Source of the DNA: Acidobacteriota bacterium
Lineage (GTDB): Bacteria; Acidobacteriota; Terriglobia; Acidiferrales; UBA7541
Direction: 5' to 3'
Assembly: GCA_003224085.1 (NCBI GenBank)
Contig: QHYK01000078.1
Span: 1-46,253, forward strand
Length of the DNA stretch: 46,253 nucleotides
In this document: one piece after another, positions 1 to 46,253 of the stretch
Layout: each line of letters begins with the position of its first letter
How positions within the stretch are numbered: the stretch's first letter is position 1
Notes under the pieces: model-generated
Database searches by the model: none
Seen by the model: the letters and a program-made list of their open reading frames with translations, nothing else
Told to the model about the DNA's origin: nothing
Translations under genes and position numbers: made by a program

Positions 1-334
1 CGGCGATGCGTTTTCTGTCCCAGACGGGGGGCCCGCTGTTGTCCGACTCCGACTCGAGCTCCTCTAATGCCAGCATCGCGGCGGCAATGTGCTTGCAACG
101 CACGCCGACGGGACAAGAGCAATCCGCCTCCCACTTGCCGTTCGCAAACTCGAGCTGCACTTCATAAACCCGCTCGCCACGCACGCTCGCGAAGTAGAGA
201 TGATCGGGTTCGACGCAGTCAAGCTCGAGCACGCTGCCGAGGGAGGAAGAACGCTTGGTGCGCTCGAGCGACTGGAAGCCCATCGAATTGAGGAACCGCT
301 GGAGGCCTTCGAGCGTGGCTTTTTGCACGACCAT
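1..334 (-). CDS. SWIM zinc-finger protein, 5' part (probably N-terminus of a SNF2-type helicase)
   Basis: The reading frame opens on the minus strand at an ATG at 334-332 and stays open to base 1, so the gene continues outside the window. An in-frame stop (TAA) lies 30 bases upstream of this ATG, so the start cannot lie far upstream. The translation contains a SWIM zinc finger near residues 71-81, CSCPVGVRCKH, followed by the usual IAAAML helix; the ligands are Cys, Cys, Cys and His. In bacteria such a finger at the N-terminus often precedes a SNF2/DEAD-like helicase, but that part is not visible, so the helicase assignment is inference. It is transcribed away from the PIN toxin pair to its right. 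Confidence 0.75.
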   Translation of the reverse strand, partial: MVVQKATLEGLQRFLNSMGFQSLERTKRSSSLGSVLELDCVEPDHLYFASVRGERVYEVQLEFANGKWEADCSCPVGVRCKHIAAAMLALEELESESDNSGPPVWDRKRIA

Positions 335-426
335 CCCCCACAGAATGAAACGGTCGCCGCCATCTTAGCTCGACGGGGATCAATTGACCACCCGTCTGGG
401 AGGCCGGAAATCTTCACTGTGGACGT

Positions 427-454
427 TTGCTTGTGAATGTAGTATCATACCTAC
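427..454 (+). promoter_or_regulatory. Promoter/operator of the first PIN toxin pair
   Basis: GTATCATAC at 442-450 is a perfect 9-bp palindrome around a central C, ending four bases before the antitoxin ATG. GTATnATAC cores are typical of operators bound by VapB-type antitoxins. A -10-like TATCAT (443-448) overlaps it. The transcript would be almost leaderless, in keeping with autoregulation by the antitoxin/toxin complex. Confidence 0.5.
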
Positions 455-742
455 ATGAAACTCGGATTGCGAGAAGCGAACCAGGAGTTCTCAAGGCTCG
501 TGAGGGCCGTTCGTGCTGGACAAGAAGTCGTATTGACTGACCGCGGCGAAGCAATTGCCGTCGTGAAGCCACTGGAGCATCGTGGGCGGGAAAAGGCATT
601 TCAGGCGATGGTGACAGAGGGTTTAATCCGGCCGGCGCGGCAGAAAGGACCGATGAAGCTGTCGCGCTTTCGGCCGCTCAAGGTTACTGGAGGAAGGACC
701 TTAGCGGAGGCGATCAGCACAGACCGCGAGGAACGCTTCTAG
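455..742 (+). CDS. Phd/YefM-type antitoxin of a PIN toxin pair
   Basis: A 95-residue protein with the Phd/YefM fold signature: an N-terminal REANQEFSRLVRAV helix, then GQEVVLTDRGEAIAVVKP, the strand-turn-strand that makes the dimeric DNA-binding domain. The region after about residue 50 is basic and would be the disordered toxin-neutralising tail. Its stop codon overlaps the toxin start by one base (TAGTG), which indicates translational coupling. The length fits the family. It should bind the toxin and repress its own promoter. Confidence 0.85.
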   Translation: MKLGLREANQEFSRLVRAVRAGQEVVLTDRGEAIAVVKPLEHRGREKAFQAMVTEGLIRPARQKGPMKLSRFRPLKVTGGRTLAEAISTDREERF

Positions 743-1176
743 TGTGGGCTTACTTCGACAGCAGCGCAGTTGTGAAAGTTTATGTACAGGAGACTGGTCG
801 AGCTGCTGTGCTGCGGCTGCTGCGCCAGCATGAGGTGGTCGCGTCCGCCATTCTGCCCGTCGAGATTCGCGGCGCCCTGCGCCGAGGTGCAGCAGAAAAT
901 GTGATCGAAAGCTCCCGCCTCCCCTCGGCACTGCAGCAGTTCGCTAAGGACCGTACCCAATGGAACTTGCTCGCCGTGTCAACAGAGATTCTGGAGCGTG
1001 CTGAACAGATCGTCGCGAGTCATACGGTCCGAACACTGGACGCAATCCACATCGCGTCAGCGCAGGCGTTTGCCGAGCGTTTACAAGCACGTGTGCCGTT
1101 TATCAGCGCCGACCACCGGCAGATTGCAGCCGCCGCTGCGGCCGGATTGATAGTGCAACAAGTGGGACCTAAGTGA
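742..1176 (+). CDS. vapC: VapC-type PIN-domain ribonuclease toxin
   Basis: A 144-residue PIN domain starting at a GTG that overlaps the antitoxin stop. The acidic catalytic residues are all in place: D6 in YFDSSAVVK, E41 in VEIRG, D100 in LDAIHIASA and D124 in ISADHR. These residues hold Mg/Mn and make the enzyme a site-specific endoribonuclease, in known members acting on tRNA or rRNA. The partner antitoxin is the gene just upstream. The stop codon is only two bases from the att-like repeat at 1179, so the toxin sits at the very edge of its segment. Confidence 0.9.
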   Translation: MWAYFDSSAVVKVYVQETGRAAVLRLLRQHEVVASAILPVEIRGALRRGAAENVIESSRLPSALQQFAKDRTQWNLLAVSTEILERAEQIVASHTVRTLDAIHIASAQAFAERLQARVPFISADHRQIAAAAAAGLIVQQVGPK

Positions 1177-1178
1177 TC

Positions 1179-1283
1179 TGGCGCGCCCAAGGGGACGATT
1201 TTAGAACTTTTCTCAACGAATTCGTGTTAAGCGTGCCACAGGCTGAGCTCCCTATTGGGAACTCGCGGCACTTGGCCGGTAAT
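1179..1283 (+). repeat. att-like repeat, type 2, copy 1
   Basis: The repeat begins TGGCGCGCCC, the complement of a tRNA CCA end plus acceptor stem, and is followed by AAGGGGACGATTTTAGAAC. It aligns over about 100 bases with the copy at 20002 and over shorter stretches with copies at 2480 and 45337. It starts two bases after the vapC stop. Read together with the tRNA-Arg fragments elsewhere, it is best explained as an attachment-site remnant. Confidence 0.7.
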
Positions 1284-1299
1284 AATCAACTAAGCGGAT

Positions 1300-1645
1300 T
1301 CGGCGGATTCCACAACTGAAATCCCCATAGTCCCGGCCATCACCGAAACAACCGCCGATCGGAACGAGCCCAAAAGAAGCGGCGAAGCTGGCATCGAAAC
1401 AGCCCTGGTCGTCCACATCTACACCTCCTGGGTCGTTGATGCTGGCCTGAGTGCAACTTCCACCTTCCGCGTCGACCGCATCGCAATACTCGAAATGGCC
1501 TAGCTCTTGGCTGAACGAGATATTACCCGAAGCAGCTGCCCATGGAGTTCGCGCTCACGGGACGTTGTATACATCGGGTGAAAATCGTAGGGGAGGTTGT
1601 GAGTGGCCGGATCACAGTCTGCTCCATTCGGATCGAATCTGATCT
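1300..1645 (-). pseudogene. Remnant of a secreted hypothetical protein
   Basis: On the minus strand, segments in shifting frames read QELGHFEYCDAVDAEGGSC and then DVDDQGCFDASFAASFGL and PIGGCFGDGRD. This Cys- and Asp-rich pattern is one I associate with an uncharacterised secreted protein family of Acidobacteria. There is no intact frame, no start and no end. It lies between two TA modules and is probably a decayed passenger. Confidence 0.4.
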
Positions 1646-1734
1646 GAGCAGCCGTTCGCAGCGCTCGCGGTCATCGACCCCAGCCTTGCTTCCAACCATC
1701 TGATTTCCATCGCGGCTCTAGGTTCAGTAAACGC

Positions 1735-1763
1735 TTGACGTACAACGTATTGCGTGGTACCCT
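1735..1763 (+). promoter_or_regulatory. Candidate promoter/operator of higBA
   Basis: TTGACG (1735-1740) and TACCCT (1758-1763) are separated by 17 bases. The interval is bounded by GTAC at both ends, a partial inverted repeat that could be the HigA operator. The predicted start of transcription is close to the higB GTG, so the message would be nearly leaderless. Confidence 0.4.
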
Positions 1764-1769
1764 TGGCGT

Positions 1770-2048
1770 GTGATCCGGAGCTTTGGCTCGAAGGAAACAG
1801 AGGAGCTTTTCTACTATCATCACAGCAAGCGTTTTCGCGCCATCGAGCGCGTTGCCCTGCGGAAATTGCTCCAACTCCACGCCGCGACAGAATTGCGGGT
1901 CCTGGCTTCGCCTCCGGGGAACCAATTGGAGACGCTGCGAGGAGATCGGAAAGGACAACACTCGATCCGAATCAATGATCAATGGCGCATCTGCTTTGTC
2001 TGGCGCGAATGCCATTGCTACGACGTGGAAATCGTCGACTATCACTAG
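1770..2048 (+). CDS. higB: HigB toxin (RelE superfamily mRNA interferase)
   Basis: A 92-residue protein with a GTG start. It has the HigB pattern: IRSFGSKETEELFYYHHSKRF at the N-terminus, then LRGDRKGQHSIRINDQWRI and FVWRECHCYDVEIVDYH at the end. HigB enzymes cleave mRNA on the ribosome. The gene precedes its antitoxin, the toxin-first order typical of higBA. Thirteen bases separate it from higA. Confidence 0.92.
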   Translation: MIRSFGSKETEELFYYHHSKRFRAIERVALRKLLQLHAATELRVLASPPGNQLETLRGDRKGQHSIRINDQWRICFVWRECHCYDVEIVDYH

Positions 2049-2061
2049 CAAGGAGCTAAAG

Positions 2062-2379
2062 ATGAACAAGACCGAAACGCTTATGCCCCCTGTGCATCCC
2101 GGTGAAATCCTCCGTGAGGATTTCATGAAGCCGCTTGGCCTGACAGTCAACAAGCTCGCGCTCGAACTGCATGTGCCTGCGACGCGCATAGGGGAAATTG
2201 TTCATGAGCGCCGCCGGATCACTGCCGAGACTGCTCTGCGTCTGGCGCGATACTTCCATACGAACGCTGAGTTTTGGCTCAATCTGCAGAACTTCTACGA
2301 TCTAGAAGTGTCCAGGCGTTCGGGAAAGGTTTCCGAGATCGAGCGCCAAGTACATCCCGCACCATCGCCGGCCTCCTGA
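2062..2379 (+). CDS. higA: HigA antitoxin (XRE-type HTH)
   Basis: 105 residues. I take the ATG at 2062 because AGGAG lies 6 bases upstream; the frame itself opens much earlier inside higB. The family signature is clear: VHPGEILREDFMKPLGLTVN, then the helix-turn-helix around LALELHVPATRIGEIVHERR, and the DTALRLARYF-like stretch followed by AEFWLNLQNFYDLEV. It would neutralise HigB and repress the operon through the XRE fold. Confidence 0.92.
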   Translation: MNKTETLMPPVHPGEILREDFMKPLGLTVNKLALELHVPATRIGEIVHERRRITAETALRLARYFHTNAEFWLNLQNFYDLEVSRRSGKVSEIERQVHPAPSPAS

Positions 2380-2411
2380 GCGCTGCCTAAGCAGGAAGGT
2401 GAAATCCGAAA

Positions 2412-2451
2412 CTGTGGAGTACTTCAAAGCCTCCGAAGGCTGCCTCCACAA
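2412..2451. other. Nested stem-loop downstream of higA
   Basis: An inner stem AGCCT/AGGCT with loop CCGA (2428-2441) sits inside an outer stem GTGGAG/CTCCAC. There is no strong T tract on either side, so a rho-independent terminator is not established. It could be a recombination-site hairpin or a weak terminator. Confidence 0.3.
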
Positions 2452-2479
2452 GTTTCTGAATGTAAAAAAAGGAAAGCAG

Positions 2480-2530
2480 TGGCACGCTCAAGGGAACGAT
2501 CTTAGAACCTTTCTGAGCGAGTTCGCGTCC
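2480..2530 (+). repeat. att-like repeat, type 2, degenerate copy 2
   Basis: TGGCACGCTCAAGGGAACG followed by ATCTTAGAACCTTTCTGAGCG is a diverged version of the repeat at 1179 and 20002. It lies 100 bases after higA. Similarity fades after about 50 bases. Confidence 0.55.
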
Positions 2531-2689
2531 GCTTCACCATATCATCAGCCCAGCCCTGTTTGGTGAGACCACTGGATTGAGACGAAACGGGTGGCCGATG
2601 GGCGCAAACGGCGAGTCTGCTGACAGATCGCTCGACCGAGAAATGATGGATGCTTGGCGACAGGCCGCGAGTGATTTAGGAATCCGCTC

Positions 2690-2977
2690 GTGATTCCGTT
2701 CACCTTAGTGCGGCAGGACGGCGAAGTTGAATTCTACGAGGGTTGTGCAATCGACTTCGGTGGGCCAAAAGTCACGGTATTCGGAAGAATCGACGACCGT
2801 GAGAACTCAAGGGAGAGCCGAATAGAAGCTGGATATTGCGCTTCAGACCTTTGTGCTCGCTATCGCCGGTACGATCGGCAGCTGTTCGTGGATACGCTCA
2901 ACGATTGGAAATGGTTCGGTCGAGAAAATGAAACAACGCGGTTGGTAGACGGAAAAAAAACTGGAGTTAGATCGTAG
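2690..2977 (+). CDS. Hypothetical protein, possibly coupled to a 31-residue upstream ORF
   Basis: A 95-residue frame with a GTG start. I do not recognise the family. It is acidic and aromatic-rich, with GEVEFYEGCAIDFGG near the N-terminus and LNDWKWFGREN near the end. A short frame (2598-2693, starting MGANGESADRSLDREM) ends at the TGA that overlaps this GTG (GTGA), as in coupled genes. It lies alone between two att-like sites (2480 and 3047). There is no strong ribosome binding site, so coding status is uncertain. Confidence 0.35.
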   Translation: MIPFTLVRQDGEVEFYEGCAIDFGGPKVTVFGRIDDRENSRESRIEAGYCASDLCARYRRYDRQLFVDTLNDWKWFGRENETTRLVDGKKTGVRS

Positions 2978-3046
2978 ATTTCGGTTCGGGGTTCTAAGCG
3001 AAGAAAGGATATGTCCGCAAAGTGCTGAACCCAAAGAATTGGGAGG

Positions 3047-3190
3047 TGGCGCGCCCTGAGAGATTCGAACTCCCGACCTTCTGGTTCGTAGGCAGATCGG
3101 CCAAAACTTCTAAATGCCGCATCTGGTGATCGCTTACGAGCCAAAGGCGCCACCTATTCTGCCCTTAAGTTGGACGGAAATGGGACGGAA
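3047..3190 (-). repeat. att-like repeat, type 1 (tRNA-Arg 3' half), copy 1
   Basis: Bases 3047-3091, read on the minus strand, are the 3' 45 bases of a tRNA-Arg with anticodon ACG. They comprise the loop CTACGAA, the 3' anticodon stem CCAGA, a T-arm GGGAG-TTCGAAT-CTCTC, the acceptor strand AGGGCGC, discriminator G and CCA. The 5' half is missing. About 80 bases further come two GGACGG direct repeats (3172-3177 and 3183-3188), 11 bases apart, resembling integrase arm sites. This is the layout of an attL site of an element integrated in a tRNA gene. Confidence 0.75.
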
Positions 3191-3541
3191 AATCCTAACG
3201 GGCGGACTAACTGCTCAGAAATACGAAGCACGTTCCCGGACTATATAAAACAACACAAAGGGACCCAGAACAAAGGATAGCCAGACTCGGTCAATGTGCG
3301 ATTTCCACATGGCTCCAGCCTTGGAAGGCTCAATGAACGAAGTTTCTTGTTTCCCGACCTACCAGCATTCAAGACAATATGCATTTGGCCGGCCCCGGCA
3401 AATCGACTTTAGCGCTCTACCGCCAAAGCCGACAAGCTCTGGTTCGCTGGCATCCGGGCGGCCCTCCGCAATCACCGCTGCGATGCGTCTTGTGTTGACT
3501 CTTGACTCATTTTCTTTCTTGAAGTTTGCAGGACTAGCCGT
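3191..3541. other. Stretch without a supported gene
   Basis: Short frames on both strands exist (for example 3294-3545 on plus), but none has a recognisable motif or a convincing ribosome binding site. The stretch lies between the tRNA-Arg fragment and the chimeric gene at 3542. Confidence 0.4.
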
Positions 3542-3997
3542 ATGATGTCGCCGATGCCCCACGGAAACTCAAGAAAAGTGTTTCTCGTAGTCGCCGGCGG
3601 AGGCAATCCCCCCGCACATCGACATTTCGAGGACACGATTCAGCCCAAGAGAAACCTGGAGGAAGTCAGGCGATTTCTGCCGTCCCGAGAGATCGAGAAC
3701 TTGGAGCGGATTTACCACGGCTCAGATTTCATTGTGTGGGGCGCGGTCGCTGGCCCAATGAACGAATCCCGGTGGGAGAAGATGGCGCCTGGGGATGTGG
3801 TACTCATCTACAACACCGGCCGCACCAGCTTCGCCGGGATCAGGGTCTATGTCTCACACCATGTGCGTGGTCTCGATTTGGATCCGGCGGCCGCCGGATT
3901 TCACGTCGTGAGCGGCCATTCGCACCAGCCCGGAAAGTTCGAGCGCGATGACGTCCCATACATCAATCCGGGGAGTGCCGGACCGCGCAGGTTTTAG
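3542..3997 (+). pseudogene. Chimera: EVE-like N-terminal domain joined to the C-terminus of a YfcE-type metallophosphoesterase
   Basis: The frame is intact (151 codons) but its two halves belong to different families. Residues about 10-100 read FLVVAGGGNPPAHRHFEDT, then IVWGAVAGP, then WEKMAPGDVVLIYNTGRTSF. This Trp-x-x-Met-x-x-Gly-Asp pattern is seen in EVE/PUA-like domains of restriction-associated proteins. From about residue 101 it reads RVYVSHHVRGLDLDPAAAG and GHSHQPGK, ending YINPGSAGPRRF. That is the C-terminal third of a YfcE/MJ0936 metallophosphoesterase, with the metal-binding GHSH but without the catalytic N-terminus. The join probably arose by illegitimate recombination. Whether a product is made is unknown. 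Confidence 0.6.
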
Positions 3998-4168
3998 TGA
4001 CCGGTTTGTGTGGCGCGCTTGAAGCTGGTACACGCACCATTCACCATAGGAAGTCGAGTTTGTGGAACTGAAGGTTTAGTGGCCTTCGATTGATTCATTT
4101 AGACAGAGAGGGCTGGATTGCCTGCCCTGGGAAATGTAAGAATACAAGCGGCAAGCGACGGAGGCCCC

Positions 4169-4576
4169 ATGCCTACCGCAAAAAAAAGGAAAAAGCCTAA
4201 GAAAACCTCGCGTCCTAGTTCAGCGGCCAAGAAGAAGACTCCTGCAAAGTTGGTGCTGGCTCGGCGCAAGCCTTCTCCCCAAAAAGCTTCAAAAAAGAAA
4301 AGAGTCCGCAGTAAAGCCGCGGGGGCAGACATGGTGTCGTTCGAACCGCGCGACCTGGGCGCTCGCTCGGGAAGACAAGCCGGGGACGTTCAGGGACTCT
4401 CCAGCGTCGAGGGCGCCGCCTCGGAGAGTGTCGGAGAATTGCTGGAAGAAGGCAATGCCTACGAAGCGGAAGTGGTCAAAGGCGTGGAAGACGCTAAAAA
4501 CAGGGACGAGATGGAAGTAGAAACGTACGAAGTCCCCGAGGACAACGTTCCGGAAGAATATCGGGACCGCGATTAA
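4169..4576 (+). CDS. Small Lys-rich/acidic hypothetical protein
   Basis: I choose the ATG at 4169 because GGAGG lies just upstream; the frame could also open at 4118. The 135-residue product has a histone-H1-like basic N-terminus (MPTAKKRKKPKKTS and further Lys/Ala/Pro stretches to about residue 51). The C-terminus is acidic: SVGELLEEGNAYEAEVVKGV and then YEVPEDNVPEEYRDRD. The acidic tail resembles a conserved hypothetical protein of Acidobacteria. A nucleic-acid-binding role is plausible from composition only. Confidence 0.65.
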   Translation: MPTAKKRKKPKKTSRPSSAAKKKTPAKLVLARRKPSPQKASKKKRVRSKAAGADMVSFEPRDLGARSGRQAGDVQGLSSVEGAASESVGELLEEGNAYEAEVVKGVEDAKNRDEMEVETYEVPEDNVPEEYRDRD

Positions 4577-4599
4577 AAGGCGCGGCCCCGCCTTCCGTT

Positions 4600-4929
4600 T
4601 TAGGGTCTATCGCGGGAAATGGCCCCAATCGCTATTTTTCCCACCCCGGAGTGAATGCCGGATTCGTAGCCTTTCTCTTCGCATATGAGAAGGGAGATGG
4701 CGCGGTCTTGATGACCAATGGGCAGAACACCAAAGCGTTGGGTCTGGAGATTATCCACGCCCTCGCCAAACAACATGGATGGACCGAATTGCCGACAGAC
4801 TCGACATTCAGCAATCCTTGGGTTATAGCCCTGGTCTTTGCGTGTATCATCCTTGTCACCTATTTGCTCTTCCGGGTGATCCGTCACCGCAAGAGGTGGA
4901 ACGAGCAACCCGTCACGTTGTATTTATAG
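4600..4929 (+). pseudogene. C-terminal remnant of a serine hydrolase (beta-lactamase family)
   Basis: The frame reads NRYFSHPGVNAGFVAFLFAY, then GDGAVLMTNGQN. This is the conserved C-terminal part of class C-like serine hydrolases (the HxGxNxGF region and the VMTN strand). It then runs into a hydrophobic helix (about residues 56-75 counted from the GTG at 4651). The catalytic SxxK part is absent, and there is no plausible start. It is a truncated gene end within a block of gene scraps. Confidence 0.6.
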
Positions 4930-4939
4930 CCCCAGCCGG

Positions 4940-5292
4940 TAGCAGAAGAATTATCCCGAATAATCGGCAACCCTTCCACAGCCGGCGCGCCGGGAACCGT
5001 GCTCCCTGCCACGCGCTGCTGGTTTTGTTTGGCTACCAGATATTCGCGCTCGGTTGCTACGAGGTCCGGACTGTAAATCATAAAAGCGGCTGTCCTTTAC
5101 TCAGGTATGGTACGTTGCATCCGCGAAGACTGTATGTAGCCCGAAAAACCGCAGTTGCAGGCAGGAGAGGTGCGTTTCGTCGACAATCTTGCTCTCCACC
5201 CGGGCCATCCGAACGCCGATGCTTTGCAACCGACCGGGCGAGAGCTGAACTGGCACGAGCGGGACCTCATGCGCTGCCATTTGATGACCCAC
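4940..5292 (-). pseudogene. Remnant of a CusB-like RND efflux adaptor
   Basis: On the minus strand, VPLVPVQLSPGRLQSIGVRM, then FADATY near 5110, and in another frame IYSPDLVATEREYLVAKQNQ (near 5050-5080). These are consecutive conserved blocks of CusB/HlyD-type heavy-metal efflux adaptors. The middle and the C-terminus are missing and the frame is broken. Nothing else in the window belongs to an RND pump. Confidence 0.65.
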
Positions 5293-5379
5293 AGGTATGC
5301 GTCATCGCTGATTCACGAAACCTTTTCTTGACGTCGCACATTCCGCGAACTAACCTTCGAACGAATCTCCGGTGATCTC

Positions 5380-6399
5380 ATGCGTCACTTTCATCCACGT
5401 TCGACGCTCAGCCTCGTGCGACTTCTTCTTCCCGCTTTGCCCTGTGTTCTCATCATTCCCGCACGTTGCCAGGACAGTGGAGGCGAAGGAACAACGCTCC
5501 GCGGCAATCGCGCGGAGATCGCCGTAACTGTGCGCGACAGTTCGGGAGAACCTATTTCTTTCCCCGCTTTGGTGAAACTCCTTCGCGGCGGCGGCATGCC
5601 CAGTGGACAGAGCGCCACATCCAAGGGCCGCGCGTTCTTCATCCTGCAGGTTCTCGGCGACTACACACTCGTAGTGGAAGCTCCCGGCTACAAGACGGCT
5701 CAGAAGGACGTCTCCGTGCCGGTGGCCGTGCGAGCAGAGATCGACGTTTACCTGACGCGGCAAACTGCCTCGGGAGACGGCTCGGAAATACCGGGGAAAC
5801 CGCTGCTGGCGCCCAAGGCGAAAGAAGCCTTCGATAAGGGCTTGCAAGCTTTAAGCGAAGATAAGCTGGATGAGGCAGAGAAGTTTGCAGGCGAAGCGAT
5901 TAGGCTCGCGCCCGGGCACCCCGACGTTTTGTATTTGCAGGGAGTGGTGTATCTCCGGCGGCACAACTGGCCACAGGCACAAACCGTTTTGGAAAAAGCC
6001 ACGCAGATCGATCCGAGTCACGCGCAGGCTTTTGGTGCGCTGGGGATGGCGCTTTCCGATCAAGGCAAATACGACGCGGCGATTGCGCCACTGGAGAAGT
6101 CGCTGCAGCTCAATCGCAGCGCCTGGGATACGCGGTGGGTCCTGGCCAAGGCTTACTATCATCAGCAGCAATACGACGCGGCTTTGAAGACGGCGCAAGA
6201 AGCGCTCACCGATTCGAATGGGAAAGCGCCGGAGATTGAACTGCTGGTTGCGCAGTCACTGACGGCGGTGGGGCGTTACGAGGATTCGGCGCAAGTTCTG
6301 CGCGATTTCTTGAAAAAACATGGAGACCATCCGCAAGCGGCGACCGCGCGCCGCTGGCTGCAGCGCTTGAGCGCGGACGGGAAAATCCGGCCGAGCTGA
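5380..6399 (+). CDS. Secreted TPR protein with an N-terminal carboxypeptidase-regulatory-like domain
   Basis: 339 residues. A signal peptide (hydrophobic core around residues 10-30, ending PARCQ) is followed by a beta-sandwich of the carboxypeptidase-regulatory type (about 45-130: VRDSSGEPISFPALVKL to DYTLVVEAPGYKT). Four or five tetratricopeptide repeats then run from about 145 to 325, for example YDAAIAPLEKSLQLN. Such proteins scaffold protein complexes in the periplasm. The gene stands alone, with an IS insertion about 260 bases downstream. Confidence 0.8.
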   Translation: MRHFHPRSTLSLVRLLLPALPCVLIIPARCQDSGGEGTTLRGNRAEIAVTVRDSSGEPISFPALVKLLRGGGMPSGQSATSKGRAFFILQVLGDYTLVVEAPGYKTAQKDVSVPVAVRAEIDVYLTRQTASGDGSEIPGKPLLAPKAKEAFDKGLQALSEDKLDEAEKFAGEAIRLAPGHPDVLYLQGVVYLRRHNWPQAQTVLEKATQIDPSHAQAFGALGMALSDQGKYDAAIAPLEKSLQLNRSAWDTRWVLAKAYYHQQQYDAALKTAQEALTDSNGKAPEIELLVAQSLTAVGRYEDSAQVLRDFLKKHGDHPQAATARRWLQRLSADGKIRPS

Positions 6400-6655
6400 A
6401 TTGCGACAACTGCGGAAGGCCTTTGCGAGAAATCGATCGCCGAGTCCAGATGCTCTCGATTTACGCTAGGCACGAGGATACGTTCCCCTGGAACTGCGAG
6501 TCCCACGGAGCTGGCTCTATTTCCTCCAATCCGGGATTGGTGAGAATAGCTCATTACCTCGGCTAAGTTTAGTAGCCAAAATAAGGCCGATTTTCCAATC
6601 GTTCCGCCCGCTGCTCTAGGGCACATCAGCGATTGTGATTTAAGAGATTGAAAAA

Positions 6656-7967
6656 CAGCGCTGTCCCATTAAAAGTCGAATAGATTCAACTGGAGGCAGG
6701 GCTCGGTATCAGTGAACTCGTCGCTGAAGTTGGAAAACCCCTCTAAAATCGGGGTTTTTTTGAAAACGGTCACGCTTAGAATCTGCAGAATTTTGTACCG
6801 GCTTAGATCGAGCCCCAGTTGCTTTTTGACAATCGCCACAAGCACGTAAACCGATAAGGCCACCCCAAGCTTGGGTCTTCACCGCGTTCTCCGAGGTGCC
6901 GTAGAAAGCCTTGATGCGTAGGTGCTGTTTGATCCAACGAAAAAACAATTCCACTTTCCAACGCGCCCGGTACAACTGGGCGATCCTCAAAGCGGGAAGG
7001 AGGAAATTGTTGGTCAGGAAGGTCAGTCGGGAATCCTTCTCGGCATCGAAATAGTGGATGCGTCGCAAGGGATCGGGATAGCGCTGGGCCGTTCGCGATC
7101 CGGTCACAGAATGGTTTGGTCGCTTCGCCATCCTGCCGATCGTTCGACGGGACGTGAGTTGCGGCAGTAGAACTGCATATTCTTTTTGGCGCGAGTGACG
7201 AAGAAGGCACAAGCTTGGGCCAAGACATACAGGCGAGCGAAGTCCACATAACCGCGATCGAAGTAAAACGCTCCGGCTTCGGGAAGCAACTCGTCGAGAA
7301 TGTTGACGTCGTGAACTTGGCCTCCAGTCACATGCTGCCCCGCAGATCCAGCAGCGTGTGCAGTTTCACCGCGCTCTTGCGGCGGCGGAATTTTCCCCAC
7401 GGGAAAAGCGACAGGCCCAAATCGATGTTCGTGGAGTCCAGGGCATACACGGTCTCGGACAGCTCCACGCCGAAAGGTTCGTCGCGGTAGAGGTCGCGAG
7501 CGGCGGCATCAGAATATGAGCGAAATCGGCATAGATCCGCCAGTCGCGATGCTCGTTGGCGTGGGCCAAGGTGTTGCGAGAAACCTGTCCCCGGAAGCCC
7601 ATATGCTAGAGCTTGGGTTGCTCGGCACGAAGACAAGCTTCGATATCGCGGAGGCTTTCGCAATAGGTGAGCTGAGCGAAGGCCAAACAGAGGAACTGAT
7701 CCCAGCAGGAGAAATCTTTGACGTAGCGATTGCCCTGGTAGCGATCGGCGCAAATTTGAAACTGGTAGGCGGGGAGGAAGTCCACGAGTTGAGAGAAAAC
7801 CGTTCGGCCAAGATTCATTTACTGCCTCCGGAACAAGCTGGAAAGGCAGTGGGATGGCGCCAAAAGAGAAGCAAAAAATTGAAATCGAAAAAACTCACGG
7901 AGACCCCTTACTTTCGTTCCATCAAGCAGTTACGGTGAACTACTCGGACTTTCTTGGGACAGCACTG
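6656..7967 (-). mobile_element. IS4-family insertion sequence with intact ends and decayed transposase
   Basis: The left end CAGCGCTGTCCCATTAAAAG and the right end (read inwards on minus) CAGTGCTGTCCCAAGAAAGT are imperfect inverted repeats. The element is flanked by a 9-bp direct repeat, ATTGAAAAA, at 6647-6655 and 7968-7976, the expected target duplication. Length is 1312 bp. The transposase inside is on the minus strand and frameshifted. The right end is only 14 bases from the TTGACA upstream of receptor 1. Confidence 0.85.
6669..7818 (-). pseudogene. Frameshifted IS4-type DDE transposase
   Basis: Starts MNLGRTVFSQLVDFLPAYQF at 7818, the DUF4372-like N-terminus of an IS4 subgroup. Later blocks are in different frames: YALDSTNIDLGLSLFPW (first Asp), FYFDRGYVDFARLY (second Asp), then RWKVELFFRWIKQHLRIK (Glu motif), and the end QLNLFDF. 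At least three frame changes separate them, so no functional enzyme can be made from this copy. Transposition in trans by a related enzyme remains possible since the ends look intact. Confidence 0.8.
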
Positions 7968-7981
7968 ATTGAAAAAAGTGC

Positions 7982-8028
7982 TTGACACAAAGAGCGGGAG
8001 AGGAGGATGCTCCGTGAACGTTAACGTT
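7982..8028 (+). promoter_or_regulatory. Candidate promoter and palindromic operator of receptor 1
   Basis: TTGACA (7982-7987) is followed by a poorly matching -10 region. AACGTTAACGTT (8017-8028) is a perfect 12-bp palindrome of the kind bound by LacI-family regulators. The IS ends just upstream, so sequence beyond the -35 has been replaced. Confidence 0.35.
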
Positions 8029-8068
8029 GCAACAAAATCGTTATTTAAAGAGCGGGGGGGTGGATCTC

Positions 8069-11000
8069 ATGTGGAATACCTTCGGTCTGAGCATTCGTAG
8101 TTTGTCTATTTTCCATAAAAAATTCAGTTTGCGGCATGCCGTGGCTCTCCTCGTTATGGTTTTGGGGATTTCGTTCCAGGCGTCTGCACAAGAAGCGACG
8201 ATAGTGGGCACGGTCACAGATCCGAGTGGGTCAGTGATTGCCAACGCAAAAATCACCGCGAAGAACGTGGAAACAGGATTGGTGCACACGATTACAACGA
8301 ATGAGGCGGGTCAGTATGTGCTGCCCGATCTTCACATAGGCCACTATGACGTAAAGGTCGAAGCCACGGGGTTCAAGGCTGCGGAGCAGAAAGGCATCGT
8401 GTTGCAGGTTGGGGACCGGGCGCGCGTAGACTTCCAGATGCAGGTGGGAGGAGCGACGGAGACCGTAACGGTGGAGGCCGCCCCGATCCGCGTGCAGACG
8501 GATACGGGCGAAGTGAGCAACGTCATTACCGATCTGCAGGTCTCGCAGATCGCCGTGAACGGACGAAGTATTTACCAACTCGCGGCGTTGGCACCGGGAG
8601 CCTCAAGCCAGATCAATAACTATGTCAACACGCCGGTTGGCGGCGACGCGAACGTGGAATTCAACGGCATTCGACAGAACCACAACATTTATCTGCTGGA
8701 TGGCGGCGAGGATGACGACCGCGGCGGCGCTGGGGGGATGAGCATCGCTCCTTCCAGTGATGCGATCGCGGAGTTCCGCGCCCTGACTTCCAACTATAGT
8801 GCCGACTTCGGTCTTTCTTCTGCAGCGACGATGACTATGGTGCTTAAGTCCGGCACCCAAACCCTCCACGCTTCCGCTTGGGAGTTCAATCGCAATGACG
8901 CCTTTGATGCGCGCAACTTCTTTAATCCCACTACCAAGGTGGGTGGAGCTCCGAATCCTGCGGCCGAGTTGCGCCTCAACGTTTTCGGGTTCAACGTGGG
9001 CGGCCCGGTGACGTTCGGCCATCTTTACAACCTGGATAAGAAGAAGACCTTTTTTTTCTACAATATGGAATGGCGCAGACTGATTCAGGGTAACATTAGT
9101 AGCGGCCAGCAGGTTCCCGATCCCGCGACCTATCCGGGTGTCAATGGCGCGAATTTCGGGACGACTGCGATCACTGTGCCCACCCAGTCGCAGGTTGCCT
9201 CAAGCGTTCTTTTTCGAAACTGTCCCGGTGGCGTGGCTCCCGCGAACATTGCGCAGGGCCAGCCCTTCCCCAATAACACCATTCCGAGTTGCATGATTGA
9301 TCCGAATGCCAGTACCCTGCTGACTGCGGGTATCTTCCCGAAACCGACGAATGGCAACAAGTTTTTTGGTAGCGCCAATGTGCCTACAAACCTGAAGGAA
9401 GAAATTGTGCGCATCGACCACAATTTCACCAGTAAGTTTTCTGTGTTTGGACACTTCGTCGCTGAGCAGGTTTCTCAGGGGTTCGCCACCAGTCAGTGGA
9501 GCGGCGATAACGTTCCCACGGTTGGCGATACCTTCGGAAACCCTTCTTATAGTGGCGTAATTCACACGACGTATACCATTAACCCGACGCTTATCAATGA
9601 GGTGGCGTTCAACTATAACGGCAATCGCATTAACATCATTCCGTTTGCTGCACAAGGGCTGAAGAGCCTAGGTCTCCCGACTGGCTACATCTCAACAAAT
9701 TCGAGGCTCTTTACCGGGCCCAACAATATGAGCCGCATTCCTAATATTGACTTGAAGGGGTCCACTGGCACGCAATTTGAGATTGCTAGCTGGCCATGGA
9801 AGAACAAGGCAGATGATTACCAGATCCGCGACGATGTTTCTTGGACTAAAGGAGTTCACCAGCTCAAAATGGGCGGAAGCTGGGCAATTTACAAGAAAGT
9901 CCAGGATCTGTTTGGCACGACGCAGGGCGCCTTTAATTTCAATGGGTTGTTCACGGGCAACGATTTTGCCGACTTTCTCCTTGGCACCGCCAACGGTTAT
10001 AACGAACTCGCCGTTCAAGACCACGGCTATTGGAACAACGTGTCCTGGGCAGCCTACGTTCAGGATAATTGGCGCGTGAGCCATCGCCTCACTCTTAACC
10101 TAGGCCTGCGTTGGGATGGAGTGCCCCACACTTACGAGGCGAACAACCGTATGGGGAATTTTTACCCCGCTCTTTACGATCCCGCCAAGGCGGCTACCTT
10201 CAACAACAACGGCACGATCTGCGCCGGACCACCTAACGATAATTGCAGCGCGCCTAGTCCGGGACTGGGCACGAGCCCGAACTCGATTCTCGCTGGCATT
10301 CCTTTGTACCTGAACGGCATCGGCATCCCGGGCCAAAACGGCGTCCCCAAGGGACTTGTGAACAACCATTGGGCGGCTTTTGGGCCACGCCTTGGCTTTG
10401 CCTATGACATGACCGGCGCCGGGAAGACCGTGGTTCGTGGTGGGTTCGGTATCATGTACGAACGCATCCAAGGCAACGATATGTATGACGCCGGCCCGAA
10501 CATTCCCTTTAGCTTGAGTGTCAATACCCCCGGTCCAGTTGAGATGGATAATCCTAAGATAGCGCTGGCTAGCGGGACGGCCGCCACATTTCCAATCAAC
10601 CCGGCTAGTATCACCGGGTTGGACAGCAAAAGCTATAAGCTGCCCAGGAGTTCCCAGTGGAGCCTCGGCGTTCAGCGCTCGCTAAGCGCTAAAACCGTTT
10701 TGTCTCTGACCTACGTAGGCAATACGAACCGCTACCAGAGCTATCGTACGCAAACGAACTTGCCTCCTCAATCTGACCTTCCTGCCCTCATCAATGGCGC
10801 TAACTTCAACACTGCACCGGGCTTGTTGTACAGCGGCTTCAACTCCATCGTCATGTCGACGAATCAGGCCAATTCCCATTACCACGGGTTGCAAGCCGAC
10901 CTGAACTCGCAAGTCGGGAAGGATCTGCAGTTGCGTGCCTTCTACACGTATTCGCGCGCAATTGATTCCGCAGCCGATTCTCGTGGCCCAGGCGGCGCCG

Positions 11001-11635
11001 ACCTTTCGCAAACCACCGACCCGTACCTCGGCTGGCGCTACGATATCGGCCCGAGCGGCTTTGACCGCACCCACAACGCGTCCGTCAACTTCATCTATGA
11101 CATCCCACTACTACGCAATAGTGCGAGCCGTCTGGTGAAGTCGACAGTCGGAGGCTGGCAGATCTCAGGCATCGTCACCATGGAGTCCGGCGTGCCGGTG
11201 GACATCCACGTGGGCGGCATCCAGAGCAGTAACGGATTGCCAAATGCCAGCAATCGTCCGAACCTCGTCGGCAAGATTACCCATCCGAATGCCGTGCAAT
11301 CTGGAGATCACGTGATCCAGTATATCGATCCCACTGTGTTCGCGGCGCCGACAATGGGCAGTTGGGGTAATCTCGGCCACTATGCGGTCCGCGGACCGGG
11401 GCGAGACAACTGGAACCTGTCGCTCTTCAAGAGCTTCACCTTCAGTGAATCGCGCGGCAGCCGGTTCGAGCTTCGCCTGGAAACCTTCAACACCTGGAAC
11501 CATACCCAGTTCAATGGTGTCAACAATACTGTAACCTTCGACAAGACGGGCACTCGTGTGGTGAACAACTTCGGCCAATTTAATTCCGCATTCGATCCGA
11601 GAATCCTTCAGCTCGGAGGGAAGATTTACTTCTAG
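8069..11635 (+). CDS. TonB-dependent receptor, Oar type (receptor 1)
   Basis: 1188 residues from the ATG at 8069, which has a G-rich ribosome binding site; an in-frame TTG at 8027 is less likely. There is a signal peptide ending ASAQ near residue 41. A carboxypeptidase-regulatory domain (about 43-125) starts EATIVGTVTDPSGSV and includes YDVKVEATGFK. A plug domain with VNGRSIYQLAALAPGAS follows, then a long barrel with YVQDNWRVSHRLTLNLGLRW and the C-terminal LGGKIYF. It would import a bulky substrate across the outer membrane using TonB energy. The C-terminal Phe is the outer-membrane assembly signal. A perfect terminator follows. Confidence 0.93.
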   Translation: MWNTFGLSIRSLSIFHKKFSLRHAVALLVMVLGISFQASAQEATIVGTVTDPSGSVIANAKITAKNVETGLVHTITTNEAGQYVLPDLHIGHYDVKVEATGFKAAEQKGIVLQVGDRARVDFQMQVGGATETVTVEAAPIRVQTDTGEVSNVITDLQVSQIAVNGRSIYQLAALAPGASSQINNYVNTPVGGDANVEFNGIRQNHNIYLLDGGEDDDRGGAGGMSIAPSSDAIAEFRALTSNYSADFGLSSAATMTMVLKSGTQTLHASAWEFNRNDAFDARNFFNPTTKVGGAPNPAAELRLNVFGFNVGGPVTFGHLYNLDKKKTFFFYNMEWRRLIQGNISSGQQVPDPATYPGVNGANFGTTAITVPTQSQVASSVLFRNCPGGVAPANIAQGQPFPNNTIPSCMIDPNASTLLTAGIFPKPTNGNKFFGSANVPTNLKEEIVRIDHNFTSKFSVFGHFVAEQVSQGFATSQWSGDNVPTVGDTFGNPSYSGVIHTTYTINPTLINEVAFNYNGNRINIIPFAAQGLKSLGLPTGYISTNSRLFTGPNNMSRIPNIDLKGSTGTQFEIASWPWKNKADDYQIRDDVSWTKGVHQLKMGGSWAIYKKVQDLFGTTQGAFNFNGLFTGNDFADFLLGTANGYNELAVQDHGYWNNVSWAAYVQDNWRVSHRLTLNLGLRWDGVPHTYEANNRMGNFYPALYDPAKAATFNNNGTICAGPPNDNCSAPSPGLGTSPNSILAGIPLYLNGIGIPGQNGVPKGLVNNHWAAFGPRLGFAYDMTGAGKTVVRGGFGIMYERIQGNDMYDAGPNIPFSLSVNTPGPVEMDNPKIALASGTAATFPINPASITGLDSKSYKLPRSSQWSLGVQRSLSAKTVLSLTYVGNTNRYQSYRTQTNLPPQSDLPALINGANFNTAPGLLYSGFNSIVMSTNQANSHYHGLQADLNSQVGKDLQLRAFYTYSRAIDSAADSRGPGGADLSQTTDPYLGWRYDIGPSGFDRTHNASVNFIYDIPLLRNSASRLVKSTVGGWQISGIVTMESGVPVDIHVGGIQSSNGLPNASNRPNLVGKITHPNAVQSGDHVIQYIDPTVFAAPTMGSWGNLGHYAVRGPGRDNWNLSLFKSFTFSESRGSRFELRLETFNTWNHTQFNGVNNTVTFDKTGTRVVNNFGQFNSAFDPRILQLGGKIYF

Positions 11636-11698
11636 TTTCGAACGGAAACGTAGCAGGTTGCCCTGAAGTCGAAACGCCCCTTGCGTGCAAGTCAAGGA

Positions 11699-11730
11699 CG
11701 CGGCGAGAGACATCTCGCCGCGTTTTCTTT
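11699..11730 (+). terminator. Rho-independent terminator of receptor 1
   Basis: CGCGGCGAGA (11699-11708), loop GACA, TCTCGCCGCG (11713-11722), then TTTTCTTT. The 10-bp stem is perfect and followed by a T run on the plus strand, 64 bases after the receptor stop. Confidence 0.93.
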
Positions 11731-11762
11731 AGACTGGTGCCGGGAGTGTTACAAACAGTCAA

Positions 11763-12971
11763 GTGGGTTTCCAATTCAAGGTATTTGTGGCGTTGGAAAA
11801 GGCACGATGTATCGTGCGCCTACGGCAAAGCGCAACTCTCGTCGCGGTTTTGGTTGTGTTGTTGCCTGGACTCATGACACGCGGACAATCGGCAAAGCCG
11901 GCGGAAGCGATTGCGCTGGAACAGCAGGGGAAGCTGGAAGAGGCCGCGGCGGCTTGGCGGGCAGTGACGGCGCAGAATCCCCGGGACGCGGGAGCGTTTG
12001 CAAGTCTTGGCGTGGTTCTCTCCAAGGAACAGAAGTATCCGGAAGCGGCTGCCGCGTACAAGAAAGCGCTTGCGCTCGACCGAAAGCTGCCTGGAGTGCA
12101 ATTGAACCTGGGCCTGGCGGAATTTAAACAAGGAAATTTCGAAGCGGCCATTGCCCCGTTTCGTGCGGCGCTAACGGCGCAGCCGCAAAATGCACAGGCG
12201 CGTACGCTGCTGGGCCTGAGCTGCTACGGCGCAAAGCGATTTGCAGAGGCTGCCAAACAGCTTAAAGTAGCGGCAAAATCGGACCCTGGGAACACGGAGT
12301 TGCGGCGCGCGCTGGCCCAGAGTTGCCTGCTGGCGAAGGAATATGAGTGCGCGTTGGAAGAATTTCGGCAGATCCTGCAGCGGGACCCGGATTCCGCGGC
12401 CACGCATATCCTCCTGGGAGAGGCGCTGGACGGCCTGAGCAGGACGCCGGAGGCCATTGCGGAGTTTCAAGCGGCGGCCAAGGCGGCTCCCCGCGAGCCG
12501 GAAGTGAATTTCGGGCTGGGGTATCTTTATTGGAGGTCGCATCAATATGAAAACGCGAAGAGCGCGTTCGAAAGCGAACTGGCCGTGGATGCGAACCACG
12601 CGCAGTCACTGGCCTATCTGGGCGACATCGAGCTGAAAGCGAATCATCCGGAGGAAGCGCTGGCGGTGCTCAACAAAGCTGTGAAGCTGAAAAATGACAT
12701 TCGAATCGCGTATCTGGATCTAGGGACCATCCTGATGCAGCAAAAACAAAACAAGGAGGCGCTGGCAGCGCTGCTGCGGGCGGAGAAATTGGATCCGGAG
12801 CAACCGGAAGCCCATTACCGGCTCGCGCGGTTATACCGGGACATGGGGAATATCGCGGCGTCAGAAAAGGAATTCGCCAAGGTTCGAGAACTTCACGAAA
12901 AAGTGGAAGCGGATGTGGGGTCGAAAATGTCCGCGCCCGCGCCATCGTTGCCACCGTCCTCGCCCAACTGA
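11763..12971 (+). CDS. TPR-repeat protein
   Basis: 402 residues from a GTG start; no strong ribosome binding site is seen. The N-terminus has a hydrophobic segment (about residues 24-40, TLVAVLVVLLPGLM), a probable signal or anchor. About eight tetratricopeptide repeats follow, for example PEAAAAYKKALALDRKLPGV and EEALAVLNKAVKLK. The last 30 residues are Pro/Ser rich. TPR proteins next to TonB receptors are common in Acidobacteria and may act in the periplasm, but no partner can be named. The terminator upstream makes it a separate transcript. Confidence 0.8.
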   Translation: MGFQFKVFVALEKARCIVRLRQSATLVAVLVVLLPGLMTRGQSAKPAEAIALEQQGKLEEAAAAWRAVTAQNPRDAGAFASLGVVLSKEQKYPEAAAAYKKALALDRKLPGVQLNLGLAEFKQGNFEAAIAPFRAALTAQPQNAQARTLLGLSCYGAKRFAEAAKQLKVAAKSDPGNTELRRALAQSCLLAKEYECALEEFRQILQRDPDSAATHILLGEALDGLSRTPEAIAEFQAAAKAAPREPEVNFGLGYLYWRSHQYENAKSAFESELAVDANHAQSLAYLGDIELKANHPEEALAVLNKAVKLKNDIRIAYLDLGTILMQQKQNKEALAALLRAEKLDPEQPEAHYRLARLYRDMGNIAASEKEFAKVRELHEKVEADVGSKMSAPAPSLPPSSPN

Positions 12972-13287
12972 ACTGGTGGCCCGCCCGGAGCCAGAGCCGA
13001 ATTAAGATCGCCGCTTTGGCCGGACACCAAGAAATCTGGCACGTGATCGTGCGCCTCGCCAAAATTACAAGCACATTTGAAATGAATCAAATACGAGGAG
13101 GCTGTGTTACTTGTTACATGGAGGAACATTCAGCCGTTGCGGAGTTTTGGCGAATGACAGGTCAGATCGCCTGGCCGCCGAAGAGCTAAGGCTTCAGCCC
13201 TCTAGTTAGATCTAGAGAATTCGCACAAAGAATTGTCCGATGACATACCGGGCAAGTTACCGCCGCCACGCGGCGCGAACGGTTGTG
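12972..13287. other. Convergent intergenic region
   Basis: Lies between the 3' ends of the TPR gene and receptor 2. I see a weak inverted repeat, CTCTAG/CTAGAG at 13200-13217, without a T run. There is no supported gene. Confidence 0.5.
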
Positions 13288-16200
13288 CTAGAAGGCCAGT
13301 CGAGCCGCCAGCTCAATTGCCCGCGGTTGATTCACCTGGGATGCCGCGACAACTCCAAATGTCGCGGATCCAGGGTTGGTGTCCGGCACGTCGAACCGCG
13401 GATGATTGAAGGCGTTGAAGGCGTCCATGCGCAGTTGGAGCGTCATACGCTCCGTGGGCTTGAAATCCTTGTGGACTCCAATATTTGCCTCGCTCACCCG
13501 GCTTGAGCGGACATTGCTAAAACGGGTCGGATAGGTCCGAACAAAATTATTGAAATCCTGGTACACGCCATTCTTGATGCTATCGGTGGCCGCGGGCTGG
13601 TAATTGTAGCCCGGTAGATTCTGGATGCCCGTCCAGGATGGGTAGTTAGAGATGTTGGTATTTCGACTTGGGAAGGGCAAGAATTGCGAGGTGTCAAACC
13701 ACTCATTCAGCGTGCCGCCTCCGGGAAGGGCCGGATCCACGCCACTGAAGAACGAGTTGGTGCCGAACACGACGGGAATACCGGATTGAATTTGGTATTG
13801 TCCGGTCAGCTCCCAACCCCCGACTAGGGCGTCGAGGAGCCTCGGCACTGATGTTCCCAACTTCCTGCGGCGGCCAAACGGCAATGCCCACACGGACGCC
13901 ACGCTATATACAAAAGGACGATCTTCCCCGCCAAGTTTGTGCTCGACGGCTAGGTTAGGATTGGTACCGGTGTTGTCCGGATAAAAAGCTGTGTCTTCAA
14001 ACAGTTTAGACCAGGTGAAGGAACTGAGAACGCTAAAGCCCTTGCTAAAGCGGTGCTCCACTTTTGTGAGCAAGGCATCATACTGATTTTTACCCAATGG
14101 GTTGTCGTTTTCAGTCACGGCACCAAGCAGAGGATCCCCGTAGACAAAGCGGCCGAAATTGGTGGTGGAGGTGCGGCCGATGGACCCCGTGATACACTTC
14201 GCACCGTTCGGGCAGACCAGTTGATTGAACGGATTGGGGATTTGCACATCCCAGGGCTGGGTGTCATAGGGCCGCCCATTGGGGTCAAATAGTGGCGCTC
14301 GCAACTGCTGCCAAAGAGGGAAAGGATAGTAATCCTGTACGCGTCCTTCATAGATGCCGTAGGTCTTGTTGTGCGAGTAGCCGACCTCAAACAACCATGT
14401 TTTCAACTGGTGCTGGAGGTGCAGACTGTATTCGAGCGAATACGGCCGGTTCGGGTTTAGGTTATTGAAGTCCACACCCTGCCCGAGATTGGTGAGCGCT
14501 CCCAGGGATGACCCGGTCGGCTGGAGCACGCCAGCTGGCCCCGAACCGCCTGGACAGCTTGGGTTGAAGGGATTTGCCAGCGTATCGCATGGCGTGAAAT
14601 TATTGTTCGCCGACGACACCAGAGTGGTCGTCTGACTGAAGCCGTTCTTGCCGCCCTTTTCATATGTCGCCTGCGTAAACCGGCCGAACCCTCCTCGAAT
14701 AACCGTGTTGTTTTCGATGCGATAGGCAAAGCCAACGCGCGGCCCCCATTCGTGCCAATCGGTGTTTGAGAACGCGCGAGGTTGCCTGTTAACTCCGGCG
14801 AAGAGTTGCACGCCAGGAACCCGGAAGGCACTCGCGGGGAGAAGCGAACCCAGGGTTTGAAAGACCATGGCGCACTCGGCTGCCGGAACACCACTTGCGC
14901 AGGAAGGCGGGGACCCCAAGATGTTCGCGTAGGCTGCCTGTGCGGCCGGGCTGATCGGATTGGTAGCGCTCAAGTCGAAATCAGCGGTCATGCGGTTATA
15001 CCGTTCAGTGACCGGCTGCTCAACATCCCATCGAAGACCAAAATTCAGAGTCAGCGTTCTGGTGGCACGCCAATCGTCTTGAATATAAAGCCCGGTGAAA
15101 CGCTGGGAGTAGAACCCTGTGGCATTCACGGGCACGTTGCCGCCCGAAGGGAGACCCAGCAAGAACGAAGCGAATGCGGAGCCGACACCGTTTCCCGCGC
15201 CCGACGTGGCGCTGTTCCTCGTCCAAACGTTGCTGAAATCAAAGTCGCCCTGGACCCCGATGTTGCCATCGGCTTCCTGGAGAATCCAGTATTCGGCGCC
15301 GTAGTGAAGCGTGTGGTTCCCGTGCAATTGGGTGAAGTTACCGGCCCACGTGTAATAGGTATTGTTGATATAGCCGTCCGCTTGCGACGTCCCGAAATCA
15401 CCTGCAAAACCTGTAATCCGAGGGAAAGAAGGTTTGACCAACTGAGCCCCATAGCTCTGCGGGAGACCGAGTTGCGTTGGGTCGAAGCCCGCGCCCTGGT
15501 CGTGATTTGGATTTCCGTAGCGGTTAACGGCAAAGCGCAGGTCGAGGGCCTTGGTGTTGGAAAGAAGCCAGGAGTGATCGAGGCCCACGGCTCCAATAAT
15601 GCGCTCCATAAAACTGCCGGTGGCGATATCTTGGAAATGGTCGTCCAGGAACTCGTGCAGGTGGGCCCAGCGCACGGCGAAGAAGCTATGGTTCGAATTA
15701 TTCCACCCTTGATCCACGCGCACGGAAAGTACCGGGAAGGTGTCATGGCGCGTGGCAGGAGAGACATAGTTGTTCACAGCGTTGCCTTTGGGGAGGCTGG
15801 CCGTATTCGGGAGCGGAACGTACTTGAGAATATTCTGAGCAATCGGATCGAACAGTTGAGGGGGAATCTTGCTACCCTGCACTCCCGAAATCCAGCAATC
15901 CACGCCGCCTACCTGTTTATGTGTGGCGGGGTCGGGCACAATAGGATTGCCCGCCGAGTCGCACTTAAACGGCTGGCGGTTGCCGTTCGAATCCACATCG
16001 AAGGGGTTAAAAAGATGAGTGTAGAATTTCTGACCCCCGATGATGGCGAACGATTGGCTGAAGTCCCCCTGCCGCTCGAGCGCGGTGGGCACGGATCGAA
16101 TCCCGCCGCGTGGGTCTATGTTGTGCGTATCCTCATACGCGACAAAGAAAAACGTTTTCTCCTTTCCGCGATAAACCTTGGGAATCCACACGGGCCCGCC

Positions 16201-17124
16201 GAATGTGCCTCCGAACTCGTTGAAATGTACCGCGGGTTCGGGGGCGCCCGCGAGATTATTCTGGAAATAGTTGGCGTTTAGCAGGTTGTTTTGATTGTAT
16301 TCGTAGAGATTGCCGTGGTAATCCTTGCCCCCGGTTTTGGTCTGGATGTTGATCGTGGATCCAGCTTGGCGTTCGATGGAAGCGTCGTAAGCGTTGGTCA
16401 GGATACGAAACTCCCGCACGGAATCCATGGGCGGGATGAACGCGATGTTGCCCCCGGACTTCGTATCGGGCATGCCGTCCAGGAGGTAGTTATTGGAGTA
16501 GATGTTGTTGCGGCCACCGTTCGCCTCGAACTGTGACGCCGCGTTAAACGACCACAAGTGCGCCACATTGTTGTTCTGGTATTGCGCGACCAGACCGGGA
16601 GACAGTGTCGCGAACAGCGTGACCACGTGCGAACTTGTCGGCAGTTCATTCAATTCCTCGGAAGTGATGACCGTGCCGGATGTGGCAGAGGTGGTATCAA
16701 TGAGTGGCGTTCCCGAACTGACTTCGACTCTCTCTGTCGTGGCGCCGACTTCGAGTTGGACATCAATCTCTTTGTCGTCTGCCGTTTGCAGCGTGATGCC
16801 GCGGCGCTCGGCAGTTCTGAACCCAGGCGCGGTCACGGTGAAGCGGTAAGGACCCGGGAGTAAGAATTCAATGATCCAGTTCCCTTGGGTGTTGGTCTGC
16901 GTGTGGTACTTTACGCCCGTGTCATCGGAGGTCACGGTCACTATTGCGCTTGTAACGACGGCGCCCTGCGCGTCGGTAACGCGACCACCAAGCTTCGCAC
17001 GAGCCTCCTGCGGTGCGGCCTTGACAGACACACAGAGGTACAGAGCGGCTGCGAAGAAAAAGGCGCGTTTGCTGGCCCTGGCTGCGGTGTGCGGAAAGAG
17101 CGTATTTGTCCTGGGCAGGCGCAT
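13288..17124 (-). CDS. TonB-dependent receptor, Oar type (receptor 2)
   Basis: 1278 residues from the ATG at 17124, chosen because CCGGAGA lies 7 bases upstream; the frame opens at 17196. Signal peptide to about residue 37 (ending KAAPQ), then a carboxypeptidase-regulatory domain (LGGRVTDAQGAVVTSAIVTV, PGFRTAERRGITLQ). A plug containing SNNYLLDGMPDTKSG follows, then a barrel with LYIQDDWRATRTLTLNFGLR, ending ELAARLAF. Large outer-membrane active transporter; substrate unknown. Transcribed convergently to the TPR gene, with no adjacent gene in the same direction. Confidence 0.92.
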   Translation of the reverse strand: MRLPRTNTLFPHTAARASKRAFFFAAALYLCVSVKAAPQEARAKLGGRVTDAQGAVVTSAIVTVTSDDTGVKYHTQTNTQGNWIIEFLLPGPYRFTVTAPGFRTAERRGITLQTADDKEIDVQLEVGATTERVEVSSGTPLIDTTSATSGTVITSEELNELPTSSHVVTLFATLSPGLVAQYQNNNVAHLWSFNAASQFEANGGRNNIYSNNYLLDGMPDTKSGGNIAFIPPMDSVREFRILTNAYDASIERQAGSTINIQTKTGGKDYHGNLYEYNQNNLLNANYFQNNLAGAPEPAVHFNEFGGTFGGPVWIPKVYRGKEKTFFFVAYEDTHNIDPRGGIRSVPTALERQGDFSQSFAIIGGQKFYTHLFNPFDVDSNGNRQPFKCDSAGNPIVPDPATHKQVGGVDCWISGVQGSKIPPQLFDPIAQNILKYVPLPNTASLPKGNAVNNYVSPATRHDTFPVLSVRVDQGWNNSNHSFFAVRWAHLHEFLDDHFQDIATGSFMERIIGAVGLDHSWLLSNTKALDLRFAVNRYGNPNHDQGAGFDPTQLGLPQSYGAQLVKPSFPRITGFAGDFGTSQADGYINNTYYTWAGNFTQLHGNHTLHYGAEYWILQEADGNIGVQGDFDFSNVWTRNSATSGAGNGVGSAFASFLLGLPSGGNVPVNATGFYSQRFTGLYIQDDWRATRTLTLNFGLRWDVEQPVTERYNRMTADFDLSATNPISPAAQAAYANILGSPPSCASGVPAAECAMVFQTLGSLLPASAFRVPGVQLFAGVNRQPRAFSNTDWHEWGPRVGFAYRIENNTVIRGGFGRFTQATYEKGGKNGFSQTTTLVSSANNNFTPCDTLANPFNPSCPGGSGPAGVLQPTGSSLGALTNLGQGVDFNNLNPNRPYSLEYSLHLQHQLKTWLFEVGYSHNKTYGIYEGRVQDYYPFPLWQQLRAPLFDPNGRPYDTQPWDVQIPNPFNQLVCPNGAKCITGSIGRTSTTNFGRFVYGDPLLGAVTENDNPLGKNQYDALLTKVEHRFSKGFSVLSSFTWSKLFEDTAFYPDNTGTNPNLAVEHKLGGEDRPFVYSVASVWALPFGRRRKLGTSVPRLLDALVGGWELTGQYQIQSGIPVVFGTNSFFSGVDPALPGGGTLNEWFDTSQFLPFPSRNTNISNYPSWTGIQNLPGYNYQPAATDSIKNGVYQDFNNFVRTYPTRFSNVRSSRVSEANIGVHKDFKPTERMTLQLRMDAFNAFNHPRFDVPDTNPGSATFGVVAASQVNQPRAIELAARLAF

Positions 17125-17344
17125 AAGCAATCTCCGGGATATCGTGAAGTCTTTCGGGACAGTAGTTCGAACAAACGATTCTTCCAATTGACACAAGTTT
17201 GGCTTCGCACCAATCCAGCTAATCCCCTAATCGGCGGTAAAGGCATCACCCTAACGCAGTCAGTATGGATGCCGTCAACAACTCGCGCTCCTGAAACGTC
17301 GACATCCAGGACCAAGACTAGCCCTGCTCGACAAGTTCTTCTAG

Positions 17345-17545
17345 GTCGCCGTCCGCCGATTCTGGTCCGGATGGCAACAATCCCTCATGGCGGTCACGCC
17401 GGAAACCGTGGTGCGTTGGCACAGGGGCGGATTCCGTTTGTATTGGAAGTTGCTCTCCAAGGTCAGGAGGCCCGTCGGGAGACGACAGACGTCGAAGGAG
17501 GTTCAGGAATTGATCTCGCTCGGATGGAAGCTCATTTGGGTGTGA
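17345..17545 (+). pseudogene. Fragment of an rve-type (DDE integrase core) transposase
   Basis: The frame from 17345 reads VAVRRFWSGWQQSLMAVTPE, TVVRWHRGGFRLYW, and stops at 17545. It matches the N-terminal region of the transposase remnant at 22096 (RLWEGWSEALIIVKPETVVS). No catalytic domain is present. It is a short scrap between receptor 2 and the DUF6788 gene. Confidence 0.65.
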
Positions 17546-17622
17546 CTACTTTTCGACGACGCCGAAGTGGCTGGGAATCAGTGGGATAGCAGGATAAGTG
17601 GCTCGGTAGGGCCCCTCAAAAT

Positions 17623-17652
17623 GCCGGGCTATGAAAATAGCCCCGGCTTTTC
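17623..17652 (-). terminator. Terminator after the DUF6788 gene
   Basis: On the plus strand GCCGGG-CTAT, loop GAAA, ATAG-CCCCGGC with one bulged C, then TTTT. On the minus strand the hairpin is followed by ATTTTG. It is placed at the end of the minus-strand gene and could act in both directions. Confidence 0.6.
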
Positions 17653-17654
17653 GT

Positions 17655-18029
17655 TCAATCGGCGCCTGTCAGCTTCTGTTGGGCCAAGCGCGCGAGCGCA
17701 GATCTCGACAGTCGTTCCATCCGGCCGAGAAGCAATTTCAACTTACGAGATTGGTGGATGGCAGCCCGATAAAGATGCAGCGCCTCAGGGTAGAGTTTTA
17801 GGTTGACCGTCTTGTTCTGAACTTTGTAGGTGCACTCAAAATATGGACCGTGACGCTTGGCGGGACCGCGGTGACAGGCGCACTTTTTGTTGCCGCATTT
17901 CATCATTCGCTTCAGCAGCGTCCCCTTACAGAAGTAGTGCAGGTGAACGATCTCCCGTTTGAGAGCTGCAAAGCGTTGGGCATCGGAACGGATCAGGGCA
18001 GCCAATCTGGTTTTGGCGATTGCTTTCAT
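17655..18029 (-). CDS. DUF6788-like small protein, mobile-element associated
   Basis: 124 residues. It contains a compact Cys/His motif, MKCGNKKCACHRGPAKRHGP, followed by YFECTYKVQNKTVNLKL and a basic helix-rich tail. I recognise this as the DUF6788 type, often found beside IS elements; its function is unknown. The Cys/His cluster could bind zinc. The start is 7 bases from a 21-bp palindrome that contains a TATAAT box. Its neighbours are a transposase scrap and an integrase remnant, consistent with mobile origin. Confidence 0.65.
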   Translation of the reverse strand: MKAIAKTRLAALIRSDAQRFAALKREIVHLHYFCKGTLLKRMMKCGNKKCACHRGPAKRHGPYFECTYKVQNKTVNLKLYPEALHLYRAAIHQSRKLKLLLGRMERLSRSALARLAQQKLTGAD

Positions 18030-18036
18030 AAGCTAC

Positions 18037-18057
18037 CTACGGTATATTATACCGTAG
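18037..18057 (-). promoter_or_regulatory. 21-bp palindrome overlapping the -10 box of the DUF6788 gene
   Basis: CTACGGTATA, one central base, TATACCGTAG: perfect 10-bp arms. On the minus strand it contains TATAAT (18051-18046), about 17 bases from the start codon, so it probably sits over the promoter and could be an operator. It could instead be an element end. Confidence 0.6.
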
Positions 18058-18110
18058 AAATATGATCAGCGTCACACCGCTGACCTCGCTCGCGTTTCCG
18101 TCTGCCCTGG

Positions 18111-18592
18111 ATCGGGGAGGCGCTGGCTCTGAAAGCATCGGACCTATCCCCGGATTGCCGCGTTATTTATGTTCGGCGCTCAATCTGGGGCGGCAAAGAA
18201 CAGCTACCCAAGACTCCCAACGCTGTGCCCGAAGTGGACGTGCCCGAATTTCTGGCGCGGGTTCTGCAAGAACACGCGCCAGCAAAAACGGGCTATCTCT
18301 TCGCGGCATCCACGGGGCGGCCGCTAATGCAGCGCAACGTTCTTGGCGTGCTTCATGACATCACGCCTTCCGCAGATTTCGCACCGAGGTACTGCGGCGG
18401 GCGCGGGTCCCCGAAGACCTTGTTCGTTTGTGGCTGGGGCACGCGAAGGAAACCGTTACTGACCTCTATGCGGATGGATTGAAGAATGATTCCGCATGGC
18501 GGAGGGAATATGCGATAAGGCGGGCTTGGGCTTTTCGCTGGCTGGGCTACTTGGGCTACAAAACGTTGTGTAGATTGACGCTGCGAAAGTGA
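18111..18592 (+). pseudogene. C-terminal remnant of a tyrosine recombinase (phage integrase)
   Basis: Frame 1 reads IGEALALKASDLSPDCRVIY, then LFAASTGRPLMQRNVLGVLH. After a deletion/frameshift near 18365 it continues HHAFRRFRTEVLRRARVPED, LVRLWLGHAKETVTDLYADG. HxxR (HHAFRR), the LGH box and the catalytic Tyr (DLYAD) are visible, so this is the C-terminal catalytic domain. The N-terminus is missing and the frame is broken. Its stop is 21 bases before the tRNA-Arg fragment at 18614, the usual position of an integrase beside its att site. Confidence 0.85.
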
Positions 18593-18613
18593 ATGACTGG
18601 GCGAATTTTAGAA

Positions 18614-18746
18614 TGGCGCGCACCTGAGAGATTCGAACTCCCGACCTTCTGGTTCGTAGTTGGAAAGGCGGGAGATTCTAAAGCCTTGCAGGTGTCGCAC
18701 TTACGGGCCACACCCTATTCAAAAATCCTGCCTCAGTTGGTACACA
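18614..18746 (-). repeat. att-like repeat, type 1 (tRNA-Arg 3' half), copy 2
   Basis: Bases 18614-18659 are the 3' end of tRNA-Arg(ACG) on the minus strand with one inserted A (GGCGCGCA-CCTGAG). The following 87 bases match copy 3 at 21845 almost completely, up to TTGGTACACA. Only the tRNA 3' half is present, so this is an attachment-site duplicate and not a tRNA gene. Confidence 0.85.
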
Positions 18747-18806
18747 TACTTTCATTTTGTGAAGGCAAGTGTGGTTTTTGTCGGGCGAACCTGTCGCTCC
18801 GGTGTG

Positions 18807-18847
18807 TCATGTCAAAGATTGACATGAACAGATCCCGGGGCTAAGCT
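18807..18847 (+). promoter_or_regulatory. parDE promoter and operator
   Basis: TCATGTCAA-AGA-TTGACATGA (18807-18827) is a perfect inverted repeat with 9-bp arms. Its right arm contains TTGACA (18819-18824), followed after 17 bases by TAAGCT (18842-18847). A repressor on the palindrome would cover the -35, as expected for autorepression by ParD. Confidence 0.65.
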
Positions 18848-18882
18848 TGGTGCGAAGACGGTTCGGAGGGAGAACGCTGTCC

Positions 18883-19233
18883 ATGGACCAAATGAACGTC
18901 TCGATTACCGATGAGCTTGCCCACTACGTTCGAAAGAAAGTGAAAAGTGGCCGCTACAACAACGCCAGCGAAGTCGTCCGCGAAGCGTTGCGGCGCATGG
19001 AAGACGAAGACAACCGCGCATTGCGCCTAGCAAAACCGACAGCAGAGGACCTTCTCACCGATCTTACTGAAGAGCAGCTTGACGGCATCCGCCGGCACGT
19101 GCGTGCCAGCATTGAGGATATCGAGGCAGGCAAGTTCGTCGAATACGAGGGACGTGAAGGGCTGAAGAAGATTGCGGATGGGGTGAAGGCCAGGGGGCGC
19201 AAGCTCGTAGGTGGAGAAAGCTCTGGCCGGTAA
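18883..19233 (+). CDS. parD: ParD-like antitoxin (ribbon-helix-helix)
   Basis: 116 residues from the ATG at 18883; the frame opens at 18847, but only the residues from here match the family. The N-terminal ribbon-helix-helix is clear: MNVSITDELAHYVRKKVKSG, then YNNASEVVREALRRMED. The remainder is a charged helical tail that would wrap the toxin. Its stop codon overlaps the parE start (TAATG). Confidence 0.9.
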   Translation: MDQMNVSITDELAHYVRKKVKSGRYNNASEVVREALRRMEDEDNRALRLAKPTAEDLLTDLTEEQLDGIRRHVRASIEDIEAGKFVEYEGREGLKKIADGVKARGRKLVGGESSGR

Positions 19234-19541
19234 TGCGGTACCGTGTCTCGGAGCATGCTGAGCGGGATTTAGATGAGATCTTCGTATATTGGGCCACGCG
19301 AGTGAATCTGGAAGCTGCAGACCGGGTCGTTGAGCGGATCACCGAGCGTTTCTGGCTGCTCGGAGAGCACCCAGGTGTGGGTAAGCTCGCACGCGACATG
19401 GCCCCGGGAGTGAGGTGCTTTCCTGCTGGAAAATATCTAATCTATTATCGTAAGACCAGCCGCGGGACAGACATCCTCCACGTTTTTCACGGTGCTCGGG
19501 ATCAAGTGAGAGCCTTCAAAGCGGCCCCAAAAAGCGGATAA
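19233..19541 (+). CDS. parE: ParE/RelE-type toxin
   Basis: 102 residues. It has the ParE pattern YRVSEHAERDLDEIFVYWAT at the start, HPGVGKLARDMAPGVRCFPA in the middle and YLIYYRKT...DILHVFHGARD at the end. ParE proteins inhibit DNA gyrase; close relatives of the RelE fold cleave mRNA, so the target is not certain. The start overlaps the antitoxin stop by one base. A tRNA-derived fragment begins 5 bases after its stop. Confidence 0.9.
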   Translation: MRYRVSEHAERDLDEIFVYWATRVNLEAADRVVERITERFWLLGEHPGVGKLARDMAPGVRCFPAGKYLIYYRKTSRGTDILHVFHGARDQVRAFKAAPKSG

Positions 19542-19545
19542 GGTA

Positions 19546-19663
19546 AACCCCCGGCCTTCTGGTTCACAGGCGCATTTTGCACACTACGCCAAGCGACAGC
19601 CAGCCTACAGCAGCCAAAAGAATCGACGAAAAGCGCTCTCTGTTTCGGCTGGCTTAGGCTGGC
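19546..19663 (-). repeat. Decayed att-like site from a tRNA-His-like 3' half
   Basis: On the minus strand, 19569-19546 reads CTGTGAACCAGAAGGCCGGG and then GGTT. That is an anticodon loop CTGTGAA (GTG, His), the stem CCAGA, a variable loop and the start of a T-arm; the T-loop to CCA part is lost. About 100 bases on, GGCTGGC occurs twice (19647-19653 and 19657-19663), 10 bases apart, the same arm-repeat layout as the tRNA-Arg copies. It starts 5 bases after parE. Confidence 0.5.
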
Positions 19664-20001
19664 GTATGGTGGAAAAACTCGTCCCGGTCAATGCCCTGAG
19701 CAACAACTCATTGCTCAGCGCCCGTCGATGATAAATCAGGCGCGGGAGGTCTTTTGCCAGGGGAGATTCCCGGCATCCTTTGTGCTCATTGTGAGCCCAT
19801 CGCCAGCTGTCCCGTCGACTTTATATGCCGCTTCCCTCTCGTAATACTTCAGCAGGCCGCCCAGTCGTTCTCAACACCGCACTGCTCCCGTGTTCCTTCT
19901 TGCCTCCGTCTGCGAAGGAAACAAGATCCGATTGCCTTGGCGCACGTGCCTACACTTGCACCAACACGGACACTGTACATGACGCAAGTTATTGAAAAAT
20001 A

Positions 20002-20106
20002 TGGCGCGCCCTAGGGGACGATTTCAGAACTTTTCTTAGCGAATTCGTGTCAAGCGCGCCACAGGCTGAGCTTCCTATTGACAGACTTGCGCCACTTGTC
20101 CGGAAG
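20002..20106 (+). repeat. att-like repeat, type 2, copy 3
   Basis: TGGCGCGCCCTAGGGGACGA, then TTTCAGAACTTTTCTTAGCG. It aligns with the copy at 1179 over about 100 bases with roughly one mismatch in six, and with the copy at 45337 over the first 55. The segment 19664-20001 before it holds no recognisable gene. Confidence 0.75.
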
Positions 20107-20167
20107 GGCGATCAGGCACTAGCAGACTGAGCCGCATCGCGCAAGGCATCTGAAGCCGCAGCCGCGC

Positions 20168-21601
20168 TCAGCGTTTGGTCTTGAAAGCGACCGTATAACT
20201 TTCGAGCGGATAGCCATCCTGCGATGCGAATGCCAGCGGGGTGAGCACGAAGCTGTAGTTCCAATCCGGTTTCAATACAACAGGTAGCTTAATCGACAGA
20301 TTGCCAGGCAGGAATTCCGGCGCGCCGCTGATTGGGAAATGCTCGTTTCCGTCCGGTCCCAAGCTAATCGAATAACCGTGATGTTTAGGCCCGGCTTGTG
20401 GATCCAACGCCTTATCGAAAGTGATTACGAGTTCTTTGATTGCCGGGTCGGCATCCTCAGAGTGATTCGGGAAAGGTTGCATACCACTTACGTGAACGCA
20501 GCGCTGACTGAATCTGGCAATCTTTTCCGAGATACGCGGCGCGAGCGAACGGTAGAACTGAGCTACCACAGGAATGAAACTCTCAAATGTTCGGTAATGG
20601 CTGCGCTGTGAGCTGTATTGATGGAGCAAGTCAACAAGCTCGTCCATCCATGCGAAGCCAGTCAACTGCTCTCCCCGCATAAGGTACCGGACTTCACGGC
20701 TTTCATGGCCCCGCGATTCCATATACTGAATTACGGCTGCCCGGACGAGCGATTCGATGACCATAGTATCTGAGTTTCCGTAGGCTTGTGCTCGCATCTT
20801 GTCGGCGACACGCTCAAAGACCTGCCTCGCAGAAGCAAACTCGCTCTTGTGTTTTGCGAACGCCGGGTTCACGAAGGAATGGTTGAACTCGTGAATGATC
20901 GCGTCCAGGTAATCCGTACTATAGGTGGGAGTTCCCGAATCATCTTGAGTCCAGCATCCGATAATGGAAAAAAATTGTTCATGTCCATTGGGCCAAACAA
21001 CTCTAGGGCCGTAGTTCCCGCCACCGTTATTCATCCCCAGAATCAAATGGTACTGACCCATCCGAACATCCCCATAAAAACTCTTGTACCAATCCAGATC
21101 AAGATCGTTTAACACCACTCGAAAGCGTTCCGTCGCGAGATGATAGAAGGACTGATGCGCCGCGAAGAATTTGTCAAAATGAGTATCGCGATAGAAATCG
21201 GCCAGCCGTTGGGCAAAGAGGATCGCGTTGTCCTTACCGAAGCGAGCGTCCGGAATATCATCCGTAAAGGCAACAAGCGGCTTCAGCGCCGGTGCGGGCG
21301 ACAAATGAACGGCCAGACCCATCACAGCGTCAAAACCCACCTCCCTTTCGCCGGCCAGCTTCCTCGCCAGGGCTACAGCGGGGTGCTCCTTATAGGGAGA
21401 GAAATACGCATCGATGTCCGCTGTATAGGTCTTGAGCGGACTCATGTTGTACTCGGAATTTCCAGCTAGCCGGAAAACGATGCTGAGCAATTCAACACGC
21501 GGATCAACGCGCGGCGCAAGCGACGGTTCGCCGAGCGTAGGGCGGACGAAGACGAAAATCAGACCACGTAAACAAACAAATCGTAAGTGGCGTAAGCGCA
21601 T
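20168..21601 (-). CDS. Secreted DUF4932-like zinc metallopeptidase with C-terminal Ig-like domain
   Basis: 477 residues. The N-terminus is a short basic region and a hydrophobic stretch (residues 8-24), a probable signal peptide. The active site is HEFNH (residues 237-241) in DAIIHEFNHSFVNP, an HExxH zinc motif typical of DUF4932. The last 90 residues (VITFDKALDPQAGPKHHGYS onwards) resemble a bacterial Ig-like domain. A secreted peptidase is likely; the substrate is unknown. The gene is alone between att-like sites at 20002 and 21845 and so looks like the single cargo of its segment. Confidence 0.7.
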   Translation of the reverse strand: MRLRHLRFVCLRGLIFVFVRPTLGEPSLAPRVDPRVELLSIVFRLAGNSEYNMSPLKTYTADIDAYFSPYKEHPAVALARKLAGEREVGFDAVMGLAVHLSPAPALKPLVAFTDDIPDARFGKDNAILFAQRLADFYRDTHFDKFFAAHQSFYHLATERFRVVLNDLDLDWYKSFYGDVRMGQYHLILGMNNGGGNYGPRVVWPNGHEQFFSIIGCWTQDDSGTPTYSTDYLDAIIHEFNHSFVNPAFAKHKSEFASARQVFERVADKMRAQAYGNSDTMVIESLVRAAVIQYMESRGHESREVRYLMRGEQLTGFAWMDELVDLLHQYSSQRSHYRTFESFIPVVAQFYRSLAPRISEKIARFSQRCVHVSGMQPFPNHSEDADPAIKELVITFDKALDPQAGPKHHGYSISLGPDGNEHFPISGAPEFLPGNLSIKLPVVLKPDWNYSFVLTPLAFASQDGYPLESYTVAFKTKR

Positions 21602-21844
21602 TTGGCGGTCACTAGACAGCCGCGTTTCTCGGAGCCGACGTGAGAAAATTAATCTGCGATCAGCGGGGTGTCAACTGATGAAATGATCCCGACCTCTGGC
21701 GACGGCACACTCGGAAACAGTCCACTTGGACGACCGGACAAGTGAAATTTGGATTGGTCTCATCCTGGCCGAGCGTTGGACTTGAGTTCGAAACGAGGTA
21801 AAGGGTATCGCTTGAAGTTGTTGAAAACAAGAACCAGAAGGCGG

Positions 21845-21987
21845 TGGCGCGCCCTGAGAGATTCGAACTCCCGACCTTCTGGTTCGTAGTTGGGAAGGGG
21901 GGAGATTCTAAAGCCTTGCAGGTGTCGCACTTACGGGCCGCACCCTATTTAAAAATCCTGCCTCAGTTGGTACACAGGTTGGTACAC
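21845..21987 (-). repeat. att-like repeat, type 1 (tRNA-Arg 3' half), copy 3
   Basis: Bases 21845-21889 are an exact 45-base tRNA-Arg(ACG) 3' half on the minus strand, from the anticodon loop to CCA. Two direct repeats TTGGTACAC (21967-21975 and 21979-21987), 12 bases apart, lie about 80 bases on. They look like integrase arm sites. Copy 2 shares the first of the two. Confidence 0.88.
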
Positions 21988-21995
21988 TACAACAA

Positions 21996-22044
21996 CTGTG
22001 GGTCATCAAAATGCCATCACGGATGAAAATCAAGCGGTTGGAGC
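21996..22044 (+). repeat. 49-bp direct repeat, copy 1
   Basis: CTGTGGGTCATCAAAATGCC is the left end; the 49 bases recur at 44331-44379 in the same orientation with a single mismatch (G/C). Here it follows the arm repeats of the tRNA-Arg site by 8 bases and precedes a transposase remnant. The copies bracket about 22 kb. Confidence 0.85.
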
Positions 22045-22095
22045 AGCACCATTCTATCTGTTACTTGCGGGGCGCCCTTCAACTATGATCGAACC

Positions 22096-22850
22096 ATGGT
22101 TACCCTTGCCTGTGCGGTGGTGGCTTACCTGCGGTCGCTTTTTCTGCCACCTCACAAACTCGCCCTGGAAGCCGTCGCTCTTCGCCAGCAACTCGCCGTC
22201 TTCAAGCGGAAGCAGCCCCGGCCCAAACTGGATCGCCTCGATCGGCTGTTCTGGATTGTGCTCCGCCGGCTGTGGGAGGGCTGGTCCGAAGCCCTGATCA
22301 TCGTCAAGCCGGAGACCGTGGTTTCCTGGCATCGCGCCGGATTCCGGCGGTTTTGGCGGTGGCGGTCTAGAGCGACGTCGACCGGGGCGACCACAGGTGA
22401 ATGCGCAGATCCGCCAGTTGATTCCACGCATGAAGGCGGAGACTCGGTGGTGCGCCTCGCATTCACGGCGAACTGCTCCAGCTCGGGTGCGAGATTTCCG
22501 AGCCCACGGTTTCGCGTTATCTTCACAACCTAAACGGTTGTCGGAATGAGGGCAGAGCGAAGCGCTGGCTGGCCTTTCTCAACAACCACCGCGAGGTAAT
22601 CGCCGCATTCGACTTCTTCACGGTTCCGAGCCTGACGTTTCGCATCCTCTACTGCTTCTTTGTTATCGAGCATGGTCGCCGACGGATCCTACACTTCAAC
22701 GTCACGGAGCATCCGGCCAGCGACTGGATCGTACAGCAACTGCGCGAGGCTCTGCCGCTTCCCTGTCCCTACCGCTACGTCCTGTTCGACCGTGACACCA
22801 AGTTCAGCGGCGATGTGGTCGCTTCGCTCTTGCATCCGGCACGCCATCTA
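22096..22850 (+). pseudogene. rve-type transposase, N-terminal and catalytic part, frameshifted
   Basis: Starts VTLACAVVAYLRSLFLPPHK, LALEAVALRQQLAVFKRKQP. After frameshifts it continues QVNAQIRQLIPRMKAET and, from about 22545, AKRWLAFLNNHREVIAAFDF, then LREALPLPCPYRYVLFDRDT. The first catalytic Asp (AAFDFF) and the second (FDRDTKF) are visible. The Glu block with WQNPYVERLVG is missing here but occurs at 44.9 kb on the other strand. It breaks off near 22850, inside the end of the permease gene. Confidence 0.8.
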
Positions 22851-24305
22851 AAGTTCTGGTGGAAGACTCTCAGGACTCGTTTCAAACGGAGATACAGCAC
22901 GGGGTCCTCTTCGGAATCGTACTCTCCGGTATTCCAGGCTCATAAGCGCCAGAAGCACAAGAAACGCGGGAACGGAATACTGCAAACCCATGACGACGAA
23001 AGTGCTGCCCGCAATTGCGATCAGGACAGCGATACCCAGAATATTGGACACCGGAAAGAAGCGAAGTTTCAGAGGCAACTCCTTGACTTTTGTTCCTATG
23101 GCCCGGCGAAACCTAAGATGGGTGACGAGAATAACGATCCACACATAATACATGCCGGCCACGGCAGAACCGTACAAAAGGAGGAAGGCGCGCTGCGGCG
23201 CGTAGACCGCAAGCAAAATCGCAATGACCATACCCAAGCTCGAAACTGCGAGCGCGCGATGCGGGACGCCTTTAGAGCTTAAGGCGCCCAGCGGAGCCGG
23301 CGCTAGACTCCCGCGCGCAAGTGAGAACAACATTCTGGTGGAAAGATAGAGGTTTGTATTCGCACTGGAGAGGGCCGCTGCGATCACTACGAGGTTCATG
23401 ATCGAAGCGGCGTAAGGGATTCCGACAGATGCAAACGCCCGCACGAAGGGGCTTCCGGACAGGGTTCCGTCACCGGTTTGATTCCAGGGTGTGACCGTGA
23501 CCATCACCGCGATAGCCAGGACATAAAAAAGGATCAGGCGAAAAACCATGGTGCGCATCGCTCGGGGAATAGCTTCTTCAGGACGCTTGGCTTCTCCCGC
23601 GGTAACGGCCAATACCTCCACGCCCATGTAACTGGACATGGTAAGGGTGAACGCAAGCCACATGCCTCGAAGCCCATGAGGGAAGAAACCGCCAAACGCG
23701 GTGAGGTTCGTAAGTCCCCTAGCGGGGCGCGGCGACAGCCCTGTGATCAGGACGACTCCCACGCCGATGAAAACAATGATCGCGGCAACTTTTACCCAGG
23801 AGAACCAGTATTCGAACTCTCCGAAGTTGCCTACGTGCAACGCATTGATGCAAACAACCCCGAGGGATACGACGGAAACCCAGACCCACTGCGGAATGGA
23901 CGAGAACCAGAACTGGAAATAAATGGCAACCGCCGTCACCTCTGCACCGATAGCGATGATTTGCACGAGGCCGTACGTCGCACGAACGGTGAAGCCAGCC
24001 CAGGGATTCAAATAGCGCTGTGCGTAGATGCCGAAAGATCCGGCAACCGGATGGACCACAGCCATCTCCGCCAGCGAGTAGGCCATGATGAGCGCCAGGA
24101 ACGCTCCGAAGATATAGGTCAGAATGACGGAGGGTCCGGCGAGGCTTACGGTGACGCTGCTGCCGAGGAAAAGGCCCACCCCAATGGCGCCGCCGATGGC
24201 GATCATGGATAGCTGCCGCTCAGAAAGCTTTCGCTGCAGATGGGAGGAGCTCACCGCCGCGTTCGCTGGTGATCCGTTCTGGAGCGACTCGTTCGTAATC
24301 GTCAT
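22848..24305 (-). CDS. APC-family amino acid permease
   Basis: 485 residues with about twelve hydrophobic segments. The family signature is near residues 30-60: RQLSMIAIGGAIGVGLFLGS, followed by the proline/glycine motif in AGPSVILTYIFGAF. The later block EEAIPRAMRTMVFRLILFYV is also typical of AAT/GABA-type permeases. It would bring an amino acid or close analogue across the inner membrane by proton symport. It lies 72 bases after the class V PLP gene and probably shares its transcript. The last dozen residues (from about SPFETSPE) fall where the transposase remnant ends, so the natural C-terminus has probably been replaced. Confidence 0.85.
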   Translation of the reverse strand: MTITNESLQNGSPANAAVSSSHLQRKLSERQLSMIAIGGAIGVGLFLGSSVTVSLAGPSVILTYIFGAFLALIMAYSLAEMAVVHPVAGSFGIYAQRYLNPWAGFTVRATYGLVQIIAIGAEVTAVAIYFQFWFSSIPQWVWVSVVSLGVVCINALHVGNFGEFEYWFSWVKVAAIIVFIGVGVVLITGLSPRPARGLTNLTAFGGFFPHGLRGMWLAFTLTMSSYMGVEVLAVTAGEAKRPEEAIPRAMRTMVFRLILFYVLAIAVMVTVTPWNQTGDGTLSGSPFVRAFASVGIPYAASIMNLVVIAAALSSANTNLYLSTRMLFSLARGSLAPAPLGALSSKGVPHRALAVSSLGMVIAILLAVYAPQRAFLLLYGSAVAGMYYVWIVILVTHLRFRRAIGTKVKELPLKLRFFPVSNILGIAVLIAIAGSTFVVMGLQYSVPAFLVLLALMSLEYRRVRFRRGPRAVSPFETSPESLPPEL

Positions 24306-24377
24306 TGCTGGCCTACCGGATACAGGAGCACTTTGGCGAATGCTGCAAAACGGGCATCCGAGAGAGCGCCGTACAGT

Positions 24378-25622
24378 TCAATTGCCTGCGATCCCCTGGA
24401 GAGCATTTAGGAATAATCGAATTTCTTCATGCGTGTTGTAATGAACCAACGAGGCCCTTACAGCGCCGCAGGCCGGCGAGATTCCGAGGCGCTTCATCAG
24501 ACGTGGCGAATACATATGGCCGTCGCGGACAGCGATGTTCTTTTCTCCAAGTTTGGCGGCCAGTGTGGCTGGCGGGACGTCCCCCCAATTGAAACAGATT
24601 GTAGGGACTCGCTGGTTGACAGCGGAGGGATCGTTGACGCCATATACCTTGACGCCCTTGATGGCGTGTAATCCGTTCAAAAGCGCCTGTGACAGTGTGG
24701 CTTCGTATGCGCGAATGAGTTCCATCGAATGTACCAGCCGTGCGCGCAGACTATCGGGGCGATCGTTCTGGCCGGGCTCCTTTCCGAGGCCGGCCAAGTA
24801 TTCAACCGCGGCACTCATTCCGGCAACGTTTTCGTAAACAAACGTCCCAACCTCGATCTTTGAAGGTGGAACATCGGGAATGAAATCTTCGCGGAAGGTG
24901 GGCAGCGCCTCAAGGGCTTTGCGCCGGCCCCAGAGAAAACCCATATGAGGACCGAAAATCTTGTACCCGGAGCAAACGAGGTAATCACATCCCCAGTCCT
25001 GAACGTCCACGGAGCCGTGAGGTGGGTAATGGACACAGTCGATGAATACCTCCGCACCCACGGCATGGGCACGCTGCGCCACGCCAGCTACATCGACAAT
25101 TGTGCCCAGTGCGTTTGAAGCTGCGGTGCAGGCAACAAGCCGAGTGCGAGAGCACAGAAGTTGCTCGAGGTCTGAGAGATTCAGACTGCCGTCCTCGCGT
25201 ACCTTCCACCATCGGATGACGGCGCCCTCGCGAGTTAATGCCAGCCAGGTAGCGACGTTGGCCTCATGATCAAGTTCGCTGACGATGATTTCCCTGCGGT
25301 CAGAAAGGCTCTGGCCGAGCGCCAGGCTTACCAGCCGGATGAACGAAGTAGCGTTCATGCCAAAAGAAATCTCATCCGGATCGGCGGCATTCAGAAGGGC
25401 AGCCACAGTCTGCCTGGCGCGGGCAATGACGGCGTCCACTTCCTGGCTCTCGCGATAAGGGCCACCTCTCTGCACATTCCTACAGAGCAGATGGTCATTC
25501 ATCGCAGCGAATACCGGCTGGGGGATTTGCGCGCCGGCAGCATTGTCGAAAAACACCGTGCCGCTGCCGCGATTCAATGCGGGAAACATTCGCCGCACGC
25601 GCTCGATCGGAAACTCAGCCAT
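24378..25622 (-). CDS. Cysteine desulfurase-like class V PLP-dependent enzyme
   Basis: 414 residues from the ATG at 25622, which is preceded by AAGGGACAAGG; the frame opens at 25676. It has the class V fold with PLP lysine K221 in VCSGYKIFGPHMGF, the cofactor-stacking His in SELDHEAN (H119) and the Asp of VFIDCVHYPPH (D195). The pattern matches the cysteine-desulfurase-like family TIGR01976. The usual catalytic-loop Cys of SufS/IscS is not obvious, so a lyase, desulfurase or aminotransferase reaction on an amino-acid-like substrate is possible. It lies between the Asp-box gene and the permease in a collinear block. Confidence 0.85.
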   Translation of the reverse strand: MAEFPIERVRRMFPALNRGSGTVFFDNAAGAQIPQPVFAAMNDHLLCRNVQRGGPYRESQEVDAVIARARQTVAALLNAADPDEISFGMNATSFIRLVSLALGQSLSDRREIIVSELDHEANVATWLALTREGAVIRWWKVREDGSLNLSDLEQLLCSRTRLVACTAASNALGTIVDVAGVAQRAHAVGAEVFIDCVHYPPHGSVDVQDWGCDYLVCSGYKIFGPHMGFLWGRRKALEALPTFREDFIPDVPPSKIEVGTFVYENVAGMSAAVEYLAGLGKEPGQNDRPDSLRARLVHSMELIRAYEATLSQALLNGLHAIKGVKVYGVNDPSAVNQRVPTICFNWGDVPPATLAAKLGEKNIAVRDGHMYSPRLMKRLGISPACGAVRASLVHYNTHEEIRLFLNALQGIAGN

Positions 25623-25818
25623 CCTTGTCCCTTCCTGTCGCACGATCTGTGCCTTACTTACCACCAGCTCTGCCAAGAGCGCTGTCCTCGTCAGTTCTGA
25701 ATCCGTTGCAGAGCCTCAAGCGACATTGAGCGCGGAACTTTACCGCCAATGGCGACCTATCTCGCTCCGTGACAAAAGACCTGCGGCAATGCCTTCACGG
25801 CAACCTCCTACTGGCCCT

Positions 25819-28800
25819 TTATCTACTGATTTCGCCGACGAGTGCTCTCCAACGTCCGAGCAGATCTTGTGCTTCCTTGTCATATTCCTGGAAATCGACG
25901 TATTCCTGCGCAGTGGGAGCGGAATCTGCGCTTTCCACGGCGTCGGCAACGTTGGCCAGGGCAGCATCCAACATGATTGGCTCGACAAGCGCGGCATATC
26001 GATTAACGGAGGCGACCTGCGTAAGCCGGCCTTCGATCTCCGACATCCTTTGTTCAATGGATTGAACGACCTGATCGTTTCCACCATTCGGGTTTTTGCG
26101 CCGAGCTTCCAGCGCTCCCCGCTGGGCACGAATCTCATTGACGGTCTTGTGAATTTCGCTGATGCGGTCTCGAATTTTCACGGCCAACTCGTACTGTTTG
26201 TCGAAATCGGTTTGGCTGATATGCACCCGGGGGTCTGGTTTAATTTCAAGCGAAGCCGAATAGTCTTTCCCACCGACACTGAGCTTCACTTGATACATGC
26301 CGGGAGGAACGACCGGTCCGCCGCCATTGGCAAGTTCCAGAATGTAGATGCCCGGGATTGTAGCCGGGCCTTCTTCCCTGAAATTCCATACGTAACGATT
26401 CATCCCCGTGCGAGCAGGCAGCGAGTCTTCGCCTCGGCCTGAAACTCTCCGCTGAGCGCCGGCGCCGGCGGATTCTGCTCGTTGCTCACTGGAAGCTTTG
26501 TGCACAAGGCGACCCTTGGCATCGAGAATTTCGAGCGTGACCACTCCAGGCACTGAACGAAGGTAGTAGTCAATCGTAGCGCCCGCCGGAGGATTATGTC
26601 CGACATTTTTCCGAGAACCGCCTCCAAATCCACCCTGCGTGTGTACGCGGTACGCGATTGCCGGTGCAAACAGATGAGCAGGCTGAGAGGCAATCTGCGA
26701 GTTTGCTTGAAGGAGGGGCGTGATATTGTCTAGCACCCAGAATGCCCGCCCATGGGTCGCAGCGATTAGATCATTGCCGCGGATGGCGGTGTCATACACT
26801 GGAGTGATGGGCAGGTTAAGTTGAAGCGATTGCCAATCGGCGCCGTCATCAAGGGAAACGTAGATACCGAGTTCGGTTCCAGCATAAAGCAAACCCTTTC
26901 GCTGGGGATCAGCGTGTATGGAGTGGACGTAGGCGTCCTTTGGAATGCCGTTCGTGATCTCCGTCCAAGTTTTGCCCAAATCCGCGGTTTTGAAAATCAT
27001 GGGATGAAAATCGTCGGAAAAATGCAGGTCGGCTGCAGCATAGGCGGTGTTCGCATCAAACGGAGAAGGCTCGATCAAATTGATGCGAGACCATTCGGGC
27101 AGCTGCTTTGGAGTGATGTTGGTCCAGTTTTTTCCACCATCCTTTGAAAGATGAATCAGGCCATCATCGGTTCCCACCCAAAGGAGGTCCTTTTGAATTG
27201 GGGATTCCGCGACTGCAAAAATCGTGTCGTAGTACTCCGCACTGGAGTTGTCGGGAGTCAGAGGTCCTGGAGTGGATTGCTGCTTGGACTTGTCGTTTCG
27301 GGTTAAATCCGGGCTAATGATTGTCCAGTTCCTACCACCATCCGAAGTCTTGAATAGCACTTCGCCGCCCAAATAGAGAACATTCGGATCATGAGGGGAT
27401 AGGGCCATGGGAGCCGTCCATTGGAAGCGGTGCCGGAGATTCGCAGCGGGATGCGCTCGTCCGCCGAGCCAAGGAGCGATATTCATGACCTGGCCCGTGT
27501 GGCTGTCGTATCGAGTAAAATGACCAGCATGATCCCCACCGTAGACGATCTGTGAATCGCGAGGGTCGGGCCAGTTATACCCCGATTCGCCGCCGCCAAC
27601 AGGACTCCAATCCCCTACATCGATTACGCCATGGTCCGTGCGGCTGCGAATCGCTACGGTCGAGCTGTCCTGCTGTGAGCCATAAAGGCGATAGTCGAAT
27701 TCGTGGTTTATGGCAACGTGGTAAAACTGTGCAGTCGGCTGGTTGTCTTGTGGTGTCCAAGTCGCGCCGCCATCAACAGTAATCGTCACGCCGCCATCAT
27801 CCGCCTCAATCATGCGCTTGGGATTGGCGGGGTCAATCCACAGAGCATGGTTATCCCCGTGAGGAACAGGCAGCGACTCGAAGGTTCGTCCACCATCCGT
27901 GGAACGAAAAAGGCCGAGATCGAGCAGATAGACGGTATTCTCGTCCTGCGGATCTGCATAGACGTGATTCTGGTACCAGGGGCGCACCCACATGGGATCG
28001 TTGTTCATCATCTGCCAGTTCGCGCCCCCGTCGTCGGAGCGATACAGCGCGTTTTCCTTGGCTTCGATGATCGCGTAGACACGATTGGAATTCGCTTTTG
28101 AGACAGAAACTCCTATGCGGCCCAAGATTCCTGGCGGGAGACCATGGCCTTCGAGGCGCTTCCAAGTCGTCCCCCCATCCACGGATTTGTAAAGTCCGCT
28201 GCCGGGTCCACCGCTGACCATGCTCCACGCGGAGCGGCGGACTTCATACATGGCGGCCAACAGAATGTTCGGGTTATTGGGGTCAAAGACGAGATCCGTG
28301 GCGCCCGTCTTGTCATCCACATAAAGAACTTTCTGCCAGGTCTTACCTCCATCCATGGACCGGAACACACCCCGCTCTTCGTTGGGGCCAAAAGCGTGTC
28401 CTATGGCCGCAACAAAAACATGCTCGGGGTTAGTCGGGTCAATAAGTATGGAAGCGATATGCTGGGTATCCCGCAATCCGATGTTAGCCCAGGTCTTTCC
28501 GCTATCGAGCGACTTATAGACTCCATCACCGAAAGAAATGTCGTTCCTCAGGCATTGCTCTCCCGTGCCTACGTAAATAATGTTGGCGTTTGAAGGAGCT
28601 GGCGCGATCGCTCCTATAGAGGAAACGTGCTCGTGGTCAAACAGGGGAGTCCAAGAAGCACCACCATCGGATGTCTTGAACACACCGCCCGCTACCGCCC
28701 CGAAGTAGTAGACATTTGGATTTCCCGGAATTCCGGCCACAGCTTCCGCTCTGCCCCCACGGAACGGACCTACTAAGCGCCATTTCATGCCGTCGTACAG

Positions 28801-28905
28801 GTTGGTTGGGATGGATTGGGCAAGAGCGCATTGCGCGAGTCCCTGCGCCATCAGTATGGCAGCCATGAGTATGAATTCCGTTCGCTTAGCTTGGCGAGCC
28901 GACAT
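25819..28905 (-). CDS. Secreted Asp-box (BNR/VPS10-like) beta-propeller protein A
   Basis: 1028 residues from the ATG at 28905, with GGAGG 6 bases upstream. A signal peptide ends near CALAQ (about residue 30). At least ten Asp boxes of the form S-x-D-x-G-x-x-W are visible (TSDGGASWT, SLDSGKTWA, SMDGGKTWQ, SVDGGTTWK, SDDGGANWQ, TVDGGATWT, TSDGGRNWT, SKDGGKNWT, TADLGKTWT, SLDDGADWQ). They indicate two beta-propellers as in sortilin/VPS10 or sialidase-like proteins. A C-terminal helical region (about 900-1020) has a coiled-coil look. It is often annotated as glycosyl hydrolase, but no catalytic residues can be assigned. Paralogue of the gene at 35816. Confidence 0.85.
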   Translation of the reverse strand: MSARQAKRTEFILMAAILMAQGLAQCALAQSIPTNLYDGMKWRLVGPFRGGRAEAVAGIPGNPNVYYFGAVAGGVFKTSDGGASWTPLFDHEHVSSIGAIAPAPSNANIIYVGTGEQCLRNDISFGDGVYKSLDSGKTWANIGLRDTQHIASILIDPTNPEHVFVAAIGHAFGPNEERGVFRSMDGGKTWQKVLYVDDKTGATDLVFDPNNPNILLAAMYEVRRSAWSMVSGGPGSGLYKSVDGGTTWKRLEGHGLPPGILGRIGVSVSKANSNRVYAIIEAKENALYRSDDGGANWQMMNNDPMWVRPWYQNHVYADPQDENTVYLLDLGLFRSTDGGRTFESLPVPHGDNHALWIDPANPKRMIEADDGGVTITVDGGATWTPQDNQPTAQFYHVAINHEFDYRLYGSQQDSSTVAIRSRTDHGVIDVGDWSPVGGGESGYNWPDPRDSQIVYGGDHAGHFTRYDSHTGQVMNIAPWLGGRAHPAANLRHRFQWTAPMALSPHDPNVLYLGGEVLFKTSDGGRNWTIISPDLTRNDKSKQQSTPGPLTPDNSSAEYYDTIFAVAESPIQKDLLWVGTDDGLIHLSKDGGKNWTNITPKQLPEWSRINLIEPSPFDANTAYAAADLHFSDDFHPMIFKTADLGKTWTEITNGIPKDAYVHSIHADPQRKGLLYAGTELGIYVSLDDGADWQSLQLNLPITPVYDTAIRGNDLIAATHGRAFWVLDNITPLLQANSQIASQPAHLFAPAIAYRVHTQGGFGGGSRKNVGHNPPAGATIDYYLRSVPGVVTLEILDAKGRLVHKASSEQRAESAGAGAQRRVSGRGEDSLPARTGMNRYVWNFREEGPATIPGIYILELANGGGPVVPPGMYQVKLSVGGKDYSASLEIKPDPRVHISQTDFDKQYELAVKIRDRISEIHKTVNEIRAQRGALEARRKNPNGGNDQVVQSIEQRMSEIEGRLTQVASVNRYAALVEPIMLDAALANVADAVESADSAPTAQEYVDFQEYDKEAQDLLGRWRALVGEISR

Positions 28906-28938
28906 GTTTCCTCCAACCGTCAATCGAGATGTGAATTC

Positions 28939-29862
28939 CTAATGGACGCGCCCGTCTCCATGCGAAACGGATAGTTGCTGATAAATTGTCCCGGCATTGT
29001 CCGCAAAGGTTGCATGGAATTGCGGATACTGACGGAAATCGGCATATTTCTTCATGTTGATGTGTGCGCGAACCTCCGCGACGGAAACTCCGGAACGCTG
29101 TAATTTTTCAACTTGCGCATAAAGCTCCGCTAGATAGTCACGAAAGCGGGTCAACGTGGCCGGCGTCCCAACGTCAAAATGTCCCGGCACAAAATAATCT
29201 ACCGGCAGACGCAGCATCGAATTCAGAGCCTGAATCCAATTGGAGACGCTTCCCTGGTCCATTGCTGGTGAGCTATTTGTCAGGTATAGATCACCAGTGG
29301 CCAGTGTCTTCTGTTTTGGAAAATAAACGTAAACGTCGCCCATGGTGTGGGCTGGTCCCACCATCACAACCTCGACCGGAATGTCATCGAGGAAGATGGT
29401 GAGTTTATGGTCCAGAGCCTCCGTCGCAGGCCGGAATGCCAGCTGCGGGGCGTCGCCAACGGCCGATTGGGCTTCGGTACGTTGCGTTTTCGAAATCAAC
29501 TGAAGGGTTTTCTCTCTCGTGAAGGCCGAGCTGATAACTATGGCTTCCGGCCCCACAACCCCGTTTCCACCCTGATGGTCGGGATGGTAGTGCGTGTTGA
29601 TGATAAATTGAACTGGCAGCGCGGAGATCGCACGTATTTCCGCGAGCAGCTTCAGACCTTCCGCCTTGTCTAAACCAGTGTCAACAACGAGGATGCCATG
29701 CAGCCCAACTAGAAATGTGGAATTGGCGCTGTGATCGTTTTCGCTGATGTAAGCGTAAAGATCCGGCGCCAATTTCTGCACGTGCGGGCTTGCGCATGGC
29801 GCCAGCGCGCAGACAAGTAGGAGTGCTGTTGCGTATGCCGAGCGCCGCATCCGTCTGCTCAT
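28939..29862 (-). CDS. Exported MBL-fold metallohydrolase
   Basis: 307 residues with a signal peptide (residues 5-25, ALLLVCALAPCAS). Metal ligands are complete for a binuclear site: HYHPDH (H91, H93, D95, H96), GPAHTMGD (H172), ATGDL (D191) and VPGH (H228). This resembles exported MBL proteins of the quinoprotein-relay/SoxH-like type. The substrate is unknown; a thiol ester, lactone or beta-lactam is possible. It starts 10 bases after the receptor 3 stop and ends 33 bases before the Asp-box start, so all three probably form one operon. Confidence 0.9.
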   Translation of the reverse strand: MSRRMRRSAYATALLLVCALAPCASPHVQKLAPDLYAYISENDHSANSTFLVGLHGILVVDTGLDKAEGLKLLAEIRAISALPVQFIINTHYHPDHQGGNGVVGPEAIVISSAFTREKTLQLISKTQRTEAQSAVGDAPQLAFRPATEALDHKLTIFLDDIPVEVVMVGPAHTMGDVYVYFPKQKTLATGDLYLTNSSPAMDQGSVSNWIQALNSMLRLPVDYFVPGHFDVGTPATLTRFRDYLAELYAQVEKLQRSGVSVAEVRAHINMKKYADFRQYPQFHATFADNAGTIYQQLSVSHGDGRVH

Positions 29863-29872
29863 TCCCGGGTTC

Positions 29873-32800
29873 CTAGAAGCTAAGCTTCAGCCCAAACTGG
29901 ATTAGCCGGGGTCCGCCCGAGCCCAGACCGACATTGTTCTGGGCGACGTCGGGGGTCTGGAAAATCGCACCAAAATTTGGCGCGGTCAAAATGTTGCCGG
30001 GCAGCGCAAAGTTTGGATGATTGAAAATATTAAAGAACTCTGCGCGAAATTCGATAGTGGCAGTTTCCGCCACCCGTGTGTCCTTCATCATGGCAAAGTC
30101 AAAATTCTTGAAAGGCGGGCCTTTTACGATGTTTCGACCCGCGTCGCCAAACGAGAGCGGCTGGTTGAGCGTAAACGCCGCAGTGTTAAACCATTCCGCG
30201 ACCGTCCTAGGGCCGGCGTTTGGGTTCCCAATGAGGTCCGGGCGGTCGGTCCCAAGTCCCGTGCTGCTTTGATCAGCGCCTGTCAATACAGAAAGCGGCT
30301 GACCGGTTTGCAGCGTCACGATTCCGGTGGTCTGCCAGCCATCGGCGATCAAGCGAGGCATTGCGGACACGAGATGCCGAAGAGAGGGTATCTGGTAGAC
30401 GTAATTAGCCGCGAAGCGATGCCGAATGTCGAAATCGGAGAGCCCGCGTTCTGCCCGAGTGTCGTAGTTGTCTTGCGGAAAGATCGTCGTGCCGTTAGCT
30501 CCAGAACCGTAGAAGACGGAGGCGCCATCGATCGATTTCGACAACGTATAAGCCAGACCAAAGCTCAAGCCGTGACCTGCGTGCTTGTCTAGCTTCGTCT
30601 GAAGCCCGTTGTAGGCGGAACTAACCGAGTTTTCTGCCTGGAAAATTTGTGCGTAGCCGAAATAAGGCACTCGCGCAATGCTCGGGATGGCTCCGGGCCC
30701 TTGAGAAGCGAGGAATTGCGCCGCCGGTGCGGGAATGCCCATCAGCTCCATGCGCGTAACGACATCGGGTGTCAGCGCGTTGATTTGAGCTTGCGTAATG
30801 TATGCTTGGTCGATTTGGCGGAATCTAGGCAGGTGCGTCCCCGTTGAACCCACATATCCAATTTCAAAGAGCATGGCCCCTGGCAGTTGGCGCTGCACGT
30901 CGAGATTCCAGGCCTGCGAATAGGGCGTCTCGAATCGTGCTGGCGTGATGGTGATCACTGGGAAGCCCGAAGGTGCGAAAGAATTCGGCCAACCGAGCGT
31001 GGGAGGCAGATCGAAATAGTCCGGCATATAAGGCGGATTTAGGAGTACGTTGCCTGAAATCTGGCCGAGGACTGTGTCGTAAAAGATGCCGTACCCGGCA
31101 CGCAGAACGGTCAAATGTTTCTGCCCGGGAGTCCACGCAACCCCGACGCGCGGCGCGAAATTCTTGTAGTCCGGATTGTATAGCCCGCCTTGATTTTCGG
31201 TAACCATCCCCGATGCTTCGAGTACGGAAAGATCTGTTTGATCCGCGGTGGGTGAGAGAAATTGGGAAAAACGGTTCGGTCGGAAGGTGGTAGCGCGCCC
31301 GGTGGCGTCGTGAATGACGGTATTGTATTCATAGCGCAAGCCGTAATTGAGCGTAAGGTTTGAGCGGAGCTTGAAGGTGTCCTGAGCAAAGAAATCGTAG
31401 CTCGTGATTCGGTAACTGCGAGCACCGTTGCCAACGAAGTGAAGCGAGCCGCTGGGAAGGCCTGCCGCGAAATCCGCGAACGGATTGACGATGCCCTGGG
31501 GATTCAGCGTTCCGGTGAAGGTGATTTGTCCGATAAAGTCGAGGTCATAAAGGATGTTGTCGCGGACGTTGCGGATGTCGGTTCCAAATTTCCATTCGTG
31601 GCGGGCTGTCGTCCGGGAGAAGTGATCAATCACTTGAATAGTGTTTTGCGCCGAAGCTGTCGGGTTGTTGTTGTTTGACCCGAGATTCGAAAATGCCCCT
31701 CCGCCGGACACAAGTCCGCCAGCCATCGTTAGGTTGGGAATATTGCCCAGATTCAGAGGTGAGTTTGCCGGCCAGCCGGTGTTGAAGCCATAAGTGGCGG
31801 CTTGAGGGCCTTTTTCGTTGTACTGGCTGTCCGTATTGCGTGTGAAGCCAAGGCGGAACTCGTTCAGGGATGACGCGCTCAGAATTCGCGTATAGCCAGC
31901 CGAGAAGAGATGGGTGCCGCCCGTATCAAACCCGCCGTAGCCAGGGATAGCCGTGGTTTCCTGGCCCGGAGTGAAAGGATTGAAAATATTATAGCGTGTG
32001 TAGCTGTATCGAGCCGTGATCGTGTCGTTGCGTGCCGTACGATGGTCAATCTTGAGGAGATATTGGTCAGTCGAGTCCGTAAGTCTGGGTGAGGAGATGA
32101 AATTTCCTCCTGCCTGTGTCGTGTTAGGCTCCGGATATAACTTGAACAGCTGAGCAGCGACCGGATCCAGCGGGAGTTGAACGCTATTCCCTTTCGCATC
32201 GGTGAAGATACCTTGCTTCTGAGCATCCGTGGGCACAATCGTGAGCCGGGAAATGCCAGCGATTTGGCGAAAGCCTTCGTAGTTGCCAAAGAAAAAAGTG
32301 CGATCTTTGAGAATCGGCCCGCCGAGCGCACCGCCAAATTGACTAAGCCGCAGCTCTGGACTAGACGCGTTGGGGTTAGCAAAGAAGTTTCGCGCGTCAA
32401 ACGCATCATTACGGAGAAATTCGTAGAGCGAACCGTGGAATTGATTGGTCCCCGATTTTGTGACTAGATTTACCACCGAGCCGCTGTTACGTCCGTATTC
32501 GGCCGAGTAGTTGTTGGTCTGCACTTGGAATTCCTGGATCGAGTCAATGGACGGGAGTTGCGATACGGAACCTCCCTGATAGTTATTATTGTCGATCCCG
32601 TCGACCATGAAGTTATTGGAGCTCGAACGTTGCCCGTTCGACGAATATCCGGAGATACCGCCTTCGCCACCCTGCTGGCCTCCGCCACCACCAAATGCTG
32701 CTACGCCGGCGTTGAGCAGCGCCAACTGCGCAAAGTTCCGTCCATTGAGTGGCAACGCAGTCACCTGCGTTTCGCTTATGACGTCGCCGAGATGCTGTGA

Positions 32801-33190
32801 CTCAGTATTGACAAGCAAAGCGGCGCCTTCCACTGTAACCGTCGTGGACTGAGAGGCAATCGACATGTTCACGTCCACAGTTCGCGTCTCATCCACGGAA
32901 ACCTTGATGTCTTTGACAAGGAGCTTTGCGAATCCCGCCTTCTCAGCGGTGAGTTCGTAGACACCCGTCGGCAGCGCCGGAAAGCGAAAGCTGCCGTTGT
33001 CCGCGGTTGTACTTGTGCGTGTCAGGCCGGTACTCGTATTCGTCACCGAAACGGAGACGCTCGGTACGGACGAACCTTGAGGGTCGTGCACCGTCCCTAC
33101 GATTTCTCCCTGCGTGGTCTGCCCTGAGGCGGTACAAACCGAACCAAAAATCAGGCCGATCATCAGGATGCACTTTTTGAGTTGTTTCAT
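29873..33190 (-). CDS. TonB-dependent receptor, Oar type (receptor 3)
   Basis: 1105 residues from the ATG at 33190 (GGGAG 8 bases upstream; frame opens at 33229). Signal peptide to about residue 24 (ending TASGQ). The carboxypeptidase-regulatory domain runs GEIVGTVHDPQGSSVPSVSV onwards. The plug holds LPLNGRNFAQLALLNAGVAA and a Gly-rich loop, then NNFMVDGIDNNNYQ. The barrel has FFAQDTFKLRSNLTLNYGLR and ends IQFGLKLSF. As first intact gene of the leftward operon, it would supply the substrate handled by the downstream MBL, Asp-box, PLP and permease proteins. Confidence 0.93.
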   Translation of the reverse strand: MKQLKKCILMIGLIFGSVCTASGQTTQGEIVGTVHDPQGSSVPSVSVSVTNTSTGLTRTSTTADNGSFRFPALPTGVYELTAEKAGFAKLLVKDIKVSVDETRTVDVNMSIASQSTTVTVEGAALLVNTESQHLGDVISETQVTALPLNGRNFAQLALLNAGVAAFGGGGGQQGGEGGISGYSSNGQRSSSNNFMVDGIDNNNYQGGSVSQLPSIDSIQEFQVQTNNYSAEYGRNSGSVVNLVTKSGTNQFHGSLYEFLRNDAFDARNFFANPNASSPELRLSQFGGALGGPILKDRTFFFGNYEGFRQIAGISRLTIVPTDAQKQGIFTDAKGNSVQLPLDPVAAQLFKLYPEPNTTQAGGNFISSPRLTDSTDQYLLKIDHRTARNDTITARYSYTRYNIFNPFTPGQETTAIPGYGGFDTGGTHLFSAGYTRILSASSLNEFRLGFTRNTDSQYNEKGPQAATYGFNTGWPANSPLNLGNIPNLTMAGGLVSGGGAFSNLGSNNNNPTASAQNTIQVIDHFSRTTARHEWKFGTDIRNVRDNILYDLDFIGQITFTGTLNPQGIVNPFADFAAGLPSGSLHFVGNGARSYRITSYDFFAQDTFKLRSNLTLNYGLRYEYNTVIHDATGRATTFRPNRFSQFLSPTADQTDLSVLEASGMVTENQGGLYNPDYKNFAPRVGVAWTPGQKHLTVLRAGYGIFYDTVLGQISGNVLLNPPYMPDYFDLPPTLGWPNSFAPSGFPVITITPARFETPYSQAWNLDVQRQLPGAMLFEIGYVGSTGTHLPRFRQIDQAYITQAQINALTPDVVTRMELMGIPAPAAQFLASQGPGAIPSIARVPYFGYAQIFQAENSVSSAYNGLQTKLDKHAGHGLSFGLAYTLSKSIDGASVFYGSGANGTTIFPQDNYDTRAERGLSDFDIRHRFAANYVYQIPSLRHLVSAMPRLIADGWQTTGIVTLQTGQPLSVLTGADQSSTGLGTDRPDLIGNPNAGPRTVAEWFNTAAFTLNQPLSFGDAGRNIVKGPPFKNFDFAMMKDTRVAETATIEFRAEFFNIFNHPNFALPGNILTAPNFGAIFQTPDVAQNNVGLGSGGPRLIQFGLKLSF

Positions 33191-33346
33191 TTTCGTCTCC
33201 CTAGTCAATCTCTCTCGGCGGTCCCCCACTCCAATCTCTCGGTTTTCTGCCCTTGCCCACCTTGCGAAGGCGACGGAATAACAATCGCAGCGGCGACCAG
33301 CTTTCCTTTTCCATACTCCACCAAAGTTAGCTGCTCATAATGGCGG

Positions 33347-34497
33347 CTACGCAGCGTTGGCACCTGGTTCCATGAGCTTGCGATTCTTCTTGAGCAGTTC
33401 CAAAACAGTCCCCACGCCGTTCCGCGTGTTGTGCACATGAAACGAAATCCGCAAGCCGTCGTGGCGCCCGGAGCAGATGACATTTTCGGCAGCCAGGCGC
33501 TCAATAATGGCCTCCACGTTGCCGGATTGCAGAACCACGAGCGGACCCATGCTGTCCCGATGGCGTCTTAATCCGTATTCCCAGGCCGCGGGCTCCTTCG
33601 ATTAGAAGCTGGGCAGCGAATTTGGACGGCGATATTTTCCAGGCCCACTTCGCGGAGCAGCTCTATCCCTGCGCTAGCTGCGTAGATATTCGGAATCGGC
33701 GGCGTCCCTGATTCAAATCGGCGGGCACTCGGTGCGAGATCCAAATGACGCACATCGAAGGCGAAGGGATTGCGCTGCGCGAACCAACCGGAAATTTTCG
33801 GCTCGAGCAAAGGGATCAGTTCTTTGCGCACGTAGAGAAATGCGACGCCGGAAGGCCCCAGCAGGTACTTCAGTGAGCCGGTCACGTAGAAATCTGCATC
33901 GAGTTCTTTGACATTCACTGGCCGTGTTCCGCAGTCCTGATAATCGTCCATCAAGACAAGCGCACCGTTCGCATGCGCAATGCGGGAAATTTCTCGCACG
34001 TTCGAGCGAAAGCCGTTTTTGAAACACACGTGAGTCACTGGCACAATGGACGTATCTTCATCTACTGCTTCCGCGTACAGCTCTACGGGAAGATCGTCAC
34101 CGCGCGCGGTCAGGAATTCGATTTTCGCACCCCGTGGTTGCTGCGCAAGCCAGATATGTCCCATCGTGGGGAACTCAAACTCACCGAGAACAACTTTTCG
34201 TCTCTAGCCGAAATCCAGCGCGCTGGCAATCGCGTTGATACCAGCGGATGCGCTTGCCACAACCGCAACCTCATCCGAGCTGGCGCCGATGAAGCTGGCA
34301 AACTGTGCGCGCACCTGCTCATACTTTTGTACCCACAGGTCCCAGGGTGAACCCTTCGTGCCAGCTCTTCAGGTGTTCGTGAAAACTCGCCTCCACAGAG
34401 TCGGAAAGGGCACCCTGAGAGCACGAGTTCAGATAAACCTTCTTTATAAAGATAGGATCTTGGCCCGTATTCCCCGTATTTCGGCGTCTGAAAGCAT
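33347..34497 (-). pseudogene. Decayed class V PLP-dependent aminotransferase
   Basis: Begins MLSDAEIRGIRAKILSL near 34497, then in shifted frames VYLNSCSQGALSDSVEASFH, SPWDLWVQKYEQVRAQFASF, VAVVASASAGINAIASALDF. An in-frame TAG follows, then VVLGEFEFPTMGHIWLAQQP, VLMDDYQDCGTRPV, and the PLP lysine block YVTGSLKYLLGPSGVAFLYV. The C-terminus is again in other frames (FAAQLLIEGARGLGI; GPLVVLQSGNVEAIIERLAA), ending at 33347. Three or more frameshifts and one stop rule out a product. It would have been the promoter-proximal gene of the leftward operon. Confidence 0.85.
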
Positions 34498-34581
34498 GCC
34501 CTCACTTCTTCCACACCAATGTTCCTCAGGCTCTCTTCAGGAGCCAAGGAACCCGTTATGCGCATGCCGCGCGGCGCGGAG

Positions 34582-34616
34582 ATTATCACAGCTAGGGTTA
34601 AATGTTAATCGTATAC
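34582..34616 (-). promoter_or_regulatory. Candidate promoter and GTATAC operator of the leftward operon
   Basis: On the minus strand GATTAA (34610-34605) and GATAAT (34587-34582) are 17 bases apart, with TG before the -10 (TGTGATAAT), an extended -10. GTATAC (34611-34616) abuts the -35. The palindrome lies between this promoter and the divergent GntR gene and would suit a GntR/FCD repressor. Confidence 0.4.
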
Positions 34617-34785
34617 CGAGTGTATTTCAGACTGCTTCCTGTCTAACGAACCGGTCGGGTAATTCACCGTTAGTTAGAACTCAAATCCATGGACCTTCGG
34701 GAAAGCGATGAGTGCTCGACGAGCGTGTCGGTTGCTGTTAAACTTCATCGCGTAAATTGCGGCACATCGATATGAAGGGTGTTGC

Positions 34786-35568
34786 GTGGCGACCACGAGG
34801 CAAATTCGGGGAAGGCATGTCCGCTCAGGAAAGCCTCGCTGGTCCTCAGAGTCGCGGTTGGGGCAAGAATTGTTTTCCGCGCCAGGCGAACACGCAGCTT
34901 CCGCGAAAAACGGCCGCAGTACGCTTAGCGAGCGAGTTTACCAGGCGTTTAAGAACGACATCGTCCGCGGATTCCACAAAGCGGACGAAGCTCTAGGCGA
35001 AAAGGAATTATCCCGGCGCTATAAGGGTAGTCGCACGCCAGTGCGTGAAGCTGCACTTCGCCTCCAGCAGGAAAACCTTCTCCGTGTCGTTCCGAACCGC
35101 GGCTACTTCGTGAGCTCCATTACACTCGAATGGCTAAACCAAATCTACGAATTTCGCGCTACTGTCGAAGGGGCCTGCGCCGAATTGGCAGCCCATAAGG
35201 GCAATGATTCGAAGCTCCTGGAAGAACTGACCCGTCTTGCTCAGACGGAATACGAAACGAATGATCGCGTGAGTTACGAGAAGTTCATCAAGGCAGACAC
35301 GGCTCTGCACATCGGGATCGCCAAGTTGACGCGAAACCCCATGTTGGTGCGCGCCGTTTCTGATATGCGCTGCCATATGGAACGCATCATGTATGCCGCG
35401 ATCGACATTGGGTATTACGGTGAAGCGCCGGTGCAGGAGCACTCGGAGATCATTCGGGCAATTCGTCAACAAGACGATGAACGGGCGCGCCGATTGATGT
35501 ACGAACACATCATTCAATCGCGGCGCAAGGTACTGAGGTTAGCTAGTGGCGACCATGAATTCGCCTGA
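34786..35568 (+). CDS. GntR-family regulator, FadR/FCD subfamily
   Basis: 260 residues from a GTG preceded by AAGGGTG. The winged helix spans about residues 46-112: LSERVYQAFKNDIVRGFHKA, then KELSRRYKGSRTPVREAALR and NRGYFVSSI. The FCD ligand-binding domain follows, with the His positions expected for metal binding (ALHIGI, MRCHMERI, VQEHSEII, YEHIIQ). The first 45 residues are a non-conserved extension. FCD regulators respond to small carboxylates or amino acids, which suits the nearby transport and PLP genes. It lies divergent to the leftward operon and upstream of the second Asp-box gene. Confidence 0.88.
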   Translation: MATTRQIRGRHVRSGKPRWSSESRLGQELFSAPGEHAASAKNGRSTLSERVYQAFKNDIVRGFHKADEALGEKELSRRYKGSRTPVREAALRLQQENLLRVVPNRGYFVSSITLEWLNQIYEFRATVEGACAELAAHKGNDSKLLEELTRLAQTEYETNDRVSYEKFIKADTALHIGIAKLTRNPMLVRAVSDMRCHMERIMYAAIDIGYYGEAPVQEHSEIIRAIRQQDDERARRLMYEHIIQSRRKVLRLASGDHEFA

Positions 35569-35701
35569 TCCCCTGGATTGAAAGTGGCCGCCGGATCCGA
35601 CAAAGCTCTCGAATTGCTTCCTGTTTAGCGCCAGGAATGGCGCGCTTTCGCCTCAAATGCTGCAGCTACACGAACCTTTGATGCCTTTGATGCGCGCCAT
35701 C

Positions 35702-35785
35702 TTGCGAGAAACACTCAGGCTGTTATAATCCGCGTTCGTTAACGGTGCCTAACCGCCCACCGATATGTTTTGCGTATACAAACGA
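35702..35785 (+). promoter_or_regulatory. Promoter and GTATAC box of the second Asp-box gene
   Basis: TTGCGA (35702-35707), 16 bases, TATAAT (35724-35729). GTATAC at 35774-35779 lies about 40 bases downstream of the predicted transcript start and 37 bases before the ATG, within TTTTGCGTATACAAACG. The shared CGTATAC with the box at 34611 suggests common control by the GntR regulator. Confidence 0.55.
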
Positions 35786-35815
35786 TATTCCGAGTTACTT
35801 CGTAAGAGGTGCGCC

Positions 35816-38800
35816 ATGAACCTGCGACGGATGCTTCGCTTGATGCCTTTCCTTTGCACAGTGCTATTGCCAGCGGTGCCGATTGCCCATGCACAAGTTG
35901 ATCCTGCGTTGTTCCAGGAACTTCAATGGCGCTCGATAGGGCCGGATCGCGGCGGGCGCGTGACGGCCGTGGCCGGGCTGGTCCATGACCGGTCGACATA
36001 TTACATGGGTGCGACTGGAGGCGGCGTCTGGAAGACCGTCAATGCGGGGATCACTTGGGTGCCGGTCTCCGATCGTTTTTTTAAGACCGGCTCCGTGGGA
36101 GCGATTGCGGCGGCGGAATCCGATCCGAATGTTGTTTACGTGGGAATGGGTGAAGCCTGCTTGCGTTCGAATATCTCTCATGGGGATGGCGTGTATAAAT
36201 CTGTCGATGCAGGGCGGACGTGGAAAAATCTTGGACTGCGCGACACGAGTCAAATCGGGAGGGTGTGGGTGGATCCCCACAATGCGGACTTGGTCTATGT
36301 GGCCGCGATCGGACATCCCTATGGTCCCAACGAAGAGCGGGGCGTGTTCCGTACCTCAGACGGAGGCAAGACTTGGAAGAAAATCCTGTATGTCAACGAA
36401 AAAACTGGCGCAGCTGACCTGACCGTCGATCCGCGAGATACACGAGTCATGTACGCCACGACGTGGCAGGTGCTGCGGCATCCTTGGGACATCTATGAAT
36501 TTGGTCCAAGGAGCGCCATTTACAAAACCACAGACGGCGGGGACACCTGGATCCGATTGCAGGAGGGGCTACCACAAAACGAAATGGGGAAGATTGGGAT
36601 TTCCGTATCGCCAGCCGACCCGGATCGCATTTACGCAACGATCGGGGGTAATGACGGAGGAATCTATCGCTCCGACGATGCCGGGAAAACGTGGAAGCTG
36701 ATCGACGGAAGCTTCGAAATGCATGCTCGCCAGTATTATTACGGTCACATTTTCGCGGACCCCCTGCAGCCGGACACCGTATACACATTTTCCTCCAAGG
36801 ATTTTTACAAGTCCCAGGACGGCGGAAAGACTTGGACAAGAATTCAAACGCCGCACGGTGACTTTCACGACTTGTGGATCGACCCACACGACAACCAGCG
36901 CATGATCAACGGTAATGACGGCGGGGCAACCGTGACTTTCGACGGAGGCAGGAGTTGGAGCCCGGAGAGCAATCAGGCAACCGCGCAATTTTATACGGTG
37001 CGAACCGACAACGACTTTCCCTATCACGTCTACGGCGCACAGCAGGACAACACCACCGTGGCAATCTCCAGCCAGCCCCAGGGCGCGCGCAGCGGCGGTT
37101 CCAATTTCGCCGAAGTAGGAGGCGGCGAGAGCGGATACGTCGTGCCCGACCCAGTAGATTCAGCCATCGTTTATGCTGGGGCCTTTTGGGGACTGCTAAC
37201 GCGCTTTGACCAAGCGACGACAAGCATGCGCAACATTACCGTGTGGCCGGATCTGCCGGGCGGGCGTACCGGCGCTGAATTGAAATATCGCTTCCAGTGG
37301 ACATTTCCCATTGCCATCTCGCCTGCGGACACCGCCGCGATCTACGTCGGGGGAAACGTAGTGTTCAAATCTGTCAATCAAGGGCAGAGCTGGCAAGCCA
37401 TTAGCCCGGATTTGACCAGGAACGATAAACAAAAGGAAAACGGGGGAAGGCTCGAGGACATCTACTGCACGGTATTCACGATTGCCCCTTCACCGCTTGA
37501 CAAAAACGTGATCTGGGCAGGTTCGGATGACGGTCTGATCCACATAACGCGCGACGGCGGAAAGTCCTGGGCCGATGTAACGCCGCCGGAAATTCAGCCT
37601 TGGACGCGAATCAACGTGATCGAAGCCTCGCCTCACGATGCGGCCACGGCGTATGCAGCGGTAAACCGCTATCAAATGGACGATTTTCGACCCTACATTT
37701 ATCGCACGCAAGATTACGGCAAAACCTGGACACTCACCGTTGCAGGGATCCCGGACGATACCTTCGTGCGCACGGTCAGGAAGGACCCGGTACAGAAAAG
37801 CCTGTTGTTCGCAGGGACAGAGACGGGTGTCTATGTTTCGTTCGATGACGGTAATCACTGGCAGAGTCTGCAATTGAATTTGCCCGTGGTGCCGATAACC
37901 GATCTGACGATTCACGACAGTGACCTCGTAGCCTCAACACAGGGAAGGGCATTTTGGATTTTGGACGACATGGCTTCACTGGAACAGGGTGTCGCAGCAA
38001 ACCCCGCCTCCGAAGTGCGACTGTATAAGCCTCGGGATGCGTATCGCGGCAGAAGCGGACGCGGATTCGCGGAAGAGCGTGGTCCCCTCAGGAGTGCGAT
38101 TGTGGACTATTGGCTCGACCATGCGCCAGCTCAACCCGTCATCATCGAATTTCAGGATGCTGCAGGGAAAACCATCAAAGCGTTTAGCAGCGCAACTCAA
38201 ATGCAGCCTACTGCTGCAGCTCGTGGCGGACGATTGTCAGGCGGTGCCGGCTCATCCGTGACCGCGCAAGCTGGCATGAACCGCTTCCTATGGGACATGC
38301 GTTACCCCGATGCCCGTGGGATCGAAGGCGGCTCGTTTTTTCTAGGCGGCAGTCTGCGTGGACCTCAAGTGATTCCTGGGCGATATCGGGTGAAGTTGAC
38401 GGCTGGGACGCAATCCATGACCGAGGACTTCACGATTAGAAAGGACCGTGGAATCGTCGCCTCCGATGAGGACTACGGAAAACAGATTGAACTGCTTCTC
38501 GCTCTGCGCGACAAGCTTTCAGACGCAGATGATGCGGTCAATCGAATTCATCATCTGCAGCGGCAAATAAAAGCTGTTGCAGAGAAAGCCGGGGCAAATC
38601 GCAGACTGATGGACGCCGAACAAACATTGAACGACGCGCTAAATGGAGTGGTTTCCAAATTGTATGAGCCGCGATTCACCGGATTCGACGATCAGACGCT
38701 GATTTATCCACTGAAGCTGAATAACCGCCTTGCGGCCCTGGCCAGCTCTGTCCAGGGGGATTACCGGCCTACGCAGCAGGAAGTCGACGTATTCGCAGAA

Positions 38801-38935
38801 CTTTCGGCGGAACTCGACGACGCTCTGTTGAGCCTTAAAAGGATTCTCGGGACGGATTTACACGCATTCAACAATCAGCTCAAAGCTTCAGGATTACCGG
38901 AGATCGACTCTGGCCCGCAGGCAAGTCCGAACTGA
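35816..38935 (+). CDS. Secreted Asp-box (BNR/VPS10-like) beta-propeller protein B
   Basis: 1039 residues from the ATG at 35816, with AAGAGGTG upstream. Signal peptide MNLRRMLRLMPFLCTVLLP to about residue 27 (IAHAQ). Roughly ten Asp boxes (TVNAGITWV, SVDAGRTWK, TSDGGKTWK, TTDGGDTWI, SDDAGKTWK, SQDGGKTWT, TFDGGRSWS, TRDGGKSWA, TQDYGKTWT, SFDDGNHWQ). The C-terminal 150 residues are helical and charged. Order and spacing of the boxes follow protein A, so the two are paralogues, now on opposite strands. Role presumably extracellular or periplasmic binding or hydrolysis; no catalytic site can be named. Confidence 0.87.
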   Translation: MNLRRMLRLMPFLCTVLLPAVPIAHAQVDPALFQELQWRSIGPDRGGRVTAVAGLVHDRSTYYMGATGGGVWKTVNAGITWVPVSDRFFKTGSVGAIAAAESDPNVVYVGMGEACLRSNISHGDGVYKSVDAGRTWKNLGLRDTSQIGRVWVDPHNADLVYVAAIGHPYGPNEERGVFRTSDGGKTWKKILYVNEKTGAADLTVDPRDTRVMYATTWQVLRHPWDIYEFGPRSAIYKTTDGGDTWIRLQEGLPQNEMGKIGISVSPADPDRIYATIGGNDGGIYRSDDAGKTWKLIDGSFEMHARQYYYGHIFADPLQPDTVYTFSSKDFYKSQDGGKTWTRIQTPHGDFHDLWIDPHDNQRMINGNDGGATVTFDGGRSWSPESNQATAQFYTVRTDNDFPYHVYGAQQDNTTVAISSQPQGARSGGSNFAEVGGGESGYVVPDPVDSAIVYAGAFWGLLTRFDQATTSMRNITVWPDLPGGRTGAELKYRFQWTFPIAISPADTAAIYVGGNVVFKSVNQGQSWQAISPDLTRNDKQKENGGRLEDIYCTVFTIAPSPLDKNVIWAGSDDGLIHITRDGGKSWADVTPPEIQPWTRINVIEASPHDAATAYAAVNRYQMDDFRPYIYRTQDYGKTWTLTVAGIPDDTFVRTVRKDPVQKSLLFAGTETGVYVSFDDGNHWQSLQLNLPVVPITDLTIHDSDLVASTQGRAFWILDDMASLEQGVAANPASEVRLYKPRDAYRGRSGRGFAEERGPLRSAIVDYWLDHAPAQPVIIEFQDAAGKTIKAFSSATQMQPTAAARGGRLSGGAGSSVTAQAGMNRFLWDMRYPDARGIEGGSFFLGGSLRGPQVIPGRYRVKLTAGTQSMTEDFTIRKDRGIVASDEDYGKQIELLLALRDKLSDADDAVNRIHHLQRQIKAVAEKAGANRRLMDAEQTLNDALNGVVSKLYEPRFTGFDDQTLIYPLKLNNRLAALASSVQGDYRPTQQEVDVFAELSAELDDALLSLKRILGTDLHAFNNQLKASGLPEIDSGPQASPN

Positions 38936-39128
38936 AGGCCGTCTGCGGCAAATCGCAGTTGCGCGGTGTGCTTGACTTGTGTTTGTCCGGCCTCTCGTGC
39001 GTTTGTCTGGCGAGGATTGGTGGTAGTCTCCTGCCGTCGCGTGCCTGGACTTGGCCAGCAAATTCCGAATGGACGGCTAATCGCCGCCTGGATGGAATCG
39101 TCCCTGCTCCGAACCTTGGCGATGAGCT

Positions 39129-39939
39129 CAGAGGTCTTAGCAAACAATCAGGCTGAAAACGGTGTCTTCATAGGTCCCACAGAAACAAGCACTTACACGG
39201 GGGAGAGTTTAAAATAATTTCTGGTGGGTTTTCGGCCGGGCCGTTTTCTGATATGAGCTTGCCCAGAAACGGCCCGTGCAATGGATGATCTCGACTTTCC
39301 GGGATGGCAGCCAGCCAAGTCCGTCCAAGTAGTTGAAGGCAACGGACTGATCCAGGTGCTGGTGAAGGGCCAACGGTATATGCGTTGGCAGTCGGGGGAT
39401 GAAGGATGCACGCGACTGGCGATTGTGCAGTTGTACGAGTGCGGGTTGGGAACGGAAGAATGGACGACATCACGGTGATCGAGGGTAAGATTCTGTTGGC
39501 GGATGAGCAATTGGACAAACTGCCGTCGGAAGTCCGCTTTGACGAGGCACACGCCGGAGAAAAACTGTTAAAACTCAATCACGAGAAGAAGCGGTTTCTG
39601 GATTGCATCAAGGTGTTTGTCTGCAACTCAAAAGCCGAAATGTGCCGCCTGCTGTTGAAACATTATGATCAGCCGAAGGAAGTCATACCAGCGCTGGCGA
39701 TGATTGTCGAGCGAACGGGCTATGTGAAATTGGAAGGAGGGCGGTTAGAAGTCACGTTGAGAAGATTTACGGATCGCGAAATCGACTATGCTGCCCGGCA
39801 CCTATGCGAGGACCTCAACCGCATGCAGCCTGTAACCTTGGACAAATTTCATCTTCCGATCCGTTACCACGTCCAGTAGCAGACCCACCAGAAATTTTCT
39901 TAAAACGCGCGAAAAGCTGATTGTTTGCTAAGACCTCTG
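39129..39939 (+). mobile_element. Internally deleted transposon with perfect inverted repeats
   Basis: The ends (39129-39151 and 39917-39939) are perfect inverted repeats of 23 bases starting CAGAGGTCTTAGCAAACAAT. A 5-bp target duplication GAGCT flanks them (39124-39128 and 39940-39944). A second inverted pair, ATTTCTGGTGGGT (39217-39229 and 39883-39895), is nested inside, directly after the transposase stop. Total length 811 bp; the transposase has lost its middle. The element is probably mobilised only in trans. Confidence 0.88.
39280..39879 (+). pseudogene. Transposase with N- and C-terminal parts joined by an internal deletion
   Basis: N-terminal part MDDLDFPGWQPAKSVQVVEG, KGQRYMRWQSGDEGC, RLAIVQLYECGLGTEE: the start of a helix-turn-helix region. 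It passes directly into a different frame with MDDITVIEGKILLADEQLDK, EKLLKLNHEKKRFLDCIKVF and DREIDYAARHLCEDLNRMQP, a transposase C-terminus. The DDE core is missing. The exact IS family is not certain. Confidence 0.65.
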
Positions 39940-40012
39940 GAGCTTAGAGGCTTTTCACAATCTGCCATATTATGAGTATCCAACTTGCATATCAGTTGCC
40001 GACATTTTCGGC

Positions 40013-40041
40013 TTGACACGGCTAACCTGCCTCACTATAGT
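40013..40041 (+). promoter_or_regulatory. Sigma-70-type promoter of receptor 4
   Basis: TTGACA (40013-40018), 17-base spacer, TATAGT (40036-40041): a near-consensus promoter. The start codon is at 40088, giving a leader of about 40 bases containing GGAGG 6 bases before the ATG. It lies 73 bases beyond the right end of the deleted transposon. Confidence 0.8.
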
Positions 40042-40087
40042 CCACGCCGATTGTCGAACTGTCGGGGGCTTAACCACGGAGGTACGT

Positions 40088-43000
40088 ATGCGGGGAAAGC
40101 GCTCGATCCGCAACGTTGCTGCTATCCTCATTTGCCTGCTTGTTCTTGCAGCTGAGAGTTTATTCGGCCAATCTGGATCTTCTGGCTTGGTCACAGGCGT
40201 GGTCACGGATCCGTCTGGCGCCGCTATCGTCGGTGCAACAGTGACCCTGCAGCAACAGGGTACCGGCGCGACACAAACCGCACACACGGATGCCGATGGA
40301 CGCTACGTCTTTCCCTCGGTGAATCCTGCAAATTATACGCTGACCTTCGCTGCGCAGGGTTTTGCGACGACGGTAGTCCAAGTGTTGAAGGTGGAGGTTT
40401 TGAAGAGCTCGACAGTCAACATGACTTTGCAGATAGGCACGAATGCACAAACTATTACTGTTTCAGAGGCTTCGGCGGCCGTGGAACTGCAAACAACCAC
40501 TGCGACCGTAGGAGAGGTATTGGGCGGCGTGGCGCTGGAATCGCTGCCGGTGTTTACACGCAGTGCAAGCGCACTGATGTTTTACCAGCCGGCGGTTTCG
40601 CCCAGCGGTCAAATCGCGGGCGCGCGGGATGAGCAGATAACCTTCACGCTCGACGGAGGGGATGTAACGAGCGACTTGGAAGGAAACAACGGCTACGCAG
40701 CTCCACCCGGCGAGCCAACACCCTCGCCTGTGGTTCCGATTCCGATTGAAAGCACAGAGGAGTTTCAAGTAGCGACCACCAACCCCAACTCAACTTTTGC
40801 GCGGTCATCCGGCGGACAGGTGGCCGTTCTGACTAAGGCGGGCACAAACACGCTTCACGGTTCGGCATATGAGTTTCATAACGACGATGGGCTGAACGCG
40901 AATACTTGGACCAACAATCGGCTCCGCATTCATAAGCCGCACGGTGTGGACAACCGCTTTGGCGCAACCCTGGGTGGCCCGATCTGGAAAAACAAGTTCT
41001 TTTTGTTCGGGAATTATGAAGGCCGCCGTTTCTATGATGACTCTACCTTCAATACCGTAATACCGACGGCCACTCTGCGAAGCGGCATCTTGCAATTCCG
41101 TGACGCTTCCGGTGCGGTGGATCAATTCTCCTTTCAGCCGGGGAACATCACCACGGCTTGCGGCGGGGTCTCTTGCGATCCGCGAAACATTGGGATGAGC
41201 CCCGCGATTGCAGCCCAGATGGCGCTTTATCCCGCTACGGGCAACAACTCAGCCTTGGGCGATGGACTTAACACCACGGGTTTCACCTTCAATGCGCCCA
41301 CACCGGTCTTGCAGAACATCGGTGTTCTGCGCGCGGATTACAAGATCAACCGGAACTGGAACTCGTTCGTCACCTATCACTTTGCGAACACAACCCGCAC
41401 CGGTACGGAGCAGTTCGACATCGTAAACACAGGAGCGCCGACAGCTGTTTCCGGAGATCCTATCAAAGCATGGTTCGGAACTTTCCAAGTCCAAGGGCAA
41501 CTGACGTCAACTCTGATCTCGGTGACTCATGGATCTTTTTTACGCGACTGGTGGGGGTGGGACCGGTTAAGCCCTACTCCGCTCGTGTCCGGATTGCAGG
41601 AAACTCTTTCGCTGGCCGGTGAAGGTGTGGGCACGAGCAATAGCACTAGCAAATTAATTGCCGATCCGATTGTGAATAACACGCAATCGGCACGCGCCCG
41701 GGTGTTCGATGGGCACAAGTGGTATTTGGCACAGGACTTCAGTTGGTCAAAGGGCACGCACCTATTTCAATTTGGGGGCTCCGGGTACATCTCGCACAAC
41801 TTCTTTGAAAAAACAGACAATTTTGCAGGCGGCCTGACCGCCGGACCAATCGATTACATCGAGGCCCAGGGGAATGGCAGCGGACAATTTGTTTCCATTC
41901 CAAGTGCTGACCGGTCGGCGCTTTGCGGCAGCGGTGTCACAACAAACTGTCTCACTTCGGCAAACGTACTGCGGTACAACGAACTCTACGCCACTCTTCT
42001 CGGCCTGGTGGATCGCAGTTCGCAAGTGTTGACGCGCAACGGCAGTTTCCAGCCGAATCCGCTTGGCACGCCAATGTTCTCGCATACGCTGATTCCGGCC
42101 GCCAACGGCTACTTTCAGGACATATGGCAACTCCGTCATAACCTTACGTTGACTTTGGGGCTGGATTGGCAGGTGCAACCGACGCCTCACGAATCCACTG
42201 GAAAATATGATCTGCTGGTGTACGCCAGCAGTAATCAGCCCGTGGATTACCAGGGTTACTTCGAGCAGCGGGGGGCGTCCTTAAATAGCGGGGTGCTTCC
42301 CGGCCAGGCGTTCAATCCTCTGTTCGGCGTGTCTCCGGTTGGCTCTGTTGCGGCGCCTTTTACGAATCAAGTGAGGGTTACGGACTGGCACGAGTTTGGA
42401 CCGCGCATCTCTGCCGCGTGGCAAGTCGATAAAAAGACCGTAGTCCGCGGCGGCTACTCCATCGTGTATGAGCGCTTTGACGACATCAACGAAGTGTCTC
42501 TCGTGCTCACCACCGGTGGGCTGCTGGATGTGGATGCTTGCGGTGGACCCGTGCTCTCGGGTGGGTCGCCAGTTTGCACGAACGCCAGGACGAATCCCAG
42601 CAACGCCTTCCGCATCGGCGTGGATGGCAACAGTGTGCCAGTGCCGGCGCCTTTCGCGGCGCCGATCCCTTACGTTCCCAGTGGGAGCTCGACACAGCCA
42701 TTTGGGCTCTTCATGATGAGTGGTCTCGACCCTTACACCGTGCCCGGACACGACCATAGTATTGATTTCACCGTGCAGCGAGAGTTGCCCTGGAAGATGA
42801 TTTTAGAAGTGGGGTATATCGGTCGCGTAAGCCGGAATTTATTCAATGAGTACTCGTTGAATGCCGCCAACTACCTGATGAAAGACAAAGCAAGCGGGCA
42901 AACCTACGCCCAGGCTTTCGACGGAGTGGCACAAGCGCTGCGGACCGGTACGGCAATACCAGACGAGCCATTTTTCGATAACCAAATCGGCTTGGCGAAA

Positions 43001-43975
43001 TGCAATGGACTGGGCTTTGCGAACTGCAGTGCCATGGTCGCAAAGCAGGACCCGACCGATCTCATTAACGGCTCTCTGAACTTTTTTTCGCTCAACGAAT
43101 TCAATCTCGTTGCCCCAGTTCCGGTTGACAATATGCAGTCGTTCCAATCCTTCGCCATCACCGACGGCGGGTATTCCAATTACAACGCGGGTTTCGCCAG
43201 CCTAAAAAAGAGCTTTGGAAGTGGATTGCAGTTCCAGGGAAACTGGACCTGGAGTCACGCGATCGGAAATCAGGGCGTCGATCAGCAAAGTGGCAGCACA
43301 TCGAACAGCCCTTACAACATCAATCTGGACAGGGCTTCGGAGAGCTTTGACCGCCGCCACGTTATTACCGCATGGTTTTATGATGAGCTGCCGGTCGGCA
43401 AAGGACGCAGATTCAACGTGCAGAGCGTGCAGAGTTCGCTGCTCGATCGCGTGATCGGCGGCTGGTACACTTCCGGTATTTATACGTTTTCAACCGGCAC
43501 ACCGCTTTATATTTCCGCGAACGGCGACTACGGCGATTACGAAAGCAAGGGCACAGCCGCCATCTGCTCACAACCACTTGGCAGCCTGTACGGCCAACAC
43601 TACGGCGTGGTCGGTTCGAACAACATTGCTACCTCCGGCAACGCCTCCAGTGGGGGCAGCGCCTTGAACCTGTTTGCTAACCCCGTGGCCGTATACCAGT
43701 CTTGTTCGCGTCCTCTGCTGAGTGTCGAGGGCCGTATTCCGTATGATCAATTGCGCACGCCGGCAACCTGGAACTTTGATTTCTCGCTCGGAAAAGATTT
43801 TGCCGTCACTGAGCGGTACCACCTCGTGTTTTCCGCCGAGATGTTGAACGTATTTAATCTCGTCAACTACGCGGCGCCCTCGTTGACCTTAAACAGCCCG
43901 ACAAATTTCGGCGTTTTCACCACTCAGGCCAATTTACCGCGGCGCGTTTTACTTGGGCTGAAATTTCAGTTTTAG
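40088..43975 (+). CDS. TonB-dependent receptor, Oar type (receptor 4)
   Basis: 1295 residues from the ATG at 40088 (GGAGG upstream; the longer frame to 40013 would start inside the promoter). Signal peptide to about residue 28 (SLFGQ), carboxypeptidase-regulatory domain LVTGVVTDPSGAAIVGATVT. The plug contains PVFTRSASALMFYQPAVSPS and EQITFTLDGGDVTSD. The barrel includes ATLGGPIWKNKFFLFGNYEG and ends RRVLLGLKFQF. Outer-membrane active transporter; substrate unknown. Closest functional neighbours are the second Asp-box protein and the GntR regulator on the same strand, separated by the deleted transposon. Confidence 0.93.
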   Translation: MRGKRSIRNVAAILICLLVLAAESLFGQSGSSGLVTGVVTDPSGAAIVGATVTLQQQGTGATQTAHTDADGRYVFPSVNPANYTLTFAAQGFATTVVQVLKVEVLKSSTVNMTLQIGTNAQTITVSEASAAVELQTTTATVGEVLGGVALESLPVFTRSASALMFYQPAVSPSGQIAGARDEQITFTLDGGDVTSDLEGNNGYAAPPGEPTPSPVVPIPIESTEEFQVATTNPNSTFARSSGGQVAVLTKAGTNTLHGSAYEFHNDDGLNANTWTNNRLRIHKPHGVDNRFGATLGGPIWKNKFFLFGNYEGRRFYDDSTFNTVIPTATLRSGILQFRDASGAVDQFSFQPGNITTACGGVSCDPRNIGMSPAIAAQMALYPATGNNSALGDGLNTTGFTFNAPTPVLQNIGVLRADYKINRNWNSFVTYHFANTTRTGTEQFDIVNTGAPTAVSGDPIKAWFGTFQVQGQLTSTLISVTHGSFLRDWWGWDRLSPTPLVSGLQETLSLAGEGVGTSNSTSKLIADPIVNNTQSARARVFDGHKWYLAQDFSWSKGTHLFQFGGSGYISHNFFEKTDNFAGGLTAGPIDYIEAQGNGSGQFVSIPSADRSALCGSGVTTNCLTSANVLRYNELYATLLGLVDRSSQVLTRNGSFQPNPLGTPMFSHTLIPAANGYFQDIWQLRHNLTLTLGLDWQVQPTPHESTGKYDLLVYASSNQPVDYQGYFEQRGASLNSGVLPGQAFNPLFGVSPVGSVAAPFTNQVRVTDWHEFGPRISAAWQVDKKTVVRGGYSIVYERFDDINEVSLVLTTGGLLDVDACGGPVLSGGSPVCTNARTNPSNAFRIGVDGNSVPVPAPFAAPIPYVPSGSSTQPFGLFMMSGLDPYTVPGHDHSIDFTVQRELPWKMILEVGYIGRVSRNLFNEYSLNAANYLMKDKASGQTYAQAFDGVAQALRTGTAIPDEPFFDNQIGLAKCNGLGFANCSAMVAKQDPTDLINGSLNFFSLNEFNLVAPVPVDNMQSFQSFAITDGGYSNYNAGFASLKKSFGSGLQFQGNWTWSHAIGNQGVDQQSGSTSNSPYNINLDRASESFDRRHVITAWFYDELPVGKGRRFNVQSVQSSLLDRVIGGWYTSGIYTFSTGTPLYISANGDYGDYESKGTAAICSQPLGSLYGQHYGVVGSNNIATSGNASSGGSALNLFANPVAVYQSCSRPLLSVEGRIPYDQLRTPATWNFDFSLGKDFAVTERYHLVFSAEMLNVFNLVNYAAPSLTLNSPTNFGVFTTQANLPRRVLLGLKFQF

Positions 43976-44133
43976 CTTGTAATCGCAGTAAGACAACGCA
44001 GAATCCGTTTCTGTGCATCTCACAAGAGCAGGCGCCTTCATTTTCTATCTAATGTACATGTTCATCGAGCGTAGCGAGGCCTCCAAGGTGAGATTAACGG
44101 ACGGGCTTGTGCCAGGGCGTATGATTGCTCGCG

Positions 44134-44330
44134 ATGCCTAACGCTCTGGAAGAAGTACATGCGGCGCTGGCGGAACACTTCCGCGGAGAGCTTTTCAGTC
44201 TAACCGATCTTGAATACGACCAGGCGCACAGGATCTGGAATGCGGCCGTACAGCGCCGACCTGGACTCATAGCGCGCTGCAACGATGTAGCCGACGTAAT
44301 CACCGCCGTGAAATGTGCGGCTGGTGCGGG
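44134..44330 (+). pseudogene. N-terminus of an FAD-linked oxidase, truncated
   Basis: MPNALEEVHAALAEHFRGEL, then IWNAAVQRRPGLIARCNDVA, DVITAVKCAAGAG: the N-terminal part of a BBE/FAD_binding_4-type oxidase (the ARPxxIxRCxxxADV region). Homology stops exactly where the 49-bp repeat begins at 44331; the His-containing FAD loop that should follow is absent. About 66 codons remain. Confidence 0.75.
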
Positions 44331-44379
44331 CTGTGGGTCATCAAAATGCCATCACGGATCAAAATCAAGCGGTTGGAGC
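44331..44379 (+). repeat. 49-bp direct repeat, copy 2
   Basis: Same orientation as copy 1 at 21996 with one mismatch. It interrupts the oxidase remnant at its left edge. About 200 bases downstream the C-terminal part of the rve-type transposase begins on the minus strand. Confidence 0.85.
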
Positions 44380-44584
44380 GGTTGTGATTACCGAAACTTC
44401 CGTCCGTGTCTCAATCAGGATCTTTGTGGCACGCTGATCCCAGATCTCTTCGATGCAGCACCTCGGAGTCGAAGGACTTGGAGTCTCTGCCTTGCCCAGT
44501 CGACGAGTGCATCCTAGCGCAGGGAGTTCGTGTCGCGAAACAATCCGGCTTTGGATCAACACAAGTCTACTTTGGCGGAATAGA

Positions 44585-44934
44585 TCAGGGAGAAGCGGCA
44601 TTTCCGCTTGAGGAGGCAAACGTCGGCGCCGCCGGCTTGCTCCGGCTAAGCGGCGCGTCGCAGGTATCGGTGGTGGAGTCCCCCACCTGCGGAATCGAAA
44701 TGACGTGGGCCTTGTTCCGGCTGATCACCGCCCGGTGTTCCGGCGTGTCCTTGGCCAAAGCTAAATGTGTTCGCGACCTCTCGTAGTAAGCAAAATAGCT
44801 TTGCAGAATGCGGCGCAACGATCTCTGGTTCCACACGATGATGTGGTCCAGGCGTTCTCGCCGAATCGAACCCACTAGTCGTTCCACATACGGATTTTGC
44901 CAGGGGGATCGCGGCGCAGTAAGCGCGCTCATCG
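44585..44934 (-). pseudogene. rve-type transposase, C-terminal part
   Basis: On the minus strand: SPWQNPYVERLVGSIRRERL, DHIIVWNQRSLRRILQSYFA, YYERSRTHLALAKDTPEHRA. The Glu of VERLVG completes a DDE triad with the two Asp residues of the part at 22096. The upstream two thirds are missing here. It abuts the integrase remnant at about 44940. Confidence 0.8.
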
Positions 44935-44940
44935 GCCACC

Positions 44941-45320
44941 ACAAAGAAGGGTTCCTATTCCGCACATATACGGGAAGGCCTCTGTCGGCCCGTAACGTGC
45001 TCCGCGACAGCCTCCATCCGACGTTGCTTGCTCTAAAGCAACCGAAGATGGGTTTTCACTGCTTCCGGCGCTTCCGTGAATCCGTGCTGCAAAAGTCCGA
45101 AGCTCGGGCGCTCCTGATCGATTATTGGATGGGGCACGAGAATCAGGACATGGGCACACGATACGGACAGCAACTCCTGAAGGATGTGGAATGGCGCAAA
45201 GAATGGGCCGAAAAAGATCGGCCTCGGTTTCAAATTGACGAGCCTGGAACTGCGAATTGGCCAACCTGGCCAACTTTCCAAGTCAAAAACTCAGCCCGCG
45301 AGAGCGGCATAAATGGTTGA
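44941..45320 (+). pseudogene. C-terminal remnant of a second tyrosine recombinase
   Basis: EGFLFRTYTGRPLSARNVLR, then MGFHCFRRFRESVLQKSEAR, LLIDYWMGHENQDMGTRYGQ. The HCFRR (HxxR), MGH and terminal Tyr (TRYGQ) elements mark the C-terminal catalytic domain of a phage-type integrase. The frame is intact to the TGA at 45320 but has no N-terminus. It differs from the remnant at 18111, so two integrase lineages are present. Its stop is 16 bases before the att-like repeat at 45337. Confidence 0.85.
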
Positions 45321-45336
45321 AATGTTTGGAAATAAG

Positions 45337-45395
45337 TGGCGCGCCCTAGGGGACGATTTCAGAACTCTTTCCCGTGAGGTTGTATCAAGCGTCCA
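45337..45395 (+). repeat. att-like repeat, type 2, copy 4
   Basis: TGGCGCGCCCTAGGGGACGA, TTTCAGAACTCTTTC: identical to the copy at 20002 over the first 31 bases, then fading. It lies directly after an integrase C-terminus and before a PIN toxin pair. Confidence 0.75.
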
Positions 45396-45433
45396 GGTTT
45401 ACCCGTTCATCCAATTTGAATAGCATAAGAGAG

Positions 45434-45478
45434 TTGCGCAAGGGCTGACTGGTGAGCTAACATAGGTTAGCTAAGGAG
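45434..45478 (+). promoter_or_regulatory. Promoter/operator of the second PIN toxin pair
   Basis: TTGCGC (45434-45439) and TAACAT (45458-45463) are 18 bases apart. AGCTAAC-ATAG-GTTAGCT (45455-45472) is a perfect inverted repeat over the -10, a likely autoregulatory operator. AAGGAG (45473-45478) is the ribosome binding site for the ATG at 45485. Confidence 0.65.
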
Positions 45479-45484
45479 CTGCAA

Positions 45485-45715
45485 ATGAGCGTTGTCACGA
45501 TTCACCAAGCCAAAACAAACCTTTCTCGACTAATTGAGAAGGCTTCTGAGGGCGAGGAGGTGATCATTGCGCGTGGGGCAAAACCCGTAGCCCGGCTCGT
45601 TCCGGTCGGAGAGATAAAGGGTAAACGCCAGCCAGGGTCTTTGAAAGGTAAATTGCACGTTGGAGCAGAGTTTTTTGAGCCCCTCCCAGGGAGCGAACAG
45701 TCGGGCTGGGAGTAG
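45485..45715 (+). CDS. Phd/YefM-type antitoxin of the second PIN pair
   Basis: 76 residues: VTIHQAKTNLSRLIEKASEG, then EEVIIARGAKPVARLVPV, the classic Phd/YefM fold. The tail (from about residue 45) is the toxin-binding part. Strong AAGGAG site upstream and a palindromic operator. The toxin starts 5 bases after its stop. It differs clearly from the antitoxin at 455, so the two pairs are not a recent duplication. Confidence 0.9.
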   Translation: MSVVTIHQAKTNLSRLIEKASEGEEVIIARGAKPVARLVPVGEIKGKRQPGSLKGKLHVGAEFFEPLPGSEQSGWE

Positions 45716-45720
45716 TCTAA

Positions 45721-46107
45721 TTGCGCGCTCTCCTCGATACGCATGCTTTGCTCTGGTGGCTTTCAGATGACCCAGCACTAACGCGGGCCGCTCGAAAAAT
45801 TATTGCAGAAACTAAGAACACGCTGATAGTAAGTGCTGCTTCGGCTTGGGAAATCGGCATCAAGGTCAGGCTGGGAAAACTGCCGACTGCCACTGACCTG
45901 GCAGCGGATTTCTCTGGCCAAGTCGAACGCGAAGGTTTTCAACTTTTGGCCATTTCTGCAGAGCATGGTATTCGCGCCGGACTCTTGCCTGGCACTCATA
46001 AGGATCCATTTGACCGTATTCTCATTGCTCAGGCCCAGGCAGAAAATATGCCAATCATCAGTAATGAAGCATCCTTCGAAAGCTATGGCGTGCGGCGCCT
46101 TTGGTGA
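45721..46107 (+). CDS. vapC: VapC-type PIN-domain toxin, second pair
   Basis: 128 residues with a TTG start; GGGAG lies just upstream at the end of the antitoxin gene. Catalytic acids: D6 in LLDTHALLWWL, E44 in SAWEIGIK, D98 in DPFDRILIAQA. The fourth position reads ISNEAS, with Glu116 in place of the usual Asp. The pattern belongs to the large PIN subgroup with HKDPFDR, distinct from the toxin at 742. Probable endoribonuclease held inactive by the upstream antitoxin. Confidence 0.9.
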   Translation: MRALLDTHALLWWLSDDPALTRAARKIIAETKNTLIVSAASAWEIGIKVRLGKLPTATDLAADFSGQVEREGFQLLAISAEHGIRAGLLPGTHKDPFDRILIAQAQAENMPIISNEASFESYGVRRLW

Positions 46108-46199
46108 AACGTTCGTCGACTGCATGCCTTCGCCAGCGCTCTAGCTAAAGCCTGTTGAAAAACCCCCAGCCTAACCCCTGTGGAATGCGAGCAGCGGCG

Positions 46200-46241
46200 C
46201 TGCGAACGTGACCGTTCGCAGGGGCTCGCCCCCGTGTTTTT
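46200..46241 (+). terminator. Tandem hairpins with T run
   Basis: CTGCGAACG/CGTTCGCAG with loop TGAC (46200-46221), then GGGG-CTCG-CCCC (46221-46232) and GTGTTTTT. The second hairpin plus T run fits a rho-independent terminator, 90 bases after the toxin. The first hairpin might instead belong to an element end. Confidence 0.45.
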
Positions 46242-46253
46242 CCTCGGAAATTC

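Follow-up and report, generated by a model that had tools for sequence, protein, structure and literature searches.

The window, a 46,253-nucleotide stretch from an Acidobacteriota bacterium, carries genes for an apparent uptake system on both sides of a GntR/FCD regulator. On the reverse strand runs a leftward block made up of TBR3, a TonB-type receptor/beta-barrel with a carboxypeptidase-regulatory domain (29873-33229), MBL, a metallo-beta-lactamase-fold hydrolase of 307 aa (28939-29862), ASP1, an Asp-box double-propeller protein of 1034 aa (25819-28923), PLP-A, a class-V PLP enzyme without a catalytic cysteine (24378-25676), and an APC-superfamily amino-acid permease of 485 aa (22848-24305). 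From the permease to TBR3 the genes are separated by 72, 142, 15 and 10 bases, and the block therefore fits an operon. All five members, described in an earlier note on this DNA, were recovered by profile matches (OMP_b-brl_4, 745 bits; Lactamase_B, 85 bits; Sortilin-Vps10/BNR; TIGR01976, 515.5 bits; Pfam AA_permease, 337 bits), with export of MBL and ASP1 judged by eye and the TBR3 Plug domain scoring 23.6 bits, just under its 23.9 cut-off. Beyond the regulator (34786-35568, forward strand; FCD 89.5 bits, GntR 53 bits) lie, as also described, ASP2 (35765-38935, forward; Sortilin-Vps10/BNR, export judged by eye), a paralogue 42% identical to ASP1, and the TonB-type receptor TBR4 (40013-43975, forward; OMP_b-brl_4, 437 bits). 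A remnant of an FAD/BBE-type oxidase is found at 44149-44388 on the forward strand (tblastn, 80 of 468 residues aligned at 41%).

The gene list of the earlier note was correct but incomplete, as it missed PLP-B, the other class-V PLP enzyme of the locus, which is encoded between the TBR3 and regulator genes (reverse strand, 33347-34498, ends approximate). In the window this gene is broken by frameshifts, with tblastn pieces in three frames and a stop inside; the copy in the sister genome G008 is intact (385 aa, 93.9% nucleotide identity), and the PLP-B orthologue cluster occurs in 28 loci.

Membership of PLP-A in TIGR01976, the VC1184-type cysteine desulfurase-like family, is clear from a score above the cut-off of 352.35. 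Cysteine desulfurases of the SufS/CsdA type carry their catalytic cysteine in an RxGHHC-type loop. When aligned, this loop reads RSGHHCTQPL in SufS (1t3i) and RDGHMYSPRL in PLP-A, where the cysteine is replaced; among 81 PLP-A sequences the motif is HMY in 61, NMY in 5, HMF in 2 and HLY in 2, and was not found in 11. A SufS/CsdA cysteine desulfurase is thus rejected. The label 'cysteine-desulfurase-like' holds for family membership, but its implication of desulfurase activity is misleading because the catalytic cysteine is absent. The closest PDB match is FGM3 (7e-55), with UstD (7mkv) at 7.8e-42, class-V PLP relatives by sequence that act in fusaoctaxin and ustiloxin biosynthesis, respectively. 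FGM3 shares with PLP-A both the lack of the desulfurase cysteine and a tyrosine before the PLP lysine (SWYK in FGM3, SGYK in PLP-A; UstD was left out of this alignment), and this tyrosine is present in 80 of the 81 PLP-A sequences. PLP-A therefore fits an FGM3/UstD-type C-C lyase on three features: its nearest solved relatives, the tyrosine and the missing cysteine. FGM3 is described as a retro-aldolase in the part of the source available to us (PMC10367076). Given this nearest relative and the lack of a desulfurase cysteine, we propose from sequence that PLP-A is a C(beta)-C(gamma) lyase, which probably releases alanine from an amino acid oxygenated at its gamma position. FGM3 and UstD are fungal biosynthetic enzymes, whereas PLP-A is encoded in a bacterial uptake locus, alongside permease and regulator genes.

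MBL carries all seven ligands of metallo-beta-lactamase-fold hydrolases, with H91, H93, D95 and H96 (HxHxDH) and H172, D191 and H228 invariant across 13 aligned sequences, and its predicted structure (pLDDT 86) best matches the fold of 8d2z. Beta-lactam breakdown was rejected, since MBL scores under the cut-offs of all beta-lactamase models listed (class B1/B2, 75 bits against 200) and its invariant Asp191 ('TGDL') aligns with the position of the metal-ligand cysteine of the B1/B2 enzymes. The predicted structure of ASP1 shares the Asp-box propeller with GH74 xyloglucanases and the sortilin Vps10 domain, and GH74 propellers are its best structural matches (Foldseek TMq 0.30-0.42, 14-18% identity), but ASP1 has extra C-terminal domains. 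Because this similarity is at the level of fold only, xyloglucan use was also rejected. The permease matched ThrP, PRK10746, GABA permease, ProY, AroP and PheP best among NCBIfam models, all under cut-off, and no tryptophan-specific family appeared among the profile matches of the window ORFs scanned.

The GntR/FCD regulator has orthologues (55-71%) in loci L056, L057, L073, L074, L080, L088, L180, L185 and L186. A GTATAC palindrome at 34611-34616 is its candidate operator: 12 GntR-adjacent regions hold 10 such sites (9 of the 12 with one) against 0.34 expected, in regions that were defined after a first look at the sites, that include the near-copies window and L055 and in which some of the palindromes fall at the margins of called ORFs. 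Phosphonate use, to which PhnR-like scores of the regulator pointed, was rejected, as TIGR03338 gave 82 bits in the window and 93 in L133 against a cut-off of 271.5.

Asp-box and receptor families are abundant in the window genome (6.8 Mb): its 42 Sortilin-Vps10 stretches were grouped into about 14 Asp-box ORFs, and OMP_b-brl_4 matched 67 times. Neighbourhood in this genome alone is therefore weak evidence. Comparison between genomes, in contrast, confirms that the association is not due to chance. Across 399 genomes of the class, MBL is found in 9, PLP-A in 17 and both in 8 (p=1.4e-11), and the co-occurrence persists without the window genome (G000) and G008 (p=6.6e-9). The two genes lie on separate contigs in G056, G345 and G651, and G051 has no PLP-A. 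G021 has neither, but it is only 77% complete and the absence could be a gap. A distant Terriglobia contig (L133, genome G591) carries orthologues of every gene but the regulator in a different order (TBR4 65%, ASP1 65%, ASP2 68%, PLP-A 60%, APC 65%, MBL 49%, TBR3 56%), including an intact PLP-B 61% identical to the broken copy, together with a different GntR/FCD gene (27% to that of the window), a cyclase and two IOR subunits. Rearranged co-location is also seen in G714 and G021. Orthologues of ASP1 (65-67%) are present in G591 and G021, a minimum count among the matches listed with two candidates scored per genome, those of ASP2 (65-68%) in G591, G021 and G714, the last with a stop within the aligned stretch, and those of TBR4 in G021 (85%), G591 (65%) and G714 (60%, partial). 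TBR3 orthologues directly adjoin MBL in L060, L061, L073, L074 and L133 (56-59%), and another occurs in G056 (66%).

The possibility raised in the earlier note, that these genes are never co-located elsewhere, is therefore not the case, and its view that the set spans the cell envelope finds support, since an outer-membrane receptor, exported hydrolases, PLP enzymes of the cytoplasm and a permease for amino acids are repeatedly found in company. The genes do travel together, but not as a single unit. They are co-inherited as two separable modules, one comprising TBR3, MBL, PLP-A and the permease, often with an Xaa-Pro-dipeptidase-like enzyme, and the other TBR4, the regulator, PLP-B, ASP1, ASP2 and the BBE oxidase. 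The Asp-box proteins, ASP1 included, are optional, as L060, L061, L074 and L185 have TBR3-MBL-PLP-APC without Asp-box genes in the stretch covered. The dipeptidase-like enzyme (491 bits, cut-off 500) adjoins TBR3 in L060, L061, L073, L074, L050, L185 and L186, two of these seven neighbours being weak (35-41%). Among the best 80 of 92 related loci, 44 of them at least 19 kb long, APC matches were found in 53, BBE-type matches in 20 and an M61 aminopeptidase in 4, as counted with a simple ORF caller and tblastn (E<=1e-10, weak matches included); exported dipeptidases are present as well. Taken as a scavenging locus, the set is well supported. Our searches of open-licence papers gave no description of this locus or pathway.

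A subset of related loci offers a hint to the substrate. Isatin-hydrolase-type genes occur in 19 of 81 loci, 17 of which also have IOR or sulfopyruvate-decarboxylase-like (2-oxoacid-decarboxylating) genes; L057 had first been counted as a twentieth and was removed after a residue check. The L133 and L130 cyclases (355 and 412 bits to isatin hydrolase) are like the isatin hydrolases LaIHA, LaIHB and RsIHA, with pocket residues conserved. The L133 cyclase is identical to LaIHA at W59, W61, H69, H73, D75, H79, W80, D193 and H207 and differs at Y204F and Q219A, with LaIHB (4j0n) also having alanine at 219. The pocket signature of Mn ligands and Trp pocket is kept in 16 of 17 full-length cluster members, L057 being the failure, in a check that left out L079 (truncated gene), L076 and L098. 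The window itself encodes no isatin hydrolase, and its genome has no match at E<=1e-40, nor an IOR match at E<=1e-60. Likewise, no true isatin hydrolase was found in the stretches examined of the well-supported clade formed by the window, L055, L056 and L057.

At the genome level the picture differs between groups. Within the window's family (89 genomes, E<=1e-40), isatin hydrolase is found in none of the 7 PLP-A genomes and in 14 of the 82 others, 5 of these by weak or split matches. Outside the family it occurs in 6 of the 10 genomes with PLP-A, compared with 3 of 46 others, which were chosen non-randomly from those already identified (p=4e-4, E<=1e-60); a test that pools both sets mixes the two thresholds. 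IOR, searched in 39 chosen genomes, was found in only one (G591) of 17 PLP-A genomes tested. The subset resembles the iad auxin-degradation locus, which leads from indoleacetate via isatin to anthranilate (PMC9613470; early steps since revised, PMC12633357; both consulted as partial texts), in its IOR-type subunits and isatin route. However, the iad locus starts from an acid rather than an amino acid, the portions of its description available to us mention neither a PLP lyase nor a receptor or an APC permease, and the isatin steps are missing from the window. As far as the available text goes, the ipo/dho genes of indole breakdown are unrelated to IOR.

Our leading explanation, held tentatively and at somewhat below an even chance, is that the locus takes up and breaks down a peptide-borne modified amino acid, for which oxidised tryptophan is our best, though doubtful, guess. 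The layout resembles that of a SusC/D-type polysaccharide-utilisation locus in its outer-membrane receptor, exported binding and hydrolytic proteins, inner-membrane importer, cytoplasmic enzymes and local regulator, but it has an amino-acid permease and PLP enzymes in place of sugar enzymes, and a Pfam scan of 20 ORFs of the window gave no SusD-type match. The target would be a peptide-like source, because an Xaa-Pro-dipeptidase-like enzyme and an M61 aminopeptidase occur in related loci. The Asp-box proteins may bind the substrate outside the cell, the receptors would carry it into the periplasm, MBL and the dipeptidases could cleave it there, and the permease would move the freed amino acid to the cytoplasm. 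PLP-A would then cut its C(beta)-C(gamma) bond to give alanine, with dioxindolylalanine yielding alanine and isatin. In the subset of related loci, isatin may be hydrolysed by the isatin-hydrolase-type enzyme and the product decarboxylated; for the clade of the window, the alternative substrate could be N-formylkynurenine or kynurenine. The GntR/FCD protein may sense the substrate and act at the GTATAC sites. The reverse bond change, joining alanine and isatin, has been shown for the aminotransferases Aro8 and TyrB (PMC13397446, partial text); the word 'isatin' is absent from the main text of a UstD paper, in the part available to us. Strong evidence stands against this substrate: the window genome has neither isatin hydrolase nor IOR at the thresholds used, and the hydrolase is missing from every PLP-A genome of the family. 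Also unfavourable are the lack of tryptophan-specific matches, the broken PLP-B, the separate contigs of MBL and PLP-A in three genomes, the absence of PLP-A from G051 and the hydroxyarginine substrate of FGM3. The more specific idea of a bacterial system dedicated to salvaging dioxindolylalanine or N-formylkynurenine/kynurenine, as forms of oxidised tryptophan, out of damaged proteins or peptides, by surface capture, periplasmic cleavage, import and PLP retro-aldol cleavage into a route from isatin to anthranilate where isatin hydrolase is present, is rather unlikely.

PLP-A may instead act as a retro-aldol or decarboxylating lyase on some other amino acid with a gamma-hydroxy or gamma-oxo group, such as a hydroxyarginine-type or non-ribosomal-peptide residue, with isatin a product only in the isatin-hydrolase lineages, a possibility we regard as real but not probable. 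FGM3 and UstD act on hydroxyarginine and aspartate, respectively, according to the partial sources, and hydroxyarginine as the substrate of FGM3 makes other gamma-hydroxy amino acids possible for PLP-A. The missing isatin hydrolase in all seven PLP-A genomes of the family agrees with this, as do the different partner enzymes in G029, where a CN-hydrolase occurs with one more class-V PLP enzyme, the third, and the clustering of isatin-hydrolase loci in the PLP-A tree (3 changes, whereas shuffling gave 7.9, with L057 counted as isatin-hydrolase-type). However, those loci fall into several separate clades, in Acidobacteriota and Alphaproteobacteria, and L133 combines the window's set with isatin hydrolase and IOR.

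Scavenging of kynurenine or N-formylkynurenine, with the cyclase deformylating and the PLP enzyme acting as a kynureninase to give anthranilate and alanine, appears improbable. Kynureninase 1qz9 is the nearest solved structure to PLP-B, and the L057 cyclase, from the window's clade, has a glutamate at the kynurenine-formamidase position and matches only the arylformamidase model (75 bits, cut-off 223). Yet the L079 copy of PLP-B scores 71 bits against the kynureninase cut-off of 246 (TIGR01814), the window has only a broken PLP-B, PLP-A is a member of TIGR01976 and the other 16 full-length cyclases carry the isatin-hydrolase signature. That the locus serves ordinary use of peptides or amino acids, with a genuine cysteine desulfurase or sulfur-scavenging step, is very unlikely, being mostly refuted by the missing catalytic cysteine; the PLP enzymes and MBL (SoxH-related) bear automatic names that suggest sulfur, as do sulfopyruvate-decarboxylase-like subunits in related loci, but the latter score under their cut-offs (beta 134 bits against 221.5, alpha 122.5 against 147.95), as MBL does under the curated SoxH-type one. 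A chance neighbourhood of abundant Acidobacteriota families, which the many Asp-box ORFs and receptors might suggest, is extremely unlikely given the rearranged co-location in three genomes and the MBL/PLP-A co-occurrence.

Proteins misnamed cysteine desulfurase, sortilin and beta-lactamase thus form one inherited locus for uptake and breakdown that is scattered among Terriglobia and whose PLP-A core is found in Proteobacteria too, and two of the abundant, unexplained Asp-box proteins of this group gain a concrete context. If the guess at the substrate is true, the locus would serve to catabolise oxidised tryptophan, which is one kind of damage to proteins, and would offer naturally occurring PLP enzymes for making or breaking tertiary gamma-hydroxy amino acids.

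Family matches bore out the gene content and coordinates that the earlier note had given for the 22848-43975 block of the window (the complete contig G000:C48, from a 6.8 Mb genome in 159 contigs). The leftward operon-like run is present: the TonB-type receptor TBR3 (29873-33229, minus strand), the metallo-beta-lactamase-fold hydrolase MBL (28939-29862, minus), the Asp-box protein ASP1 (25819-28923, minus), the class-V PLP enzyme PLP-A (24378-25676, minus) and the amino-acid permease APC (22848-24305, minus) are separated by 10, 15, 142 and 72 bases. The plus strand carries a GntR/FCD regulator gene (34786-35568), the ASP1 paralogue ASP2 (35765-38935) and a further receptor, TBR4 (40013-43975). 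Two features had been missed: PLP-B, a second class-V PLP enzyme broken across three frames at about 33347-34498, and the remnant of a BBE-type FAD oxidase at 44149-44388, 3' of TBR4. The sister genome G008 holds an intact 385-aa copy of PLP-B. Among the best 80 of 92 related loci, 20 have a BBE-type gene in the vicinity of PLP-A, and in G021 such a gene adjoins ASP2. A DUF4932 protein (208 bits, 20168-21601) lies immediately outside the block, and there are two extra OMP_b-brl_4 receptors, TBR1 (8027-11635, followed by a TPR protein) and TBR2 (13288-17196).

Asp-box proteins and receptors are abundant in this genome, with 42 Sortilin stretches, which we grouped into about 14 ORFs, and 67 OMP_b-brl_4 matches. 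Proximity there is therefore weak proof, and other genomes were tested. Related loci were anchored on PLP-A, keeping the best 80 of 92; most are from Acidobacteriota, Alpha- and Gammaproteobacteria, and the nearest named ones are Acidobacteriota MAGs. Among these 80, tblastn matched APC in 53, PLP-B in 32 (orthologue cluster, 28), MBL in 8 (cluster, 7) and a Xaa-Pro-dipeptidase-like protein in 7, 2 of them weak; the TBR3 orthologue cluster is found in 6, or 11 counting weak tblastn cross-hits. The proteobacterial PLP-A loci L077, L092, L099, L103, L106, L122 and L123 combine a CDGSH plus cupin protein with a PLP-B-like gene and an APC permease. G029, a near relative with an intact PLP-B, has APC followed (L046:1876-4394) by a CN-hydrolase that scores weakly as a formamidase and by a third class-V PLP enzyme.

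The families that the earlier note had proposed as a scavenging system do occur jointly elsewhere, rearranged in G591. There, locus L133 (G591:C70) holds TBR4, ASP1, ASP2, PLP-A, APC, MBL, TBR3 and an intact PLP-B, together with an isatin-hydrolase-type cyclase, two subunits of the 2-oxoacid-decarboxylating enzyme IOR and a GntR/FCD gene only 27% identical to the window's regulator. G714 combines the regulator, a dipeptidase, TBR3, MBL, PLP-A, ASP2 (containing a stop), APC and TBR4. G021 has TBR4, the regulator, PLP-B, ASP1, ASP2 and BBE, and in this 77% complete genome neither PLP-A (E<=1e-80) nor MBL (E<=1e-40) was matched. G056 carries a TBR3-MBL pair and a PLP-A-APC pair on separate contigs. 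These gene sets therefore point to two modules, which meet in the window, G591 and G714. Across 399 genomes of the class, MBL occurs in 9 and PLP-A in 17, with 8 having both (hypergeometric p=1.4e-11; 6.6e-9 leaving out G000 and G008). The two lie within 5 kb on one contig in G000, G008, G591, G682 and G714 and on different contigs in G056, G345 and G651; G051 has MBL without PLP-A. Of 396 genomes drawn evenly across the phylum, only 2 had MBL. Orthologues of ASP1 at >=66% occur in at least four genomes among the matches listed (G000, G008, G021, G591), three of them PLP-A positive (p=2.5e-4, with two of the three shared genomes near-identical). A co-inherited scavenging locus is well supported. 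In G051, which lacks the PLP-A subfamily, locus L052 (G051:C301) has, close to a 54% MBL orthologue, a 43% Asp-box protein and a 560-aa protein in which Asp-box-like repeats were judged by eye.

The stretch separating the regulator from PLP-B contains the motif GTATAC at 34611; a further copy, at the start of ASP2, is at position 35774. Ten such sites fall in 9 of 12 GntR-adjacent regions (all except L066, L185 and L186) against 0.34 expected, the regions having been picked after viewing the sites. This suggests that GTATAC is a candidate operator of the GntR/FCD regulator.

PLP-A scores above the TIGR01976 cut-off and has RDGHMYSPRL where desulfurases carry the Cys loop. Its closest solved structures are led by FGM3 (7e-55), with UstD among the matches, and the PLP lysine is preceded by Tyr in 80 of 81 PLP-A sequences. 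According to published work, FGM3 catalyses a retro-aldol reaction (PMC10367076), and UstD and KynU work through a nucleophilic aminoacrylate (PMC13397446). PLP-A is likely a C-C lyase, and we infer that it acts on the C(beta)-C(gamma) bond, releasing alanine. Hydrophobic N-termini, judged by eye, suggest that MBL and ASP1 would be exported. The MBL model (pLDDT 86, 13 sequences) is nearest in fold to 8d2z, then to SdsA1 alkylsulfatases and chlorothalonil dehalogenase, with metal ligands invariant in the alignment; that of ASP1 (pLDDT 82, 15 sequences) is nearest to GH74 xyloglucanases (TMq ~0.4).

Isatin-hydrolase-type genes occur in 19 of 81 loci, a count that leaves out L057, and 17 of these have IOR or sulfopyruvate-decarboxylase-like genes. 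The L133 and L130 cyclases are related to isatin hydrolase (355 and 412 bits), and the isatin-hydrolase pocket signature is common to 16 of 17 full-length cyclases of the cluster. The LaIHA residues named in PMC6117287 are kept in the L133 cyclase save Y204F and Q219A, LaIHB likewise having Ala at the latter. In the L057 cyclase the formamidase position is occupied by Glu and the arylformamidase score is weak; the cyclase of L104, from a Gammaproteobacterium, is a distant relative only (77 bits). According to PMC9613470, iad loci convert indoleacetate to isatin and then anthranilate, and IOR homologues occur in auxin-degradation loci; PMC13397446 demonstrates that two aminotransferases join alanine and isatin. 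One stretch of the isolate Caulobacter sp. S45 (L083) holds IOR, an isatin-hydrolase-type cyclase, PLP-A, a TonB-type receptor, a cupin protein and APC, making it suitable as a laboratory model; PLP-A and APC also occur in the isolates Terracidiphilus gabretensis S55 and Acidobacteriaceae KBS 89. In G013:C81 and G039:C343 the IOR alpha subunit directly adjoins an isatin-hydrolase-type gene; the best PLP-A match in both genomes is a distant paralogue only, so this pair also travels alone.

That oxidised tryptophan is the substrate is put forward here explicitly as a hypothesis: relatives supply one strong line of evidence in its favour, and the window's own genome one strong line against. Outside the window's family, isatin hydrolase is found in 6 of 10 PLP-A genomes versus 3 of 46 chosen genomes (p=4e-4). 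The pooled association (p=0.03) mixes two thresholds. Against the hypothesis, the window's genome gave no match to isatin hydrolase (E<=1e-40) or IOR (E<=1e-60), IOR was found in only G591 of 17 PLP-A genomes examined, and within the family isatin hydrolase occurs in 0 of 7 PLP-A genomes versus 14 of 82 others (p=0.59). On the PLP-A tree the isatin-hydrolase loci fall in several clades yet are clustered (3 changes versus 7.9 in shuffles), and no true isatin hydrolase was found in the stretches compared from the window's own PLP-A clade (the window, L055, L056, L057). The PLP-A of the window may therefore act on another substrate, or an enzyme further along the route may have gone unrecognised.

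Peptides are suggested as the source by two kinds of enzyme in the related loci, M61 peptidases and dipeptidase-like amidohydrolases scoring 491 bits on NF051886 (cut-off 500), and the APC permease suggests that a free amino acid crosses the inner membrane.
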